A stretch of 64,000 nt of DNA from Neobacillus sp. PS3-34 (GTDB taxonomy: Bacteria > Bacillota > Bacilli > Bacillales > Cytobacillaceae). Below, one piece after another: positions 1 through 64,000 of this stretch. Made by a program: the position numbers and the translations under genes. The stretch is taken from NCBI RefSeq assembly GCF_030915465.1, contig NZ_CP133267.1:4267001-4331000 (forward strand). The letters run 5' to 3'. Positions within the stretch are counted from its first letter, which is position 1; each line of letters begins with the position of its first letter. The notes under the pieces were generated by a model, which did no database searches, had not been told where the DNA came from, and saw only the letters and a program-made list of their open reading frames with translations.

Positions 1-43
1 TGCTTTTCATTGATTGTTTTAGTTTTTTAAGCCTATTTTCCAT
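1..43 (-). CDS. Start of gene downstream of the sigma factor (probable anti-sigma factor), cut by window edge
   Basis: Only the first 14 codons are visible (MENRLKKLKQSMKS). The ATG at 43 overlaps the end of the sigma factor gene (stop at 33-35), the arrangement expected of translationally coupled genes. Genes placed directly after an ECF sigma factor usually encode its membrane anti-sigma factor; that identity is inferred from position alone, since nothing diagnostic is in view. Confidence 0.5.
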   Translation of the reverse strand, partial: MENRLKKLKQSMKS

Positions 44-560
44 TTTCGCACCTCTCAAGTTCATTTTTTAATAATACCCTGGCACGCTTTAATCTGGATT
101 TAATCGTATTTTGATTAACAGCTATAACCGACTCCATTTCCTTCAACGTCAATTCCTCAAAGTAGAATAGGTAAATAACTTCGCGGTATTTTATCGGGAT
201 TGCCAGCAATGCAAGAGAGAGGGTGCTTTCAGCTTCTTGTTCCAGTAGTGCCTGTTCTGCATCTTGCTGAACAGAACCTGTAAAATCGGCTATTTTTTCA
301 GTGACCTGCACCTTCCTGTAATACCAGCTTCGTAAATAATCCTTGCAATGGTTTGAAGCAATTTTTAGAATCCAAGTTTTCATTTTCGCATTGCGTTTAT
401 ATGTATGGAGGGATTTGTAGCATTTTACAAAAATATCCTGTGTCAAATCCTCGGCAAGCGCTTTGTTTTTCACATAAGAAAAAACAAGCTGCAAAACGTC
501 CTGGCCGTATCTGTCCATAATTTCATTTAGCAATCCTTCGGTGTCTTCCATGTCTAGCAT
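33..560 (-). CDS. ECF-type RNA polymerase sigma factor
   Basis: A 175-residue sigma-70 family protein of group 4 (extracytoplasmic function) length. Region 2 is at about residues 15-85, with the helix-rich DLTQDIFVKCYKSL and the WILKIASNHCKDYLR promoter-melting stretch. Region 4 is at about 115-170 and holds an HTH (TLKEMESVIAVNQNTIKSRLKRAR). It would direct core polymerase to stress or envelope promoters. The downstream gene overlaps its stop codon and is probably the anti-sigma factor. The start is uncertain: the ATG at 560 lacks a close SD, whereas a good AAGGAGG lies about 8 nt before an in-frame CTG seven codons upstream. I cannot assign it to a named sigma (SigX/V/W/M). Confidence 0.9.
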   Translation of the reverse strand: MLDMEDTEGLLNEIMDRYGQDVLQLVFSYVKNKALAEDLTQDIFVKCYKSLHTYKRNAKMKTWILKIASNHCKDYLRSWYYRKVQVTEKIADFTGSVQQDAEQALLEQEAESTLSLALLAIPIKYREVIYLFYFEELTLKEMESVIAVNQNTIKSRLKRARVLLKNELERCENGK

Positions 561-634
561 TTCTGCAACGAAATCTTCCAGGATGAACGCCTCCTTCCTC
601 TGGCTAATCGAAGATTTTTTCTGATCATATATAA

Positions 635-663
635 TAGACGGGGACCGATAAAAGAAAGTTTAT
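635..663 (-). promoter_or_regulatory. Candidate ECF promoter (autoregulation of the sigma operon)
   Basis: On the minus strand ATAAAC (658-663) is followed by a 17-nt spacer and CGTCTA (635-640). This AAC...CGTC arrangement is the signature of promoters read by ECF sigma factors, which usually transcribe their own operon. It lies about 75 nt upstream of the sigma start. Seen by eye; no transcription data. Confidence 0.5.
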
Positions 664-743
664 TATTCCTATTCATTTTCACATGAAGATGAAAGTTAAG
701 GAAGAGGTATAATAGGGGAAAATGCTGATAGAGGTGAATTATA

Positions 744-1295
744 GTGGAATTTAAGACCATTGAGGAATGGGACGAAAAATTATGGAAACAGGCTAAAGTA
801 GTATATGATCAAGCCTTTGCGGGGAAAGGCGCCAAGCCGGAGAAAGTGATTCGAAATATGTTTCAAAAGGGGATTTGCCAACTTCATATAGCATTTATTA
901 AAGATGAGGCGGCTGCGATGGCTTTGACTGGCAACGGGGAAGGTAGTTGTGTCCTATTAATTGATTATCTCGCCGTCCTAGAAACATGTCAGCAAAAGGG
1001 GATGGGACGGGACCTGGTTGAATATATAGCAGCATGGTCACTCGATGGAAATAAATACGACAGCATGCTGATCGAGGTGGAAGCTGAGGACACCCCTGAA
1101 AATAATGCACGAATTCATTTTTGGGAAAAGTGCGGCTTTACCATAACCGAATATGTCCATCAGTACATATGGGTACCTGAACCGTATCGGGCAATGTTTA
1201 GAAAACTGGTTACAGCATCAGAATTGCCGGAGAGCGGGGAAGAATTGTTCAAGTATATAAACCAATTTCACAATCAGTCATTTAAAGGAAAATAA
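744..1295 (+). CDS. GNAT family N-acetyltransferase
   Basis: A 183-residue protein of the GNAT fold. The acetyl-CoA loop region is LDYLAVLETCQQKGMGRDLV (Q/R-x-x-G-x-G/A-like, about residues 75-95), followed by an N-A-R-I-H-F-W-E-K-C-G-F segment typical of motif B near residue 120. GTG start at 744, chosen because GAGGTG lies 8 nt upstream. The substrate is unknown. It is transcribed alone, convergent with the lipoprotein gene. Confidence 0.8.
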   Translation: MEFKTIEEWDEKLWKQAKVVYDQAFAGKGAKPEKVIRNMFQKGICQLHIAFIKDEAAAMALTGNGEGSCVLLIDYLAVLETCQQKGMGRDLVEYIAAWSLDGNKYDSMLIEVEAEDTPENNARIHFWEKCGFTITEYVHQYIWVPEPYRAMFRKLVTASELPESGEELFKYINQFHNQSFKGK

Positions 1296-1320
1296 AAAAA
1301 CATGGCGGAGGCCATGAAAA
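1294..1320. terminator. Hairpin between convergent genes
   Basis: CATGGC-ggag-GCCATG hairpin preceded by a run of A, so it reads as stem plus T-run on the minus strand and would end the lipoprotein transcript. Confidence 0.5.
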
Positions 1321-1325
1321 GTGAT

Positions 1326-2006
1326 TTACTTGTTTTTCGCTTCCAAGTGAATTTGTTTCGCAGTGTACATCACTCTCATTTTTGGTCCAACTACATCGCT
1401 TGTGGTGATATCGATTTTATTAATTTTTGCAGGGGGATTCTGCAGAATAAAGCCCAGGCTGCCAGTCTTTGTTTCTCCGCCGGCAATATCCCCATTAAGG
1501 TTTTCCTGATAAAAATCATCTTCCGCAATTAGATGCTGGCTGTTGAAGTTTAACGATGCGATCGGTGAGAAATTCACTTTCTCAGACTTGCTGTTAACCA
1601 ATTCAACATTAATTTTTATAAAATCGAATTCATTTTTATCAGTGTATAAGTGAAAAAAATCATTTAAGCTTGTATTAGGCTTGAAGTGCATAATTTTCAC
1701 ATCATTTATAATAAACTCAATGCCATTGAGCAAATAAACCTTGTTGACTGGTAAAATTGACTTTAGAGTCAGCTTCCCTTTTTGACTTGTGATTGATTGC
1801 CCAGAACGTATTAGTTTTAAGTCATCGGGTACATTTGGACTGGGAATAAGCTGTTGATATTTAGGAGCTTCCATAGTTTCCGTTTTTTTCATTGATTCAG
1901 CAGCAGCATGGTTCGGGTGTTCATAATTGGTCATTTCAATCATCAGTACGTTAATGCAGCCAGCCAACAGTGCCAGTACGAATAAAACGAAAAATAGGTT
2001 TTTCAA
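1326..2006 (-). CDS. Lipoprotein with DUF4352-like domain
   Basis: 226 residues with a short N-terminal hydrophobic segment ending in a lipobox (LLAGC, Cys17), so it is probably anchored to the outer face of the membrane. After a polar linker (about 20-75), residues about 80-215 look like the immunoglobulin-like DUF4352 fold seen in Bacillus lipoproteins (SILPVNKVYLLNGIEFIIND and the ...GFIL.P core). Function unknown. It stands alone, convergent with the upstream GNAT gene. Confidence 0.65.
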   Translation of the reverse strand: MKNLFFVLFVLALLAGCINVLMIEMTNYEHPNHAAAESMKKTETMEAPKYQQLIPSPNVPDDLKLIRSGQSITSQKGKLTLKSILPVNKVYLLNGIEFIINDVKIMHFKPNTSLNDFFHLYTDKNEFDFIKINVELVNSKSEKVNFSPIASLNFNSQHLIAEDDFYQENLNGDIAGGETKTGSLGFILQNPPAKINKIDITTSDVVGPKMRVMYTAKQIHLEAKNK

Positions 2007-2180
2007 GCATTTATCCTCCCATATTCATTTTTGAAGCGGCTCCCGCTTCAGCCCTTATCATAAAAGAAAATCATTAAACTTCATTAAGGTAAATGTTAAA
2101 GGAAAGTTAAAATTGCGTAAATTTATGAAGTGTGGCTCATTTTTCTCTTATTTCATAACATGAAACAGGGAGTGAATGAG

Positions 2181-3008
2181 ATGGAGACTAAGAGCATAAA
2201 TGAAAAATATTTCCGGCCCTCAAGGCTGCGAGCACTGAACACCAGGAATATGAATTTTGAGTTTTTTAATCCCTACTTTGAAAAAACTTATGACGAAATA
2301 TTTCTGCCAGCCGAGCTAACTGTATCTCCTGAAGACACGATTGTTAACTATTATAGTATTTTAAGAGAAGCAGAAAACCTTTCAGCTGGTATGTCTGGGG
2401 GGTGCGGAACAGTCGGGATTGCGCGTCTGCCTTTTCCGGTTGCCTATAACTTTCTTTCCAAAGGATATCGAAGAAAGTGGAGCTACGACCAGTTTCTTGA
2501 TTCATTTAAGGGCATAGGCCATATTAATTTATTAAAATTGCATCAAGTCACCGGGACACAAAATGCCTGGCGCTATTTTATTGAAATTGAAACGATTGAA
2601 GGTTCTTCGAAGGGAGTCACCTTTTTCGCATACTATTATGGGTTTATAAATGTGGTTAAGGAAAATAATCATTATTTGATTGATGACATAAAACTGTTTG
2701 GCGAAGATTTTCTATGTGCTGCTTATCATGGCTGGGATCATGATGCAGAATCTGCAGTGGCTGTAAAATACGGAAATTGGTGTGGAATGATTAAGAGGAT
2801 GTTTCCTACTCAGCGAGAAGGAAATGTTCAAAATATATCCTTTTTGGGTAATGACGGGCATATATACCTCTTGGTTTATGTGGAACTAACCAATGGGACT
2901 GATTTGGAGGTTGGCCAATTCAGATGGGACCGACAAGGGAAATGGTTTCCGATTTCCTTCAAGCCGGAAAAATGTGTAGAAAAGAAGCCAATTCATCCTA
3001 AACTCTAA
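2181..3008 (+). CDS. Conserved hypothetical protein
   Basis: 275 residues from the ATG at 2181, which has a GGGAGTGA element 6-10 nt upstream. Longer in-frame starts at 2130 lack an SD. It has no signal peptide or membrane segment and is rich in aromatic residues. A Gly/Cys stretch (GMSGGCGTVG) is near residue 75. I recognise no family. Possibly a small cytoplasmic beta-rich protein. Confidence 0.6.
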   Translation: METKSINEKYFRPSRLRALNTRNMNFEFFNPYFEKTYDEIFLPAELTVSPEDTIVNYYSILREAENLSAGMSGGCGTVGIARLPFPVAYNFLSKGYRRKWSYDQFLDSFKGIGHINLLKLHQVTGTQNAWRYFIEIETIEGSSKGVTFFAYYYGFINVVKENNHYLIDDIKLFGEDFLCAAYHGWDHDAESAVAVKYGNWCGMIKRMFPTQREGNVQNISFLGNDGHIYLLVYVELTNGTDLEVGQFRWDRQGKWFPISFKPEKCVEKKPIHPKL

Positions 3009-3101
3009 ATTTTTTAACACCTGACACTCTGTGGTAAAATTGTCTTATAGAACGATCTCTTAAAGCTTCATTTGTATAAAAATGTTTAGGGAGAGTGCAG
3101 A

Positions 3102-3785
3102 TTGAAAGCTTTTACTGATAAAATTAGCGGGAAAAGTTTCTTGTTTTTAATCTTGGCGGTCATATTGACGCAGATACCCATCCTTGGGAGCTATGTTAGC
3201 GTAATTAATACAGTAATACACGAATCAGGACACGCATTTATTGCTCTCCTAGGCGGGGATGTTGAGCGGATTTCCTTGTTTATGAATACAGAAGGTGTTA
3301 CCTATAGTCGTCAGTCAACATGGGCAGGCAGCTTTTTCACCAGTATGGCTGGTTATGTTTTTTCGTCATTTATGGCGTTTTTATCCTTTTTGCTGATTGG
3401 AAAAAAGCAATATAAAATTCTGATCGTCATTCTCCTTGGATTTATCGTCTTAAACCTCGTTTTCTGGGTGAGGAATATCTATGGATTATTTTGGCTCATT
3501 TCATTTGGCGCCGCATTTTTATTTTTACTGGCCAAAGGAAGCCAGTCATTCGTCAATAATGTCTTACTCTTGATTGCATCCGTATTGCTCGTGGATTCGG
3601 TAAAAAGCGCCTTTGATATTATGTATATCAGTCTGATTACTCCAAAATCGGCAGGGGATGCAGCAAACCTTGCGATATTGACCGGAATTATTCCTGTACA
3701 GGTATGGGGGATTCTATTTTTTATTCAGGCCATCTGGTTTAGTTATATCGGGTTGAAGAAGGGAATATTTAAATTAGGAAAATAA
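3102..3785 (+). CDS. M50-like membrane metallopeptidase-fold protein
   Basis: 227 residues with about six hydrophobic segments. An HESGH motif (HExxH) near residue 46 sits at the end of the first membrane helix, as in the site-2-protease-like M50 family found in bacterial membrane proteins. TTG start at 3102 with GGGAGAG about 7 nt upstream. A clear third zinc ligand (NxxPxxxxDG) was not found, so catalytic activity is uncertain. Monocistronic. Confidence 0.7.
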   Translation: MKAFTDKISGKSFLFLILAVILTQIPILGSYVSVINTVIHESGHAFIALLGGDVERISLFMNTEGVTYSRQSTWAGSFFTSMAGYVFSSFMAFLSFLLIGKKQYKILIVILLGFIVLNLVFWVRNIYGLFWLISFGAAFLFLLAKGSQSFVNNVLLLIASVLLVDSVKSAFDIMYISLITPKSAGDAANLAILTGIIPVQVWGILFFIQAIWFSYIGLKKGIFKLGK

Positions 3786-3828
3786 GTCCAGATACAAGGG
3801 ATACTTCCTTGGATTTATTAGGGGCATT

Positions 3829-3877
3829 AAACAAAGAAGCAGCAAAAACATTAACGTTTTTGCTGCTTCTTTGTTTT
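3829..3877. terminator. Bidirectional terminator between M50-like and vanW genes
   Basis: Near-perfect 21-bp inverted repeat (AAACAAAGAAGCAGCAAAAAC and its complement) with a 6-nt loop, flanked by A and T runs. One arm forms the last codons of the VanW gene. Confidence 0.8.
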
Positions 3878-4785
3878 AAAAGGGATCTCCTTTGGCAAAA
3901 TGGCAGGTGCGCCTGGAATACTGCGCGGTTTTAAATCTATCGATTCAGATGAATAAATCGAAACCGAAAGCATGTTACCCAGACTCTTCGCCCGAATAAG
4001 AACAGGCTGCATGTAAATATTTTTAAAGGTAAAATCCGGGCCATACCAGCTGACAGTGGCATCTCTCCCAGAAGGAACATATGTAACACTTTTCGTATGT
4101 GAATATCTCTGCAAAATTTTCAGCCCCGCATTGTCAACAGCATTGAAAAGGGTAGAGGAAACCTGGCAGATTCCACCCCCAATTCCTTCTGAAAGTTCAC
4201 CACGCACAATGATTGGTGCTTTAAGGTAGCCCTTTACAGCTGTCCGTTTTCCAACGACTTTATTGAAGGAAAATACCTCGCCAGGAAATACAACCTTATT
4301 ATTTAGTGCATTTGTAGCTAATGAAATATTGATTGTTCGTTCACTATTATTAGAATTAAAAAAGGTTGTATACCTTCCAATCAACATCGTTCTTACCGAA
4401 TCCAGCATTTCACTTCCAACTCTTGGATATAAAGTGGTAATGGGCACTTCAATCGTGTATGGTTTGCCTTCAAAAAAATATTCAAGGATTTGACCTGAAA
4501 GAATCTCCTTATTAAGTTTATGGCCAGGCATTTCAGGCTTAATATTGCCTTTTGAATCTATTTGAGCATCTATAGGTTCAAGGTAAACATCTTTATCTAT
4601 TTTGTCTACAATCTCATCCAATTTGTTGCTGCTCGGAAAAACGGCCCGGGAATGGGGAGAAGGCTAATTTCCTCACGAGTAACAACACCAATCGGGCTCC
4701 CATTATAAGTAAACATCAGCGGTACAGCATCCGTTTTAGGAGAAAGGACAGAAAGGAATGTAAATATGACGGACATTAAAAGCAT
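3851..4785 (-). pseudogene. VanW family protein, reading frame broken once
   Basis: The main frame (3851-4621) carries the VanW domain: the GEVFSFNKVVGKRTAVKGY core and GGGICQVSSTLFNA. The preceding frame opens at the ATG at 4785, has an ideal AGGAGGT SD, and starts with a hydrophobic segment and SPIGVVTREE. The two join at GGGCC near 4643-4648. Adding one base gives PGPVFPSSNKLDEIV and an uninterrupted protein of about 312 residues. VanW proteins are extracytoplasmic and often cell-wall linked; their biochemical role is unclear. The break looks like a sequence error of the same type seen elsewhere here. Confidence 0.75.
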
Positions 4786-4973
4786 TACGCAGACCTCCTA
4801 ATCATATTTAGTATGTCTATTTCATATAAAAATTGTGTAAAAAAGTTGTGAAAAATTTAACTTTTAAAAATTCGAAAAGGAAAAAAAGGAAAAAAAAAAT
4901 AATTGATGTAATATTAATAGGTACCATGGAAATGTGTTCCAATATTATAAATGTTTATAAAGGGGAATCTTCA

Positions 4974-5312
4974 ATGAAAGAGATCGGTGAAAAATTGGTA
5001 CAGAAACAGCTTGATGCATATAATGCACAAAACTTGGAGGATTTCGTTTCAGTTTATAGTGAAGATGTAATAGTGATGGAATTTCCATCCAACTCCATCA
5101 TCACTATTGGGATGGAGGAAATGAGAGAAGGTTACAGCCGCCTTTTTAAGGAAAATCCGAAAAACCACGCTGAGCTTCTTACAAGGATCGTAAAAGGAAA
5201 CCGTATCATTGATCATGAATTTGTAACTGGCAGGACAAATGGAATTGACAGACAAGCAATAGCCATTTATGAGATTGAAAATGAAAAAATATCAAAAGTT
5301 TGGTTTTTGTAA
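4974..5312 (+). CDS. NTF2-like / SnoaL-like protein
   Basis: 112 residues from the ATG at 4974, with AAGGGGA 8 nt upstream. The 47 codons that extend the open frame further upstream are low-complexity lysine-rich sequence and are not credible. The pattern (VQKQLDAYNAQNLEDFVSVY ... DVIVMEFP ... IAIYEIENEKISKVWF) is that of the cone-shaped SnoaL/NTF2 fold used by isomerase-like and binding proteins. Substrate unknown. Confidence 0.7.
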   Translation: MKEIGEKLVQKQLDAYNAQNLEDFVSVYSEDVIVMEFPSNSIITIGMEEMREGYSRLFKENPKNHAELLTRIVKGNRIIDHEFVTGRTNGIDRQAIAIYEIENEKISKVWFL

Positions 5313-5358
5313 AAAAAACCCCATTGAGCAGAAACGATCTGCCTCATGGGGTTTTTTT
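5311..5358. terminator. Bidirectional terminator
   Basis: AACCCCAT...GAGCAG / CTGCCTCATGGGGTT inverted repeat with A-run before and T-run after, between the convergent NTF2-like and TetR genes. Confidence 0.8.
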
Positions 5359-5967
5359 AATAGCTAAATTTGAATAAATTAATTTTTTAATGGTTTTAAA
5401 CACGTTTTGATACGGATAATGTTCGTTCCCAAGCATCAAAAAATGGATTGATGCTCCATCTATGAACCCCCAAAATACAAGTGCCAGTTCTTCAGCATTA
5501 GCATCGGAAGGGAACTCGCCATTTAAAATTCCTTCTTCAACAATTCCTTTAAATAAGCCCGTATACATCTGATAACGGGACATCATTAATTCTGATAAAT
5601 CTTCTTTTCTTGAAGAGTAAATCCAAAATTCAATATGTACTCGGGTCGAATTTTGGAACTGAGGAAGGTTATTTAAATTGCTGTACGTTTCAAAAAGATA
5701 ATCCAATTTTTCTTTTGAACAGGATAGACTGCTGATGTTAGTTTTTAAACGCTCCATATTTTCTTCTGTTTGCTGATTCATAAGCTCGATATAAATTTCA
5801 TCTTTACTGTTGAAATAATTATAAATGGCACCTTTGCTAATGCCGGATCGCGTGACAATATCATCGATAGTTGCTGCTTGAAAGCCTTTTTCGGCAAAAC
5901 ATTCAAAAGCATTTTTAAGAATAAGTGCCTTTTTTTCTTTTTTATATTTATCGGAAACAGCTGGCAT
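5344..5967 (-). CDS. TetR/AcrR family transcriptional regulator
   Basis: 207 residues. N-terminal TetR HTH (ILKNAFECFAEKGFQAATID ... SGISKGAIYNYFNSKDEIY, residues about 15-62), then a helical ligand domain. It is divergent from the M42 peptidase operon. A GACTG-AA-CAGTC palindrome in the shared upstream region (6101-6112) is a plausible operator. Ligand unknown. Confidence 0.85.
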   Translation of the reverse strand: MPAVSDKYKKEKKALILKNAFECFAEKGFQAATIDDIVTRSGISKGAIYNYFNSKDEIYIELMNQQTEENMERLKTNISSLSCSKEKLDYLFETYSNLNNLPQFQNSTRVHIEFWIYSSRKEDLSELMMSRYQMYTGLFKGIVEEGILNGEFPSDANAEELALVFWGFIDGASIHFLMLGNEHYPYQNVFKTIKKLIYSNLAIKKTP

Positions 5968-6100
5968 TTTTTCCTCCTATAAAAAACGTAATTAACAACC
6001 ATCATAGCATAAAATTAGGGACAACTTAGATGAAAATCAATTGTTTAGAATTTTTAAAATTAATATTGCTAAGAAGTTTCCTTTATGGTTAAATTAAATA

Positions 6101-6112
6101 GACTGAACAGTC
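6101..6112. promoter_or_regulatory. Candidate TetR operator
   Basis: Perfect 12-bp palindrome GACTGAACAGTC between the divergent tetR (start 5967) and M42 peptidase (start 6182) genes. The half-site resembles GACTG/CCGAC-type TetR family operators. Confidence 0.35.
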
Positions 6113-6181
6113 GGTTTTGCTTATTATAGTCCAAAAAGAAGTATTTTTCAATAGTAGACACTATTTTCAGGAGGATTCTTT

Positions 6182-7261
6182 ATGGAAAGTAACGTAATAA
6201 AAATGTTTAAGGAATTAACTGAAACGAATGGTATTGTTGGTCATGAAAAACCGGTGCGTGAAGTGATGAAGAAGTACCTTGAGCCTTTGGCAGACGAAAT
6301 TACCTATGATCATCTTGGAAGTATCATTGCAGTTAAAAAAAGTGCTGAAGATGCTCCCAGGGTCATGCTCACCTCACATCTTGATGAAATAGGCTTTATG
6401 GTAACCAATATTACCGATGAGGGATTTTTGAAGTTCACCGGCCTTGGAGGATGGTGGGAGCATGTAATGCTTGCACAGCGTGTAAATGTCATAACCCGTA
6501 GTTGTGATATGGTAGAAGGTGTGATCGGATCTAAACCGCCGCACATTCTAAAAGCGGAGGAAAGAAAAAAGGTAGTCTCGATGAATGATATGTTCATCGA
6601 TATTGGTGCAGAAAGCAAAGAGGAGGCCTTTTCATTTGGCGTCCGCCCAGGGGATGTAATCGCGGTTATTTGTCCTTTTACCATAATGAAAAATCCAAAG
6701 CTAATGATGGCGAAAGCTTGGGATAACCGAATTGGCTGCGCGATTGTCATTGAGGTCATGAAACGGTTAAAAGATGAACAATTAAATTGCACATTATTTG
6801 GGGTGGGAGCTGTACAGGAAGAGGTAGGCCTGCGTGGAGCAAAAACGGCTGCAAACAAAATCCAGCCCGATATCTCTTTTGCGATTGATGTCGGGATTGC
6901 CGGTGATACACCTGGTATTTCAAAAACAGAATCCAACGCAAAAATTGGAAAGGGCCCTCAAATCGTTCTGTATGACAGCTCATTGGTATCCCATCCTGGC
7001 CTTAGGAATTTTGTTACAGATCTAGCAGATGAATTAAGTATCCCATTTCAATTTGAGGCACTGCCTTTCGGTGGAACTGATGCTGGAGCAACACACACTG
7101 CTGGAAGCGGGGCGCCATCATTGGCTATTACAATTGCTACCCGTTATATCCACAGCCATGCAGCAGTTCTTCATTACGATGACTTTGAAAATACAGTCAA
7201 TCTATTTGTAAATATATTTAAGAGGCTTAATAAGGAAACGGTTCAAAATATTATTTTTTAA
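6182..7261 (+). CDS. M42 family metallopeptidase (glutamyl aminopeptidase-like)
   Basis: 359 residues, usual for M42 enzymes, which form cytoplasmic tetrahedral dodecamers and trim peptides from the N-terminus. Metal-ligand motifs are present in order: SHLDEIGFM (His, about 68), AWDNRIGCA (Asp, about 180), VQEEVGLRGA (catalytic Glu and ligand Glu, about 213), AIDVGIAGDTPG (Asp, about 238) and RYIHSHA (His, about 321). ATG start with AGGAGG 7 nt upstream. The GNAT gene follows after 12 nt, so the two are probably co-transcribed. Related to B. subtilis YsdC/YhfE/YtoP, but I cannot choose among them. Confidence 0.9.
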   Translation: MESNVIKMFKELTETNGIVGHEKPVREVMKKYLEPLADEITYDHLGSIIAVKKSAEDAPRVMLTSHLDEIGFMVTNITDEGFLKFTGLGGWWEHVMLAQRVNVITRSCDMVEGVIGSKPPHILKAEERKKVVSMNDMFIDIGAESKEEAFSFGVRPGDVIAVICPFTIMKNPKLMMAKAWDNRIGCAIVIEVMKRLKDEQLNCTLFGVGAVQEEVGLRGAKTAANKIQPDISFAIDVGIAGDTPGISKTESNAKIGKGPQIVLYDSSLVSHPGLRNFVTDLADELSIPFQFEALPFGGTDAGATHTAGSGAPSLAITIATRYIHSHAAVLHYDDFENTVNLFVNIFKRLNKETVQNIIF

Positions 7262-7273
7262 TAAGGAGAAACT

Positions 7274-8134
7274 ATGGATATCAAATTTAAGAGATTAGTA
7301 GATTGCATCATTCAGGAATCAGTTAATGTGTGGAATAGAGGGTTTGAAGGCTATTTTGTTCCAATAGATATGTCTGCTGATATGTTTGTTCAGCGACTGA
7401 TCAATGAGGGATTGTCAATGGAACATTCTATAGTGGCATTTGACAATGAAAAGCCTGTAGCGATTGTGTTAAACGGATTCCGAACGGTCAATGAAAAAAA
7501 GATTTCCTGGAACGGTGGGACAGGAGTAGCGATGGAATACAGGGGAACCGGTGTTTCAAAGCTGTTAATGGAAGAAACAATTAAAATTTATGCTGAAGAA
7601 AGTACAGATGTTGCAACTTTAGAGGCAATCAAACAAAACGAAAAAGCAATTCGATTATACGAAAAATACGGCTATAAAGTTATAGGAAATCTTGTTTATC
7701 TGAGCGGGAACCCAGAGATTCAATTAAACAACACACAAACGATCCGTTCTCGAACTATCCGGCCAGAGCAGCTACCTTCATATGCGTTTCACTCGGAAAA
7801 TGTACCATGGCAATGTCAATGGCAAAGCGTAAAACAAGGTGAAGCACAAGTTTATTATAATGAAGAAGATAACCCAATTGGATACTCATTGTATAGAAAG
7901 AGCTGGAATCAAGAAGGCAAGCTGGATAAAGTCTTTTTATTTCAAATCGAACTTTTTGAGGAAGTCAGTGAAAGCTTAGTAGGTTCTATCCTATCTTCCA
8001 TTACTGGCCAAGAAGGGAATTCCGTAAATTTCATTACGATAAATGCTTCAGAAAATAATCCTGTCATTCAATATTTTATAAAGAATGGATTCAAGATAAC
8101 CACAGAGCAGGTTCAGATGGTGAAATATTTATAG
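7274..8134 (+). CDS. GNAT family N-acetyltransferase (two-domain)
   Basis: 286 residues. The N-terminal half is a GNAT domain with the acetyl-CoA loop in AMEYRGTGVSKLLMEE (about 92-108) and a NEKAIRLYEKYGYKVIG motif (about 121-137). The second half resembles a degenerate GNAT repeat (NASENNPVIQYFIKNGFK). AAGGAGA precedes the ATG. It is 12 nt after the M42 peptidase gene, so probably the same operon. Substrate unknown. Confidence 0.85.
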   Translation: MDIKFKRLVDCIIQESVNVWNRGFEGYFVPIDMSADMFVQRLINEGLSMEHSIVAFDNEKPVAIVLNGFRTVNEKKISWNGGTGVAMEYRGTGVSKLLMEETIKIYAEESTDVATLEAIKQNEKAIRLYEKYGYKVIGNLVYLSGNPEIQLNNTQTIRSRTIRPEQLPSYAFHSENVPWQCQWQSVKQGEAQVYYNEEDNPIGYSLYRKSWNQEGKLDKVFLFQIELFEEVSESLVGSILSSITGQEGNSVNFITINASENNPVIQYFIKNGFKITTEQVQMVKYL

Positions 8135-8183
8135 AAGAAATAACGTCCTTATATTGAACATCTAGGGTTTAATTTTTATCTAA

Positions 8184-8216
8184 AGACACTAATCTATATT
8201 TTAGTGTTTTTTCTTT
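8184..8216 (+). terminator. Terminator of the M42-GNAT operon
   Basis: ACACTAA / TTAGTGT stem followed by a T-rich run. Confidence 0.6.
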
Positions 8217-8266
8217 TTTTAGATAAAATCAAGACAAAATAGGATCTTAAAGGGCGGAGTTTTATA

Positions 8267-8912
8267 TTGAAGAAATCCAATATTTCAGATGATCACCATA
8301 TTCACGTTCCTCGGGGCGCATATTTATTTACAGTTCTAATCATAGGTATCCTTCTAAGTATCTTATCAGAAAATTTAACAATAGGTCCGAGCTGGACAAT
8401 TCTTTCTATCATAATCATTCTACTTATACCAATGGTTATAAGTATCGTTCGTGGTCATCATGGATGGACACGAACTTTGGCATTTAGCATAACTGGGGTA
8501 GTTACGTTAGGGTTAGTCAGTAGCGTGGCATTTTTAATTTATGCCTTGTTTCATCATACGGCTAGCGCAGCCAGCTTATTCAGAAGTGCAGCCTTGCTTT
8601 GGTTCGCCAACATAGGAGTTTTTGCTGTATGGTATTGGGAACTTGACCGCGGTGCCTTTGAAAAGGCATAGTGGAAAAAGTGAGACGTCCGATTTTTTAT
8701 TTCCTCAAATGACCTTCAGTATACCTGGATGGGAAAATTGGACTCCTTCATTCTTTGATTATTTATATTTGGCTTTCAATACAAATACAGCGTTCAGCCC
8801 AACAGATACTATGGTTTTATCCAAAAGAGCGAAGATATTTATGATGATCCAATCATCTATCTCCCTACTTATCGTGGCTGTCCTAGCTGCACGCGCAATT
8901 AATATTGCATGA
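8267..8912 (+). pseudogene. Multi-pass membrane protein (DUF1345-like), frame broken once
   Basis: Two consecutive frames form one protein of about 215 residues with roughly five membrane helices. The first (8267-8671) ends ...WYWELDRGAFEKA; the second holds DFLFPQMTFSIPGW ... YLYLAFNTNTAFSPTDTMVLSKRAK ... AARAINIA. They are joined at GGTGCCT (8651-8657). Restoring a GGCCC there reads DRGGPLKRHSGKSET, matching the conserved WYWE-DGGGP element I recall for this family. TTG start with AGGGCGGAG upstream. Function unknown; probably intact in the organism. Confidence 0.7.
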
Positions 8913-8954
8913 GTGTAAGAGGTCTAATTCAATTATACATATAGTAATCATGTA

Positions 8955-8992
8955 TAAAAAAGCCGTTCCTGTGCGACTCCAGAACGGCTCTT
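8955..8992 (-). terminator. Terminator of yfmJ
   Basis: AGCCGTTC / GAACGGCT stem with an A-run on the plus-strand left side, so stem plus T-run in the minus direction. Confidence 0.7.
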
Positions 8993-9012
8993 CATATGGT
9001 TAATGATGTTTA

Positions 9013-10016
9013 TTAGTCAATCTCAGCTACTTTAACAATTGCCTTCCCAAGATTTGCCCCTTTGAAAAGATCCAGGAAAGCATCTATTGTATGGTCAAAG
9101 CCCTCTGTAATCGTTTCCTCATACTTCAGTTTGCCTTCTTTCAGCCAACTTGCCAAATCTTTGGCACCTTCAGCAAAACGAGATGAATAATTGCCAACAG
9201 TAAAGCCTTGCATTAACGAACTCGTCTTAATTAGATAAGATTGTACACGGGCCCGACATCAGCTACCTCGTTATTGTAGGAAGAAATCGCTCCACACACT
9301 GGAATACGTGCAAAGTTGTTTAAGAGTGGGAAAATGTTGTCAGAAATTTTTCCGCCGACATTCTCAAAATAGACATCAATCCCATCCGGGCATGCCTCTT
9401 TTAATGCAGTTCCTACGTCTTGTTTATTGTAGTTGATGGCTGCATCAAAACCAAGTTCATCAAGCAGGAATTTAACTTTGTCATCTGATCCGGCAATGCC
9501 GACCACGCGCGCACCTTTGATTTTCGCAATTTGACCGACAATTGAACCGACAGCTCCTGCAGCTCCTGATACCACCACTGTTTCGCCTTCCTTTGGCTTG
9601 CCAATATCCAATAATCCGAAGTACGCCGTTAATCCGGTCATACCTAACACACTTAAATACGCAGATACTGGTGCGAGTGTCGGATCTATTTTGCGGACAG
9701 CGTTTTCCTTTGCGATTGAATATTCTTGCCATCCCAGTGAACCAAGGACGAAATCACCTTTTTCAAAAAGGCTTGATTGTGATTCCAAGATTTGCCCGAT
9801 TACTCCGCTTGTAATGACATCGTTCAACTGAAACGGTGGAATATACGATTTGGTGTCATTCATGCGGCCACGTAGATAAGGATCCACTGAAATGTAAATA
9901 GTTCGTATTAGTACTTCGCCCGCTGACGGCTTTCCAATTGGTGCATCTGTGATTTTGAAATCATCATACGTAGGCGTTCCTGCTGGTCTATTTATAAGTA
10001 GAATTTGTCTTTGCAT
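9013..10016 (-). pseudogene. yfmJ: YfmJ-like NADP-dependent oxidoreductase (MDR, zinc-free), frame broken once
   Basis: The main frame (9231-10016) closely follows B. subtilis YfmJ: ISVDPYLRGRMNDTKSY, the cofactor loop VVSGAAGAVGSIVGQIAKI and NVGGKISDNIFPLLNNFARI. The C-terminal frame (9013-9240) continues SLMQGFTVGNYSSRFAEGAK to the expected end. The join is at GGGCCC (9249-9254); one added C gives DVGPRVQSYLIKTSSLMQGF, the family sequence. Such enzymes reduce alpha,beta-unsaturated ketones/aldehydes with NADPH in the cytoplasm. Start at ATG 10016 behind GGTGGT. Likely functional, with a consensus error. Confidence 0.85.
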
Positions 10017-10280
10017 AATACCACCAATCCTTTTCATTTTTTTCAGCAAAATGTACAACCCTAATATACCTTATAGTAATGAATTATAAAATTAATCCGG
10101 TTTGCTGCCTTTTAAGATATTAATTTTTATAGGTAAAAATTTAAAAAGTGTTATAAACCTGGTATATCCAAATTTTTCCCCTTTTTATTATCTTGAAATT
10201 GATTTATTATATAAAAATTATATTTAAAAATGAGATTATATCAAAAATCCCCTTTTTATAAATTACGGAGGACTATTTGC

Positions 10281-10631
10281 ATGTCAAAAATGATTCAAGA
10301 CTTTAATGACATTATTAGAAAGCTTCGCAAAAATTTATTTGGAAAAGGACCAGAGCGTATACATACGGTGTTTGTTGACAATATGGCAATATCAACTTTA
10401 TACGGGAATTTGACATTTACTGAGAGGTTTATCGTTGGGGAGAAGGATGGCAGGGATATGGTCCATGCCGCCAGAACAAGAATGATTCAAAACGTTTATT
10501 CGACAAACCCTCCTGAAGGCTTAGAGGAAGTGGTTGGAGCCAAATTGGTTCATTTATTTTCAGATATTAAGGTAGAAGAAGATCTTGCTGTTTCAGTATT
10601 TATCTTTGATAAAAAAATAGCAATTGAGTAA
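10281..10631 (+). CDS. DUF2294 family protein
   Basis: 116 residues from the ATG at 10281, which has an ideal GGAGG 8 nt upstream; a longer in-frame start at 10230 has no SD. The pattern LFGKGPERIHTVFVDNMAISTLYGNLT ... GAKLVHLFSDIKVEEDLAVSVFIFD matches the DUF2294 family of Firmicutes. Function unknown. It lies 0.3 kb upstream of a formate channel; DUF2294 genes may be linked to one-carbon/formate metabolism, but that is inference from this neighbourhood only. Confidence 0.75.
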   Translation: MSKMIQDFNDIIRKLRKNLFGKGPERIHTVFVDNMAISTLYGNLTFTERFIVGEKDGRDMVHAARTRMIQNVYSTNPPEGLEEVVGAKLVHLFSDIKVEEDLAVSVFIFDKKIAIE

Positions 10632-10833
10632 AGATTATTCATTACGCTAGATTTTCAAAAGAGGAAAATAAAATATTTCAAAAAAGCATTGCATAATACC
10701 TCAATATTCGTTAATATGAACGCTTAACGGGAATGAACAAAACTTGGAATGGAAGATGTGCATGTCCTGCATATTTTCTTTTCAATAATAAAAAATGATG
10801 ATTGATACCTTTGTAGGTAAGTGCAAAGATATT

Positions 10834-10890
10834 AGGCAGCATTCAACGACCTTATTTATGATAGGGCTGTTGAATGCTGCCTTTTTATTT
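10834..10890 (+). terminator. Strong hairpin-T-run in the leader of the first FNT gene (terminator or attenuator)
   Basis: Perfect 14-bp stem (AGGCAGCATTCAAC / GTTGAATGCTGCCT) with a 21-nt loop and a T-rich tail, ending about 30 nt before the FNT start. It may simply terminate the upstream transcript. If the FNT promoter lies before it, it would act as an attenuator; no known aptamer was recognised in 10632-10833. Confidence 0.7.
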
Positions 10891-10919
10891 TATTTTATTT
10901 TATTAATGGGGGAATTGGT

Positions 10920-11720
10920 ATGGCGTTTCACAAGCCGGAAAAAATTGCAGAATTAGCTATAGAATCAGGGGTGAATAAGACAAGACTGCCGTTTCTAAAT
11001 TTGCTTATGCTTGGTTTCTTAGGCGGTGCATTTATTTCCTTAGGTTTTTTGCTTGATATTCGGGTGATTGGCAATTTGCCGCCGCAATGGGGAAGCTTCG
11101 CTAGTTTATTGGGAGGCGCTGTGTTCCCTGTCGGACTCATGTTAGTTATTCTCGCAGGCGGAGAATTAATTACAGGAAATATGATGTCTGTTTCGATCGC
11201 ATTTTACGCAAAGAAAATATCTGTTAAAAATTTATTTGGTAATTGGTTCTGGGTAACGATTGCTAACTTTGCTGGCGCACTTTTTATTGCTTTTTTCTTC
11301 GGACATATTGTTGGCTTAACCGAAACAGGTCCATTTTTGACTAAAACAGTTGCGATTGCCGACACAAAATTACATGATTCGTTTTTACAAACTCTGGTTT
11401 CTGGCATTGGCTGTAACTGGCTCGTTTGCCTTGCGATTTGGATTGCTTTGGGTGCTGACGATTTTATGGGAAAAATAATGGGAATGTGGTTTCCTATTAT
11501 CGCCTTCGTAGCAATTGGTTTTCAGCACGTTGTAGCCAATATGTTCTTAATTCCGGCGGCAATTTTTGCAGGTCACTTTACGTGGTTTGATTTCGTCGGA
11601 AACATCATTCCAACCTTTATTGGAAATGTAATTGGAGGAGCATTATTCGTTGGCTTCGTTTACTTTTTCTCTTACCAAAAACAGAATAACAATGTTAAGG
11701 TCCTTAAAAAAGCTTCTTAA
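10920..11720 (+). CDS. Formate/nitrite transporter family channel (FNT), copy 1
   Basis: 266 residues with six membrane helices, the FNT length. Conserved elements: the LAGGELITGNMM selectivity region (about 80-90), GNWFWVTIANFAGA, GIGCNWLVCLAIW (about 160-172) and GFQHVVANMFLIPAA with the central conserved His (about 201). FNT proteins are pentameric channels moving formate or related anions across the membrane. It is close to copies 2 and 3 near the formate dehydrogenase but diverges more in helix sequence and tail. SD: GGGGGAATTGGT before the ATG. Confidence 0.9.
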   Translation: MAFHKPEKIAELAIESGVNKTRLPFLNLLMLGFLGGAFISLGFLLDIRVIGNLPPQWGSFASLLGGAVFPVGLMLVILAGGELITGNMMSVSIAFYAKKISVKNLFGNWFWVTIANFAGALFIAFFFGHIVGLTETGPFLTKTVAIADTKLHDSFLQTLVSGIGCNWLVCLAIWIALGADDFMGKIMGMWFPIIAFVAIGFQHVVANMFLIPAAIFAGHFTWFDFVGNIIPTFIGNVIGGALFVGFVYFFSYQKQNNNVKVLKKAS

Positions 11721-11788
11721 TTTAACAAGAATTTTTAAGAAAGCGAAAATATCACTTTAGTTAAAAGTCGGCAGAAGATAAAAAATAA

Positions 11789-11826
11789 AAAGCAGAAACG
11801 AACAAAAATCGTTTCTGCTTTTTATA
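11789..11826 (+). terminator. Terminator of FNT copy 1
   Basis: AGCAGAAACGA / TCGTTTCTGCT stem with T-run. Confidence 0.8.
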
Positions 11827-11963
11827 TTAGTCGGTCAGAATTTTCTAGGAAAATAGTTAAATGTTTGATTAAGTAGTGATTAGCAATTGTTGACAACGAA
11901 GGGTGAATGTGAGAAATTTAGGACAATATTACTAGTGTTTTTGACTAAAGGAGATTTTACGAA

Positions 11964-12953
11964 ATGCTTAATGAATGGAAACGCTGTAAAAAAGGTGATG
12001 AATTTTGCCCGGTTTCTTTTAAAAAATATGGTCCTTTTTTCTGGATACCTTTTATGTTAAGCGGAATTGCTGCTATAGTAATAAATTATATTTTTCATTC
12101 ACCATTACTGCTGGCACTATATGCATATCCTGTAGTTTTACTTTCATTAATTCGTGTTAAAAATTCGCTCTTTGCTCTACTAGGGGTAGTTTTATTAGGA
12201 ACACTCATTTTAACGAGAGCCCCTGATCATACACTCCTATCCGTTATAGCAGCTTATGCGGTTTTAATGGCGATTGTCCGAAGAGTGGTATGGATTTCTA
12301 TTCGAAATTACAATGGTAAGAATGAACAGGAGGATTTACTCTTAAATACTGTTTTCTCATTAGCAAAAACAATAGATGCAAGAGATCCATATACGGCATA
12401 TCATTCTAGCAATGTAGCAGATTATGCAAAAAGCATCGCGAGAGAAATGGGCCTTTCGGAGAAGGAAATTGATTCTATTTACCTTGCTGGACTTATTCAT
12501 GACATAGGAAAAATCAGTATGCCGGATTCAATTCTACAAAAGGAAGGCAGGCTAACAGAAGAAGAATATACCATTATGAAGAAACATCCTGATGAGGGAT
12601 ATAGGATTATAAAGGATATTAAACGCCTTCAAGAGCTCGGCATTACTGATATGGTTTTATATCATCATGAAAGACCCGATGGAAAAGGCTATCCTAAAGG
12701 ATTAAAAGGCGATGCCATTCCCCTGGGGGCTCTCATTTTAGGGGTTGCAGATGCGTATGATGCCATGACCACGAATCGATCTTATAGACAAAAATTAGCT
12801 GTGGAAACAGCAGCTAATGAACTAACCAGAAATATTGGAACCCAATTTGATCCAATTGCTGCTAACACTCTTATACAAATCTTAATTCGTGAAGGGAAAC
12901 TACAAAAGGAAGACAAGTCAGTGGTAACAAGCCCATTATCACTTGCAAATTAG
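11964..12953 (+). CDS. Membrane HD-GYP domain protein (probable cyclic-di-GMP phosphodiesterase)
   Basis: 329 residues. Residues about 25-110 hold three to four hydrophobic segments. Residues about 135-310 form an HD-GYP domain with YHSSNVADYAKS, LIHDIGKISMPD (the HD pair), KKHPDEGY, and YHHERPDGKGYPKGLKG (HH and the GYP element), then ADAYDAMTTNRSYR. The active-site residues look complete, so c-di-GMP hydrolysis is likely. AAGGAGA SD 10 nt before the ATG. Monocistronic. Confidence 0.9.
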   Translation: MLNEWKRCKKGDEFCPVSFKKYGPFFWIPFMLSGIAAIVINYIFHSPLLLALYAYPVVLLSLIRVKNSLFALLGVVLLGTLILTRAPDHTLLSVIAAYAVLMAIVRRVVWISIRNYNGKNEQEDLLLNTVFSLAKTIDARDPYTAYHSSNVADYAKSIAREMGLSEKEIDSIYLAGLIHDIGKISMPDSILQKEGRLTEEEYTIMKKHPDEGYRIIKDIKRLQELGITDMVLYHHERPDGKGYPKGLKGDAIPLGALILGVADAYDAMTTNRSYRQKLAVETAANELTRNIGTQFDPIAANTLIQILIREGKLQKEDKSVVTSPLSLAN

Positions 12954-12971
12954 GATTTAATATAAGGTGAA

Positions 12972-13007
12972 TAAAAAAGGGAGCTAAATATAGCTAACGG
13001 GTTCCGA
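12972..13007 (+). repeat. Left inverted repeat flanking the hypothetical gene
   Basis: TAAAAAAGGGA then, after a variable middle, TAACGGGTTCCG. The same two blocks occur in inverted order at 14047-14079, about 1.1 kb away. Confidence 0.6.
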
Positions 13008-13043
13008 TAAAGGGTGAAAAAAGGTAAATCACATTAATTTTCT

Positions 13044-13081
13044 AGCGTGAATTCACATAAGAATTCACGCTTTTATTTTTA
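13044..13081 (+). terminator. Terminator (HD-GYP gene)
   Basis: GCGTGAATTC / GAATTCACGC stem with a T-rich tail. Confidence 0.75.
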
Positions 13082-13230
13082 TTGATAAATCAGCATTCTT
13101 CCTGCTTTTATCATCATTTCTCTTGAGAAATCACATCGCTTTTCTTGAGGGTGACAATACTTGTTGTTCAGTGAGATTATTTGTGTGAAAATAGTTGTGA
13201 AATAGTGTGCGAAATGGGGGGGACGTAACA

Positions 13231-13932
13231 ATGAATTGTATATTAGGAGGGTATTACATCATAAATCCTGTTGTTAGACCTGATTATATGGATAAACAGT
13301 TAATTCCAGATACCGTATTATCAGTTAGTGAGTGTATTTGTGACTTTCACCCTGAAACAACTGTTTTATGGAGTGGCTCAAACGAAGAAAAACGTAAGTA
13401 CGCCAAACATCTAAATATTTCTCAAGTCACCTTTAAAGAAATAGAAAAATGGGTTGAAGATAAGCTTGAAGATGGAATTTTTGGCTTTCCGCAGGCATTT
13501 ACTACGTTAGAAATAGCTAGCGAATTCCTGTCCAAATATCTTTCCCACTTATCTGATGCTAAAATTATCGGAATTGGATTACCAGAAGAGTTTGTCGAAG
13601 AATTTATAGAGTATGAAGAGTCCCAAAACAAACCAGAAGAAAATCAATACGGCATTGAAAAATTGTTATTACGCAGAATGCCAATCGAAGAAAAAGGTTC
13701 AAAAATGATGGGCTACGAAGTCCTTGGATTTGAGTACGGAACATTTCACTCATATTTATGTAATGGCTTAGAAAAAGATTTTAATAACCATTTTAAATTC
13801 ACTTTGAACCAAAATGGATTTATACCTTCTCTTGAAGAGGCTAATCTATATTGCGATTATAGTAATGATGAAGATATAGGTACAGAACCTGTTTTATGGC
13901 TTCCTTGGGCGATATTTGAATACACTAAATAA
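13231..13932 (+). CDS. Hypothetical protein inside an inverted-repeat pair
   Basis: 233 residues from the ATG at 13231 behind GGGGGG; an upstream in-frame start lacks an SD. Soluble, acidic, with no signal or membrane segment and no recognised domain. The composition (aromatic, acidic, FEY/WLPWAIFEYTK end) resembles small immunity or SMI1-like proteins, but no motif supports that firmly. It is the only gene between the inverted repeats at 12972-13007 and 14047-14079, which suggests a cassette acquired as a unit. Confidence 0.6.
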   Translation: MNCILGGYYIINPVVRPDYMDKQLIPDTVLSVSECICDFHPETTVLWSGSNEEKRKYAKHLNISQVTFKEIEKWVEDKLEDGIFGFPQAFTTLEIASEFLSKYLSHLSDAKIIGIGLPEEFVEEFIEYEESQNKPEENQYGIEKLLLRRMPIEEKGSKMMGYEVLGFEYGTFHSYLCNGLEKDFNNHFKFTLNQNGFIPSLEEANLYCDYSNDEDIGTEPVLWLPWAIFEYTK

Positions 13933-13968
13933 AAAGCATTGGAATCTGTTTCTTCCAATGCTTTTTTG
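13932..13968 (+). terminator. Terminator of the hypothetical gene
   Basis: AAGCATTGGAA / TTCCAATGCTT stem with T-run immediately after the stop codon. Confidence 0.8.
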
Positions 13969-14046
13969 TATGTGATTATTAATGTGATTTCACAGGAGAA
14001 ACCATATGTGAATTGATATGATTTTTCCAATGCTTGCACCTCAAAA

Positions 14047-14079
14047 CGGAACCCGTTAAAATATAGCTTCCCTTTTTTA
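14047..14079 (-). repeat. Right inverted repeat flanking the hypothetical gene
   Basis: CGGAACCCGTTA ... CCCTTTTTTAT, the reverse complement of the outer and inner 11-12 nt blocks of the left copy at 12972-13007. Confidence 0.6.
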
Positions 14080-14122
14080 TTTGGGACAGCCTTAATAATC
14101 AGATGCTTCGTCTTACTTCTTT

Positions 14123-14365
14123 AATATTGGCTGTTTTCTAAAAGATTGTTGTTTTGCAATAGGTTTTTAAAAGCAAATCGTTGAAAAAGAAGTTGATTGG
14201 AGCGGAAGGTGCGAGACTCCTGCGGGAGCAGCGGGACAGGTGAGACCCCACAGGCGCTGTGCGCCGAGGAGGCTCACCGCCCGCCCCGCGGAAAGCGAGC
14301 ATCCTGGAGTGGAAATCAACTACTCCTTAAATAGCAACAAAGTATACGAAAACAGCCTTAATATT
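14123..14365. repeat. GC-rich MITE-like Bacillus intergenic repeat with nested inverted ends
   Basis: A markedly GC-rich core (14190-14321) begins AGTTGATTGGAGCGGAAGG and ends GGAAATCAACT, forming inverted termini. It contains further hairpins (GGCGCTGTGCGCC and others). Outside it is a second inverted pair: AATATTGGCTGTTTTC on the left and GAAAACAGCC..AATATT on the right. From memory the same core recurs in intergenic regions of many Bacillaceae genomes. It encodes no protein and lies between a hypothetical gene and the GMC oxidoreductase. Confidence 0.75.
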
Positions 14366-14382
14366 TAAAAACTTGTTCCAAT

Positions 14383-15975
14383 TCAATCACTATTTTCATG
14401 TATTAATTGTTTTGCAATGGTATATCCGATTAGATAGGCAGCTGCAGAAGTGTTGCCATCAACAGTAAAGGGGATAATCGATGCATCCGCAACAATTAAA
14501 TTCTTGACTCCATGTACACTTCCATAACGATCCACGACGCCCCCCTCATTAATAGGTGCCATTCGTAGTGAACTTTGTTGGTGGTGATTATGACCGAAGT
14601 TTTCCTTAATGAAGGTTTCAAGTTGTTCATCATCATCAATTGTTTCCAATGAAGGATTTATAAGCTGATAAGTGGGATCAATGTCTGAAAATTTCAACGC
14701 AATTTTTTTAATATAGGTCTTATAAATCTCTTTTATTGATTCCAGGTCATAACTATTTTCAAGAAAACCTTCATCTGCGAGCACAATCTTCAAGGGATCC
14801 TTGCTTTGAATTTTGATAGAGCCTCGACTTTTAGCTTGTAAAAATAGAATAGCGATAATTAATTTTTCCTCTGCAACAAATCCTAGTAATTGTACAGCAC
14901 GGTTTCGATTACTATTTCCAGTAAGAGGATGAGGCAAAAAGGCACCACCTGTGTAAAGAGAGTAGGGATCGTTTTGAAGCTCAGGAATGTCCTTTTGATT
15001 GATAGTAAAGGTAGCAGTGTTTAACGTATGATTAGTTAAAAATTTACCTACATTGGAATTATCAAAAACTACTGGAATGCCGACATGTCTTAGGTCTTTT
15101 GAGGGTCCGATTCCTGATAGCATTAATAGATGGGCGCTGTTTATGCCTGCTGAAATAATTACTTTTTTACGTGCAAATACTTGTACCATTTTCCCTTCTT
15201 GAAGAAATTCAATACCAACTGCCATTTTTCCCTTAAAAAGAATTCGAAGAGCCGTTGATTTATAAAGAACTCTTAATTTTCTACGATTCATCCCAATTCC
15301 ATCTGGAGTCATAATATCTGAAGAAAAAAATGATGTGGAAGAACTTTCACGCTGTCCATTCGTTTTTTGATACAATTGCCATCGAGTAAAAGGACCAAGG
15401 GGAGTTTTGGGGTCATTATAATCAAGAATTTTATTAAGCCCTGTCACTTGTTCAATGGATGAAACCAATTTTTTCGAAATACTAGTTGGAATGTCAGGAG
15501 TTTGCCTGATATTTATACGGCCATTAAACCCATGAATTTCTGGACTATTCGATTTTCCATGATAATTTTCTAACTTTTTAAAGGCATGATTCGCTTGTTC
15601 AGGTGACCACCATGAACCTAGAAGTCTTTCCCACTCTTTTAAAACAGCAGATGTAGGTCGAACATACTGTTCCCCATTGATTGAAGAGCCCCCTCCAGAA
15701 AGCCGGCCAGTTGTCCATTCAAAAGATTTTTCATCCACCCTTGGTTGTGGTACTCCTTCTCCTTGCCAAAAATATTCTGGGGAAAATTTTTCTTCTAGTT
15801 CGGGAGCAAATCTGGAATCACTGATTGGCTTGTCCCTATCATTATTTTCTCCTGCTTCTAATACGAGAACTGAAGTTTTTTTATCATCTGTAAGAGTCTT
15901 AGCTATAACAGCACCAGCAGGTCCTGTCCCTACCACAATAAAGTCAAAGGTATTTTTTGACTGACTAAAATCCAT
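14383..15975 (-). CDS. GMC family FAD-dependent oxidoreductase
   Basis: 530 residues, a normal GMC length. N-terminal FAD-binding VVGTGPAGAVIAKTL (about 13-28) followed by VLVLEAGEN, then the GMC signature GRLSGGGSSINGEQYVRP (about 88-105), SAGINSAHLLMLSGIGP (about 275-291), and the C-terminal catalytic His region FGHNHHQQSSLRMAP (about 465) with VADASIIPFTVDGNTSAA. It would oxidise an alcohol or choline-like substrate; substrate unknown. No clear secretion signal. SD AAGGGGAA precedes the ATG. Confidence 0.9.
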   Translation of the reverse strand: MDFSQSKNTFDFIVVGTGPAGAVIAKTLTDDKKTSVLVLEAGENNDRDKPISDSRFAPELEEKFSPEYFWQGEGVPQPRVDEKSFEWTTGRLSGGGSSINGEQYVRPTSAVLKEWERLLGSWWSPEQANHAFKKLENYHGKSNSPEIHGFNGRINIRQTPDIPTSISKKLVSSIEQVTGLNKILDYNDPKTPLGPFTRWQLYQKTNGQRESSSTSFFSSDIMTPDGIGMNRRKLRVLYKSTALRILFKGKMAVGIEFLQEGKMVQVFARKKVIISAGINSAHLLMLSGIGPSKDLRHVGIPVVFDNSNVGKFLTNHTLNTATFTINQKDIPELQNDPYSLYTGGAFLPHPLTGNSNRNRAVQLLGFVAEEKLIIAILFLQAKSRGSIKIQSKDPLKIVLADEGFLENSYDLESIKEIYKTYIKKIALKFSDIDPTYQLINPSLETIDDDEQLETFIKENFGHNHHQQSSLRMAPINEGGVVDRYGSVHGVKNLIVADASIIPFTVDGNTSAAAYLIGYTIAKQLIHENSD

Positions 15976-16254
15976 TATGCATTCCCCTTTTTTTCAATTT
16001 ACTTATCCTATGAAAAAATGAAAGGGAAGAAGTGGGTGAAGATAACAATTGTTTACTAAGTTTTATAAATTAATACAAATCAATTAAAAAATTATTCATG
16101 GAAAATAATTCCTATCTTGTATTTTACGTTTTATCCTTTATTAAAAAGGAAAAAATAAAAAGAGACATACAGCAGGGAAAGTTATGACCAATTTTTCTAT
16201 ACTCGTTTTCAGCTATAAACAAATTATTTTAATTGAAAGAGAGGGAATATTCTA

Positions 16255-16455
16255 TTGATGAACAATAACCCAATCGAGTTAACTAAAATCACGATGTATC
16301 AAGTTGGAACTGCCAATAAAATAAGACGAGCAAATATAAGTGGTTTTCAGCAGCCCGTATATTTCGGTCTACATGGCGGTGTTAAGCAATTTAACGGGGG
16401 AGAGCCAGAAATAGAATATCCTTCCACACTTGAACATATTTCAACTAGAGGGTGA
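16255..16455 (+). pseudogene. Short OsmC-like N-terminal fragment
   Basis: 66 residues (MYQVGTANKIRRANISG, VYFGLHGGVKQF, then EPEIEYPSTLEHI) resemble the first third of OsmC/Ohr-family peroxidase-like proteins, which continue after ...ATLDHMVAA with the catalytic Cys region. Here the frame stops at once, and the next 250 nt in other frames give no continuation. TTG start with GAGGGA 8 nt upstream. A decayed remnant is most likely; a short genuine protein cannot be excluded. Confidence 0.4.
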
Positions 16456-16529
16456 TCGGTTCATACAAAAGCATTGAATGGATTTATTTCGCACATGTCC
16501 TATCTGGGATCATGTGCTATTTTTAGCTA

Positions 16530-16569
16530 ATAGGAAAGTATAAACTTTCGAAAGTTTATACTTTCCTAT
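16530..16569. repeat. 40-bp perfect palindrome
   Basis: Two 20-nt arms with no loop, centred on CTTTC|GAAAG (arm core AGGAAAGTATAAACTTTC). Immediately followed by a hairpin cassette that recurs at 48565-48616. Confidence 0.75.
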
Positions 16570-16570
16570 C

Positions 16571-16631
16571 GCGCATAAGTGCAACTACGCCTCTATCTTC
16601 GCCTTTATGGGCTCGCCAATCGGCGAGTTTT
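16571..16631 (+). repeat. Intergenic hairpin cassette, copy 1
   Basis: Starts near GTGCAACTACGCCTCT and ends in the hairpin CTCGCC-AATC-GGCGAG followed by TTTT. A diverged copy with the same opening GTGCAACTA, the same AATC loop and TTTT tail occurs at 48565-48616, also next to a long perfect palindrome. Confidence 0.55.
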
Positions 16632-16731
16632 CTAACAAATAAAATCAAGCCATCCTTAAAAAACTATCGGAAAAGTTAATATATGGCTTATAATATATCT
16701 TGTAATATATTACATTTCCTGAGGTAAACAA

Positions 16732-17994
16732 ATGTTAGCAACCTTTGAAGCTTTAATTGTGGATTTATTTTTTATATTGCTGATTGCGTTATTAACGGAA
16801 TTATTGTTTGATACAAAAAAAATCCCACCAAAATACCACCTTCCAATCTATATACTTACTTACTTTGTTGCACTTTTCTTTAATATGGTCTTTAACGTCA
16901 AGTTTGATGGCAAGTTTCAAATTGATTTGAGAGTATTAGTATTTGTATTGGCCGGATTATATGTTGGTTTTCGATGTTTGGTTCCATTATTGATAATATC
17001 TTTAATCTACATAGGTTTTGTTTATCCAGGTGAGTTCATGGCGAATGTAGTAACACTGGGCATTTCCAGTATGGCAATTTGGGGTTTGTCGCTTCATTTT
17101 TCCAGTTGGAGACTTCGAAAAAAACTGTTGCTCCCTGGAGCGACTACTATTTTTACAGGGCTTGTAATAATGAAAACTGTAGCTTATTTCTATGATTTTA
17201 CAACGGGTTATGATTCCTTCATCGTCGCAATCTATGGAGGAAGTATCATCATTATGATCTATTCAATGGAATGGGTGAGGAATTCTATCGCCTTAAAGAA
17301 CAGGGTTCAGCAATCAGAAAAGCTTGAATTGGTAAGCCATCTGGCTGCTTCAATATCTCATGAAATCCGTAATCCGCTTACAGTAACACGTGGATTTTTG
17401 CAGATTCTTGAGAAGGAAGATTTTAGCATTGAAAAAAAGAAAGAATACTTTACTTTAGCTAAGTCGGAGCTTGATCGGGCTGAAGGAATTATTAGTGACT
17501 ACTTAACCTTTGCGAAGCCGTTGTCGAGTAAAATAGAATTGCTGGCTTTAGACCTAGAACTGAAAAATGTTGCTGAAATCATTAGCCCTTTGGCAAACAT
17601 GAACTCGGTATCTATTTTGATTAATGTTGAGCGCTTTCAAATATTAGGAGAAAAGCAGCTTTTTCTTCAAGGCATCTTAAACATTGTGAAAAACGCAATT
17701 GAGGCTATGGAAACGGGTGGAGGAACTTTATTAGTTGCCACCAAGGATATAGGAAATAGTGTAAGAGTTGAAATTTCTGATACCGGGATAGGGATGTCAC
17801 CTGACCAAATAGATCGTCTCGGTGAGCCCTATTTTTCCACGAGGGGAAAAAATGGGACAGGGCTTGGGATGATGGTTGTTTACAGTATCGTAGGTTCCAT
17901 GAACGGGAGCATCCAGGTGAAAAGCAAGCCAGGGGAAGGAAGTACATTTATGTTAACCTTCCCAAAAGCGCATTCCTTGAAGGCGGCAGAGTAA
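16732..17994 (+). CDS. Membrane sensor histidine kinase (5TM-type), copy 1
   Basis: 420 residues. Residues 1-180 hold five to six hydrophobic segments of the 5TM (LytS/YhcK-like) sensor type. Residues about 205-270 are a HisKA domain with SHEIRNPLTVTRGFLQIL (phosphoacceptor His), and about 300-415 an HATPase_c domain with NIVKNAIEAM, DTGIGMSPDQ and GTGLGMMVVYSIV. Architecture is close to sporulation-type kinases such as KinB. No response regulator is adjacent, so it is an orphan kinase, perhaps feeding a phosphorelay. TGAGGT SD before the ATG. Confidence 0.9.
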   Translation: MLATFEALIVDLFFILLIALLTELLFDTKKIPPKYHLPIYILTYFVALFFNMVFNVKFDGKFQIDLRVLVFVLAGLYVGFRCLVPLLIISLIYIGFVYPGEFMANVVTLGISSMAIWGLSLHFSSWRLRKKLLLPGATTIFTGLVIMKTVAYFYDFTTGYDSFIVAIYGGSIIIMIYSMEWVRNSIALKNRVQQSEKLELVSHLAASISHEIRNPLTVTRGFLQILEKEDFSIEKKKEYFTLAKSELDRAEGIISDYLTFAKPLSSKIELLALDLELKNVAEIISPLANMNSVSILINVERFQILGEKQLFLQGILNIVKNAIEAMETGGGTLLVATKDIGNSVRVEISDTGIGMSPDQIDRLGEPYFSTRGKNGTGLGMMVVYSIVGSMNGSIQVKSKPGEGSTFMLTFPKAHSLKAAE

Positions 17995-18084
17995 TCCTAT
18001 TGTTGATTATCAGCTAATGCTCGAAAATATATTAGAGGAGTATCATGAAATACACCCATTCATCATGCTGGAGGTAATTTTAAC

Positions 18085-19485
18085 ATGAAACAAAGTCTTC
18101 TTGGTGCACTATGCTTATCTCTGGCAGCCAGTATCTGGGGCGGAACTTTTGTAGTTAGCAAATATGTATTAGATTACATTCCTTCATTTACATTAATATG
18201 GATTCGCTATTTAATTGCGTTTGCCGTTTTATTCTTTCTTTTAAAAATAAACCCTAAAGAAAGGAAAAAAAAACCTTCAAAAAGTGATTGGCTTTTGCTT
18301 GGATGGTTAGGGTTTATCGGATATTTTGTTTCAATCGCCATGCAGTTCATTGGCACAAAATTATCGGATGCTCATACCGGTGCTTTGATTACCTCGGCAA
18401 CACCTGCATTTATGGTTATATTTGCGAAAATGGTACTTAATGAGAAGCTAACACTAAAGAAAATCATTTCATTAGTGCTTGCTTCTATTGGTGTAATTAC
18501 CGTAATAGGCTGGGACCAAAAACTGGCTAACTATGTTTGGGGCTGTTTCATATTAATTGGAGCTGCTGTTACATGGGCTTTGTTATCCGTCTATGTGAAA
18601 ATCGCCGCAAGAAGACTATCCTCTTTAATGATAACAACCTACGCCATTTTCTTTGCATTCCTTTTCACTACTCCCGCAATGCTTTGGGAGCTAGGCTCAA
18701 GTACCGTCCATGCAAAGGGGTTGTACATCCTTTTGGGGGTTCTTTATTTGGGAGTCGTTTCAACAGCGGGGGCATTTTTTCTATGGAATAAAGGCCTCGA
18801 ATTAATGGACGCCGGTATTGGTTCGTTATTTTTCTTTTTTCAGCCTGTTGTTGGTACTTTTTTGGGCTGGCTGTTATTACATGAAAGACTAAATGCTTCT
18901 TTCTTTATCGGTGCTGCTTTTATTCTGGCTGCAGTATTAATTGTCACTGTTCAAAAGCAAAGAAAGATGTCCATACAACAAAAAAGAGGGATGAAGTTGA
19001 ACAATTTTAAAATAAGAGAAACGAAAGCATCTGATTTGGAATTTTTGTGGAATATGCTCTATGAAGCTATTTATATACCAGAAGGGGAGCCGAAGCCGTC
19101 AAGGGATGTGCTAAATCATCCGGATATATCATGTTGTCTGTCTGGCTGGGGAAGACAAGGAGATTTTGGATTAATTGCAGAAAATTCAGCGGGGCTAAAT
19201 ATTGGGGCAGTGTGGATTCGTTTATTTGAGGAAACAAACAAAACATACGGTTATATAGACGAACAGACTCCGATTTTAAGTATGGCTGTAAAACCCAATT
19301 ACAGAGGCAGGGGAGCAGGAACTCTTTTAATGACAGAAATATTGAAGGCTGCTAGGCAAGCCGGTTATGAAAAAGCGTCATTAAGTGTCGATCCAAATAA
19401 TCCAGCACTAAGACTTTATGAAAGGCATGGATTTAAAAAAACAGGAGAAAGCGGGACATCATGGAATATGGTGACGCTTCTATAA
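18085..19485 (+). CDS. DMT/EamA permease fused to a GNAT acetyltransferase
   Basis: 466 residues. Residues 1-295 are a ten-helix EamA (drug/metabolite transporter) permease: SIWGGTFVVSKYVLDYIPSF, the second EamA repeat at about 150-290, and VLNEKL / LLHERL boundary motifs. Residues about 308-466 are a GNAT domain with AVKPNYRGRGAGTLLMTE and DPNNPALRLYERHGF. Within the junction, AGAGGG lies 6 nt before an in-frame TTG (18997), so the GNAT may also be started separately. The junction has no GGCC-type site, so unlike other breaks here I have no direct reason to suspect an error. SD GGAGGT before the ATG. Confidence 0.8.
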   Translation: MKQSLLGALCLSLAASIWGGTFVVSKYVLDYIPSFTLIWIRYLIAFAVLFFLLKINPKERKKKPSKSDWLLLGWLGFIGYFVSIAMQFIGTKLSDAHTGALITSATPAFMVIFAKMVLNEKLTLKKIISLVLASIGVITVIGWDQKLANYVWGCFILIGAAVTWALLSVYVKIAARRLSSLMITTYAIFFAFLFTTPAMLWELGSSTVHAKGLYILLGVLYLGVVSTAGAFFLWNKGLELMDAGIGSLFFFFQPVVGTFLGWLLLHERLNASFFIGAAFILAAVLIVTVQKQRKMSIQQKRGMKLNNFKIRETKASDLEFLWNMLYEAIYIPEGEPKPSRDVLNHPDISCCLSGWGRQGDFGLIAENSAGLNIGAVWIRLFEETNKTYGYIDEQTPILSMAVKPNYRGRGAGTLLMTEILKAARQAGYEKASLSVDPNNPALRLYERHGFKKTGESGTSWNMVTLL

Positions 19486-19533
19486 TTAAATGTCGGAATA
19501 TTCATGTCTTCTTGACCGGTAAGACATTGCCCA

Positions 19534-19656
19534 ATGGATAAAGGAGATTTAGCTTTTAATGTCCGGGACGATATTAAATTAAAGATGCCGAGGGCAAACA
19601 CTTCCATTAAAGACCCCGACGGAAACATTATCATAATTTGCACGTGTGAAATATAA
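19534..19656 (+). pseudogene. C-terminal remnant of a glyoxalase/VOC protein
   Basis: A 40-codon frame reading MDKGDLAFNVRDD, then IKDPDGNIIIICTCEI, the characteristic C-terminal strand of VOC-fold proteins (IKDPDGN). The frame is closed upstream by a stop and the N-terminal half of the fold is absent. A decayed gene fragment. Confidence 0.5.
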
Positions 19657-19692
19657 AAAAGGAGGCATGATGATAATCACGCCTCCTTTTTG
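19655..19692. terminator. Terminator
   Basis: AAAGGAGGC / GCCTCCTTT hairpin with A-run and T-run on either side. A second small hairpin (GTCCTTCATA / TATGAAGGAC) lies at 19731-19755; the rest of 19693-19822 shows nothing further. Confidence 0.7.
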
Positions 19693-19822
19693 CTGCTTTT
19701 AAGCACAAACCGCCTCAGGTTAATAATGAAAGCGTCCTTCATAAGAGCTATGAAGGACAAAACTCCTCAATATCACGATGAAAATGTTCTTCATTAAACC
19801 TATGTAACGAATTAGCACTTAA

Positions 19823-21080
19823 CTATTTATCTTTAAAGGCTGGATTTGAGGAAGGGAATTTAAAAAGGAATCTCGTGCCTGTTCCCACAGCACTTTCAAC
19901 CTTTATGCTTCCATTCAAAGCTCGGACTATACTGTAAACCACCATCATGCCAAGGCCTGTTCCTTTTGACCCTTTAGTAGAATAATAGGGTTCCCCTAGG
20001 CGCTCAAGTTGTTCCTTTGTCATACCGATTCCTGTATCCTTTATATCTATTATGACAAAATATCTGGAGAATTCGGTGCCAATCGAAAGATATCCGCCGC
20101 CAGGCATAGATTCTATCGCATTTTTAATTACGTTTATGAAACATTGGCGAAATTTCTGCTGATCGCCCTGAATAAAACCGACTGCTGAAAAATTAGTAGA
20201 AATCTCGACTGAATTCTGATTTGCCATCGGCTGAAGAATTTTAATGGCTTGCTGTAGTTCTTTTTTAACATTCAATTCCTGTATTGCCCCTAAGGATGGT
20301 TTCGCAAAAGTTAAATAATCCTGAATAACCCTTTCCGCGGCTTTTAATTCTTCCTTAACTAAGGCGAGGTATTCCTTTTGTTTTTGCTTCGGGAGGAAAT
20401 CATCCTGCAGAAGTTGAACAAAACCTGTAGCAGCTGTAAGCGGATTTCGAATTTCATGGGAAATGGCAGCCCCCATTTGTTCGACTGCCTGGAGTTTTTC
20501 TGTTTTGATTAGCTGGTGTCTCATATGAATATTCCGTCTTACAAATTCGAATGAATAGGAAATAATGCCGATACCAAGCGGAGGAATGACCATATAAGCA
20601 AACAAGGCATCGAACCAGTAAATTGGTGATTTAATAAACCCCATTCCAAGCACCGTAATGGTACTTACTATCATGCCTAAACAAACTGAAAAGAAAATTC
20701 GACGGTTAGGACTATAGTTTGAAAAGATTGGGTATTGGCGCCATAAATAGAATGCCAACGGCACATATAAAAGCAGGGTCTCGATAAAACCAAAATCTAT
20801 TCCATAAAATCCCCGAATAATAACTGCAGCAATAGATAAAATGGCCAATCCCTAAATAAAGACCTCCGATTACCAGAGGTATTACCCTCACATCGTATCG
20901 TGCAGATGCGACAGGATGGTATGCGAATTCAATACAGGTCCAAACCAGGAAAATGGAAATAAGTATTGTAGAGGCTTTGGAAAATTCTGAACTCCTGCTT
21001 TTTTCATACCAAACAAAACAAAAAAACAGGAAAATAATTAATAACGAAAGATTAAAGAAAAAATGTTTGGTAATTTCCAT
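19823..21080 (-). pseudogene. Membrane sensor histidine kinase (5TM-type), copy 2, frame broken once
   Basis: About 420 residues once joined. The N-terminal frame from the ATG at 21080 (SD TTTGGAG) gives the first membrane helices and PLVIGGLYLG. The second frame (from about 20845) continues LSIAAVIIRG with more helices, then HisKA SHEIRNPLTAATGFVQLL, NVIKNAIESM, DTGIGMTKEQ and GTGLGMMVVYSIV. The break is at GGCC (20843-20846); GGGCCC would restore the frame. Paralogous to the kinase at 16732, 2 kb away on the other strand. Also an orphan without an adjacent response regulator. Confidence 0.8.
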
Positions 21081-21269
21081 TCTGCTCATCTCCAAATAGG
21101 ACTGATAGGAAAATTTTACATGTATTATCAGCAAACGACAACTTTTTTTTCATTTCCCGGAAGAAAAATACACAGAATTCAGAAATTAATACAGTATGAT
21201 AGTATTTTTTAGAAATTAGTAAGAATTGCGAAAAGATTGTATGCATCTTTTTGAAATAAATATGAGGAA

Positions 21270-21305
21270 AAGAAAAAGCAGCAATCATGATTGCTGCTTT
21301 TTCCA
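21270..21305. terminator. Bidirectional terminator-like hairpin
   Basis: AAAAAGCAGCAATCA / TGATTGCTGCTTTTT perfect palindrome with A and T tails. The following segment to 21340 contains nothing else. Confidence 0.65.
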
Positions 21306-21340
21306 AGTTTATGGAGTGCGAATTCTAATATAAAAAAAAC

Positions 21341-22369
21341 CTATTTCTCATTTTCATCCTTCATAATTTCTGAAACAATTTGATAAGAGTTTAATCGCTC
21401 ATTATGATCAAAAATTTGAGCATTTATAATCATTTCATCTGCCTGTGTTTCAGTGAGAAAAGCCTGAAGTTTTCCCTTTACTGTTTCCTTGCTACCGACA
21501 ATGGACGAACTAAGACGCTGCTCTAATAATGCTCGTTCATATTCGCTTGAAATATCGTTTATATTGTCTACAGGCGCCATGATTGGCCTGGATTATTTCT
21601 GATAAGGTTAAGGAACTGCTGTTGCATGGAGGTTGAAAGGAATTTTGCTTTTTCATCTGTATCGGCGGCAATCACATTAACTCCAACCATAGAATAAGGC
21701 TCACTAAGAACTTCTGACGGACGGAAGCTCCGGCGATATAAATCCAATGCCGGTATTGTATTTTCAGGTGAAAAATGGCTGGCAAAGGAAAAGGGCAGAC
21801 CGAGCTGGCCAGCAAGCTGAGCACTATAGCCACTCGAACCGAGAAGCCAAATTGGTAAATTTAATCCTTCTCCAGGAATGGCTCTTACAAATTTTTTTAT
21901 AGATGGGTCGAAGTAGCTGCGTAGTTCCTCCAATTGTTCAGGAAAGTAATGGCCATCACTTCTTCTGTCTCTTCTTAATGCCTGTGCTGTTACCTGGTCA
22001 GTTCCGGGAGCACGGCAAGGCCAGGTCAATCCTTCCAGGAAATAATGATTCTAGTGTGCCAAATTGTTCTGCAATCACTAGTGGTGCATGGTTGGGCAGC
22101 ATGATCCCACCGGAACCGACACGGATGGTTGAAGTACCGGCTGCCACATGGCCAATGACAACGGAGGTAGCAGAGCTTGCGATCCCCGGCATATTATGGT
22201 GCTCAGCCAACCAGTAACGGTTAAAACCCCATTTTTCGGCGTGTTGTGCAAGGTCAAGTGTATTGCGGAGGGAGTCAGCTGCTGTTCCTCCTTGTATAAT
22301 TGGGGAAAGATCAAGCACTGAATATGCCATATTCCTTAATAACTTTCCGTTCGTATTTATTTCTGACAT
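21341..22369 (-). pseudogene. LLM-class flavin-dependent oxidoreductase, frame broken twice or more
   Basis: Three consecutive frames rebuild one bacterial-luciferase-like monooxygenase of about 345 residues. N-terminal [19 protein letters not shown] and [18 protein letters not shown], middle [16 protein letters not shown] and LGSSGYSAQLAGQLGLP, C-terminal SSSIVGSKETVKGKLQ. Breaks are at 22012-22022 (two sites; the family reads GLGRAPGTD where bases are missing from GGGCC and GGCC) and at GGCC 21585-21588 (restores NPGPIMAPV). It would use reduced FMN and oxygen; substrate unknown. Very probably intact in the organism. Confidence 0.8.
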
Positions 22370-22619
22370 TGTTTCATCTTCTTTCTAAAAGTCTAAAATC
22401 ATCTTTTATATTAACAATTATTTTTAGTCTCTCAAAACAAAAAGGATTGATGTGAAAGGAAAAATCTTTCAAAAATTCTATGACTGGCTTGAGCCTTGCA
22501 GCGGTTCACGAAACAAAGCCTTTACATTTATTCCTCTTACAGGTCAATGGTTTGCAGGAGTAAAAATAAACCTTTATCATGAATATAAGATTTCGCTGTT
22601 TTTTAAAGGAGGTTATAAA

Positions 22620-23209
22620 ATGAGTAAAGTATTGCCCCCGGCCAGTTTGAAACGGAAAAGTGGCCTATACTGCATAAAGGGGATGTCTATTCCTTCAACA
22701 GAACATTTTGGGATTTTCGTCTATTTGGTGAGGTGAAGGAAGAGGTTAGGCTTTCTTTTAAGGAATTCATGGACCTTCCAAAAACCATTACCACGATTGA
22801 TATGCATTGTGTTACTACCTGGTCAAAGTTCGGTACAACGTTTGAAGGTATCAGGATAAGTGAACTTTTAAAGCTGGTTGAACTTAATGAAGATGTAAAG
22901 TACGTCAAAATTTATGGTTATTATAATGGTGACCGTTTTGGCTATTCAGCCAATTTACCTCTTGAACCTTTAATGGGTGACGATGCGTTGTTTGTTTATC
23001 GCTGGAAGGACCATCACCATGACTGGCAGAATCTTGATCCGAAGCACGGCTATCCGCTCAGATTTATCCCGCCAGAAACTTTTTACTTATGGAAAGGGAC
23101 CAAGTGGGTGTCAGGAATCCGTTTTATGAAGGAAGACGAGGAAGGCTTTTGGGAGGAACTTGGCTACTCAATGACGGCAAATCCTTTTAAGGAAGAGCGC
23201 TTCCGATAA
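22620..23209 (+). pseudogene. Molybdopterin-dependent oxidoreductase (sulfite oxidase fold), frame broken near the start
   Basis: About 196 residues. ATG at 22620 with AAAGGAGG 7 nt upstream gives MSKVLPP, then the frame shifts at GGCC (22640-22643). With one G added it reads LPPGQFETEKWPILHKGDVY, the usual start of the YuiH-like family. The body has DMHCVTTWSKFGTTFEG (the Mo-ligating Cys), HGYPLRFIPPETFYLWKGTKWV and GIRFM. These small proteins keep only the Mo-cofactor domain. No membrane partner is adjacent. Confidence 0.8.
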
Positions 23210-23243
23210 AGGATGCTCATTCAAGAAGCAAAGGAAGCGGCAG

Positions 23244-23696
23244 ATGAATATTGTTCAATTAGCTAAAATAGACAATTTAAAAGAACTGAAAACCATTGAC
23301 AAACTTGTCTTAGGCAATACAAGCAGAGAATTCTATATACAAAAGGCAATTGAAAAATCCCGTTGTTTTGTTGCCTCTTCGGCTGGAGTGACCGCTGGTT
23401 TTTTAACCTTCGACACAAATTTTTTCGACCATTGCTTCATCTCACTTGTCATTGTCCATCCATTAGAACGGAGAAAAGGCTTGGCAAGCTCGTTGATTAA
23501 ACATTTTGAAAAAGTGGCCCCAACAGAAAAGATTTTTTAATCTACTAATTTATCCAACCTAAAAATGCAGCAAGTATTTAAATCCTTAGGTTATGTTAAA
23601 AGCGGGATTATCAATAATCTCGATGAAAATGATCCAGAAATCATATATTTCAAAAAAAACCAAATTAGCCAAAACAATAGACACAGTTTTTTATAA
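23244..23696 (+). pseudogene. GNAT acetyltransferase with an in-frame stop
   Basis: The frame from 23244 carries a GNAT domain (ISLVIVHPLERRKGLASSLI, about 70-90) and ends at TAA 23538-23540 after EKIF. The same frame resumes without a shift as STNLSNLKMQQVFKSLGYVK ... DENDPEIIYFKK to a TAA at 23694-23696, which is the expected motif B and C-terminus. A single T-to-A change in a Leu TTA codon would explain the stop. Unlike most breaks here it is not a frameshift. Confidence 0.7.
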
Positions 23697-23777
23697 AAAG
23701 CTGTGTTTTTAGTATGCAAAATTTTTCTGAAAAAGCTCTTGTAGATGTATCGAAAGAGACTTATGATATAGGAGGAA

Positions 23778-24637
23778 TTGAAGGAGAGAGAAGGGTCAGA
23801 AGTGTGGATTGCGGCAGCATTTGTAACGACGCTTAGTTTTGGAGCAAACAATACGCTATTTAAATGGAGTACAGGTATCGGGCTATCAAAGGTACATATT
23901 CAGTTTGTTTTTTATTTTGTAGCTTTCATGCTGACGCTGGGCTATGGAATGGCAGATCATTCATTGCATCTTAATCTGTTAACTATTTTAATCGGGGCTT
24001 TAATTGGGATTCTGAATGCAAATGGCAATATTCAAATGTCCAGTGCTTTCGAAAAGGGCCAGCCAGTTTAACATCCCCTTTGATAGGTGCTAACGCTATT
24101 TTTCCTATTCTTGGTGCAGCGTTCATTTTTCATGAGCATATTTCAGCCATGCATTGGTCAGGAATTATTGTTATTCTAGGATCGGCGTTAATGATTCAAT
24201 ATTCACCGAAAACAAAAGGAAATACAGAGTATGGTCCGTGGCTTATCCGTGTCTTATTCGCGATATTGTCATTTGGTACTTTAGGAATTTTGATGAAGAC
24301 ATCCTCCTACCTGCATATCAGTTCATTGAATATTCTCATTTGTATGTATGGCGGAGGAAGCATTTACCTGGCAATTAGAAGCATCCGGTCGAAGGAGAAA
24401 TGGAATCGTCGCGAAGCCAAAATGGGAATAGTGTCAGGGCTTGTCAGTATCATCGGGTATAGCAGTTATTTTTATGCACTGCAGGATGGAACAGCGAGCA
24501 TCGTTTTTCCGATTGTTAGTTTGAATTGCCTTGTAGTCGTGCTTGCAGGTTTGTGGCTTTTCAAAGAAAAGTTAAAGGTATATCAGTTAGTAGGAATTTT
24601 TTCGGCTTTGCTTGGGATTATTTTTACAAAAATATAA
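23778..24637 (+). pseudogene. EamA/DMT family transporter, frame broken once
   Basis: About 287 residues with ten predicted helices in two EamA repeats. The first frame ends ...SSAFEKGQPV at 24071; the second continues MIGANAIFPILGAAFIFHEH to 24637. The join is at GGGCC (24056-24060); one added C gives EKGPASLTSPLIGANAIFP, the standard DMT sequence. Start TTG at 23778 after GGAGGA (short spacing); a GTG a few codons later is an alternative. Exports an unknown small metabolite. Confidence 0.8.
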
Positions 24638-24740
24638 AAGTACATACTAAAAAACAGCCGGTTGAATCTCTGGCTGTTTTGGTCATGGAGAAATATCCCT
24701 TAAAAGGGTTTGCCATCTATTAGTTTATTTCGTGGTAGAG

Positions 24741-24914
24741 CTATTCGCCCCGGAGCTCTTCTTCAAAATAAAAAGTTGCTGGATGCTCTTTAACGATATA
24801 AGAAAATCTTTTCATGTTTTTAACATACTGTGATTTAACAATAGTCACCGTTTCACCAGTTAGCTTAATATTTACGGTCTCTCCGTTTTTAAATTGATTA
24901 TTTGAATATTTCAA
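24741..24914 (-). CDS. Small conserved-looking protein, unknown function
   Basis: 57 residues: TTG at 24914 with GGGAG 7 nt upstream, stop at 24741-24743. Basic and beta-rich (NGETVNIKLTGETVTIVKSQ), ending HPATFYFEEELRGE. The clean SD, the codon pattern and a position without an overlapping gene support it as real. No domain recognised. Confidence 0.6.
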   Translation of the reverse strand: MKYSNNQFKNGETVNIKLTGETVTIVKSQYVKNMKRFSYIVKEHPATFYFEEELRGE

Positions 24915-25275
24915 ATGGACACTCCCTTTTTTGATCCCATTTTTTAATTATAGCATAAAATGTACTTTTCTAAATGGCTGTGAGTATATTATTCCTTATG
25001 AACCCACACCAAGATACAGGCATAATTTAGAAGCACTTTCACCTGCTTTTTTGGCGTTTATAGTGTATTTTTTAGGAAAAAAGTATTAAAAAAGTAAAAA
25101 TTCTATTTTATCGTGACTGCATTCTTGCGTATTTTATCAGTATCTGTTATCTTTAAATAGAATTATTTTTGTTCAGGTATGTAAGGGAAGAACAATATAG
25201 CTTTTTCGCCTGGATATCTTTAAGAGCAAGAATAGTAATACAATGTGTGGATTTGCACACTAGGAGGCAACAATA
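24915..25275 (+). promoter_or_regulatory. Long leader / promoter region of the cold-shock gene
   Basis: A 360-nt AT-rich stretch without a gene. Bacillus csp genes have long structured leaders. Here a GTGTG-gatttg-CACAC hairpin lies directly before the AGGAGG SD (25262-25267) and could gate translation with temperature. No confident -35/-10 pair was assigned. Confidence 0.35.
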
Positions 25276-25476
25276 ATGGAAAATGGTAAAGTAAAATGGT
25301 TTAACGCAGAAAAAGGTTTCGGATTCATCGAGCGCGAAGGTGGAGAAGACGTATTCGTACACTTCTCAGCTATCCAAGGCGAAGGCTTCAAGACTCTTGA
25401 AGAAGGCCAAGAAGTATCTTTCGACGTTGAGCAAGGAGCTCGTGGACCACAAGCTGCTAACGTTCGCAAAGCTTAA
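25276..25476 (+). CDS. cspC: Cold-shock protein, CspC-like
   Basis: 66 residues, one CSD domain. RNP1 KGFGFIER and RNP2 VFVHFSAI are intact. The [14 protein letters not shown] and FDVEQGARG segments are nearest to CspC of B. subtilis among CspB/C/D as I remember them. It binds single-stranded RNA/DNA and relieves secondary structure at low temperature. AGGAGG SD 9 nt before the ATG. Followed directly by a terminator. Confidence 0.9.
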
Positions 25477-25493
25477 TATTTCCTAAACCAATC

Positions 25494-25527
25494 CAAACAG
25501 GCCTCTTTTGAGGGTCTGTTTTTTTAT
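25494..25527 (+). terminator. Terminator of cspC
   Basis: AAACAG-GCCTC / GAGGG-TCTGTTT stem followed by seven T. A further hairpin, CCGCTCG-aacat-CGAGCGG, lies at 25592-25610. Confidence 0.7.
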
Positions 25528-25763
25528 TGCCGTTTATTATATTTGTAACAAAGTTAATGAAAAGAGCTTTAAAAAAGTGCATTAAAAAACCCGCTCGAAC
25601 ATCGAGCGGAGTTATATATTACAGTAAAGCAAATGGTAATTACTATTATATCATACATTTTTCAATAGACTAGAAAAAACTACAAAATTATTTAGATTTT
25701 GTCGATAAATACATTTTAAACAAATATTTTGTCGAACGCTAATAAGGTTAAGTTTTGCGTTTG

Positions 25764-25811
25764 TTGACAAAAGAATGGTAAGAAGTTATTATTATCTCGA
25801 ATTCGAGATAA
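25764..25811 (+). promoter_or_regulatory. Sigma-A promoter with MhqR-type operator
   Basis: TTGACA (25764-25769), exactly 17 nt, TATTAT (25787-25792), followed at once by the perfect palindrome TATCTCGAATTCGAGATA (25793-25810). The palindrome matches the operator described for MhqR, the MarR-family repressor of quinone-responsive genes in B. subtilis. Placement over the transcription start fits repression. No mhqR gene is in the window. Confidence 0.8.
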
Positions 25812-25851
25812 ATATTTATTGGGCAATTAAAATATAGAGGGAGGAATAAAT

Positions 25852-26823
25852 ATGATCTTGACAGGATTACATCATGTTTCGATATTAACTGGTAAAGCAG
25901 AAAAAAATTATGAATTTTACACAAAAATATTAGGAATGCGCCTGATTAAAAAGGGAGTTAATCAAGACGATACAACCAGCTATCATCTATTTTACGGAGA
26001 TGCTAAAGGAAGCCCTGGAACGGAATTAACTTTCTTTGATTTTCCCGGGTTGGGGCACACCTATCCGGGAGTTTCCAGCATCTCATCTACTTTCTTGAGG
26101 GTTAAGAGCACTGAAACACTCTTATTTTGGAAAAATCGATTTGAACAATTAGGAGTTAAGCATGAAGAAATTAAAACCAGAGCCAACCGCGACACCTTGG
26201 CTTTTGATGATTTTGAAGGGACCAAATTGATTCTCTCCGCAGATAATGGTGAAGTAGGTGTAGAGCCTGGCCAGCCATGGAATCAAACCCAAATACCAGC
26301 AGAACACGCTATCCTTGGGTTAGGAGCAGTTATCCTGACTGTGGCAGTTTCTGAACCCACTGCCCACGTTTTGACAGAAGTATTAGGATTCAGGTTTGTT
26401 GGTAGTTATCCTTCACTTGTCGGAAACTTCCCTGATATAGAGGTTTATGCTACAGGAGAAGGTGGGGCAGGGGCAGAGGTCCATATTGAAAAAAGACCAG
26501 ATCTTCCCCGTGAACGCTTGGGGCGGGGAGGAGTTCATCACGTTGCGTTTAGAGTTCCCAATAAAGATGAGTTTACCTATTGGGTGAAGAGGATACAACA
26601 AAGCGGATTCATTAATTCTGGTAAGGTTGACCGATTCTACTTCAGTGCACTTTATTTCAGAGAACCAAATGGCATTCTATTTGAACTTTCAACCGATACT
26701 CCAGGCTTTGATGTAGATGAAAGCGTCGAGAATTTAGGAGAGAAGCTCTCTCTCCCTCCATTTATGGAGCATAAAAGAAATGAAATAGAAGCAAAATTGC
26801 GCCCATTGGAACTGAAAAAATAA
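25852..26823 (+). CDS. mhqO: Ring-cleaving dioxygenase of the MhqO/MhqA type
   Basis: 323 residues with two VOC (glyoxalase/bleomycin) modules: MILTGLHHVSILTGKAEKN at the start (metal His about 7) and GGVHHVAFRVPNKDEF (about 225-240), with ALYFREPNGILFELSTD giving the Glu ligand. The family degrades hydroquinone-type compounds. The MhqR-type operator 40 nt upstream agrees with this function. Monocistronic with SD GAGGGAGGA. MhqO versus MhqA is not decided by sequence memory. Confidence 0.85.
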   Translation: MILTGLHHVSILTGKAEKNYEFYTKILGMRLIKKGVNQDDTTSYHLFYGDAKGSPGTELTFFDFPGLGHTYPGVSSISSTFLRVKSTETLLFWKNRFEQLGVKHEEIKTRANRDTLAFDDFEGTKLILSADNGEVGVEPGQPWNQTQIPAEHAILGLGAVILTVAVSEPTAHVLTEVLGFRFVGSYPSLVGNFPDIEVYATGEGGAGAEVHIEKRPDLPRERLGRGGVHHVAFRVPNKDEFTYWVKRIQQSGFINSGKVDRFYFSALYFREPNGILFELSTDTPGFDVDESVENLGEKLSLPPFMEHKRNEIEAKLRPLELKK

Positions 26824-26829
26824 TGATAT

Positions 26830-26868
26830 TATGGCCCGTACTGCTAATGCAGAGCGGGCTTTTTTAAA
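26830..26868 (+). terminator. Terminator of mhqO
   Basis: GCCCG ... CGGGC stem followed by TTTTTT. Confidence 0.7.
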
Positions 26869-26961
26869 TTCTACTATCTCGTTAAGGGAAATTTAAGGAA
26901 TGCCGAAGATAATGACTCTATCAACAAGCAAACCAAATTTTTAGTGAAGGAGTTTTTATAT

Positions 26962-27351
26962 ATGGAAAAAAGGAAAATGATTTCTTGGGGTGTTAGCTTT
27001 GCGAGTGTTTCATTAGTGGCAGGAATGACCACCTTTTTAGGGTTATCAGATGGCGGGGGACAGACGAGACAAGCCCAAAACCAGCAGCAGGAAGCAAATA
27101 CCGCTGAGACGCCTTCTCAAGGTCAAGGGAGCTTTTTTGGCCATAGAGGTCATCGTGACCGCAACAATCAATCCTCCCAGTTTGATGGGGAAAGCAGCGA
27201 TTCACAGTTTTCTTCAAGTGGTTCCGATGACGGCAACCAATTTGGAAATGGCGATTTACAGTTTCCGTCAGATAATAGTCAGCAATTTGATCAGGGAAAC
27301 GGTCAGGATAACGAACAATTTGATACAAAAACAGGGGGAACGAATTTTTGA
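26962..27351 (+). CDS. Exported Gln/Ser/Gly-rich low-complexity protein
   Basis: 129 residues from ATG 26962 (SD GAAGGAG). N-terminal signal or anchor helix (residues about 7-28), then a disordered Q/S/G/D/N-rich tail with repeats of the FGNG / QFDQGNGQDNEQF kind and an HRGHRDRN patch. No domain. Its stop overlaps the ApbE start, and the ferric-reductase-like gene follows, so it is the first gene of a putative flavin/heme redox operon at the cell surface. Confidence 0.65.
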   Translation: MEKRKMISWGVSFASVSLVAGMTTFLGLSDGGGQTRQAQNQQQEANTAETPSQGQGSFFGHRGHRDRNNQSSQFDGESSDSQFSSSGSDDGNQFGNGDLQFPSDNSQQFDQGNGQDNEQFDTKTGGTNF

Positions 27352-28229
27352 AGAAACATAATTTTCATTCGATGAGTACTACAGTTGAGATTTCTTACAG
27401 CGAAACGATTTTCCCTTTTCAAATCGAAGCTGTTATCGACTCCTTTCAGTTTATCGAAAATATTTGCAGTCGATTTAAGGATAACAGTGAGCTTTCAAAA
27501 CTGAACCGAAAGATTGGTTTGAATGTCAGGGTTTCCGAAGAGTTTTTAAAGATTCTGAAATCGGCTCTTTTTCATTATCATGAAACAGAGGGACTTTTTA
27601 ACCCGGGTATATTAAATGCCCTTGAAATTGAAGGATATAATGAATCCATTGAAAAGGTCGTTAGGAGACCTCTGTGTAAGCCTCGTACTCTAAAAAGCGG
27701 TTCATTGAATGGTGAACCGTATGTTTTGGATGAAGTAAACCATTCGGTGAGGCTCAATACTAAAATTGATTTGGGCGGGATTGCTAAAGGCTGGGCAGTA
27801 GACCAGGCTGTAAAGCAGTTAGAATCATTTGGGTATGGCTTTATCAATGCTGGTGGAGACTTAATGGTATTTGGGGCTTTGCCAAGACCATTACGAATAG
27901 CAGTTGAAAATCCGTTTGATTCTGAGAAAGTATTATCTTCTATAAGAATACAATCAGGAAGCGTGGCCACATCTTCAACGATAAAAAGACGATGGAATTT
28001 AGAGGGTGAATGGAAAAATCACTTGATTGACCCAAAAACCGGTTATTCGGTAAAAAACAATCTTGCTTCTTCCACTGTTACGGCTCCATCCTGTGTACAA
28101 GCAGATATTTGGGCAAAGATAGTATTGCTGCTCGGAGAAGAGAAAGGTATAGAGTGGAAAAAAAATAAAAATGAACAAGCAGTACTGATTAATCTCAAAG
28201 GCGAGGTTTTGGAGGGGATTAGATTATGA
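27348..28229 (+). CDS. apbE: ApbE-type FAD:protein FMN transferase
   Basis: 293 residues. The ApbE core is visible: DLGGIAKGWAVDQAVKQL (about 140-157), YGFINAGGDLMVFG (about 162-175) and ATSSTIKRRW (about 206-215), then HLIDPKTGYSV (about 224-234). These enzymes attach FMN covalently to Thr/Ser of exported redox proteins with Mg2+. The TTG start at 27348 overlaps the previous stop; GGGGG lies upstream. No obvious FMN-bind acceptor domain is encoded nearby. Co-transcribed with both neighbours. Confidence 0.85.
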   Translation: MKKHNFHSMSTTVEISYSETIFPFQIEAVIDSFQFIENICSRFKDNSELSKLNRKIGLNVRVSEEFLKILKSALFHYHETEGLFNPGILNALEIEGYNESIEKVVRRPLCKPRTLKSGSLNGEPYVLDEVNHSVRLNTKIDLGGIAKGWAVDQAVKQLESFGYGFINAGGDLMVFGALPRPLRIAVENPFDSEKVLSSIRIQSGSVATSSTIKRRWNLEGEWKNHLIDPKTGYSVKNNLASSTVTAPSCVQADIWAKIVLLLGEEKGIEWKKNKNEQAVLINLKGEVLEGIRL

Positions 28230-28749
28230 CCTTGTACATCTGGTACATTATTCGTGCAACCGGAACAATTGCATATATTTTAATGTATGTGACTGTATTA
28301 TCCGGTATATATTCTCAATATGCTAAAAAGAAGAAGAAGAAAATTAATAACGTCCTTTTTCTACATGAAAAACTTTCAGACTGGACACTGATTCTTACTA
28401 TTTTCCATGTTTCCTTATTATTTTTGGACTCATATGACTCACTTACCTGGCTGGAAATCCTGATTGCTTTTCAAACGGATTATAAGCCAATAGGAATGGC
28501 AACAGGGATAGTGGGTCTTTATTTCTTAGGTTTTACTATGATAACATCAAAAGCCAAGAAAATAATAGGCCATCAAGTATGGAAAAAACTGCATGGACTT
28601 AACCCCTATTATATGTTCTGGTAACAATCCATGGTATTTTTCTTGGAACAGATACACATGCAGCATTTTATATTGCTTTAAACATGATCCCATTCTTACT
28701 AATTATCATGTCGTTGGTTAAAAAACAGGCTATTCAGCCCTCGGTATAG
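28226..28749 (+). pseudogene. Ferric-reductase-like heme membrane protein, frame broken near the C-terminus
   Basis: About 174 residues. The first frame (28226-28624) has four hydrophobic segments with His in helices (LHEKLSDWTLILTIFHVSLL), the b-type heme pattern of the ferric reductase/YedZ fold, and WKKLHGLNP. The downstream frame continues PLLYVLVTIHGIFLGTDT and a last helix to a stop at 28749. One extra C in the CCCC run near 28603 joins them; this site is a C-run rather than GGCC. The ATG overlaps the apbE stop by 4 nt. Probably delivers electrons across the membrane for the ApbE-modified partner. Confidence 0.7.
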
Positions 28750-28752
28750 AGA

Positions 28753-28801
28753 AAAAGGTGACAGGCACCATCCAGAAAATTGGAAGGTGCCTGTCACTTT
28801 T
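28753..28801. terminator. Bidirectional terminator (AGGTGACAGGCACC type)
   Basis: AAAGGTGACAGGCACC / GGTGCCTGTCACTTT inverted repeat between convergent operons. A sequence-related hairpin lies at 30812-30856. Confidence 0.8.
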
Positions 28802-28812
28802 ATTGACATGCT

Positions 28813-29409
28813 TTATACTGCTTTTTTGAGATTTTTAAATTGTCCTTTAGATAAAACCGTTCTTTCAAGTCTGTGTGCCAATAAGCCGGCACATACAGAT
28901 AAAATGATATCTTTTGGAAGCGGAACCATCATCCAGCCCCAGGCAACTTTATATGGAATTGCTTTCGGTACTGCAAACCAGAATTTGTACGCAAAGTACA
29001 TCCAGTTCGTGCCGACAAAATAGTTAATCGCAAGGCCAATCAGGGCAGCAATAATAAATGCAGGAACACTCTTATATTTCTCAACAATTTTCCCTGTAAA
29101 GAATGCTACCAAAATAAAAGAAAGTATAAAGCCAAATGTCGGCGCCAGAATGATTGAAACTCCGCCGCTAAATTCTGAAAACACAGGAACGCCAACTAAT
29201 CCCACTAGAGCATAGACCACCATGGCAATGCTTCCTACTCTGCTGCCAAGAACTAAACCTGCAAGAACAGCAAAAAAGGTTTGAAGTGTGATTGGTACCC
29301 CTCCAACAACCATAAATGGCGCGATATTCGTAATGTTTGCCCCAATTGCCATTAGTGCTACAAACATTCCTGCCAGTGTTAAGTCAATCGGTTTTAGACT
29401 ACGTTTCAT
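28813..29409 (-). CDS. bioY: Biotin transporter BioY
   Basis: 198 residues from the ATG at 29409 (SD GGGGAAG 7 nt upstream). Six membrane helices of an ECF-transporter S-component. BioY motifs: GANITNIAPFMVVGGVPITLQTFFAVLAGLVLG (here residues about 22-54), GGVSIILAPTFGFILSF and WM-P-KD near the C-terminus. It captures biotin and works with a shared ECF energising module encoded elsewhere. An imperfect TTGTT...AACAA dyad upstream (about 29424-29446) could be regulatory, but its spacing does not fit a standard BirA box well. Confidence 0.88.
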   Translation of the reverse strand: MKRSLKPIDLTLAGMFVALMAIGANITNIAPFMVVGGVPITLQTFFAVLAGLVLGSRVGSIAMVVYALVGLVGVPVFSEFSGGVSIILAPTFGFILSFILVAFFTGKIVEKYKSVPAFIIAALIGLAINYFVGTNWMYFAYKFWFAVPKAIPYKVAWGWMMVPLPKDIILSVCAGLLAHRLERTVLSKGQFKNLKKAV

Positions 29410-29580
29410 TTTTCTTCCCCCATTTGTTATATTTACTATTAAACAATAATGTGTAATGAATATATATGTCAACCTAAAAAAAAAATGGTTTACATAAAGA
29501 AAAAGGATGAATGGGAATAGGAAGACTTATTTGTCCAAAAGATATTTTGGACAGGTAAAGATGGAAGGTGGCCATTAAAG

Positions 29581-30813
29581 ATGATTAAACTATTTACAGA
29601 TATTGACCTGGACGGGATGGGGTGCGGGCTTCTTGCCAAAATTGCTTTTGGGGAAAAAGCAAATGTTTTTTATTGCTCCTATCGAAACCTGGATAAACGT
29701 GTTGAGAGTTTTATTGAAAAGCCAGAATCACATAAAGCAGAGACGTATATAACGGATCTTGCAGTAGGTAAAGCGGTTGAGGAAAAGCTGGAAAAGCGTT
29801 TTAAAAAGGGACGGCATATAAGGGTCATTGATCACCATGTGACAGCACTTCATTTTAATAATTATGAATGGGGAATGGTCAAGCCCGAATATGATAATGG
29901 CAAAAAAACATGCGCAGCTTCACTGTTTTATGAATATCTAGTCGACCAGAAAAAGCTGGACAGAACGGCTGCACTTGATGAATTTGTTGACCTCGTCCGA
30001 CAGTATGATACTTGGGAGTGGGAGGAAAATGATAATCCAGCTGCAAAAAGGCTGAATGATTTATTTTACATTATCGGTCGAGAACAGTTTGAGGAGGAAA
30101 TGCTGCTTCGCCTCGCCTTCCAGACTGATTCTTTTGAGCTTTCGGAAACAGAAAATAAACTGCTGGATATAGAAGAAAAGAAAATTGAACGTTATATTCA
30201 TTCTAAAAACAGGCAAATGGTTCAGGCATTTATCGATGACTATTACGTAGGGATCGTCCATGCCGAACAATACCTGTCTGAGCTTGGAAATGAACTAAAC
30301 AAACAAAACCCTCATTTGGACATGGTCATTTTGCTTAATGTTGGGGGCAAGAAAATGGGGTTCCGGACTATTCATGATCATATTAATGTCGCCGAATATG
30401 CCAAAACATTTGGAGGGGGAGGACATCCAAAGGCATCAGGTTGTGACTTAACGGAAGAGGCATTCAAAAAGTATGTAATCAATGTATATCCATTCGAACC
30501 GCTTAAGCCAGACGCTTATAATAATGAATTTAATGTCAAGGGAGCAAAGTATGGGGCTTCCTATCAAAATAGGAAAGGGAATATCTCGGTTATTCTTCCA
30601 TTGCAGGATGGTACATTCTCTATTATCCATGAGGGCAACAAAATAAAACAGGAGTTCTGGAGCTATAACGATGCTGAGAATTTCTTGAAAAGGAACTACG
30701 CTTCCTGGCTCCGTCATGACGAAGAATACCTGCACCATTTGTCCATCACACACTCAATAGCAAAGGATGAACTCAAAAAAGATTTTGCTGGATTTATGAA
30801 AAAGTTAAAATAA
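29581..30813 (+). CDS. nrnB: DHH-family oligoribonuclease NrnB
   Basis: 410 residues, the NrnB (YngD) length. DHH domain motifs: FTDIDLDGMGCGLLAK (about 5-20), IDHHVTALH (DHH, about 83-91). The C-terminal DHHA1 motif FGGGGHPKASGC is at about 279-290. NrnB degrades short RNAs (nano-RNA) and related linear dinucleotides with a metal cofactor in the cytoplasm. ATG directly at 29581 with GGAAGG upstream. Monocistronic, ending at a hairpin. Confidence 0.88.
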   Translation: MIKLFTDIDLDGMGCGLLAKIAFGEKANVFYCSYRNLDKRVESFIEKPESHKAETYITDLAVGKAVEEKLEKRFKKGRHIRVIDHHVTALHFNNYEWGMVKPEYDNGKKTCAASLFYEYLVDQKKLDRTAALDEFVDLVRQYDTWEWEENDNPAAKRLNDLFYIIGREQFEEEMLLRLAFQTDSFELSETENKLLDIEEKKIERYIHSKNRQMVQAFIDDYYVGIVHAEQYLSELGNELNKQNPHLDMVILLNVGGKKMGFRTIHDHINVAEYAKTFGGGGHPKASGCDLTEEAFKKYVINVYPFEPLKPDAYNNEFNVKGAKYGASYQNRKGNISVILPLQDGTFSIIHEGNKIKQEFWSYNDAENFLKRNYASWLRHDEEYLHHLSITHSIAKDELKKDFAGFMKKLK

Positions 30814-30856
30814 AGGTGAAAGGCACCATCCAATTTTTGGATGGTGCCCGTCACCA
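30812..30856. terminator. Terminator of nrnB (AGGTGAAAGGCACC type)
   Basis: AGGCACCATCCA / TGGATGGTGCCC hairpin starting at the stop codon. The left arm is nearly the same as that at 28754. Confidence 0.6.
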
Positions 30857-30881
30857 GTTAAAGGCAAAAATTTAATCAGTG

Positions 30882-31643
30882 TCACCAATCTGGGTTATTT
30901 TTTTTGAAGTTTTTCCATGCAAGCTCAGTTCCTTGGTCGATCTCGTCTCTTGATGCCCTCAGCCTGCTTTCTGAAGCACCGTAGCCGATTTCGAGAATCC
31001 CATCTTTTATGCGCTGAAAAACGGTATCAGCGAAATCAGCCAATGGCGCTCCGAAGGTGTGGAGGCCAACTCCGCCTAAATCTGTATTTACTGCGGGCGG
31101 CAGAACTTCAATTACCTCAACATTTGTTTCAGCGAGCTGGTAGCGGAGAGAAAGGGTAAAGGAATGTATTGCTGCTTTTGTTGCACTATAAATAGGTACC
31201 CATACACCAGGAGTAAAGGAAAGGCCGGAAGATACATTAATGATTGCAGCACTACTCTGTTTGAGCAGTATGGGCATAAACAGCATTGTAAGATGAATCG
31301 GGCCATCGACATTTGCTGCAATTTCCTGATGATAATAGCTCCATTCGTTGGAAGCATTTAAAAGGTTCACTCTTTGCTGGATTCCTGCATTGTTAACCAG
31401 AACATTTAAATTAGGGAATTCGTTTTGTACCGATTGGAATAATGAGATCCGGTCTTTCTCATTTGAAACGTCACATACCCTTGTATGTAACTGAGGGAAT
31501 TTTTGTTGGGCTTCATCAAGCTTTTCTTTCCGCCGTCCAACAATAATTACTTCATTTCCTGCATTCAGGAATCGTTCGGCAAGTGCAAGGCCAATGCCAG
31601 ACGCACCGCCAGTAATTAAAACAGTATTCCCTGATATATTCAT
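30882..31643 (-). CDS. Short-chain dehydrogenase/reductase, DltE-like
   Basis: 253 residues of the classical SDR fold. TGGASGIGLALAERF (nucleotide-binding, about 11-25), LNVLVNNAGIQQ (about 79-90), catalytic Ser in INVSSGLSF and YSATK (Tyr-x-x-x-Lys, about 152-156). The pattern resembles the DltE/YoxD subgroup of Bacillus. Oxidises or reduces an unknown substrate with NAD(P). GGAGA SD before the ATG; stands alone. Confidence 0.85.
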   Translation of the reverse strand: MNISGNTVLITGGASGIGLALAERFLNAGNEVIIVGRRKEKLDEAQQKFPQLHTRVCDVSNEKDRISLFQSVQNEFPNLNVLVNNAGIQQRVNLLNASNEWSYYHQEIAANVDGPIHLTMLFMPILLKQSSAAIINVSSGLSFTPGVWVPIYSATKAAIHSFTLSLRYQLAETNVEVIEVLPPAVNTDLGGVGLHTFGAPLADFADTVFQRIKDGILEIGYGASESRLRASRDEIDQGTELAWKNFKKNNPDW

Positions 31644-31721
31644 GCCCAGATCTCCTTTTCGTTTTATCGTAACCGAAAATCACATTCACATTCAAACGAT
31701 TGGTTTCAGAATAAAGGTTTT

Positions 31722-32602
31722 TTACACCCGATAATGATTATCCAGGAACGATTTGATATCGGCATTCATCTCATTTTTGACCTTTTCAGCAGGAAAATGG
31801 CCGATGAAAAAATCTTTGCAGAAATGAGATTAGGAATGATTTTTTTGGCAGTTGGTATTATTTTATCACTCGGGAAAAATACATCATTTGTGCCAGCAAT
31901 AACAAGAGTTGGCGCTTGAAAATTAACCAGTTCTTCCGCGTCTGTCAGCTTTGGCATTTCGTCAAACTTAATATAGTTGAAAATATCTCCGATAATTTCT
32001 TCATCGATTTTCTTCATGCTGTTAGCTGACATTCTGTCCGCAATTTTTTTTAGATGTCGTTCTGAACCTGTCATTTTATATAAGGTAAGAGGCAGAAGAA
32101 TTTCTTTTATCAAAGTGGCTTTTGAGCCGATAGCAATTCCAGCAGGTGATACCAGGATCGCACATGAAATCCTTTCTGGCAGAAAAGCCGCCAGCCGTAA
32201 TATCATCCCTCCTCCAAAGGACGGGCCGATAAACGCACTTTTCTCCAAATTAAAATAGTCCATTAAATCAGCAATCCATAAAGCATAGCTGTTATCCTTC
32301 CCGGACAGTCTGGTTTCATCACTGAAACCTGGATGCCCAATTGTATCTGATGCGTAAATGCGATACTCGCATAATAACGGTTCAAACCAGGAAAGTGTCA
32401 TTGGACTTATGCAGTTTCCACCTTGAAAAATAAACAACGGCTTACCGTCTGCAGGCCCAGTAATCAATACATGTGTTTTACCAAAGCGCGTTTTAACATT
32501 CACTTCCTCAAACTGGGAATCCATATTAATTAAATATGTACGATAACGGTCAGCAATCCTTTGTTTTCCGAGCTCACTTTTATAAATGGTTTTCTTTTTC
32601 AT
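31722..32602 (-). pseudogene. Alpha/beta hydrolase, frame broken near the C-terminus
   Basis: About 293 residues. Oxyanion region IFQGGNCISP, nucleophile elbow GPSFGGGM (Ser about 128), acid region APTLVIAGTNDVFFPSD. The main frame ends with unlikely sequence at 31766. Inserting one G at GGCC (31799-31802) gives SSGHFPAEKVKNEM..., which supplies the catalytic His (GHFP) and a normal end ...DNHYRV at 31722. Start ATG at 32602 with AAAGGG about 10 nt upstream. Substrate unknown. Confidence 0.75.
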
Positions 32603-32776
32603 CCATCCCAATCCCTTTAGAATCTTGGTAATTTATATATGAATAAATACTATTTTATTTGGTATCATTTGTATAGTAATATTTTGGCATTTCTTCCTTT
32701 GTTTTAATAAAAGTGGAATGGATATTTTCATACATTGGTCGTTACCGGATCCCAATTAATAAGAGGGCAGTGTCGA

Positions 32777-32811
32777 CAAAAAACGCACATTAAGTGAATG
32801 TGCGTTTTTAA
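32777..32811 (-). terminator. Terminator of racA
   Basis: AAAAACGCACATT / AATGTGCGTTTTT near-perfect inverted repeat at the racA stop codon. Confidence 0.75.
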
Positions 32812-33326
32812 AAGCCAAGCAGCAGGCTGATGATATTTTTCTTTTTAGATTTTCTCACCACGTTTATGGTGTCTGAAGCTGGTATTTTTTCAAGGTTATG
32901 GCATACGTTTTCATCTTTTTCCTCTAGCTTTTCTATCCTTTCAGTCAGTTGTTTTACCACCGATTGGAGTTCCTCGATTTCCCGGCGATGCTGCAGCAGC
33001 TGATAGGATGCAACAGAGTCCGCTTTTTCGTTAAGTCTTCTATCAAGCTCTCCTACTTTGAAAAGTAGTTTCTCAAGCCTTGGGTCACTTTCCTGCCTTT
33101 TGATAATAGCTGTGCGTGGCTTTTTTTCTTTTGCAGCAGCAAGTTCTTGAAGAAGTGTGCCATTCTGAACTTGTTCCTGGATTGTTTTAAGCATTACAAT
33201 GTCTTCACGAGTAAAGGAATAGTGGCCGCGGTCATTGCGTTCCATTGGCAGTTCTAACTGTTTAATCCATCTTTGAACCGTACTTGAAGAAACTCCCAGT
33301 AATTTAGCAACATCGGTTGTATTCAT
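32808..33326 (-). CDS. racA: RacA chromosome-anchoring protein (MerR-type HTH)
   Basis: 172 residues from the ATG at 33326 with GGTGG 8 nt upstream. MerR-like HTH at residues about 1-45 (MNTTDVAKLLGVSSSTVQRW and ERNDRGHYSFTREDI), which follows RacA of B. subtilis, then a Lys-rich linker and a coiled coil (about 85-140), ending in a basic tail with hydrophobic end (KKKNIISLLLGF). RacA binds near the origin and tethers chromosomes to the cell poles via DivIVA at the onset of sporulation. It lies 90 nt downstream of a larger MerR-type coiled-coil gene on the same strand. Confidence 0.8.
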   Translation of the reverse strand: MNTTDVAKLLGVSSSTVQRWIKQLELPMERNDRGHYSFTREDIVMLKTIQEQVQNGTLLQELAAAKEKKPRTAIIKRQESDPRLEKLLFKVGELDRRLNEKADSVASYQLLQHRREIEELQSVVKQLTERIEKLEEKDENVCHNLEKIPASDTINVVRKSKKKNIISLLLGF

Positions 33327-33413
33327 TCTTTTTACCACCTTTTAATTCTTCTTGTCCAAAGCCTCAGGTACCATTTAAAAAGTGAAGTATTCTTTAGAGA
33401 ACCTGTTATCTTT

Positions 33414-34537
33414 TTATTTCCAAATTGCCCACCATTTCTTTGAGTGGTCTTTTGCAGATGCTGCGTCCCTAAAGGTCACAATTAGATTTTGAAAAATCTC
33501 TTCGCGATGCGATATTTCTTTACGGAACTGGTCGTGAACATGATTAATGGTTTCAATATAATAATCACGATCAGTATTAATGCTCTCGAGCAATTCTCCC
33601 GATAAACGAGCCATATTATTTTCCAGGTTCTTTACACGGCTTGATGTATATTCAGTTGCCTTTGCAATGCTCGATGAAAGTGCTTCAACTGTTTCATAGG
33701 TATGCTGCGATACCGCTTCGATGCTGTCAGACAGGGAATCAACCGTTTCAGAGGTATGTTCCGAAGCTTGCGCAATACTGCTCGAAAGGGTTCCGATTGT
33801 TTCGTAAGTATGTTCTGAAGCTTTAACAATATTATTTGAAAGAGCTTCTACAGTTTCAGCAGTATGGATAGATGTTCTGGCAATTTTGCTCTCCAGGCTC
33901 TTCATTTTTTTTGAGGTATATTCGGAGGACTTTGCAATACTTTGTGAAAGCGTTCCGATTGTTTCGGAAGTACGTTCCGAAGACTGGCCAATTGATTGGA
34001 AAGACTCTTAATTTCATCTTTTGTTTTTTCAGTAGACTTATAAATTGAATCTGAAAGGCTTTTCACTGTTTGCATTGTGCTTTTCGATATTTCTTTCCGG
34101 ACTTCTTCTACGAATTCCTTGCGGACACCATTTCGCAATTGTCTTATTTCGTTTAGCAGACTTTCCTTGTAGGTTTCCAGATACGCATAAATATCAGGTG
34201 TCGGGCTATCAATTTGATGATTGGTTGGTACTTCAATTACAGGAGAAATTTCGGTTCCGAATGATTCGGATGCCTCATGAACGGAATGCTGTCCCTTGTG
34301 TTTTTCAAGCAGTTCCCGAATCATTTCCTTGCCAAGATTTTTTTCTCTCATTTGTTTTATCTTTAAAAGTAAAGAAATTTCTGTTTCAGTGTAGTATCTT
34401 GCTCCCTGTTTTGTGCGGGGGATATTTAGCAAACCAGTTAAGTCTTTTTCCCATTGCCGGATTGTCCCAGTGGGAACCTGAATGATTTTAGAGACTTCCT
34501 TAATCGTATGCGCTCTTAAAAAGGTGCTTTCTTTCAT
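33414..34537 (-). pseudogene. RacA-like MerR protein with eight 18-residue repeats, frame broken once
   Basis: About 374 residues after one base is restored at GGCC (33986-33989). MerR-type HTH at residues about 8-55 (TIKEVSKIIQVPTGTIRQW, RYYTETEISLLLKIKQM), a linker, and helix to 164. Residues 165-308 are eight tandem 18-residue repeats of the form IAKASEHTSETVESLSSS, with hydrophobic residues at positions 1, 12 and 15 and Thr at 8. The restored join falls inside repeat 2 (LAQSSERTSETIGTLSQS) and fits the repeat exactly. A C-terminal helix ends in WWAIWK. Probably elongated and DNA-binding; function unknown. It sits just upstream of racA. Confidence 0.75.
33615..34045 (-). repeat. Coding tandem repeat, 54-bp unit x 8
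   Basis: Encodes the 18-residue repeats. Units in protein order begin IYKST, LAQSS, IAKSS, IARTS, IVKAS, IAQAS, IEAVS, IAKAT. DNA copies are diverged, so the array looks old and selected at the protein level. 18 residues equal five helical turns, so the hydrophobic stripe would run straight along one helix face. Confidence 0.75.
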
Positions 34538-34783
34538 TATTAAACCAATCCTTTCTGTCGATAAGATTAGATGCCATTTAATTTCGTATTATAATAGATT
34601 CAGCATGATAGCTGCCTTTTTCCTGCCACCTGACAAAAGCTCTTAAAACAAGACTAAATGAACGAAATGATAACAAAAAAGGATAGATTTCGAATCGATT
34701 TCATTGTATATAACGGCATTTTCTTGCAAAATTAAGGAAGGGAATTTTTCATTAAAGAAAATTTGTCGAATGAGGTGAGAAGT

Positions 34784-35401
34784 ATGGAGCTTGATAAAGT
34801 GGTTAAGAAGTTAAAGGATCGGACACCAGTGATTCTTGGAATTGAAAATTTCAATAAATTCTCCGTGCTGTTACCTTTAATCGTTCGGGAAGACGGTGTG
34901 CATATCTTATTTGAGGTAAGAGCTCTGAATTTAAGGAGGCAGCCAGGTGAAATTTGCTTCCCCGGTGGTAAAATTGATCTAACTGACAGGGACGAAAAGC
35001 ATTCAGCAGTAAGAGAAACAATGGAGGAACTGGGTCTGGCTGAAAATCAGATTACCGACGTATTTCCACTGGATTACATGGTTTCACCTTTTGGAACGAT
35101 TATATACCCGTTTACAGGAATCATTTCAGAACCAGACAAAATAAAGCCAAATGAAGCAGAGGTGGATGAGGTTTTTACCGTACCTCTGTCCTTTTTTAGA
35201 AAAGTTAAACCGGATATCTACAAGATAAATTTTCAGGTCCAGCCTGAAGAAGGTTTTCCGTTCCATTTAATCGCAGGAGGGGAAAATTATAACTGGCAGA
35301 CACGAAAAATGGATGAGTATTTTTATCGTTATAACGGAAGGGTCATTTGGGGGCTCACTGCACGGGTACTTTACCATTTTATTGAAATGTTAGAATGGTA
35401 G
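34784..35401 (+). CDS. Nudix hydrolase, CoA pyrophosphatase-like
   Basis: 205 residues from the ATG at 34784 (GAGGTGAG upstream). The Nudix box is FPGGKIDLTDRDEKHSAVRE then TMEELGL (about 60-84), with Asp in the place of the first Glu as in many CoA diphosphatases. LRRQPGEICFPGG upstream matches the LxxxxGqxxFPGG element of the CoA-hydrolysing subgroup. Likely cleaves CoA or oxidised CoA to 4-phosphopantetheine and ADP. Confidence 0.85.
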   Translation: MELDKVVKKLKDRTPVILGIENFNKFSVLLPLIVREDGVHILFEVRALNLRRQPGEICFPGGKIDLTDRDEKHSAVRETMEELGLAENQITDVFPLDYMVSPFGTIIYPFTGIISEPDKIKPNEAEVDEVFTVPLSFFRKVKPDIYKINFQVQPEEGFPFHLIAGGENYNWQTRKMDEYFYRYNGRVIWGLTARVLYHFIEMLEW

Positions 35402-35436
35402 AAAAAGTCGCCACCTTTATGGTGGCTTTTTCTATT
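35399..35436 (+). terminator. Terminator of the Nudix gene
   Basis: AAAGTCGCCACC / GGTGGCTTTT hairpin with T-run, overlapping the stop codon. Confidence 0.75.
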
Positions 35437-35527
35437 AACATCTGAATTTGTCGTTTGTGTCTTCAAGCAGTGGGGAAATAAGGGATTAGAACAAAAAATT
35501 TGGAACTTTTTTAAAGGAGGGACACGC

Positions 35528-36349
35528 ATGGCTGTCCGTAAACCACAGCAAATAGCACAAATTGCTGTAGAAGCAGGTACCTACAAAGCGGATATGCCGC
35601 TTAAAAGCATGCTGGTTTTAGGCTTTCTTGGCGGAGCTTTCATTGCACTTGGATATCTTCTGGATATTCGTGTAACGGCAAATCTCCCAAAAGAATGGGG
35701 AAGCTTTAGTGCTTTTTTGGGAGCATCTGTTTTTCCCCTCGGACTCGTTCTTATAGTACTGGCAGGAGGAGAACTGTTAACAGGAAATATGATGGCCGTA
35801 TCGATTGCATTCCTTTCCAAAAAAGTTACGGCTAGAAAACTCCTGAACAATTGGGTATGGATTACATTAAGTAATTTTGTTGGAGCACTTTTTGTTGCTT
35901 ATATATTCGGGCATCTTGCAGGCTTAACAGCCCAGGGACCATTTTTAGAAAAGACCGTAAGCATGGCACAGGGTAAACTGGCTGAAGGTTTTTGGGAAAG
36001 TTTTTTCTCTGGAATTGGATGTAACTGGCTTGTAGGTCTGGCGGTATGGCTTTCATACGGTGCTGAAGAAATGAGCGGAAAGATTCTTGCAATCTGGTTT
36101 CCTATTATGGGCTTTGTTGCTATCGGCTTTCAGCACGTTGTTGCCAATATGTTTGTTATTCCTGCCGCTATTTTTGGCGGACACTTTAGCTGGCTGGATT
36201 ATTTACAAAATTTCATTCCGGTCTTTCTAGGGAATGCAGTTGGCGGAAGTGTTTTTGTCGGAATGATTTACTGGCTATCTTACAAATCCTATATAACTCC
36301 AAAGGTTATGGCAGATTACCAAATTACTCAAAAAAGAAAAGCAAGATAA
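35528..36349 (+). CDS. Formate/nitrite transporter family channel (FNT), copy 2
   Basis: 273 residues, six helices. LAGGELLTGNMMAVSIAFLSKK, GIGCNWLVGLAVWLSYGAEE and GFQHVVANMFVIPAAIFGGH are intact. It is more similar to copy 3 than to copy 1 (VTANLPKEWG, SYGAEEMSGK vs SYSSQEVSGK). It is monocistronic: a strong terminator follows, and one convergent small gene separates it from copy 3. Formate is the likely substrate given the adjacent dehydrogenase. AAAGGAGGG SD. Confidence 0.9.
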   Translation: MAVRKPQQIAQIAVEAGTYKADMPLKSMLVLGFLGGAFIALGYLLDIRVTANLPKEWGSFSAFLGASVFPLGLVLIVLAGGELLTGNMMAVSIAFLSKKVTARKLLNNWVWITLSNFVGALFVAYIFGHLAGLTAQGPFLEKTVSMAQGKLAEGFWESFFSGIGCNWLVGLAVWLSYGAEEMSGKILAIWFPIMGFVAIGFQHVVANMFVIPAAIFGGHFSWLDYLQNFIPVFLGNAVGGSVFVGMIYWLSYKSYITPKVMADYQITQKRKAR

Positions 36350-36360
36350 ACATGTTAATG

Positions 36361-36393
36361 TGCCAGAAAGCATAATGCTTTCTGGCCTTTTTG
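36361..36393. terminator. Bidirectional terminator
   Basis: CCAGAAAGCAT / ATGCTTTCTGG perfect stem with a T-rich tail, between FNT copy 2 and the convergent small gene. Confidence 0.75.
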
Positions 36394-36397
36394 CTTG

Positions 36398-36616
36398 TTA
36401 TGGAAGTAAATATATTTCATGATAGGGAGGTGAATCCATACTGGATTTTTGCAGGCTTCCTTCTTTAACAAGGTCTTGTAACCCATTTTCTATTTCTTCC
36501 CTGCTTACGCCGTATAAATTTGCCATCTTCACCGAGGAAATAGACATATATTTTGGTTTTTTTGTTGACGATGTAATCATTGAATGAACATGCTGAAACA
36601 ATTCCTCTTTTTGCAT
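36398..36616 (-). CDS. Small winged-helix-like protein
   Basis: 72 residues from the ATG at 36616, chosen for AGAGGG 6 nt upstream; an in-frame ATG 11 codons earlier has no good SD. The pattern (SISSVKMANLYGVSREEIEN, LQDLVKEGSLQKS, PPYHEIYLLP) looks like a small winged helix-turn-helix. Placed between two FNT genes on the opposite strand, it could regulate them, but this is inference from position only. Confidence 0.6.
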   Translation of the reverse strand: MQKEELFQHVHSMITSSTKKPKYMSISSVKMANLYGVSREEIENGLQDLVKEGSLQKSSMDSPPYHEIYLLP

Positions 36617-36720
36617 TTTAATCCCTCTTTCAATTTCCTGTTTATCCATTTCTTCTTCAACAATTAATAAATTTCCCTAAATAGTAAATATTATTTTCTA
36701 TACAGATAGGAGGGAAAATC

Positions 36721-37536
36721 ATGGCGTTTCATTCTCCCCAGCAAACCGCATTGCTAGCAGTGGAAGCCGGGTCCCGAAAAGCTACTCTCCCGCTTCGCAG
36801 TATGCTGGTGCTGGGTTTTCTTGCAGGAGCGTTCATTTCAATCGGTTATTTGCTCGATTTAAGGGTAACTGCCAATTTGCCAAAAGAATGGGGAACGTTT
36901 GGTTCTTTTCTAGGTGCCTCTGTGTTTCCTGTTGGGCTCATATTAATCATCATTGGGGGTGGAGAGCTTTTAACAGGAAATATGATGGCGGTACCAATGG
37001 CATTTTTATCTAAGAAAATATCCGCTGGCAGGCTAATGAACAACTGGTTTTGGATCACAATCAGCAATTTTATTGGTGCAGTATTCGTGGCGTATATTTT
37101 TGGGCATATCACCGGGTTGACTGAAAACGGACCTTTTTTAACAAAAACTATCTCCATGGCACAGGCAAAGCTGGACGAAGGCTTCGCTGAAAGTTTCTTT
37201 TCAGGTATTGGCTGCAATTGGCTCGTAGGAATGGCAGTATGGCTTTCATACAGCTCGCAGGAGGTTAGCGGCAAGCTTTTGGGCATCTGGTTCCCAATCA
37301 TGGCCTTTGTGGCGATCGGTTTTCAGCACGTAGTCGCAAACATGTTCATTATTCCTGCCGCTATTTTTGCAGGCCATTTCACATGGATGGATTACCTCGC
37401 CAATTTCGTTCCTGTTTACTTAGGTAATGCAGTGGGAGGCAGTATCTTTGTGGCAGGGGCATACTGGCTTTCTTATAAAGGTACTTTTACCGAAACTACA
37501 AAGGGAAATTCTCAGCCAAGGGAGGCACAAAAATGA
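36721..37536 (+). CDS. Formate/nitrite transporter family channel (FNT), copy 3
   Basis: 271 residues, six helices, with GGGELLTGNMMAVPMAF, GIGCNWLVGMAVW and GFQHVVANMFIIPAA. The stop overlaps the start of the formate dehydrogenase gene (ATGA-type), so channel and enzyme are translated from one mRNA and this copy most likely supplies formate to the dehydrogenase or balances it. SD AGGAGGG. Confidence 0.92.
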   Translation: MAFHSPQQTALLAVEAGSRKATLPLRSMLVLGFLAGAFISIGYLLDLRVTANLPKEWGTFGSFLGASVFPVGLILIIIGGGELLTGNMMAVPMAFLSKKISAGRLMNNWFWITISNFIGAVFVAYIFGHITGLTENGPFLTKTISMAQAKLDEGFAESFFSGIGCNWLVGMAVWLSYSSQEVSGKLLGIWFPIMAFVAIGFQHVVANMFIIPAAIFAGHFTWMDYLANFVPVYLGNAVGGSIFVAGAYWLSYKGTFTETTKGNSQPREAQK

Positions 37537-40509
37537 ATGAAGAAAGGTTAACCTTTCATTTTAATGGAAAGGAATATACCGCGAAACAGGGCGAGACGAT
37601 ACTTGATGCTGCCAGGGAACAAGATGTATTTATCCCTGGGATTTGTTATCATCCCAATCTTGGAACGATCCAGACTTGTGATACGTGTTATGTCAATGCA
37701 AATGGAGAAATGGTCCGATCCTGTGCAACAAAGGTTGAAAGCGGGATGAAAGTTGACACAATTTCGGAGCCGGTAAAGGAAGCACAATATGAGGCTATTT
37801 CAAGGATTTTAAAAAATCATGAACTTTACTGTACGGTTTGTGACAATAACAATGGCAATTGTACCATCCATAATACGGTTGAACTGATGGAGGTAGAACA
37901 TCAAAAATATCCTTTCGCGGCGAAGCCGTACCCACCCGATAATTCCCACCCCTTTTATAGATATGAGCCGGACCAGTGCATTCTTTGCGGAAGATGCGTG
38001 GAAGCCTGCCAGGATCTGCAGGTAAATGAAACACTTACGATTGATTGGAGCAAGGAGGTACCGAGAGTTATTTGGGATAATGATGTGCCAATTGACCAGT
38101 CTTCCTGCGTTTCCTGTGGACATTGTGTAAATGTATGCCCTTGTAATGCCTTAATGGAAAAATCAATGCTTGGCAATGCAGGTTTCTTAACTGGCATTCC
38201 TCCGAGGGTACTTGCTCCCATGATTGATTTGACAAAGGAAGTGGAACCTGGATATAGGGAGATTTTTGCTATTTCTGAAGTCGAAGCAGCTATGCGGCAG
38301 GCGAGAATAGAAAGGACGAAAACTGTTTGCACATATTGTGGAGTTGGCTGCAGCTTTGAAGTCTGGACAAAAGGGAGGGAAATTCTAAAAATCCAAACAC
38401 AAACGGAAGCACCGGTTAACGGTATTTCAACCTGTGTAAAAGGGAAATGGGGCTGGGATTTTGTCAATAGTGAAGAACGTCTGACAAAGCCGCTGATTCG
38501 AAAAGGCGAGGAATTTGTTGAAGCAACCTGGGATGACCTTAGCCTAGTTGCCAGCAAACTGTCTGAAATAAAAGAAGAGCATGGAGCGCACTTAATTGGC
38601 TATATAGCCTCCTCAAAATGTTCTAATGAAGAAAATTACTTGTTCCAAAAATTCGCCAGGGCGGTTATGGGATCTAATAATGTGGACAACTGCTCGAGAT
38701 ATTGCCAGTCCCCAGCAACAGCCGGATTGATGAGAACGGTTGGTCTTGGGGGGGATTCGGGTACAATCGAGGACATTATGGCTTCCGAATTGATTGTCAT
38801 TGTCGGGGCTAACCCTGCTGAGTCCCACCCTGTGTTAGCTACCCGTATCAAGCGTGCCCACAAGCTTCACGGACAGAAACTGATAGTTGCTGATTTAAGA
38901 GAAAATGAATTGGCCAAGCGCGCCAATTTCCATGTCCATCCGAAGCCAGGAACAGATCTGATATGGCTGAATGCTGTAACAAAATATATTATTGACCAGG
39001 GCTGGCACGACATAGAGTTTTTATCCAACCGTGTTAACGGTGTAGAGGAATATTCCCAATCGCTCGAAAAATTCACACTTGAATATGCAGAAGAAAAAAC
39101 AGGGTTAACTAGAGAAGAATTATTGACACTCGCAAATATGATTCACGAAGCAAAATCTGTTTGTATGCTTTGGGCAATGGGTGTTACACAACACATGGGT
39201 GCGACTGATACGAGTACGGCTATTTCAAATCTGCTCTTGGTTACAGGCAATTATGGACGAAAGGGAACAGGGGCTTATCCTTTAAGAGGTCACAATAACG
39301 TTCAGGGGGCATGTGATTTTGGAACAATGCCAGCCTGGATGCCGGGCTATGAACCTGTTCAGGATCCGGAAGTACGTGAAAAATATGAAAAGGCTTGGGG
39401 GGTCTCTCTCCCTGAAGAACCAGGAATGGACAATCACCATATGGTCGAAGGAATGGATAAAGGCAAGCTTAAGGCCTCTATTTGTTCGGTGAAGATATGG
39501 CACTTGTTGATGCTAATTCGAATCATGTGGAAGCAGCATTTGAAAAATTGGATTTCTTTGTGGTCCAGGATGTTTTCTTCAGCAGAACGGCACGTTATGC
39601 TGATGTTATTTTACCTGCAGCTCCAAGTCTTGAAAAGGATGGAACCTTTACGAATACAGAGAGGCGGATTCAGCGTTTCCACAAAGTTTTTGAGCCACTG
39701 GGTGATTCTAAGCCAGACTGGAAAATTTTTCAAGAGGTCGCGAACAGACTTGGAGCAAACTGGAGCTATGAGCATCCTTCAGAAATTATGGCCGAAGCAG
39801 CCAGCCTGGCTCCTATTTTCTCTGGTGTAAGCTATGAGCGTCTGGAAGGATGGGAATCACAGGTATGGCCGGTGTCGCCGGATGGCAAAGATACTCCTCT
39901 TCTGTATAAGGATCGCTTTCCATTTCCGGACGGAAAGGCAAAACTTGTTCCAGTTGATTGGACCCCGCCATTCGATCCAGGAGAAGAGTTCGATCTTCAC
40001 TTAAATAACGGAAGGCTGCTAGAGCATTTTCATGAAGGCAATATGACGTATCGCAACGAAGGCCTGACCCATAAGGTTCCATATCCATGGCTGGAGGTCT
40101 CGTTACAGTTGGCGTTAGAAAGGGCCTTAAGGACGGCACTTTAGTAAAATTGACTTCCCCATACGGTGAGGTCGAGGTACGTGTAATGGTTACAGACAGG
40201 GTGAAAGGTAATGAGCTGTATCTGCCAATGAACACACGTGATGAGGAGCAGGCAGTTAATCGACTCACTAGCAGCTATCACGATATTATTACCCATACGC
40301 CAGCCTACAAGGAAATGGGTGTCCGAATGGAAGTCCTCGAAATAGAAGGGGAACCGCCATTGCCGAAGCATAATCACCGCTTTGGAAACAGGGTACCGCA
40401 AATCAGTGTCAAAGTAGAAGAAAAGTGGAAAAGAGAAGACTTTACACCGATTGAAAATCTAATTGATTTAAGGGGGGATGAATATGGCGAGGGCAATTAC
40501 GCAAATTAG
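37533..40509 (+). pseudogene. Formate dehydrogenase catalytic subunit (FdhA/YrhE-type), frame broken twice
   Basis: About 992 residues after repair, the length of YrhE/YjgC. N-terminal 2Fe-2S ferredoxin (CYHPN, CDTC and RSC cysteines, residues about 37-65), a His-Cys3 cluster (YCTVCDNNNGNC), two 4Fe-4S motifs (CILCGRCVEAC, CVSCGHCVNVCPC), then the molybdopterin domain with CTYCGVGC and SRYCQSPATAGL, where Cys stands in the position of Sec in E. coli FdhH. The C-terminal domain is in two further frames. Breaks at GGCC 39473-39476 (restores LKALYLFGEDMALVD) and GGGCC 40122-40126 (restores LERGLKDGTLVKL). NAD or another acceptor subunit is not encoded nearby. Confidence 0.88.
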
Positions 40510-40987
40510 AAAGATTGAAACAAACCCAGAGGAGCTGCAAGTCCAAGCTTCCGCAGAAATCATGCAGGTGTTAACAGAAAATAAAGACGCGATCATTGCA
40601 GCAATTGGAGTCTTAAAGGGCTTAAATGAAATGAAAATCCTTGAATCCGTCCAGGCTCTTATGGCAAAAGGCGAGGACGTAGGAGTTATCGCGATCCAGC
40701 AGCTGAATCAGCCTGGAATGCACAATATCATTAAGAATGCGATGGGTGCTTTTAAATTCCTTGGTACACTCCAGCCAGATCAGATGAATACACTTCTGGA
40801 AGGCGTCGGGCATGGACTGAAAAAGATGTCACATACCGGTGAAAAAGGTGAAAAGCAAAGTGTCTGGCGGTTAAGGGCGAGATTTTGGACGCCGGAAATA
40901 CGCGCAGCCATGACCACAATGGTGGATTTCTTGCAGGGAATGGGAGAAGTGTTTTTGAGGAATCGGAGGGAAAATGAACAAAAATAA
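40484..40987 (+). CDS. DUF1641 protein (YrhD/YjgD-like formate dehydrogenase partner)
   Basis: 167 residues from the ATG at 40484, with GGGGGG 6 nt upstream; an ATG at 40478 is an alternative. It overlaps the fdh stop codon. DUF1641 region: LKGLNEMKILESVQALMAKG, then QLNQPGMHNIIKNAMGAFKF. The same pairing (yrhED, yjgCD) occurs in B. subtilis. Likely an accessory subunit, but its role is not known. Confidence 0.8.
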   Translation: MARAITQIRKIETNPEELQVQASAEIMQVLTENKDAIIAAIGVLKGLNEMKILESVQALMAKGEDVGVIAIQQLNQPGMHNIIKNAMGAFKFLGTLQPDQMNTLLEGVGHGLKKMSHTGEKGEKQSVWRLRARFWTPEIRAAMTTMVDFLQGMGEVFLRNRRENEQK

Positions 40988-41053
40988 GAAGAGAAGGGGA
41001 TAATCAGGGGCACCTCGCCTCCAGATTGACCAGCAACAGAAAGGGTGAGAATT

Positions 41054-41284
41054 GTGGAAAATGGTGTTTTGAAAGTGAGAAATATTCAAAATCAACAGGA
41101 CGCCGATAAGATTTTGGAAGCTCTAAATCATGTATGGGGAATAGATAAAGTGGAAATAAACCAAACCAAGGGGGAAGCGTCCTTCGCATATGATGAGAGA
41201 ATGGCTTCTACGGAAGATTTTGTCCAGGCAGTAAAAGATAGCGGCTTTGAAGTTACGGATAAAATGGAGGTGACTAAACCATGA
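41054..41284 (+). CDS. HMA-like small protein lacking the CxxC motif
   Basis: 76 residues, GTG start at 41054 after AAGGGTGAG. The spacing of hydrophobic residues (GVLKVRNIQNQQDADKILEA, GIDKVEINQTKGEASFAYDE, FVQAVKDSGFEV) is that of the ferredoxin-like heavy-metal-associated fold of copper chaperones. However, the GMTCxxC metal loop is replaced by NIQNQQDA, so it should not bind copper that way. It overlaps the next gene by ATGA and belongs to the formate operon. Confidence 0.65.
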   Translation: MENGVLKVRNIQNQQDADKILEALNHVWGIDKVEINQTKGEASFAYDERMASTEDFVQAVKDSGFEVTDKMEVTKP

Positions 41285-41418
41285 GACTTTGCGAGGTTTG
41301 CGGGATGAAGGAGGAACCGGAATTAGTCGATCCGGATGAAAAAAATCATGTCGTCCTTCACGTTTGCGAGAGCTGCCGCCAGGAAAGAAAATACAACCCG
41401 CTGAATTGGATTTTTTAA
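41281..41418 (+). CDS. 45-residue zinc-ribbon-like protein
   Basis: ATG at 41281 overlaps the preceding stop (ATGA). The protein begins MRLCEVCGMKEEPELVD and continues HVVLHVCESCRQER, ending NPLNWIF. Two CxxC knuckles separated by about 25 residues suggest a single zinc ribbon. Last gene of the FNT3-fdh-DUF1641-HMA-like operon. It could be a cofactor-insertion or assembly helper; this is inferred only from position and metal motif. Confidence 0.65.
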   Translation: MRLCEVCGMKEEPELVDPDEKNHVVLHVCESCRQERKYNPLNWIF

Positions 41419-41705
41419 AGGAACATCCTTAGATAAAAACAGCATGGGATCCATGCTGAAAAGAATCAATAGTATTGTTTTGCCTTGAATCGTGATCGGT
41501 GAGAGTGAGAAGGTTTTCTAAAAAACAACCTTATCGTTGTGCTATTAATTACTATCTATTTGCTAGCAATTAGATAGAGGTGAAACAGATTCACTTTAAA
41601 AACATTGCCAATCCTTGTCGAAACAAAGCTGTTCTTATTATTGGACAGCTTTTTTTATCGAATCATTCCTTTTTACTGCGAAATCTAAATTTAGTAAAAA
41701 ATAAG
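41419..41705. other. Gene-free region with hairpins and a terminator
   Basis: Contains the palindrome CAGCATGGGATCCATGCTG (41441-41459) after the formate operon and an intrinsic terminator, AGCTGT / ACAGCT with a run of T, at about 41627-41660. Between them lie about 165 nt with several short complementary segments (e.g. AAGGTTTTCT / CAACCTT) but no riboswitch class that I recognise. Confidence 0.5.
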
Positions 41706-41735
41706 TTGACAAACCGACGGTCGGTATTTTAAGAT
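41706..41735 (+). promoter_or_regulatory. Promoter with TetR operator of the VC0807-like operon
   Basis: TTGACA (41706-41711), 18-nt spacer, TAAGAT (41730-41735). The spacer contains ACCGAC-G-GTCGGT (41713-41725), a perfect palindrome apart from its centre and of the GACCGACNGGTC type bound by TetR-family proteins. The operon's own TetR gene (42454) is the natural ligand. Confidence 0.6.
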
Positions 41736-41772
41736 TTGATTAGAAGGATTTGGATATTAAGGGGAGATATGG

Positions 41773-42429
41773 ATGTTTGCTCAATCACAACGTAAAGTAA
41801 TTCAATCAGTTTTGCTTAGCATTTTTTTAAATGGAATCATGCCGCTCGTTGTTTATAATCTATTACTGGGTCACTATTCAAGTTTTAATTCATTGCTAAT
41901 CGCAACACTCATTCCGTTGGCAGATAACTTTTATCACTTTATCAAACATAAAAAGGCTGATGCATTTGGATTATTTATGCTTACTGGATTTATTTTAAGC
42001 CTCGTGGCGTTTTTTATGGGTGGCAGCGAGAAATGGATTTTAATGAGGGAGTCGATGGTCACAGGTTTACTTGGATTCATTTTTATAGGTTCATTATTTT
42101 TTAAACGCCCGCTCATTTACCATTTTGCGATTCGCTTCAGCAATAGTGGTGATGAAAAGAAAGGCCAATTTGCGCAGAATTGGAATCTTGCATATTTCCG
42201 TTATGTTATAAGATTAATGACAGCTGTCTGGGGTGTGGCGCTATTAGGTGAAGCAATCATAAAAATGCTTCTGGTGTTCCGTCTTTCAGTTTCATCGTTT
42301 TTAGCTGTTTCACCAATTGTTTTTTATTCCATTTTAGGTGTTACGATTGCCTGGACAGTATTGTACCGAAGGCATGCGAAAACAAAAATGGACGAAATCC
42401 TGCCGCCTGCAGGTGGTTTTGTTCAGTAA
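41773..42429 (+). CDS. VC0807-like integral membrane protein
   Basis: 218 residues with about six membrane helices. It starts NGIMPLVVYNLL and has the family element MGGSEKWILMRESMVTGLLG (about 85-104). This resembles the VC0807 family of uncharacterised membrane proteins, often found with TetR regulators. First gene of an operon controlled by the operator at 41713-41725. Role unknown. Confidence 0.7.
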   Translation: MFAQSQRKVIQSVLLSIFLNGIMPLVVYNLLLGHYSSFNSLLIATLIPLADNFYHFIKHKKADAFGLFMLTGFILSLVAFFMGGSEKWILMRESMVTGLLGFIFIGSLFFKRPLIYHFAIRFSNSGDEKKGQFAQNWNLAYFRYVIRLMTAVWGVALLGEAIIKMLLVFRLSVSSFLAVSPIVFYSILGVTIAWTVLYRRHAKTKMDEILPPAGGFVQ

Positions 42430-42453
42430 AGAAGAGTAAGGAAGGTTGATAAT

Positions 42454-43047
42454 ATGGCAAACACAACAATTTACGATAATCCCAGCTTTCAAAAAATCCT
42501 TATAACTACTGAAGAAATCATCCTTGAAAAGGGCTGCCGTAAAACAACACTGCGGGATATTATTGAAAGATCCGGCCTGTCTAAGGGTGCCATTTATCAT
42601 TATGTAGAAAGTAAGGATGAACTATTTGGGCTCATCCTCCAGTCAAAAATCGAGAAAATGAACGAAGAGTTTCATCAGGCTGTAGCAAACTCATTAAGGG
42701 AATCGGCTTCAAAACCATTTGGTGTTGTGAGCGAAAATTTTGATTCTAGGCAGAACAAAAAGGACGCTGCTAATTTAATCTTTGTTTATTTACTTAGCCA
42801 GGAGAACGAAAAGGTAACGAATATTTTGAACCAAGTTTATCGATACAGTAAAGAAACAGGAATACGCTGGATTAAAATGGGGCAGGAAAACGGGGTGATT
42901 CCAAAAGAAATTAATGCCGAGAAAATGGCAGTTATGTTTATGACATTTTCCTATGGATTGCGCGTCACCCAATTTTTATCGGCGGCCGAAGAAGAAAAGA
43001 TTGAGCTCAGCGATATCTTTAAACTGCTTACTAAAACACTGACATAA
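42454..43047 (+). CDS. TetR/AcrR family transcriptional regulator
   Basis: 197 residues. HTH at about 15-60 (TTEEIILEKGCRKTTLRDI, SGLSKGAIYHYVESKDELF). C-terminal helical ligand domain. Second gene of its operon and probable autorepressor through ACCGACGGTCGGT upstream of 41773. AAGGAAGG SD. Confidence 0.85.
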   Translation: MANTTIYDNPSFQKILITTEEIILEKGCRKTTLRDIIERSGLSKGAIYHYVESKDELFGLILQSKIEKMNEEFHQAVANSLRESASKPFGVVSENFDSRQNKKDAANLIFVYLLSQENEKVTNILNQVYRYSKETGIRWIKMGQENGVIPKEINAEKMAVMFMTFSYGLRVTQFLSAAEEEKIELSDIFKLLTKTLT

Positions 43048-43063
43048 TATAGAGGTGGAATAT

Positions 43064-43567
43064 ATGGAAATCATTCCGCTTGGCATGGAGCATTTTCCAA
43101 GCACAAACCAATTGTATCGGGATGTAACCAGGGATTTACGGAAGAGTGGCATATATCAATGGGATTTTTTTTATCCGAATCGCTTTATTATTAAATCCGA
43201 TTTGAAAACGGGCAATTTTTTCGGAATCACAAAGGATAATGGAGTAATAGGAGCAATAGTAATTGATAATAAGAGAAATGAAAAGTACGAGAATTTCAGC
43301 TGGTCGGAGCCAGCTGAAAGCTCATTAATCATTCATCGTCTGGCTGTCCATCCTTTATCACAGGGAAAAGGACTGGGCAAAAAACTTCTGGCTTTTGCAG
43401 AGGATCACGCCATGGAGAGTGGCTTTAAAAGCATCCGGCTCGATGTTTTTTCGAATAACCCAGGTGCAGTTATGTTGTACGAACGAGCAGGATATGAGGA
43501 GAGAGGATCGGTCCATTATCCATTTAGAAAAGCTCTATATAAGTGTTATGAAAAAGTCTTAACATAA
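43064..43567 (+). CDS. GNAT family N-acetyltransferase
   Basis: 167 residues from the ATG at 43064 (GAGGTG 6-8 nt upstream). Acetyl-CoA loop RLAVHPLSQGKGLGKKLLAF (about 88-107), motif B RLDVFSNNPGAVMLYERAGY. Same operon as the TetR gene, 16 nt downstream. Substrate unknown. Confidence 0.85.
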   Translation: MEIIPLGMEHFPSTNQLYRDVTRDLRKSGIYQWDFFYPNRFIIKSDLKTGNFFGITKDNGVIGAIVIDNKRNEKYENFSWSEPAESSLIIHRLAVHPLSQGKGLGKKLLAFAEDHAMESGFKSIRLDVFSNNPGAVMLYERAGYEERGSVHYPFRKALYKCYEKVLT

Positions 43568-43593
43568 AAATGATGTGCAAAGGGGAAATTGGG

Positions 43594-44238
43594 ATGAACA
43601 AATATCGTTTTAGAGTGGCTGGGGTATACCTAATGATCTTGCTGTTCACCGCTTATATTTTTTTCATGTATTTGCTGAATGGCGCTGAACACGCTCCGAT
43701 TCTTGAAGGTAAAATGAAGGATGCTGGTTTTACGTATTCAACATATAAATTATTCTTTTATCCACATTTATTATTGGGAATCATTGCGCTGTCCATCGGG
43801 CCATTTCAATTTTTAAAAGCCAGCCGAAAAAAAATAAATCTTCATAAAATTTTAGGCCGCATATATGCCTTTACAATTCTAATAAACGTCCTCTTAGTAC
43901 CCTACATCAGTTTATTTTCCACTGGCGGAACAGGCTCAATGATTGCCTTCCTTGTGCTGGATGCATTTTGGCTTTTTACCACATCTATTGGGATTCTTCG
44001 GATCTATCAACGCAAGTTAAAACAGCATCAGGAATGGATGAAAAGAAGTTATGCCATCACCTTGGTATTTGTTTCATTTAGAATCATTGTGATCCCGTTA
44101 TCCTTATTATTGGATTCCTCCATTGCCTTTCCTGTCGGGGTACTTATTTCCATTGCAGTAAATTTGGCGGCTGCAGAGTGGATTATTAACCGAAAACAAC
44201 CAAAGAAAGTGCCTAGCAAACATTTGCCGGTTATTTAA
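43594..44238 (+). CDS. DUF2306-like membrane protein
   Basis: 214 residues from the ATG at 43594 (AGGGGAAA upstream). Six to seven hydrophobic segments. KINLHKILGRIYAFTILINV with a His in a helix and LKQHQEWMKRSYAIT match the DUF2306 family, which may bind heme through such histidines. Last gene of the TetR-controlled operon. Confidence 0.65.
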   Translation: MNKYRFRVAGVYLMILLFTAYIFFMYLLNGAEHAPILEGKMKDAGFTYSTYKLFFYPHLLLGIIALSIGPFQFLKASRKKINLHKILGRIYAFTILINVLLVPYISLFSTGGTGSMIAFLVLDAFWLFTTSIGILRIYQRKLKQHQEWMKRSYAITLVFVSFRIIVIPLSLLLDSSIAFPVGVLISIAVNLAAAEWIINRKQPKKVPSKHLPVI

Positions 44239-44340
44239 ATATAATCAATATTTAAAAATGAACGATTGTTATCAAGTAAACGTCTAATTATCAAGTTATT
44301 AAAATAATATTTTCTAAGTTTGAGAGGAGCAATAAAAAGC

Positions 44341-45248
44341 ATGTCTGCTTTTATTCATGTAGAGCAAGTTTCAAAGAGTTATGAGTCTCAAAAGGTTTTA
44401 AAAAACGTATCCTTTTCAGTTGAAGAGGGAAAGGTTGTAGGCCTCCGAGGCCCAATGGCGCTGGAAAAACAACCATGATTCGATTGCTTAATGGTGTCAT
44501 TGAAGCAGATGGAGGGAAAATGAGCGTCGGTGGCTGGAATCCAGCTGTCAATGGGCATGAGATCCGAAAAATGTGCGGAATATTAACAGATGGAGCCGGC
44601 CTTTATTTTGAAATGTCAGGCTTGGAAAATTTAGAGTTTTTCGCCAGGATATACGGTGCGTATGATAGAAAAAGAATACAAACGCTGCTTGAGGAGTTTG
44701 CTTTGGCAGAGCATCAGAATAAAAAGGTGGGGCTATACAGCACAGGAATGAAGAAAAGGCTGGGGATGATTAAAGCATTGCTTAATAAGCCTCAATTGTT
44801 ATTTTTGGATGAACCTACGAATGGGCTTGATCCAGAGGGAATCCGCCTGGTTTATGATTATGTAACCAAATTGAATCGGCAGGAAGGAACGACCATATTT
44901 CTTTGTTCTCATATTCTGCATCAGCTTGAGAATATCTGTGATTCTTTCATGTTCCTCGAAGGGGGAAGTATCCTTGAAAACGGAACAAAGCAAGAGCTGG
45001 AAGATAAATATGTAACAGAAGTACGATTAAGAGTTGAGACAGGGCTGCCAATTTTGTCATCAACCTGGAACGGATACCCCGTCCGCGATTTGGGATCTAC
45101 TGGCTTGGAATTCACTTTGCTAAACAAGGGATCCATTGCGCCTCTTCTTCAAAAAATTGCGGCTGAATCCTGGATCCATCATGTAGAAATTGAAAACAGG
45201 GATTTGGAATCTCTATACTTTACGATTCGGGGTGCAAGCAATGAATAG
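44341..45248 (+). pseudogene. ABC transporter ATP-binding protein, frame broken inside Walker A
   Basis: About 302 residues. The first frame starts at the ATG at 44341 (GAGAGGAGC upstream) and reads EQVSKSYESQKVLKNVSFSV, then shifts at GGCCC (44449-44453). One added C gives LRGPNGAGKTTMIRLLNG, a complete Walker A. The second frame has the signature LYSTGMKKRLGMIKALL, Walker B LLFLDEPTNGLDPEG and the H-loop SH. The family is that of ABC-2 exporters (CcmA-like). It overlaps the permease gene by 8 nt. Confidence 0.85.
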
Positions 45249-46071
45249 ACAGGTAATTTGGGCAATTGCCAGGAAAGATATGAAGGGTATTACAAGTAAT
45301 AGCCAGGTATGGCTCGGTTTCATTATTACACCCTTGTTATTTTGCCTCTTGATGCCAGGAGGAATGATTTTAGCCGCCAAGTATCTTCCGATTACTGACA
45401 GCGATTTAATTTCAATGCTTCATAAGGTTTTAAAGAGCCTGCCAGATGGTGATATCAAAAAAACAATACAAACGTTGCCATCGGTAAACCATCAAATCAT
45501 TTATGTGGTTATTAACTATTTCCTTGGATCTTTATTTCTAATGGTTCCTTGCCTTAACTCAATGACGATTGCCACGAACAGCTTTGTTGGTGAAAAAGAG
45601 AGGCGTACCCTTGAAAGTTTACTGTTTGCACCTATCACAGTAAAAGAACTATTTATAGGAAAAGTGCTTGCTGCCTTCATTCCGGTTATGTCAATTACCC
45701 TGGGAAGCTTCCTCTGTTTTGCTATTGTTGCAGATGGCTTGACTTATTCAATGTATGATCATCTATTACTGCCTAACGGAAACTGGCTATTAATGATTTT
45801 TTGGTTATCACCCATTATTTCATTACTGACAATCCTATTTAGCGTGCTTGTTTCTTCCAGGGTTCAAACCTTTCAGGCAGCACAGCAGCTCGGCGGACTT
45901 ATTGTACTCCCGATCTTCCTTTTATTGGTCAGCCAGGCAACTGGTTTTCTTGTTTTAAGGCCGATCATAGTTTTCTTTATTGGTATCGGTTTGTTAATAA
46001 TTTGTTTTATTGTTCTTCAGCAGATTACAAAATGGAATAATCGAAATGTATTATTCGAAAAACAATTATAG
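45241..46071 (+). CDS. ABC-2 type transporter permease
   Basis: 276 residues from the ATG at 45241. Six hydrophobic segments plus the GEKERRTLESLLFAPITVKELFIGK element (about residues 120-145) typical of ABC-2 permeases of the Nat/YhaP type. Works with the ATPase encoded just upstream, probably exporting a lipid, peptide or sodium; substrate unknown. Confidence 0.85.
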   Translation: MNRQVIWAIARKDMKGITSNSQVWLGFIITPLLFCLLMPGGMILAAKYLPITDSDLISMLHKVLKSLPDGDIKKTIQTLPSVNHQIIYVVINYFLGSLFLMVPCLNSMTIATNSFVGEKERRTLESLLFAPITVKELFIGKVLAAFIPVMSITLGSFLCFAIVADGLTYSMYDHLLLPNGNWLLMIFWLSPIISLLTILFSVLVSSRVQTFQAAQQLGGLIVLPIFLLLVSQATGFLVLRPIIVFFIGIGLLIICFIVLQQITKWNNRNVLFEKQL

Positions 46072-46122
46072 ATTTAATTGTGTCTTTGAAGTTTTTTGGG
46101 GAAAAATGCTTAAAATTGATGG

Positions 46123-46153
46123 GCGGATTGCGTTTATAAGCAATCCGTTTTGT
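46123..46153 (+). terminator. Terminator of the ABC operon
   Basis: CGGATTGC / GCAATCCG stem with a T-rich tail. Confidence 0.65.
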
Positions 46154-46234
46154 TCACTTCGACCACATTAGAAATAAACAATATGTTAATACTAAAAAAA
46201 ATACTTATTTTCTTTTAATGGGTGGTCATTATGA

Positions 46235-46687
46235 ATGTGGTTTCTTTATACTTCTATTATACTCTTTAATGCAGCGGCCTTTTTGATGAAAAAACATTTA
46301 CGTGGAATCGAATATTATGCAAGCATTTTTTGGGGATTATTTTTTTCGAATCTTGCAGACCGTTTCACTGATAAACATGATATGTATGGATTTTTCGGAC
46401 CGTATTTTATTGATCTTAAAACCCTGCTAATTATTGTTGGAATTTATCCTGCCGCCACTATGTTAATTATTAACTGGTTTCCATTCAACCGCTCTATCGC
46501 TAAAAAAATCATGTATATATTATTTTGGTCTCTTTTTTCCATTCTTTTTGAATGGCTTTCCATTAATGCAGGCTTTTTATATCACCATAAATGGAATCTG
46601 TGGCTGTCCGCAGCAACCTATCCCATTATATATTTTCTATTAATCGCTAATGTCAAATTTATTCACTGGCTTGAAAAAAGAAATTAA
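46235..46687 (+). CDS. CBO0543-like membrane protein
   Basis: 150 residues with five hydrophobic segments. The pattern (FFSNLADRFTDKHDMYGFF, YPIIYFLLIAN) fits the small CBO0543 family common in Bacillus. Function unknown. GGTGG about 9 nt before the ATG. Confidence 0.6.
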   Translation: MWFLYTSIILFNAAAFLMKKHLRGIEYYASIFWGLFFSNLADRFTDKHDMYGFFGPYFIDLKTLLIIVGIYPAATMLIINWFPFNRSIAKKIMYILFWSLFSILFEWLSINAGFLYHHKWNLWLSAATYPIIYFLLIANVKFIHWLEKRN

Positions 46688-46749
46688 AGAAATGAAAAAA
46701 GCCTGCTGACACTAATCAGCATAGCTTTTACATGCTGAATATAATATTA

Positions 46750-47067
46750 TTACGTTTCAGCCTCGATCCATTCCTGTGACCATTTTTCAAGTTCCTTTAT
46801 AACAGGTCTTAAAGCAAGACCTTTATCCGTCAAGGAATATTCTATTCGAACCGGGGTTTCCGGAAAGACCTCCCGCCGTACAATACCTTCCTTTTCCAAA
46901 TCCTTCAGCCGTTCAGAAAGCAGCCTCCCGCTAATGGGAATAGAGGATTCAATCGTACAAAACCTCTGTGTACCAGTTAGCAGCTGGGAAATAATCAAGC
47001 CTGTCCATCGCTGGCTGATTAATTTCATCGCTTTCTCAAACCTCGGGCACAATGTATTCTGATTCAC
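46750..47067 (-). CDS. HxlR family transcriptional regulator
   Basis: 105 residues from the GTG at 47067 (GAGG 8 nt upstream). HxlR winged helix: CPRFEKAMKLISQRWTGLII, FCTIESSIPISGRLLSERL, then DLEKEGIVRREVFPETPVRI. The conserved N-terminal Cys is present, as in redox- or aldehyde-sensing HxlR proteins. Divergent from the bdbDC pair 230 nt away, which it might control. Confidence 0.85.
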   Translation of the reverse strand: MNQNTLCPRFEKAMKLISQRWTGLIISQLLTGTQRFCTIESSIPISGRLLSERLKDLEKEGIVRREVFPETPVRIEYSLTDKGLALRPVIKELEKWSQEWIEAET

Positions 47068-47298
47068 TGATTTCACCTCAACAAAATTTTATTGAATGAG
47101 GAATGCTATTCCTCTTGCATTATCTTTAATGGTTGTTATTATCATTACTATAACACACGTAGTTACAAATAGTAAGTATGAAGCAATAGAGAGAAGACGA
47201 TTTCAAAACTTGACGCATTTCCAGTGCATCTATATACTTACTTACGAAAATATACATACATTGCGAATGGCTTTTTTAAGAGGATGAGGTGTAAGTTA

Positions 47299-48009
47299 AT
47301 GACGAATCGTAAAAAAAATTCCACGGCCGTGCAGGCTTCTTCATCAAAGTTTATTTTTTGGGTAATAGGACTAATTGTAATATGTATTCTTGGTTTTATA
47401 TTTTTAGGGAACCATTCAAAACAAAAGGAGCAAACGAAGGAAGCGATTGATTATTCCGGCCAGCCCTACCTTGGAAAAAAATCAGCCTCGGTTTCAATAA
47501 TAGAATTTGGCGATTACAAATGCCCTAATTGTAAAAATTTTGCTGAAAACGTTGTACCTTTAATAGAGAAGGAATTTGTTAAAACTGGCAAAGCGAAGTT
47601 TTACTTTATGAATGATTCCTTTATTAATGTTGACTCTACCCGTTCTGCAAAATTTGCAGAAGCTGTTTACAAGGAATTAGGAAATGATACTTTTTGGAAG
47701 TTTCATGAGCTCCTTTATAAGAAACAGCCGAAAGACAGTAAGTACGAAAAAATGGATATCTATGATGAAGCATTTCTGACTTCAACATTAAAAGAAATAG
47801 CTTCTGAAGATGATACTAAAAAGGTGTTGGATACCTTCCGCGCTAAAATAACAGATGCGGAATGGCAGAAAGATATGGATTATGCTGCCAAGCTTGGTGT
47901 TTCAGGAACTCCGACTATTTTTGTTAATGGGAAACTATTCGAAGGGCAAACGATCGGTGACTTGAAAACTATGGTTGATAAGGCAGCGAAGGAGAAAAAC
48001 AATGAATAA
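47299..48009 (+). CDS. bdbD: Membrane-anchored DsbA-like thiol oxidase, BdbD
   Basis: 236 residues from the ATG at 47299 (GAGGTG upstream). N-terminal membrane anchor at about 17-37, then a DsbA thioredoxin fold with active site CPNC at 75-78 and the cis-Pro loop VSGTPTIFVNG. It oxidises cysteines in exported proteins and is re-oxidised by BdbC, whose gene overlaps its end by 8 nt. Confidence 0.85.
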   Translation: MTNRKKNSTAVQASSSKFIFWVIGLIVICILGFIFLGNHSKQKEQTKEAIDYSGQPYLGKKSASVSIIEFGDYKCPNCKNFAENVVPLIEKEFVKTGKAKFYFMNDSFINVDSTRSAKFAEAVYKELGNDTFWKFHELLYKKQPKDSKYEKMDIYDEAFLTSTLKEIASEDDTKKVLDTFRAKITDAEWQKDMDYAAKLGVSGTPTIFVNGKLFEGQTIGDLKTMVDKAAKEKNNE

Positions 48010-48415
48010 ATCGGTTCTCCTTGCATGGATTGCCGCCATTGCAGCAACTCTCGGAAGTTTGTACTTAAGTGAGGTACAGCATTTTATTCCATGTACACTT
48101 TGCTGGTATCAGCGCATCTTCATGTATCCTTTAGCGTTTCTTTTAGGAATTGGCTATTATTATCACGATGAAGGAATAAGCAGATATGTATTGCCTTTGT
48201 CGGTTATTGGCATGCTGATATCCGGATACCATTTACTGCTACAGAAGATACCATATCTTCAGCAATTTGAAATGTGCACTTCCGGGGTGCCTTGTTCAAA
48301 GGATTACTTAAATTGGTTTGGTTTTATCACCATTCCTTTTATGGCGTTTATCGCATTTTCGATCATTACAATCAGCATGATTGCCTTTGTTCGAAGCAGT
48401 AAGGAAACCAAATAA
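48002..48415 (+). CDS. bdbC: DsbB-like quinone-coupled thiol oxidoreductase, BdbC
   Basis: 137 residues from the ATG at 48002 (AAGGAG upstream). Four membrane helices with the two DsbB cysteine pairs: CTLCWYQR (about 31-38) and CTSGVPCSKDY (about 91-101). Passes electrons from BdbD to the quinone pool. Confidence 0.9.
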   Translation: MNKSVLLAWIAAIAATLGSLYLSEVQHFIPCTLCWYQRIFMYPLAFLLGIGYYYHDEGISRYVLPLSVIGMLISGYHLLLQKIPYLQQFEMCTSGVPCSKDYLNWFGFITIPFMAFIAFSIITISMIAFVRSSKETK

Positions 48416-48429
48416 AAATATTTTAAAAG

Positions 48430-48461
48430 AAAGGCGGGAATCCATTCGGATTTTCGCTTTT
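48430..48461 (+). terminator. Terminator of bdbDC
   Basis: GCGGGAATCC / GGATTTTCGC hairpin followed by TTTTT. Confidence 0.6.
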
Positions 48462-48477
48462 TAATATGTCCTTTTCC

Positions 48478-48531
48478 TAAGCTAAGAAAAACCGTTGCCC
48501 TATTAATAGGGCAACGGTTTTTCTTAGCTTA
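48478..48531. repeat. 54-bp perfect palindrome
   Basis: Two 27-nt arms without a loop, centred on CCTATTAATAGG and running out through AAAAACCG/CGGTTTTT to TAAGCTAAG/CTTAGCTTA. It lies after the bdbDC terminator, so it is not needed as one, and is followed by the hairpin cassette at 48565. Confidence 0.8.
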
Positions 48532-48564
48532 TCAGATTTTATATCCATAAATTTTGAACGTAAA

Positions 48565-48616
48565 TGTGCAACTAGGGCTCTGCTCTAGCTTTAAGGCTCG
48601 GCAATCGCCCAGTTTT
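48565..48616 (+). repeat. Intergenic hairpin cassette, copy 2
   Basis: Begins GTGCAACTAGGGCTCTG and ends in CTCGGC-AATC-GCCCAG followed by TTTT. It is a diverged copy of 16571-16631, with the same end hairpin and loop. Confidence 0.5.
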
Positions 48617-48618
48617 GT

Positions 48619-49518
48619 TTATTGTATCGCTGTTTCTGCCTTTTTAACTTTAAGCCTTTCCTCCAACACATGAATCATAAATAGAAAATGTTCAGCCTCA
48701 CGGACTACGTGGTCTGCCAGCAGCGGATTAATGACGCTTTTTATCTGGCAGCTCTTAATCAAATCAAGTCCGGCCTTTTTAAAATTCCGTAATTCGACAG
48801 TCGCGTTCTCACTATCCTGATTAAGTTTGCCAATAATCGGGTAGGTAGGGCTTTTCCTATAAAGCATCGATTCAACATCTCTTGCCTGATTTAGGAGTAC
48901 CTCGAAATCATCTCCAAATTTCAATGCTGTATGGACCAGATTCCTTTCTGACTGATCAAATAAAGAACCGATAAAACGTGAATGCTCCATCATAATTTTC
49001 AGCCAAAAGACGTTTTCACTGATTATTGCATCCTGGATAGGGTCCATGATTCCTTTGTTAAATTTCTTTAATGTTCTAATGAAGTATTCTGCTTCGCGCG
49101 CTATATGGTCCACAAGGAGGGGGAAGTTAAAACCTCTTACTTTACAATTAATTATTAATATAAGAAGATTGCGTTTGAAGTTACGAAAGCCATAAACCAA
49201 TTGAATTGTATCTTCATTTAATTTCCGTACAGCAGTTACGTTGTTCGGTGTCTGATATGCTCTTTTTTCCTGTTGCTCAAAATATTGATAAAACCGGTCT
49301 ACCTGCTGAATTAAATTTTTGTCATTACGGTTAAAGCCTTCCCCTAAAAATAGGGCATGCTCTTTCATAATCCTTAACCAGAATTTATTTTCAGTCAGTG
49401 AGCGTTCAATAAATAGCGCTTCCGTTAAAGATTCAGGTGGTGCGGCGAAATTTTCGGGCTGTTGAAGCATTTGATTATTGGCGTCCATAAAATTTGGAAT
49501 CGCATCCTGTTCTCTCAT
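48619..49518 (-). CDS. DUF2935 protein (duplicated four-helix domain)
   Basis: 299 residues from the ATG at 49518 (GGGAGGC upstream); an in-frame extension to 49632 has no SD. Two related halves, each with E-x-x-FW-L-x-IM-x-EH (ENKFWLRIMKEHALFLGEGF about 40-60; ENVFWLKIMMEHSRFIGSLF about 168-188) and a later DH-x-x-REAE-x-F. The Glu/His pattern is suggestive of a metal-binding ferritin-like bundle. Function unknown. Confidence 0.75.
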   Translation of the reverse strand: MREQDAIPNFMDANNQMLQQPENFAAPPESLTEALFIERSLTENKFWLRIMKEHALFLGEGFNRNDKNLIQQVDRFYQYFEQQEKRAYQTPNNVTAVRKLNEDTIQLVYGFRNFKRNLLILIINCKVRGFNFPLLVDHIAREAEYFIRTLKKFNKGIMDPIQDAIISENVFWLKIMMEHSRFIGSLFDQSERNLVHTALKFGDDFEVLLNQARDVESMLYRKSPTYPIIGKLNQDSENATVELRNFKKAGLDLIKSCQIKSVINPLLADHVVREAEHFLFMIHVLEERLKVKKAETAIQ

Positions 49519-49641
49519 AACCAGCCTCCCAAAAAAACCTTTTAGTTCATTATATTTAAGAGGTTTCTTTTTATGTTTAGGAGAACCAGCATTAAAGGGA
49601 TTAATTCTACATTGGAACAAAATGCAATGCATGACAATAAT

Positions 49642-50244
49642 TTATATTTTTCTTTTTTTAAAATAAACAATAGCAAGGATAACTAAAAGCACAAATAGAG
49701 GTATGGCGAACATGCTATATTTTGAAATATACGATTCTACCTTATGCCACTCATTCCCGAGCAATCTCCCAAGAGTAATAAATGTGATCGACCAAAAAGC
49801 GGCCCCAGCATAGGCGAAAAGCGCAAATTTTTTAAAGCTAAAGCGATTAATTCCTGCTAAATAAGCAGTTATATGGCGGACACCAGGAATAAAATACCCT
49901 ATAAAAAGCAGATATGGTCCTAGTTTTTCAAACAAGGACCGGGTCTTTTTTAATCGCTTATCTGTAATGTGAAATTTGGGTCCAAACTTTTCTAAAAAGG
50001 GAAGCCCCAATTTGATTCCTAGGAAGTAACTTAACGAAATTCCCACACAGGAACCGAAAAAAGCACTTAAAATAGCCGGTACCAGTGTCATTTCACCTAG
50101 AAAGACATTAAAACCCACATATGTAAGTAGAACTTCATCAGGTATAGGTAATCCTATAATTCCACCGATTAAGGCGATAATGATGCCCAAATATCCATAA
50201 TGACCGATTAAATCATTTAAATGATGTGCCACAGATAAGTACAC
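49642..50244 (-). CDS. DedA/SNARE-associated (VTT domain) membrane protein
   Basis: 200 residues, four to five helices. DedA elements: GGIIGLPIPDEVLLTYVGFN (about 27-46), the family core FFGSCVGISLSYFLGIKLGL and FIPGVRHITAYLAGINRFSF. DedA proteins are linked to lipid-carrier (e.g. undecaprenyl phosphate or PE) translocation and proton-motive-force homeostasis. Confidence 0.85.
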   Translation of the reverse strand: MYLSVAHHLNDLIGHYGYLGIIIALIGGIIGLPIPDEVLLTYVGFNVFLGEMTLVPAILSAFFGSCVGISLSYFLGIKLGLPFLEKFGPKFHITDKRLKKTRSLFEKLGPYLLFIGYFIPGVRHITAYLAGINRFSFKKFALFAYAGAAFWSITFITLGRLLGNEWHKVESYISKYSMFAIPLFVLLVILAIVYFKKRKI

Positions 50245-50443
50245 CCCGTTTTTCGAATCTGGATTTTAATCATTTTATCCTAAATTCGGATCATTAAAAC
50301 TATACCTGGAATTCAATTCCGGACGAAATTAAGAAAAGAAGTTATTCCCTACAATATAAAATAAATGTGCTTGTTTTAAGGGGAATTATGGTATAGTAAT
50401 TAAGGAATTTAATAAAGGAATTTAATAAAGGCCCATCTTACTG

Positions 50444-50515
50444 GCAGAGGTTCTAGCTACCCTCTCAAAAAAACTACGGGTAACAGGACTGCTTTCTAAG
50501 TAGTACTGTTTTTTC
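50444..50515 (+). ncRNA. preQ1-I riboswitch with downstream terminator
   Basis: AGAGGTTCTAGCTACCCTCT (50446-50465) followed by CAAAAAAACTAC matches the class I preQ1 aptamer: stem P1, the conserved UUCUAGCUA loop and an A-rich tail that forms the pseudoknot. It is followed by ACAGGACTGC / AGTAGTACTGT and TTTTTT, an intrinsic terminator. High preQ1 would therefore stop transcription of the VUT/QueT-type gene that follows. A TATAGT -10 box lies about 55 nt before it. Confidence 0.92.
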
Positions 50516-50586
50516 TATTTTGACTGTTATCGAATTGCGCAATAAATTTTATATGTAAGTATAAGAAAAAAATGGGGGTATCCATC

Positions 50587-51129
50587 ATGAGAATACTATT
50601 TTACTTAATATCTATCGTCACGGCGAATGTCATTACAGCTGCGTTTGCACCCTTGCACGCCGGAATGTTCATTGTCCCTATGGGCACGCTGCTGGTAGGG
50701 GCTACATTTATATTTCGTGATTTAGTGCAAAATAAATATGGCCGCACTAAAACATATATGTTTATTGGAACAGCGCTTTTATTATCAGCAATTGTTTCTG
50801 CTATTTTAGGTGATACATTATTGATTGTTGCTGCTTCGGCACTATCCTTTCTGGTTTCTGAATCAACTGATACTGAAATATATTCCCGTTTAAAGCTTCC
50901 AATGAGCTGGAGAGTTTTTTACAGTGGATTAGCAGGGGGATTTTTGGACTCAGTCATCTTTGTCATTGTCGGACTTAGCCCGCTTGGTGCAAACTTTCTG
51001 CCATGGGATGCAGTACCCTTTGCCATCCTCGGCCAGGTTATTGTGAAAACAGCAATTCAAGCGCTAGGTGCTGCTATTTTACACCAGGTTCAAAAGCCAA
51101 ATCAAAATGGCAGCATACCGACTGTCTGA
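50587..51129 (+). CDS. VUT-family queuosine precursor transporter (YpdP-like)
   Basis: 180 residues from the ATG at 50587 (GGGGG 9 nt upstream; an in-frame ATG at 50572 lies at the SD). Five to six helices with FIVPMGTLLVGATFIFRDLV (about 25-44) and FYSGLAGGFLDSVIFV. The VUT family imports preQ0/preQ1 for queuosine synthesis, which is exactly what the riboswitch directly upstream implies. Confidence 0.88.
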   Translation: MRILFYLISIVTANVITAAFAPLHAGMFIVPMGTLLVGATFIFRDLVQNKYGRTKTYMFIGTALLLSAIVSAILGDTLLIVAASALSFLVSESTDTEIYSRLKLPMSWRVFYSGLAGGFLDSVIFVIVGLSPLGANFLPWDAVPFAILGQVIVKTAIQALGAAILHQVQKPNQNGSIPTV

Positions 51130-51144
51130 ATAAACTTTTCCGCG

Positions 51145-51169
51145 CCTATCGTCAAGATAGGTTTTTTTA
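51145..51169 (+). terminator. Terminator of the VUT gene
   Basis: CCTATC-GTCAA-GATAGG followed by seven T. Confidence 0.8.
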
Positions 51170-51268
51170 TTTTACTTGAACTTGAAAACGCTTTGTAATC
51201 TTGTCGACACCTGTATGTAAACAAAGAGCTCTATAATAGAGTAAATCTATTATTATGGTGGTGCTTTT

Positions 51269-51613
51269 ATGGAAGAAACGGTGGTCAAAACATATCTGCA
51301 AAAATCGCTCGATGAATGGAAGGAAGATATTTCGCAGGTACTTGATCAAATTGCTCTGGAATATGAAGAAGTAGCCCAGGAGCTAAAGGTCTATTCTTAT
51401 AAATATGGCATAACAAAGCAGGTAATCCAATCCACAGTAAACGAGGAGATTATCGAAAGTATCCGCGAGAGGTACCATAAACCCTTTGAGGAAAACTTTA
51501 ACCAGCTAAAAGAATACATACGTGATTTAGAAGAAAAGAGAAGGGTTTTCCAAATGTTCATACATAAAATTGACGAAGTGACCCGGAAGGAATCAGCTAA
51601 GCAATTCAGTTAA
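51269..51613 (+). CDS. Hypothetical helical protein
   Basis: 114 residues, almost entirely charged alpha helix (QKSLDEWKEDISQVLDQIAL, REKRR..IHKIDEVTRK), no membrane segment. TGGTGG 9 nt before the ATG. No family recognised. Confidence 0.6.
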   Translation: MEETVVKTYLQKSLDEWKEDISQVLDQIALEYEEVAQELKVYSYKYGITKQVIQSTVNEEIIESIRERYHKPFEENFNQLKEYIRDLEEKRRVFQMFIHKIDEVTRKESAKQFS

Positions 51614-51637
51614 AGTCGAAATGGATATCATTTCTAT

Positions 51638-51676
51638 AAAAAACAGCCTATCCACTTAAGGGATAGGCTGTTCGCG
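51638..51676 (-). terminator. Terminator of cidAB
   Basis: AACAGCCTATCC / GGATAGGCTGTT stem preceded by AAAAAA, so stem plus T-run on the minus strand. May also serve the convergent hypothetical gene. Confidence 0.7.
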
Positions 51677-51677
51677 T

Positions 51678-52358
51678 TTAATGAATAAGAACAGGTATTA
51701 AGGAAAATCCCCAAAACATCGTGATCCATGCAGCAAAAATCATGGCAAGAGTTGAAAAAGTTGCTTCCTGCTCACCATAATCCAGAGCTTTGTTCGTTCC
51801 TGCTCCATGGGCACCCATACCAAGGGCAAGACCCTTGGCAATAGGGGTTTTGATCGATAATCCCTTGATGACCATAGGCCCAATGACCCCACCGATTACT
51901 CCAGTCAAAATAACAAATACCGTAGTTAAAGCTGGCAGTCCGCCAATTTCTTTTGAGACCTCAATGGCAAAAGGAGTTGTAATCGAACGGGGCAGTATAC
52001 TGATGATAAAATCATGCTTTAAGTGGAACATTTCAGAAAAAGCTAGTGATGAAAAGATGGCTGCAAGCGTACCAGTCGTAATACTGATTAAAATATTGCC
52101 GATGTATTTTTTAACTAAATGAAAATGCTTATAAATTGGAATCGCAAATGCAACTGTAGCTGGACCAAGCATATGCGTAAGCCATTTTGCAGATTGTAAA
52201 TATTGAGTTCCCGATACATGAGTGATGCTGATTAAACCAATTATGGCAACGGGTGTTAAGATCAATGGATGTAGCAAGGGAAACGGCCAACGGCTATATA
52301 ATTTTTTTGAAAGCCTGTAAGCAATGTAGGTAGCGATTGTAAATAAAATCATTTTCAT
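51678..52358 (-). CDS. cidB: CidB/LrgB family membrane protein
   Basis: 226 residues, seven or so helices. Family motifs ATVAFAIPIYKHFHLVKK, SITTPFAIEVSKEIGGLPAL and GMGAHGAGTNKALDYGE near the C-terminus. Partner of CidA (overlap 4 nt). These pairs are linked to holin-like behaviour, pyruvate/overflow metabolism and plastid glycolate transport homologues. CidB versus LrgB is chosen because of the adjacent LysR (cidR-type) gene. Confidence 0.85.
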   Translation of the reverse strand: MKMILFTIATYIAYRLSKKLYSRWPFPLLHPLILTPVAIIGLISITHVSGTQYLQSAKWLTHMLGPATVAFAIPIYKHFHLVKKYIGNILISITTGTLAAIFSSLAFSEMFHLKHDFIISILPRSITTPFAIEVSKEIGGLPALTTVFVILTGVIGGVIGPMVIKGLSIKTPIAKGLALGMGAHGAGTNKALDYGEQEATFSTLAMIFAAWITMFWGFSLIPVLIH

Positions 52359-52723
52359 AGCGGATTACTTCTCTTTCGATTATAAATTTTTTCTGATGTA
52401 AAAGCAGTCACACCCATCACTATAACAGTGCTTAAACCGATCAATAATACGGATTCAAGGCCATTCATACTGAAGATCTCAGTGTAATTGACAATGCCAA
52501 CGGCTGATGGAACGAAAAAGAGCAGCAATTCTGCGAGCAGCCAGTTGCCGCCTTTTTCCACCCAATCCAGCTTAACTATTTTTAACTTCAAAGCTATAAA
52601 TAGCAAAATCAACCCAACCATTGAAGCGGGAATAGGAATGGAAATAAAATGTTTGAGCACTATTCCAAGAAAAAGAAAAACATGTATGATTAGTATTTGA
52701 ACGACTATAACAGCGATTTTCAT
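52355..52723 (-). CDS. cidA: CidA/LrgA family holin-like protein
   Basis: 122 residues, four helices; FISIPIPASMVGLILLFIAL (about 27-46) and LLLFFVPSAVGIVNY (about 72-86) are the CidA/LrgA signature segments. Start ATG at 52723 with AGGGG upstream. Co-translated with cidB. Confidence 0.85.
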   Translation of the reverse strand: MKIAVIVVQILIIHVFLFLGIVLKHFISIPIPASMVGLILLFIALKLKIVKLDWVEKGGNWLLAELLLFFVPSAVGIVNYTEIFSMNGLESVLLIGLSTVIVMGVTAFTSEKIYNRKRSNPL

Positions 52724-52746
52724 CGAAACAACCCCTAAAATAAAAG

Positions 52747-52835
52747 AAAGGAGCCTGTAAGCTCCTTTTATAAATTCTTTAATATAAGGTAATGTTACGA
52801 TGGAATTCGTTATTCGTAAAATACATATATCGAAT
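52747..52835 (-). promoter_or_regulatory. cidAB upstream region: candidate LysR site and hairpin
   Basis: ATTCG-N14-CGAAT (52812-52835) is an inverted repeat of the size bound by LysR proteins. On the cidA side, AAGGAGC-ctgtaa-GCTCCTT (52750-52770) could end the lysR transcript or attenuate cidA. The cidA promoter must lie close to both. Seen by eye only. Confidence 0.4.
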
Positions 52836-52849
52836 GATTTGCATAACTA

Positions 52850-53743
52850 TTAGTTATCATAAAAAAATTGTTTTTCATTCAGAATAAGGTCTATAAACTT
52901 TCTTCCGGCAAATGATAAATACCGTCCTTTTTTTGTTATAACTGCCAGCTTCCATAAAACTGGCGGATTAAGTGCTATTATTTTAAGTTCTTTATTCGCA
53001 GCCTTCTGGGATATTGTTTCAGGCAAAATAGTTACTCCAAGGTTTGCAGAAACCATTTCTGTCATAAAGTCCCATTGTGAACTTTTAAAAAGAATATTAG
53101 GCTCAAACCCAGCAAGGATAAACTCATTTCGCATGATTCCATGGAGTGAAAATTCTTCGTTATAAAAGATAAATTCTTCTTCCTTCAGTTCAATCAATTC
53201 TACAGAATCCCGTTCAGAATATCTGTGATTGACAGGAACGAGCAGCTTCATTTCCTCTTCAACAATAGGATATACATCGAATTCTTTCTCGTCGATAGGC
53301 AATACTGCAACCCCCAGCTCGAATTCGCCTTCCTCTACACTTTTAACAACGCGTGCACCGCCGTATTCAGTAATATTGATTTCAACATTAGGAAATTGAT
53401 GATGGAATTTTGATATAACCTTAGGGAAAAAAAGACTTCCAATGATAGGTGGCAGGCCTATATGGATTTTCCCTCTCTTTAAATTAGTCATATCGTTTAA
53501 TGTAGAATTCATTTCGTCCATTAAAGCCGACATTTTTTGCGCATACTCCATCACAACAAGGCCAGCGTCTGTTATTTCATTCAGTTTATTGCTTCTGATG
53601 ATCAGTGGTAAACCGATTTCGACCTCAAGTCCTTTAATCATTTTACTTAAGGCTGGCTGTGAGATATGAAGGCTGTCAGCTGCCTTGGTGATGCTCTTTT
53701 TTCTTCCTACTTCTAAAAAATAATTCAATTGTCTTATATCCAA
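52850..53743 (-). CDS. cidR: LysR family regulator of cidAB (CidR-like)
   Basis: 297 residues from the TTG at 53743 (GGAGGTG 8 nt upstream). N-terminal LysR HTH MDIRQLNYFLEVGRKKSITK, ADSLHISQPALSKMIKGLE, and effector domain from about 90. Upstream of cidAB on the same strand. In S. aureus and B. subtilis, CidR-type proteins activate cidABC-like genes in response to acetate/pyruvate, which I infer here. Confidence 0.75.
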   Translation of the reverse strand: MDIRQLNYFLEVGRKKSITKAADSLHISQPALSKMIKGLEVEIGLPLIIRSNKLNEITDAGLVVMEYAQKMSALMDEMNSTLNDMTNLKRGKIHIGLPPIIGSLFFPKVISKFHHQFPNVEINITEYGGARVVKSVEEGEFELGVAVLPIDEKEFDVYPIVEEEMKLLVPVNHRYSERDSVELIELKEEEFIFYNEEFSLHGIMRNEFILAGFEPNILFKSSQWDFMTEMVSANLGVTILPETISQKAANKELKIIALNPPVLWKLAVITKKGRYLSFAGRKFIDLILNEKQFFYDN

Positions 53744-53898
53744 GTCCGCACCTCCACTAATGAGATTAATTATATACAAAGTTGAAAAGAGGAGACAAAT
53801 ACTTAATTGCTAAAGATCTTCGTAATCTTGTAAAAAGGTAAGCAGGCAACCACAAGTGATTACAGGCATAAGCTAAAAGGAGGAGGGAGGTGGTGCTG

Positions 53899-54387
53899 AT
53901 GATACACATAATAAAACCAGGCGAAACCCTTCAAAGCATTTCAGCGGACTACCGGGTTTCTTTAAGGAAGCTTTATAAAGCTAATCCCGGATTAAGTCAA
54001 TTGTACCCTGGTCAAAAAATTCAAATACCAGGACTGCCGGAACCTGAAACCATTCCTTATACCATTCGTGTTTCACTCGGAAAACGCACCTTGGCTTTGT
54101 TTCAAAATGGGCGATTTGTAAAGGTCTATCCTGTTGGAATCGGAAAAATGCTTACTCAAACTCCATTTGGACAATATACAATCGTTAACCGTCAGCCCAA
54201 CCCTGGTGGTCCTTTTGGAATTTTGTGGCTTTCACTATCAAGGGCAGGATATGGAATCCATGGAACGAATAATCCTTCTTCAATCGGTAAAGCCGTTTCA
54301 CACGGTTGTATTAGGATGTATAACAGAGACGTTCTGCAACTAGCCAATACGGTACCGAATGGAACAAGAGTTTTTATTGAGCAATAG
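53899..54387 (+). CDS. LysM L,D-transpeptidase (YkuD family)
   Basis: 162 residues from the ATG at 53899 after AGGAGGGAGGTGG. LysM at about 1-45 ([20 protein letters not shown] ... [10 protein letters not shown]) and YkuD catalytic domain at about 52-160 with [20 protein letters not shown] and RMYN (catalytic Cys in SHGC). Length and order match YkuD of B. subtilis. Acts on peptidoglycan, probably in the spore or wall; like YkuD it lacks an evident signal peptide. Confidence 0.9.
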
Positions 54388-54405
54388 GACATGGGTACTC
54401 ACTGT

Positions 54406-54447
54406 AAAAAAGGCCTTTCTGGAGTTTAATCCAAAATGGCCTTTTTA
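54406..54447 (+). terminator. Terminator of the L,D-transpeptidase gene
   Basis: AAAAAGGCC ... GGCCTTTTT outer stem with an inner CTGGA/TCCA pairing. Beyond it, 54448-54640 holds no gene or site I can name. Confidence 0.65.
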
Positions 54448-54644
54448 GATTAAACTTTTATGGTTAAAATGCAGGGAATGTAGGAGGAATTGGAATCTAT
54501 TGACAGGCGGCGTGAGGCTGTATTAATATAAATACAATTTAGAATAGTATGATAAAAAAATGCAAGAACGACTTTACGGAGGAGAGAAACACATAAAATG
54601 TTAAAAAGTAAAAATGCCAAGTAAAGTTTAAGGGGGAATGATAA

Positions 54645-56288
54645 TTGTATCATCCAAAGAAATTAATTTTTTTCATCACATTTTTCACTTTCATTATTTT
54701 TTCTTTTCCCGATTATTATTCTGCACATGCATACATCGTTAAATCAATCCCGTTTGAAAATCAAATTTTAAAGACGTCTCCTAAGAAAGTAAGAATTGAA
54801 TTTGATGAAACCATACAGACCGGATTTCACTCTTTACGGGTTTTAGACATGAATGGTAAGCAGGTTGATCAAGGAGACAGCCATATAGATTCTAAAAATT
54901 CATCGATTATCGAGTGTGGACTTAAACCTGATTTACCAGATGGTACATATCGAATAGATTGGAAAGTTGTTTCTAATGATGGTCACCCGGTTGAAGGTGT
55001 AATACCCTTTGGAGTGGGACAAGTGAGTGTGGACCAAACAACTTTCAAAGCAAAATCAAAGGGATATTTTCCCCAACTTGATTTAATCGTTATTCGCTGG
55101 ATACAGTTCGTCAGTGGATCTGTTTATATAGGGCTCGTTTTTTTTCGCTCGTTCGTTATAAAGCACGCGTTCGTACTTCAGCTTGAACACCGTTACAAGA
55201 AAATAATCCTTTCTTCCTACTGGTTATTACTTTTGAGTGTTGTATTAAACTTACCATTACAAGCTACAATCGAAGCAGATATTACATGGAATAAAGTTAT
55301 GAATTATTCATATATTATTGATTTGTTGAAAACAAGTTTTTTTGGAAAAGTATGGATGATTCAAATAATTATACTAATTCTATTATTTTTTACGACATCA
55401 CGTTTGGTAAGGGATAAAGAAAAAATTGACCTTATCTGGAAACTGTCCTTTTTCCTCGGTAGTGGTTTGTTATTGGCAAAAGCATTTACGAGTCATGCTT
55501 TTTCTGCTGAACATCCATTCATTCCGATTATGTTCGATTTTTTACATTTACTCGGTGCCTTAATTTGGACAGGTAGTTTAATGGCGATGATTATTTTATT
55601 GCCACTGAACAGGATGGAAGATAGCAAACTAGATTACAAACAAATGATTCGAAGCTTTTTTAATTGGGGAATACTTATCGTTCTTGTTTTAGTAATTACT
55701 GGTATTTATAGCGGATTTTCATTCGTTACAACTCTTGATTCACTTTTTACGACCAATTATGGAAGAGTTTTGCTGGCTAAGGTTTCTCTATTCATCGTTA
55801 TGTTAATTTTTGCTATTATCAATTTTTTAAAAGGAAAAACAAATAAAGAAAAACAATGGGATAATTCGTTAAAGGGAGAACTTATGACAGGCTTCATTGT
55901 TCTGGTTCTTGCGGTTATTTTAACTAATTTACCAACTGCGGCATCAACACCAGGTCCATTTATTGAAACAAAGAATCTCAATAAAGATGAACGGGTAACA
56001 GTGAAAATTGATCCAAGGGTCGCTGGTATCAATCATTTTGAAGCAACTATTAAAGATAAAAGTGGAAAAGCTTCGAATAGCATCCAGCAGGTTACGCTCA
56101 CCTTTATACCTATTGAAATGGGATCTGGAGAAGATACCGTCATATTACCACAAATTTCAGTTGGACGCTTTTATTCACAAGGTATGAATTTAAACGCTCC
56201 AGGTCATTGGAAATTGAAAGTCCATGTTTTAAATAGGGATTTTAAAACCTATGATTTGTATTATTTTTTAAATGTGGAAAAGCAATAA
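54645..56288 (+). CDS. ycnJ: Copper transport protein YcnJ (CopC-CopD fusion)
   Basis: 547 residues, the YcnJ length. Signal peptide to about 27 with HAYIVKSIPFENQIL giving the CopC N-terminal His. CopC domain at about 28-125 (PDGTYRIDWKVVSNDGHPVE) with the copper-ligand region, then eight to nine CopD helices at about 140-445, including HLLGALIWTGSLMAM, and an extracellular C-terminal tail. TTG start with AGGGGGAATG. In B. subtilis YcnJ imports copper when it is scarce. Here ycnK (the regulator) is absent. Confidence 0.88.
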   Translation: MYHPKKLIFFITFFTFIIFSFPDYYSAHAYIVKSIPFENQILKTSPKKVRIEFDETIQTGFHSLRVLDMNGKQVDQGDSHIDSKNSSIIECGLKPDLPDGTYRIDWKVVSNDGHPVEGVIPFGVGQVSVDQTTFKAKSKGYFPQLDLIVIRWIQFVSGSVYIGLVFFRSFVIKHAFVLQLEHRYKKIILSSYWLLLLSVVLNLPLQATIEADITWNKVMNYSYIIDLLKTSFFGKVWMIQIIILILLFFTTSRLVRDKEKIDLIWKLSFFLGSGLLLAKAFTSHAFSAEHPFIPIMFDFLHLLGALIWTGSLMAMIILLPLNRMEDSKLDYKQMIRSFFNWGILIVLVLVITGIYSGFSFVTTLDSLFTTNYGRVLLAKVSLFIVMLIFAIINFLKGKTNKEKQWDNSLKGELMTGFIVLVLAVILTNLPTAASTPGPFIETKNLNKDERVTVKIDPRVAGINHFEATIKDKSGKASNSIQQVTLTFIPIEMGSGEDTVILPQISVGRFYSQGMNLNAPGHWKLKVHVLNRDFKTYDLYYFLNVEKQ

Positions 56289-56313
56289 CAAATAATGTTA
56301 AGGGGGTTCTTGC

Positions 56314-56955
56314 ATGAAAGAGATTATTGGAAGGGCTTTGATAATTACAAGTTTCTTCCTATTTTTATTTGGTAGTTTTGTAAGTGCGCATGTAACAGTT
56401 AATCCTCAAACCTCAGCAACGGGTGCTTGGGAAACCTATACATTGAAAGTACCTGTTGAAAAAGACATTCCTTCAACAAAAGTGACACTAAAAATTCCTT
56501 CTGATGTACAGTTTATGTCCTATCAGCCGGTAGAAGGATGGAACATTTCCATTAAAAAGAATTCAAAAGGCATCGTTAAATCAGTAACTTTTGAAGCAAT
56601 TGGTGACGGAATATTGCCAGGCCAATTTCAACAATTTGTATTTGTAGCAAAGAATCCAGAGTATGCTGGAAAGGCTGCATGGGATGCCTATCAATTTTAT
56701 AAAGATGGAAGTATTGTAGAATGGACAGGAAAGGGAAGTACACAAACACCTCATTCGGTTACTAACATAATTGCTTCCACGACAGTTGAACATCATGCAA
56801 GTACAAGTGGCATGGAAGACCACCAAGAAGATAAAATGAACAGCGGAGACAAAAGAACGGCTGATAAGACCAAGATTTCGCTGCCATTAATTTTTTCCAT
56901 TGTTTCGGTAATATTATCTTTAGTTGCTTTTATCACGACTCTTCGAAAAAAATAA
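56314..56955 (+). CDS. ycnI: Copper-binding exported protein YcnI (DUF1775)
   Basis: 213 residues: signal peptide ending ...SAHVTVNPQTS, whose N-terminal His after cleavage is the copper ligand of the DUF1775 fold. Core ETYTLKVPVEKDIPSTKVTL, then TPHSVTNIIA, then a His/Asp/Lys-rich linker and a C-terminal membrane helix (about 188-208). Acts with YcnJ as an extracellular copper chaperone. AAGGGGG SD. Confidence 0.88.
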   Translation: MKEIIGRALIITSFFLFLFGSFVSAHVTVNPQTSATGAWETYTLKVPVEKDIPSTKVTLKIPSDVQFMSYQPVEGWNISIKKNSKGIVKSVTFEAIGDGILPGQFQQFVFVAKNPEYAGKAAWDAYQFYKDGSIVEWTGKGSTQTPHSVTNIIASTTVEHHASTSGMEDHQEDKMNSGDKRTADKTKISLPLIFSIVSVILSLVAFITTLRKK

Positions 56956-56979
56956 AAGCTAGTTAAAACATGAAAAGAT

Positions 56980-57020
56980 AAGGTTTTAACGTTCCATCAA
57001 TTTTGATGGGACGTTTTTTT
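56980..57020 (+). terminator. Terminator of ycnJI
   Basis: AACGTTCCATCAA / TTGATGGGACGTT stem followed by TTTTT. Confidence 0.75.
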
Positions 57021-57086
57021 ATCTGAAAAAATAAATCAAGTACACTAGAAAAAATTTCTTTTTTTGGAAATTTAATAAAGAACATA

Positions 57087-57180
57087 TTGGTTCTTTATTA
57101 AGAAAATATTATAATATATATAGTAGTGAACCTTTATACCTACATAAATGCATCATACAACTTTCATGAATGAAGGTTCA
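57087..57180 (+). promoter_or_regulatory. Promoter and structured leader of the multicopper oxidase gene
   Basis: TTGGTT (57087-57092), 17 nt, TATAAT (57110-57115). The leader then contains TGAACCTT (57127-57134) and its inverse AAGGTTCA (57173-57180), enclosing a smaller CTTTCAT/ATGAAGG hairpin. The outer stem could be a regulator target or an mRNA structure; which is unknown. Confidence 0.45.
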
Positions 57181-57222
57181 TTATCCTTTACAAAAATTTC
57201 TGGGGAGAGATGCTGATGCCTT

Positions 57223-60200
57223 ATGGTTAAGTTCAAAAAACTAAAAAAAGTAGGTCGCAAGGTTCAAATGACTATGATTGCGGGGTTATTAGTAGTAGCC
57301 GCGTTCCCTTTTGTTGGGAGCTCAAAGGTTCAAACAGCATTGGCAGATACGCCAACCATGAATCCAGGAGGGACACCGGATTATTATACTACTCCAAACT
57401 ATGCTAACAGCCAGTTACCAGAGATAGATCCAGTTACAAAGCAAGTAATCCCTGGTACAGGTATACGCAAATTTGTGGATGGGTTACCTGGTTTGGGTGC
57501 TGATCATGCCAATAACCTGGCGCAATATATCCCTGTGGCTGTTCCGGATAAGACTACCTATCCCGGCTCAGACTATTATGAAATTTCGCTGGTAGAGTAT
57601 ACAGAGCAGATGCATAGTGATTTGAAGCCAACGAAGCTTCGTGGTTATGTTCAAACAAATACCACCGATCCTACTGTAAGCAAACCAAGTTATTTAGGTC
57701 CGATGATTATTGCTGATAAGAATCGTCCTGTTCGGGTGAAATTTACGAACAAGCTCCCTACAGGCCAGGGTGGAGACCTATTCCTTCCAGTAGATGAGTC
57801 ATTTATGGGTGCCGGTGAGGGACCGCAAGGCGGCAAGTACACCCAAAACCGTGGACTTCTGCACTTGCACGGAGGTATTACTCCGTGGATAAGTGACGGT
57901 ACTCCTCATCAATGGATAACTCCTGCGGGAGAAAATACTCCTTATCCAAAAGGTGTAAGTGTCCATAATGTACCTGACATGCCAGACCCAGGTGATGGTT
58001 CCATGACTTATTTTTACACAAATCAGCAAAGCGCAAGGATGCTCTTCTACCATGATCATAGTTATGGAATTACTCGCCTGAATGTGTATGCTGGTGAAGA
58101 GGCGGCCTACCTTCTTCGTGATGACGTAGAGAAATCTTTAATTGCTAGTGGCGTTCTTCCGCAAGAGGAAATTCCTTTAATGATTCAGGATAAGACCTTT
58201 GTACCGACTGAATCACAATTGGCTGCAACTGACCCGACTTGGGATCTAAATAAATGGGGAAAGCAAGGCAGCCTATGGTTCCCGCATGTTTACATGCAAA
58301 ATCAGAATCCTTATGACCTTTCAGGAGCGAACCCGATGGGGAGGTGGGATTATGGACCTTGGTTCTGGCCGCCAAATACCGGCTTGAAAAATGGGCCTGT
58401 ACCGAACCCGTTAGCTGGCCAAACAGGTCAGGCACCTATGAATCCTGGAGTGCCAAATGTTTCTGCTGTACCAGAGGCATTCATGGATACACCCGTTATC
58501 AATGGTACAGCATACCCAACACTAACGGTTGATCCTAAGGCATATCGTTTCCGTATTTTGAATGCAGCAAATGATAGGATGTGGAATCTTCAGCTATATA
58601 AAGCAGCCTCTAATGCAGATATGTGGAACAAAGATGGATCTCTAAACGATGCAAATGCTGGAGAAGTAAAAATGGTAGATGCTGTTAAAAAAGCCGGATA
58701 CCCTGATACATGGCCAAGTGACGGAAGGGACGGAGGCGTTCCGGATCCAGATCCAGCGTTTGCCGGTCCAAAAATGATTCAAATCGGGAATGACAGCGGA
58801 TTCCTGCCAAAAGCGGTCGAACTCCAAAATCAGCCTATTGACTATGAATATCGCCGTAGAAGCATAACAGTACTTAACGTGTCTAGCAAGACGCTATTAC
58901 TGGGTCCAGCCGAAAGAGCGGACGTTGTTGTCGACTTCAGTAAATATGCAGGCCAGACACTTATTCTTTATAATGACTCACCAGCTCCAGTACCAGCGTT
59001 TGACCCACGCTATGACTATTACACTGGAGATCCGGATCAATCAGCTACAGGCGAAAATACCGGCGGGTCACCGTCCACGCTACCGGGTTACGGTCCAAAC
59101 ACTCGTACGATTATGCAAATTAAAGTTGCTCCTGCAACAGCAAATACAGTCGATACTACACAAAAAACGTTGGATACATTGACAACAGAAATACCAAAAG
59201 CTTTTACATCAAGCCAAAATCCACTTCTTGTGCCAGACGGAAGATGGGGGAATATTCAAGATACTTCACTTGATATCTCACCTGCCAAGAATGGGTCACT
59301 TACCTTACCTATGGAGCCAAAAGCGATTGCTGAGGAATTCGAACAAAATTACGGGCGGATGAATGCAACGCTCGGCGTGGAATTGCCGAATACGAATTAT
59401 CAAAACCAAACAACGGTTATGTTGGGATATATAGATCCGTCAACTGAGAACCTGACGGACTCGATGACTCCGATGAGCCCAAAAGCTGGTGATGGTACTC
59501 AGATTTGGAAAATAACCCACAACGGGGTCGATACGCATGCCATCCACTTCCATCTATTCGATGTACAGCTTGTAAACCGAGTAGGTTGGGATGGTTCGAT
59601 TCGATTCCCTGATCAAAATGAAAAAGGCTGGAAGGATACAGTTAGAATGAATCCGTTGGAGGATGTTATTGTTGCTTTAAGGCCTGTTTCTCCAAAATTG
59701 CCATTTGGAATTCCGGACAGTATCCGTCCTTTAGATCCGACCATGCCATTAGGTTCAACCATGGGCTTTGCGGGTGTCGATCCAACCACCGGCAATCCAA
59801 TGGCAGTCTCGAATAAAATGACGAATTTTGCATGGGAATACGTATGGCATTGCCATCTATTAGGTCACGAAGAAAATGATATGATGAGAACGATGGTTTT
59901 CAACTTCACACAGTCAAAGCCGGCCTCTTCTGTTCTGGCTGCAACCAGGGTTAATGGTGGACCTGTAAATCTTACGTGGACAGATCCTACTCCTGCCATT
60001 GATTCTACGACGCTTGGTAATCCGTCCAATGAGGTTGGGTATAATATCATGCGTGCAATCATTAAAAATGGCGTTGCAGGCAGCTATACGAAAGTCGGTA
60101 TAGCTTTAGCCAACAATACTTCTTTCACAGATAATTCTGCGGATGTGAATACGAGCTACAGCTACCGTGTAGATGCGTTTAATGCTGTTACCGCTCCAGA

Positions 60201-61140
60201 CAAAACCAATCCAGCGACAGTAACTGATGGCGGAACACCTTCAAATGCAGTGGCTGTACAAGGAATTCCGATGGCGCCGACTAACCTGAAAATAACACAA
60301 TCAGGCCAGTCAGCGAGTCTGACATGGACAGATAATGAAAATAATGAGACGGGATTTGTTGTTGAACGCTCTACAGATGGGATTAATTTTACATCGGTTG
60401 CTACACCAGGTTCTTCTAAGGATACTGGCAGTGTTAACTTCGTAGATACAACAGTGAAGACAGGAACTTACACATATCGCGTTAAAACCGTAAACGGCAC
60501 ACTGGTATCTGGTTATTCAAACACAGCAAGTATAACAATTAATAATACACCACCACCATCGCCTCCTGCGGCTCCGAACAATCTTATAGCGAATTTGCAG
60601 GCTGGACCGAGTGTCAAATTGACATGGAGAGATAATGCGTTAAATGAAACTGGCTTTGTAATTGAACGTTCTACAAATAATGGAGCTTATGCTGTAATTG
60701 CTACTCCTACCGCAAGAAATAATACAGGAAATATGAGCTACGATGATACAGATGTAGTTGCAGACAATACGTATTCTTATCGTATTAAAGCTGTGAATGG
60801 AACATCTTCGTCTGGTTACTCTAATATCGCTCAGGTAAGTGTACCTAAAATTCCTGCTGCACCAACGAATTTGCTTGTTAGTGCCATAGCTCCGAGAGGA
60901 AGTAATACGGATACAGTTACAGGATTTTGGAGTAAACCGTCCGGTACGGTCACTGGATATGTGGTCCAGTACGCGACAGATGCAGCCTTTACGCAAAATG
61001 TATCTACATTTAATGCTAGTAGCAATACCTTCCTAAAATCGGGTTTTACTAAAAATCGGACTTACTATTTCAGAGTCCAAGCGGTAAATCAGAGTGGATC
61101 CTCTAATTGGTCAACTGTTAAATCTGTGAATACACCTTAA
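57223..61140 (+). CDS. Secreted multicopper oxidase with four C-terminal fibronectin III domains
   Basis: 1305 residues. Signal peptide about 1-42 (ends QTALADT). The multicopper oxidase part spans about 100-895 and has all four copper motifs: HLHGG (214-218), YHDHS (276-280), HAIHFH (772-777) and HCHLLGHEENDMM (876-888: T1 Cys877, His882 and Met887). The 500 residues between the second and third motifs are much longer than in CotA-type laccases. FnIII domains follow at about 908-1015, 1018-1107, 1113-1208 and 1212-1305. It should be exported and wall/matrix associated, oxidising phenols, bilirubin-like compounds or metals such as Mn(II)/Cu(I). The GGGGAGAG SD is 13 nt from this ATG. Confidence 0.88.
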   Translation: MVKFKKLKKVGRKVQMTMIAGLLVVAAFPFVGSSKVQTALADTPTMNPGGTPDYYTTPNYANSQLPEIDPVTKQVIPGTGIRKFVDGLPGLGADHANNLAQYIPVAVPDKTTYPGSDYYEISLVEYTEQMHSDLKPTKLRGYVQTNTTDPTVSKPSYLGPMIIADKNRPVRVKFTNKLPTGQGGDLFLPVDESFMGAGEGPQGGKYTQNRGLLHLHGGITPWISDGTPHQWITPAGENTPYPKGVSVHNVPDMPDPGDGSMTYFYTNQQSARMLFYHDHSYGITRLNVYAGEEAAYLLRDDVEKSLIASGVLPQEEIPLMIQDKTFVPTESQLAATDPTWDLNKWGKQGSLWFPHVYMQNQNPYDLSGANPMGRWDYGPWFWPPNTGLKNGPVPNPLAGQTGQAPMNPGVPNVSAVPEAFMDTPVINGTAYPTLTVDPKAYRFRILNAANDRMWNLQLYKAASNADMWNKDGSLNDANAGEVKMVDAVKKAGYPDTWPSDGRDGGVPDPDPAFAGPKMIQIGNDSGFLPKAVELQNQPIDYEYRRRSITVLNVSSKTLLLGPAERADVVVDFSKYAGQTLILYNDSPAPVPAFDPRYDYYTGDPDQSATGENTGGSPSTLPGYGPNTRTIMQIKVAPATANTVDTTQKTLDTLTTEIPKAFTSSQNPLLVPDGRWGNIQDTSLDISPAKNGSLTLPMEPKAIAEEFEQNYGRMNATLGVELPNTNYQNQTTVMLGYIDPSTENLTDSMTPMSPKAGDGTQIWKITHNGVDTHAIHFHLFDVQLVNRVGWDGSIRFPDQNEKGWKDTVRMNPLEDVIVALRPVSPKLPFGIPDSIRPLDPTMPLGSTMGFAGVDPTTGNPMAVSNKMTNFAWEYVWHCHLLGHEENDMMRTMVFNFTQSKPASSVLAATRVNGGPVNLTWTDPTPAIDSTTLGNPSNEVGYNIMRAIIKNGVAGSYTKVGIALANNTSFTDNSADVNTSYSYRVDAFNAVTAPDKTNPATVTDGGTPSNAVAVQGIPMAPTNLKITQSGQSASLTWTDNENNETGFVVERSTDGINFTSVATPGSSKDTGSVNFVDTTVKTGTYTYRVKTVNGTLVSGYSNTASITINNTPPPSPPAAPNNLIANLQAGPSVKLTWRDNALNETGFVIERSTNNGAYAVIATPTARNNTGNMSYDDTDVVADNTYSYRIKAVNGTSSSGYSNIAQVSVPKIPAAPTNLLVSAIAPRGSNTDTVTGFWSKPSGTVTGYVVQYATDAAFTQNVSTFNASSNTFLKSGFTKNRTYYFRVQAVNQSGSSNWSTVKSVNTP

Positions 61141-61237
61141 CTAATTTATACAATTTGCAAACAAAACAGTAAGCAGTTTTTTCATGATAGGTTAGGGTGA
61201 TATTATAGCCATGATAATTGATAAAGGAGGTAAATGA

Positions 61238-61747
61238 ATGAGCAAAAGATCAACCAAGATTTCTATTTTTATAGCAATGCTTTTGATATTAGGCTTTGTA
61301 GTAGCACTGTGGCATAATAATACTGCTTTAGCTGACAATAAAGCAGTTAATAAAACAGCTACTGCTGCGAGTATTATGTCTAAATATTCCGTCAAAGATA
61401 ATGACCAAACGCAAGCACCTATACGTAAGGGGCGTTTAAATCAAATTAATTTTGTCACCGAGGCAGCACAAATTCTTAACGTATTACCTATTACGATTAT
61501 GCAGGAAATGGAAAAAGAAAAAACAGTTGTACAGATTGCGCAAGAAAAAGGATATAGTAAGGCTGAGTTTTTACAAAAATTAACCGACTTAGAGAACAAA
61601 ACTATAAACGCAGCAGCCACTTCCGGCACAATATCACAAAAACATGCAAATGCCTTACATCAAGGGCAAGCAGATCGTTTGAAATATAATCTCGATCTCA
61701 AGGCGGTTAATGTTAATGATCATCAGGCAATGGATATGAACCACTAA
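61238..61747 (+). CDS. Small exported protein with Met/His-rich C-terminus
   Basis: 169 residues; signal peptide or anchor about 8-33 (ends ALADN). The mature part is helical with VLPITIMQEMEKEKTVVQIA and KGYSKAEFLQKL, a pattern seen in secreted Bacillus proteins with repeated short helical modules. It ends NDHQAMDMNH, a possible copper-binding tail. AAAGGAGGT SD. Located 98 nt after the multicopper oxidase with no terminator seen between them. Confidence 0.65.
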   Translation: MSKRSTKISIFIAMLLILGFVVALWHNNTALADNKAVNKTATAASIMSKYSVKDNDQTQAPIRKGRLNQINFVTEAAQILNVLPITIMQEMEKEKTVVQIAQEKGYSKAEFLQKLTDLENKTINAAATSGTISQKHANALHQGQADRLKYNLDLKAVNVNDHQAMDMNH

Positions 61748-61788
61748 TTCAAATCTAGAATTTGAATTACAGAGTGTAATAGAAACGA

Positions 61789-61830
61789 AAACCTAATCCT
61801 TTACTACAGGATTAGGTTTTTTCTTTTTAA
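61789..61830 (+). terminator. Terminator after the copper cluster
   Basis: AACCTAATCCT / AGGATTAGGTT perfect stem followed by TTTTTTC. Confidence 0.8.
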
Positions 61831-61869
61831 TGAATTTCGAAATTAAAATGATATCTCCAACTTTTTAGA

Positions 61870-63092
61870 TTATGCTTCTATCGTGTCTTTGCTGAGTATC
61901 TGATGCTCCCGCTTCATATTTATCCGCATTGCCCAAAGGAAGTATGCTGTACCTAAACTGATATAAAGCAAACCTCCGGCGAGTCCCATCATCCTAGGAG
62001 AAATCGTTTCAAGCAGAACCCCGGTTAAAAACATAGAAATGCCAATGCACGTATTCGCTACAGTTGCAGAAAAAGCAAAATAGGCCCATGCAGCCATGAT
62101 GGCATGGTTTCCATCACGGCTGTATCCATTAACGTATTTCCAACGCCACTGAAGACAGTCAGTATTCCAAACATTATTACTACGAGTGCAAAGGAATGGA
62201 CCTGGCTAATGGAAGATAAAACCACTCCTTCCATAAGGAGGCATAAAAATGCAAAGGGAAGATAATAATTTCTAATTTTTGAAGAAAGTATGGGGCTAAG
62301 AATTAACCCAGTCCCAAGCACACTGTAAAGAATTCCAACTCCCAGTCCCCCCATATGAAATACTTTTACGGCGTAGACACTTAACAGGACATTTTCTATT
62401 CCATTAATCAAAGGGTTCAACAAGTCGAATGTCAACAGCATTAATACAAACGATGAGGCAAGAGCAAGTGAAAGAATACCATTTTTCTTAGGAACTTCAT
62501 GTCTTGTTGTTTGAACTTCTTTTGATTCCAGAGTAGGAATAGAACTTATTATCCAACCTGCCGATACAAACGACAAAATATTAATTACAAAGGCAGCACT
62601 TGGCCAACAAAAATGCAACGACTCCACCGCTCAATGCCCCGATTATTAATACAAATCCTAAAGAAACTTGTTCCCACGAATTCACTTCCTTAATGCGGCC
62701 AGTTTGAACGATGGCGGGAATGCCTGCTTTCCTGGCTGGACCATACAATGCTTCACCAGATGAGAGTAAAAATGAGCCAGTATACACAATCCACATATCA
62801 TCTGCAGTATTGATAAACAAAAAAGAGATGGCAATTATTGCTCGAATAAAATCAGTGGTAAACATTAATTTTTTTCTAGTCCATTTATGGGCAAATTTGC
62901 TGCTTAAGGGCCGAAAAGGAGAAAGGGAATCATTCGCAATCCCATCGTAATACCCACTGCCATTCCCGACCCTGTAATTTCCAAAATGATTGTCAGTAAT
63001 GCAACCTGACTGAAACGATCACCGATACCATTAACAATTCCAGCAAAGAATAATTTCCGATAGGAGTTTTCCTCTTTTAGGGTTTGAAACAC
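61870..63092 (-). pseudogene. MFS transporter, frame broken three times
   Basis: Four consecutive frames rebuild one 12-helix major facilitator of about 409 residues: SYRKLFFAGIVNGIGDRFSQ at the start, GSFLLSSGEALYGPARKAGI, PLINGIENVLLSVYAVKVF, VFSGVGNTLMDTAVMETMPSW and FSATVANTCIGISMFLTGVL. Breaks are at GGGCC 62908-62912 (restores FGPLSSKFAHKWTRKKLMF), GGCC 62602-62605 (restores LLGPSAAFVINIL) and GGCCC 62083-62087. GTG start at 63092 with GAGGTG. Substrate unknown; a drug or metabolite exporter is likely. Confidence 0.8.
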
Positions 63093-63134
63093 AAGAAATC
63101 ACCTCAATAATCATGTGAATCTAATTCAATAATA

Positions 63135-63146
63135 ATCTAATTAGAT
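63135..63146. promoter_or_regulatory. Candidate operator of the MFS gene
   Basis: Palindrome ATCTAATTAGAT, with a second near-copy ATCTAATTGAT beginning at 63151. Such paired AT-rich palindromes are typical targets of MarR-type repressors; no cognate gene is assigned. Confidence 0.35.
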
Positions 63147-63257
63147 AATAATCTAATTGATAAATTTTGTAAATAAAATTCCGAAAAAATATATTCGTAC
63201 TGGCTGCATAATAAATAATGAACTTAATATAAATAACAGTGATAGGGGGAGTCGGAG

Positions 63258-63545
63258 ATGGCGAATAGGTATGTACTAAGATTTTTTTATGATGAAGAAC
63301 ATACAATAGCTGTGCCAGTGAAAGCGGATAATGCAGAAATGGTTTCCCAAAAGGTTATTTCTTCATATCTTAAGAAAGATTCATGGATTTCATTTCCTGT
63401 CAGGGACAAATATAATAGAGTGATGGGATCGGAACTTATTTCGGTAAATTTGTTAAAGGTAAAGTACTTTAAAGTAGAGATACCCACAAAGCTTTATCAG
63501 GACAAATTTGATGAAACCGATTTTATTGAGCTGTGTGATTCCTGA
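63258..63545 (+). CDS. Hypothetical small protein
   Basis: 95 residues, mixed alpha/beta, no signal or membrane helix (RYVLRFFYDEEHTIAVPVKA, MGSELISVNLLKVKYFKVEI). ATG with GGGGGA 8 nt upstream. No family recognised. Confidence 0.6.
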   Translation: MANRYVLRFFYDEEHTIAVPVKADNAEMVSQKVISSYLKKDSWISFPVRDKYNRVMGSELISVNLLKVKYFKVEIPTKLYQDKFDETDFIELCDS

Positions 63546-63570
63546 CATACCTAAGATAACAATACCCATT

Positions 63571-63609
63571 TAACGCTGAGCCTTCATCTTAAGGTTCAGC
63601 GTTTTTTAG
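63571..63609 (+). terminator. Terminator
   Basis: AACGCTGAGCCTT / AAGGTTCAGCGTT stem followed by TTTTT. Confidence 0.8.
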
Positions 63610-63712
63610 TTAAGCGTGCGAGATAGGTATCGTAAAAAAATTCCATTATATTTATTAAAAGATAAAATTTACCAAAAAATACTTGCTAATATGATGCCTC
63701 TTCAATACAATA

Positions 63713-63736
63713 AAAAATGACAACAATGTCATTTTT
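63713..63736. promoter_or_regulatory. Candidate TetR operator upstream of the last gene
   Basis: AAAAATGACA-acaa-TGTCATTTTT, a perfect inverted repeat 24 nt before the TetR start and just ahead of its SD, positioned for autorepression. Confidence 0.4.
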
Positions 63737-63759
63737 ATTTCGTTCTGGAGGATTAAGTT

Positions 63760-64000
63760 TTGACACCTAAAATATCTAAAAGCGAGAAAGAAAAAAGGCG
63801 AATGCATATCATCCATTCTGCAACGGAGGTATTTGTACGTAAAGGTTTTGTAACCTCAACCATGCAGGATATTGTGGATGAAACAGGCATGAGCCGCGGC
63901 TGGGTTTATATTTATTTTTCAAGCAAAGAGGAAATCATGAAGGCTATTTTGGCCAAAATGACAAAGAAACAGAAGCACAGATTACAAACCTCTCAACAAG
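63760..64000 (+). CDS. TetR family regulator, truncated by the window end
   Basis: First 80 codons of a TetR protein: TTG start at 63760 with GGAGG 7 nt upstream, then HTH region IIHSATEVFVRKGFVTSTMQ, DETGMSRGWVYIYFSSKEEI. The rest, including the ligand domain, is outside the window. Confidence 0.85.
   Translation, partial: MTPKISKSEKEKRRMHIIHSATEVFVRKGFVTSTMQDIVDETGMSRGWVYIYFSSKEEIMKAILAKMTKKQKHRLQTSQQ

Follow-up and report, generated by a model that had tools for sequence, protein, structure and literature searches.

The question raised by this locus is why so many genes in the window, the whole 64,000-nucleotide stretch of DNA analysed here, are interrupted by frameshifts, and why the interruptions gather on a single tetranucleotide. 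A first-pass annotation had placed 16 breaks on GGCC and had attributed them to consensus errors. At 15 of the 16 positions, a GGCC begins on the listed base or one base after it, and at 13 of these 15 sites the frameshift-aware protein-to-DNA alignment with the syntenic relative G003 places a frameshift at most 5 bases away. The claim therefore stands for most of the positions and fails at 8652, where GGCC is absent within 15 bases and throughout the stretch shared by the two open frames. Eight alignments, drawn from five genomes (G002, G003, G005, G014 and G016), concur on the frameshifts at 39473 and 40122, and that at 44449 is backed by four alignments from two genomes. At the other two GGCC sites, 4643 and 31799, open pieces in two frames abut, one of the two pieces in each case has a Pfam match, and no relative's alignment spans the site. 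The features are as follows, with no strand assigned except where one is given.

4643..4646, GGCC at a reported break in a VanW-like gene, frameshift unconfirmed (GGCC present, abutting open frames, Pfam match in one piece)
8616..8671, forward strand, overlap of two open frames at site 8652, without GGCC
9250..9253, GGCC at the frameshift of a curcumin-reductase/YfmJ-like gene (alignment to G003)
20843..20846, GGCC at the frameshift of a histidine-kinase-like gene (alignment to G003)
21585..21588, GGCC at the frameshift of a luciferase-like monooxygenase gene (alignment to G003)
22019..22022, GGCC at the second frameshift of the luciferase-like monooxygenase gene (alignment to G003)
22640..22643, GGCC at the frameshift of a gene without NCBIfam match (alignment to G003)
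24057..24060, GGCC at the frameshift of a gene without NCBIfam match (alignment to G003)
28608..28608, frameshift without GGCC nearby, the only such event in the window (alignment to G003)
31799..31802, GGCC at a reported break in an alpha/beta hydrolase gene, frameshift unconfirmed (GGCC present, abutting open frames, Pfam match in one piece)
33986..33989, GGCC at the frameshift of a gene without NCBIfam match (alignment to G003)
39473..39476, GGCC at the frameshift of a formate dehydrogenase alpha-like gene (eight alignments, five genomes)
40123..40126, GGCC at the second frameshift of the formate dehydrogenase alpha-like gene (eight alignments, five genomes)
44449..44452, GGCC at the frameshift of an ABC transporter ATPase gene (four alignments, two genomes)
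62083..62086, GGCC at the frameshift of an MFS transporter-like gene (alignment to G003)
62602..62605, GGCC at the second frameshift of the MFS transporter-like gene (alignment to G003)
62909..62912, GGCC at the third frameshift of the MFS transporter-like gene (alignment to G003)

Compared with G003, 10 of the 34 aligned genes in the window are frameshifted, with 14 events in total, all of the missing-base type. A GGCC lies within 12 bases of 13 of these events (the exception is 28608), and a random position in the window has a GGCC comparably close 2% of the time. The effect had been described as partial, which agrees with the intact site at 6953, located inside an unbroken aligned frame. 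The majority of GGCC sites are likewise intact: 264 are read as GGCC across the 126 kb covered by aligned genes.

The enrichment extends beyond the window. The alignment of ORFs with at least 45% identity and at least 60% coverage over 324 kb gave 52 frameshifts spread over 43 of 137 aligned genes, where missing bases were the dominant error type; 32 of the 52 have a GGCC within 12 bases, compared to 2.34 expected (P ~4e-30). GGCC was the most enriched among the tested 3- to 5-mers, and it remained at the top even where no third G or C was read. In a homology-free scan, excluding switches that resemble overlapping genes, GGCC was found at 28 of 79 frame switches in the 324 kb (6.5 expected) and at 52 of 110 in 20 other stretches, which cover 400 kb elsewhere in the genome (8.9 expected). 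When the overlap-like switches are included, the values become 40/152 (12.5 expected) and 63/166 (13.5 expected), respectively. GGCC ranks first of the 136 4-mers in both scans of this genome, with no other 4-mer close to it, and a scan with a model trained per genome gave 49 of 109 switches with GGCC (8.9 expected).

These tallies bear on the possibility that the events are ordinary random or homopolymer long-read errors, with GGCC as a by-product of runs of G and C. Such errors may contribute: among the 20 frameshifts with no GGCC within 12 bases, 15 have GGC or GCC (7.7 expected) and 7 lie near a homopolymer of at least 5 (3.3 expected), which indicates that other error kinds are present too. 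In addition, GGGCC is depleted to 0.60–0.61 of expectation, compared to 0.86 in the relative, a deficit that the collapse of the run in a GGCC-linked error would equally predict. However, the k-mer and homology-free tallies, in which GGCC stays ahead with or without a third G or C, make this possibility very unlikely as the source of the pattern. The alternative motif GGNCC, which had also been suggested, was not borne out, as only one of the 20 events that lack GGCC has a GGWCC nearby (0.41 expected). The avoidance of GGCC itself was rejected as evidence; it is the most under-represented 4-mer, at 0.69 of expectation in the first sample, yet the value in the relative is 0.77, so that its under-representation proves nothing and the deficit of GGGCC alone is specific. 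In the reverse control, where our ORFs were aligned against G003, GGCC lies within 12 bases of 5 of 19 events, compared to approximately 0.9 expected at the rate of the genome's own genes; these events are presumably errors on the side of this genome viewed from the opposite direction.

The reading of the breaks as consensus errors was corroborated by genes that cannot be dispensed with. The single-copy rpoB gene is interrupted at a GGCC. Within this one genome, the rRNA copies also vary from one to another at conserved GGCC sites, where they depart from the relatives as well. For 23S, the 30 copy-sites at six GGCC sites conserved in two relatives include 13 length changes and 8 sequence-only changes. 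For 16S, the 20 copy-sites at four sites conserved in three relatives include 4 length changes and 2 sequence-only changes, and at two further sites 4/5 and 5/5 copies are shorter than in all relatives. Among themselves, the genome's own copies differ in length solely at or beside GGCC. The length differences away from GGCC comprise 40 cells in 16S, all in one stretch where the five own copies are identical, and 11 cells in 23S, of which 10 are common to the five copies and 1 is directly beside a GGCC. The fragmentary or part-masked rows L029–L033, L039 and L040 and the truncated L110 were left out of these comparisons, with L029 retained in one of the own-copy comparisons. Since the copies vary also in the bases flanking GGCC, the claim that every lost base is a G or C belonging to the core does not hold, and some of the base swaps may reflect genuine variation among the copies.

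The same data weigh on the view that the frameshifts are real mutations, arising for example from a GGCC mutation hot spot produced by a restriction-modification system. The frameshifts do stand in the record, and several relatives concur on the frame. However, with a single-copy rpoB split and conserved rRNA sites changed differently between copies, the breaks cannot be real; moreover, deamination of 5mC yields base swaps, not missing bases. We regard this view as scarcely credible.

A GGCC-type methyltransferase in the strain, as had been predicted, is supported by homology. The genome encodes a single PF00145 protein, 0.45 Mb from the window, which is a relative of the GGCC methyltransferase M.HaeIII (E 4e-61); PF01555 is absent from the genome in a search with these two families. 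The protein aligns to M.HaeIII (1dct) over residues 136–422 of 444, which includes the C-terminal region as in HaeIII/BsuRI-type systems, and its alignments to M.HhaI end at 284. It is thus, as judged from homology, a predicted C5-cytosine methyltransferase with a HaeIII-like target-recognition region, so that the strain would have a methyltransferase directed at GGCC. A divergent, full-length type II restriction gene lies 50 bases away (REase_II PDLC03444, E 5e-240); it differs from HaeIII/BsuRI-type systems in having no match in PDB, Pfam or NCBIfam. The best PADLOC family for the methyltransferase is Druantia DruM2 (E 8e-123), followed by MTase_II (E 1e-97), so that the methyltransferase and the restriction gene may not form a matched pair. 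The length of BsuRI is 576 residues. As a separate observation, a GGCC methyltransferase had been predicted from the 64 kb alone before it was found 0.45 Mb away.

Alternatively, long-read errors at GGCC might be intrinsic to the sequence or the base-caller, and the HaeIII-type gene would then be coincidental. This is consistent with the available text of PMC12345217, in which almost all Nanopore discrepancies in two Pseudomonas aeruginosa isolates fall on GGCC, mostly as G-to-A, and GGCC methylation is not consistently found; only a minor fraction of GGCC sites is affected there as here, whereas here missing bases dominate and a HaeIII-type methyltransferase gene is present. However, six other assemblies show no enrichment of GGCC at frame switches, a comparison that assumes similar platforms and polishing. 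In G003, GGCC was found at 2 of 30 switches (2.4 expected), or 4/70 (5.5 expected) when overlap-like switches are included. In G013, G024, G027, G330 and G022, which are in one or two contigs each and thus probably based on long reads, the pooled value is 2 of 62 (approximately 4.1 expected; model trained per genome). G003, G013, G024 and G027 have no PF00145 protein, G330 has no homologue of the HaeIII-type methyltransferase, and G022 has two PF00145 proteins, 34–37% alike. The shortened 16S string occurs in one other of 397 genomes of the order, a search that is not fully informative since many drafts lack 16S (5/8 in one subset). That genome, G390, has it once, at a contig end, and was rejected as a second case, as the methyltransferase homologue is also absent. 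Together with the fact that the only PF00145 enzyme here is of the HaeIII type, these results make an intrinsic error unlikely.

We therefore prefer a methylation-linked long-read consensus error at GGCC, to which we assign a probability of about 0.9, with the platform and the methylation both deduced indirectly. The single-contig 4.9 Mb assembly suggests long-read data. By homology, the strain carries a chromosomal HaeIII-type methyltransferase gene with an adjoining type II restriction gene, and the enzyme would methylate GGCC throughout the genome. The modified GGCC and its immediate neighbours would be misread alike across many long reads, most likely from Nanopore, and the consensus would then drop, or less often add or swap, bases at a fraction of the GGCC sites. 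The frameshifts are then false and the genes intact in the cell, which holds by necessity for rpoB and rRNA and probably for the others.

Methylation-linked consensus error is a known class, and Nanopore errors centred on GGCC have a published precedent in PMC12345217. According to the available text of PMC10687267, Nanopore consensus errors cluster on a short motif of strain-specific modification and persist after polishing, as proved with amplified DNA and hybrid assemblies. The errors gather on one short motif in both cases; the motifs there are GCTGG and GCAGC with mismatches instead of indels, whereas here the motif is GGCC, mainly bases are missing, and the effect is known from the assembly alone. 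A study of one draft long-read assembly also describes false frameshifts in a high proportion of genes, and the word methylation and a link to a motif do not occur in its available text. Within the literature collection searched, no paper was found that joins HaeIII, nanopore basecalling errors and methylation. Relative to the available part of PMC12345217, the new element is that a candidate methyltransferase accompanies the GGCC errors.

This case shows that a finished assembly can, through the motif shared by its errors, indicate an enzyme encoded at another site of the same genome. It is somewhat more probable than the contrary that uncorrected consensus errors are, in general, a lasting imprint of the methylome, from which the frameshift motif of a finished assembly foretells methyltransferase specificity. 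If this is true, public long-read-only genomes would allow bulk mapping of these specificities and the flagging of false pseudogenes. For the present record, 43 of 137 aligned genes, about a third, look broken although most of them are probably intact, and rpoB and rRNA are affected, which makes the record unreliable as a source for counting pseudogenes, assessing gene content or comparing 16S. For 20 of the 43 broken genes, a Pfam/NCBIfam run was conducted, and the relatives' genes have an NCBIfam match at 1e-20 in 16 of the 20.

The sampled DNA of the strain consists of the window, which covers positions 4267001-4331000 of the 4.90-Mb single-contig genome, and of 33 stretches of 20 kb, 20 scattered over the genome and 13 adjoining the window without gaps, amounting to about 0.72 Mb; the window and its 13 contiguous stretches form a region of 324 kb. 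A comparison with one protein gave Bacillus sp. FJAT-49736 as the closest named relative found, at 78% identity. The genes in this region were compared with the 283 non-overlapping ORFs of at least 100 codons on contig 67 of the relative G003, which is syntenic with the window. In total, 137 of the 283 ORFs were aligned at a median identity of 76%, and 52 frameshifts were found over 43 genes, with one base missing in 34 cases, two missing in 10, one extra in 7 and two extra in 1.

Of the 52 frameshifts, 32 have a GGCC no more than 12 bases away, compared with 2.34 expected from random positions within the same genes (P about 4e-30), which bears out the first-pass annotation's claim that gene breaks cluster on this motif. 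No other 3-, 4- or 5-mer occurring at 4 or more events is as strongly enriched. Measured from the GGCC centre, 20 events fall within 4 bases (0.8 expected), 33 within 12 (2.7 expected) and 33 within 20, so that the excess is tight around the centre. The 20 events without GGCC include other error types. As the aligned genes contain 264 GGCC as read against the 32 GGCC-linked events, only a fraction of the sites is affected; extrapolation of 32 events in 126 kb would give on the order of a thousand genome-wide.

In the window alone, 14 events were found in 10 of 34 aligned genes, with GGCC at 13 of them. Sixteen breaks had been placed on GGCC there; the motif is present at 15 (offset 0 or +1), and none occurs within 15 bases of 8652. 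Frameshifts at 13 of these GGCC sites were recovered by alignment to relatives, where 4643 and 31799 are outside the relatives' coverage, and eight alignments from five genomes agree on a frameshift near 39473 and near 40122.

A homology-free scan was performed using a codon-usage frame model, where switches resembling overlapping genes were excluded and GGCC was counted within 25 bases. GGCC was found at 52 of 110 frame switches in the 20 scattered stretches (8.9 expected) and at 28 of 79 in the 324-kb region (6.5 expected), and in both sets it topped the ranking of 136 4-mers. On G003 contig 67, scanned in the same way, there was no excess (2 of 30, 2.4 expected). With the model trained separately on each genome, the values were 49 of 109 for the strain (8.9 expected), 2 of 33 for G003 (2.7 expected), and 0/14, 1/21, 0/6, 1/15 and 0/6 for the comparison genomes G013, G024, G027, G330 (one contig each) and G022 (two contigs), where about 4.1 were expected overall. 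These scans indicate a GGCC signal that extends across the genome and that was not seen in the six other assemblies. No PF00145 (C5 methyltransferase family) protein was found in G003, G013, G024 or G027, and no homologue of the strain's methyltransferase in G330; G022 has two PF00145 homologues, 34-37% alike to it.

All rpoB matches fall at one genomic place, and the profile match follows one open frame to position 519 and another from 520, with the switch point on a GGCC. Because loss of rpoB would be lethal, this split indicates that the breaks are not real. The broken genes of the 324-kb region (20 of 43 looked up) include relatives of pyruvate dehydrogenase E1 alpha and asparaginyl-tRNA synthetase, the latter as two copies:

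4351322-4352777 (genome), plus strand, asparaginyl-tRNA-synthetase-like gene 1, with its own G003 match, frameshifted
4358718-4360193 (genome), minus strand, asparaginyl-tRNA-synthetase-like gene 2, with its own G003 match, frameshifted

The pair lies about 6 kb apart in opposite directions, and the family was assigned via one of the two relatives.

The alteration in length of the rRNA copies at conserved GGCC sites likewise indicates that the breaks are not real. Among 30 copy-sites in 23S (five full-length copies, six GGCC sites kept in 11 copies of two relatives), length is altered at 13 and sequence alone at 8; among 20 in 16S (four sites kept in 10 copies of three relatives), the values are 4 and 2. 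At two further 16S sites, where one relative is substituted, 4/5 and 5/5 copies are shorter than all relatives. Every length difference among the five full-length copies is at or beside a GGCC of the strain's or a relative's sequence. Both the core and the bases beside it are affected, which explains why GGCC is often read intact at breaks. Of 397 genomes from the order, two carry a shortened 16S string, this strain in four copies and G390 in one contig-end copy, where drafts without 16S (5 of 8 checked) are uninformative. The G390 copy lies at L134:217-233, in a genome from another family of the order; no methyltransferase homologue was found in G390.

A GGCC-type methyltransferase had been predicted for the strain, and the genome search yielded a candidate: METHYLTRANSFERASE, an ORF of 444 residues near 4.779 Mb, is the sole PF00145 protein. 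Of the solved structures, M.HaeIII (1dct) matches it best, at E 4e-61; this alignment spans residues 136-422, a range that includes the target-recognition region, and alignments with M.HhaI end at residue 284. Among PADLOC families, Druantia DruM2 comes first (E 8e-123) and MTase_II next (E 1e-97). A divergent 573-residue gene, separated by 50 bases, covers 572 of the 576 positions of PDLC03444, a PADLOC family for type II restriction enzymes (E 5e-240). Homologues of both genes are common in Bacillaceae, and for 29 of 66 restriction-gene entries (P0003-P0068) the length of the longest contig recurs among the methyltransferase homologues listed, a by-eye count and rough proxy of pairing. A Vsr mismatch endonuclease fragment without its N-terminal part lies nearby; Vsr is a usual companion of C5 methyltransferases. 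The surroundings, L004:9006-19982 (genome about 4.774-4.785 Mb), resemble a defence island, which holds, besides the restriction gene and the Vsr fragment, an HNH-type gene in pieces in two frames, a Cas4/DruK-like nuclease and an ORF resembling the C-terminal half of Druantia DruE.

The most likely chain runs from methylated GGCC through base-calling error to consensus error. The signal from whichever few bases occupy the reading head would be shifted by methylation; identical base-calling errors would then arise across many reads, and the consensus would retain the shared error. A long-read platform, GGCC methylation and the link of both to the errors are what we infer from the assembly. GGGCC is depleted to 0.60-0.61 of expectation, compared with 0.86 in the relative. 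The product of HaeIII-type methyltransferases is GG-5mC-C on both strands (PMC7559349), motif-specific Nanopore errors are documented (PMC10687267), and Nanopore errors at GGCC are reported for P. aeruginosa, with no GGCC methylation identified there (PMC12345217). The motif is the same here; however, this genome has a candidate enzyme, and it adds a further example of an already known type of error, found from the assembly alone.

Other features were seen in the window. Two intergenic hairpin repeats of one family (28735-28820 and 30795-30870), about 50 bases long and about 90% alike, have more copies in the strain's stretches L006 and L018 and many short matches in the comparison genomes G016 and G002, and none in the G003 stretches. 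At 18085-19485, a GNAT acetyltransferase domain and two EamA transporter domains are joined in a single ORF. The segment 54645-61140 holds an ORF with a CopC and a CopD domain and, 0.9 kb further on, the gene of a protein of 1305 residues in which multicopper-oxidase domains and fibronectin type III domains occur together.
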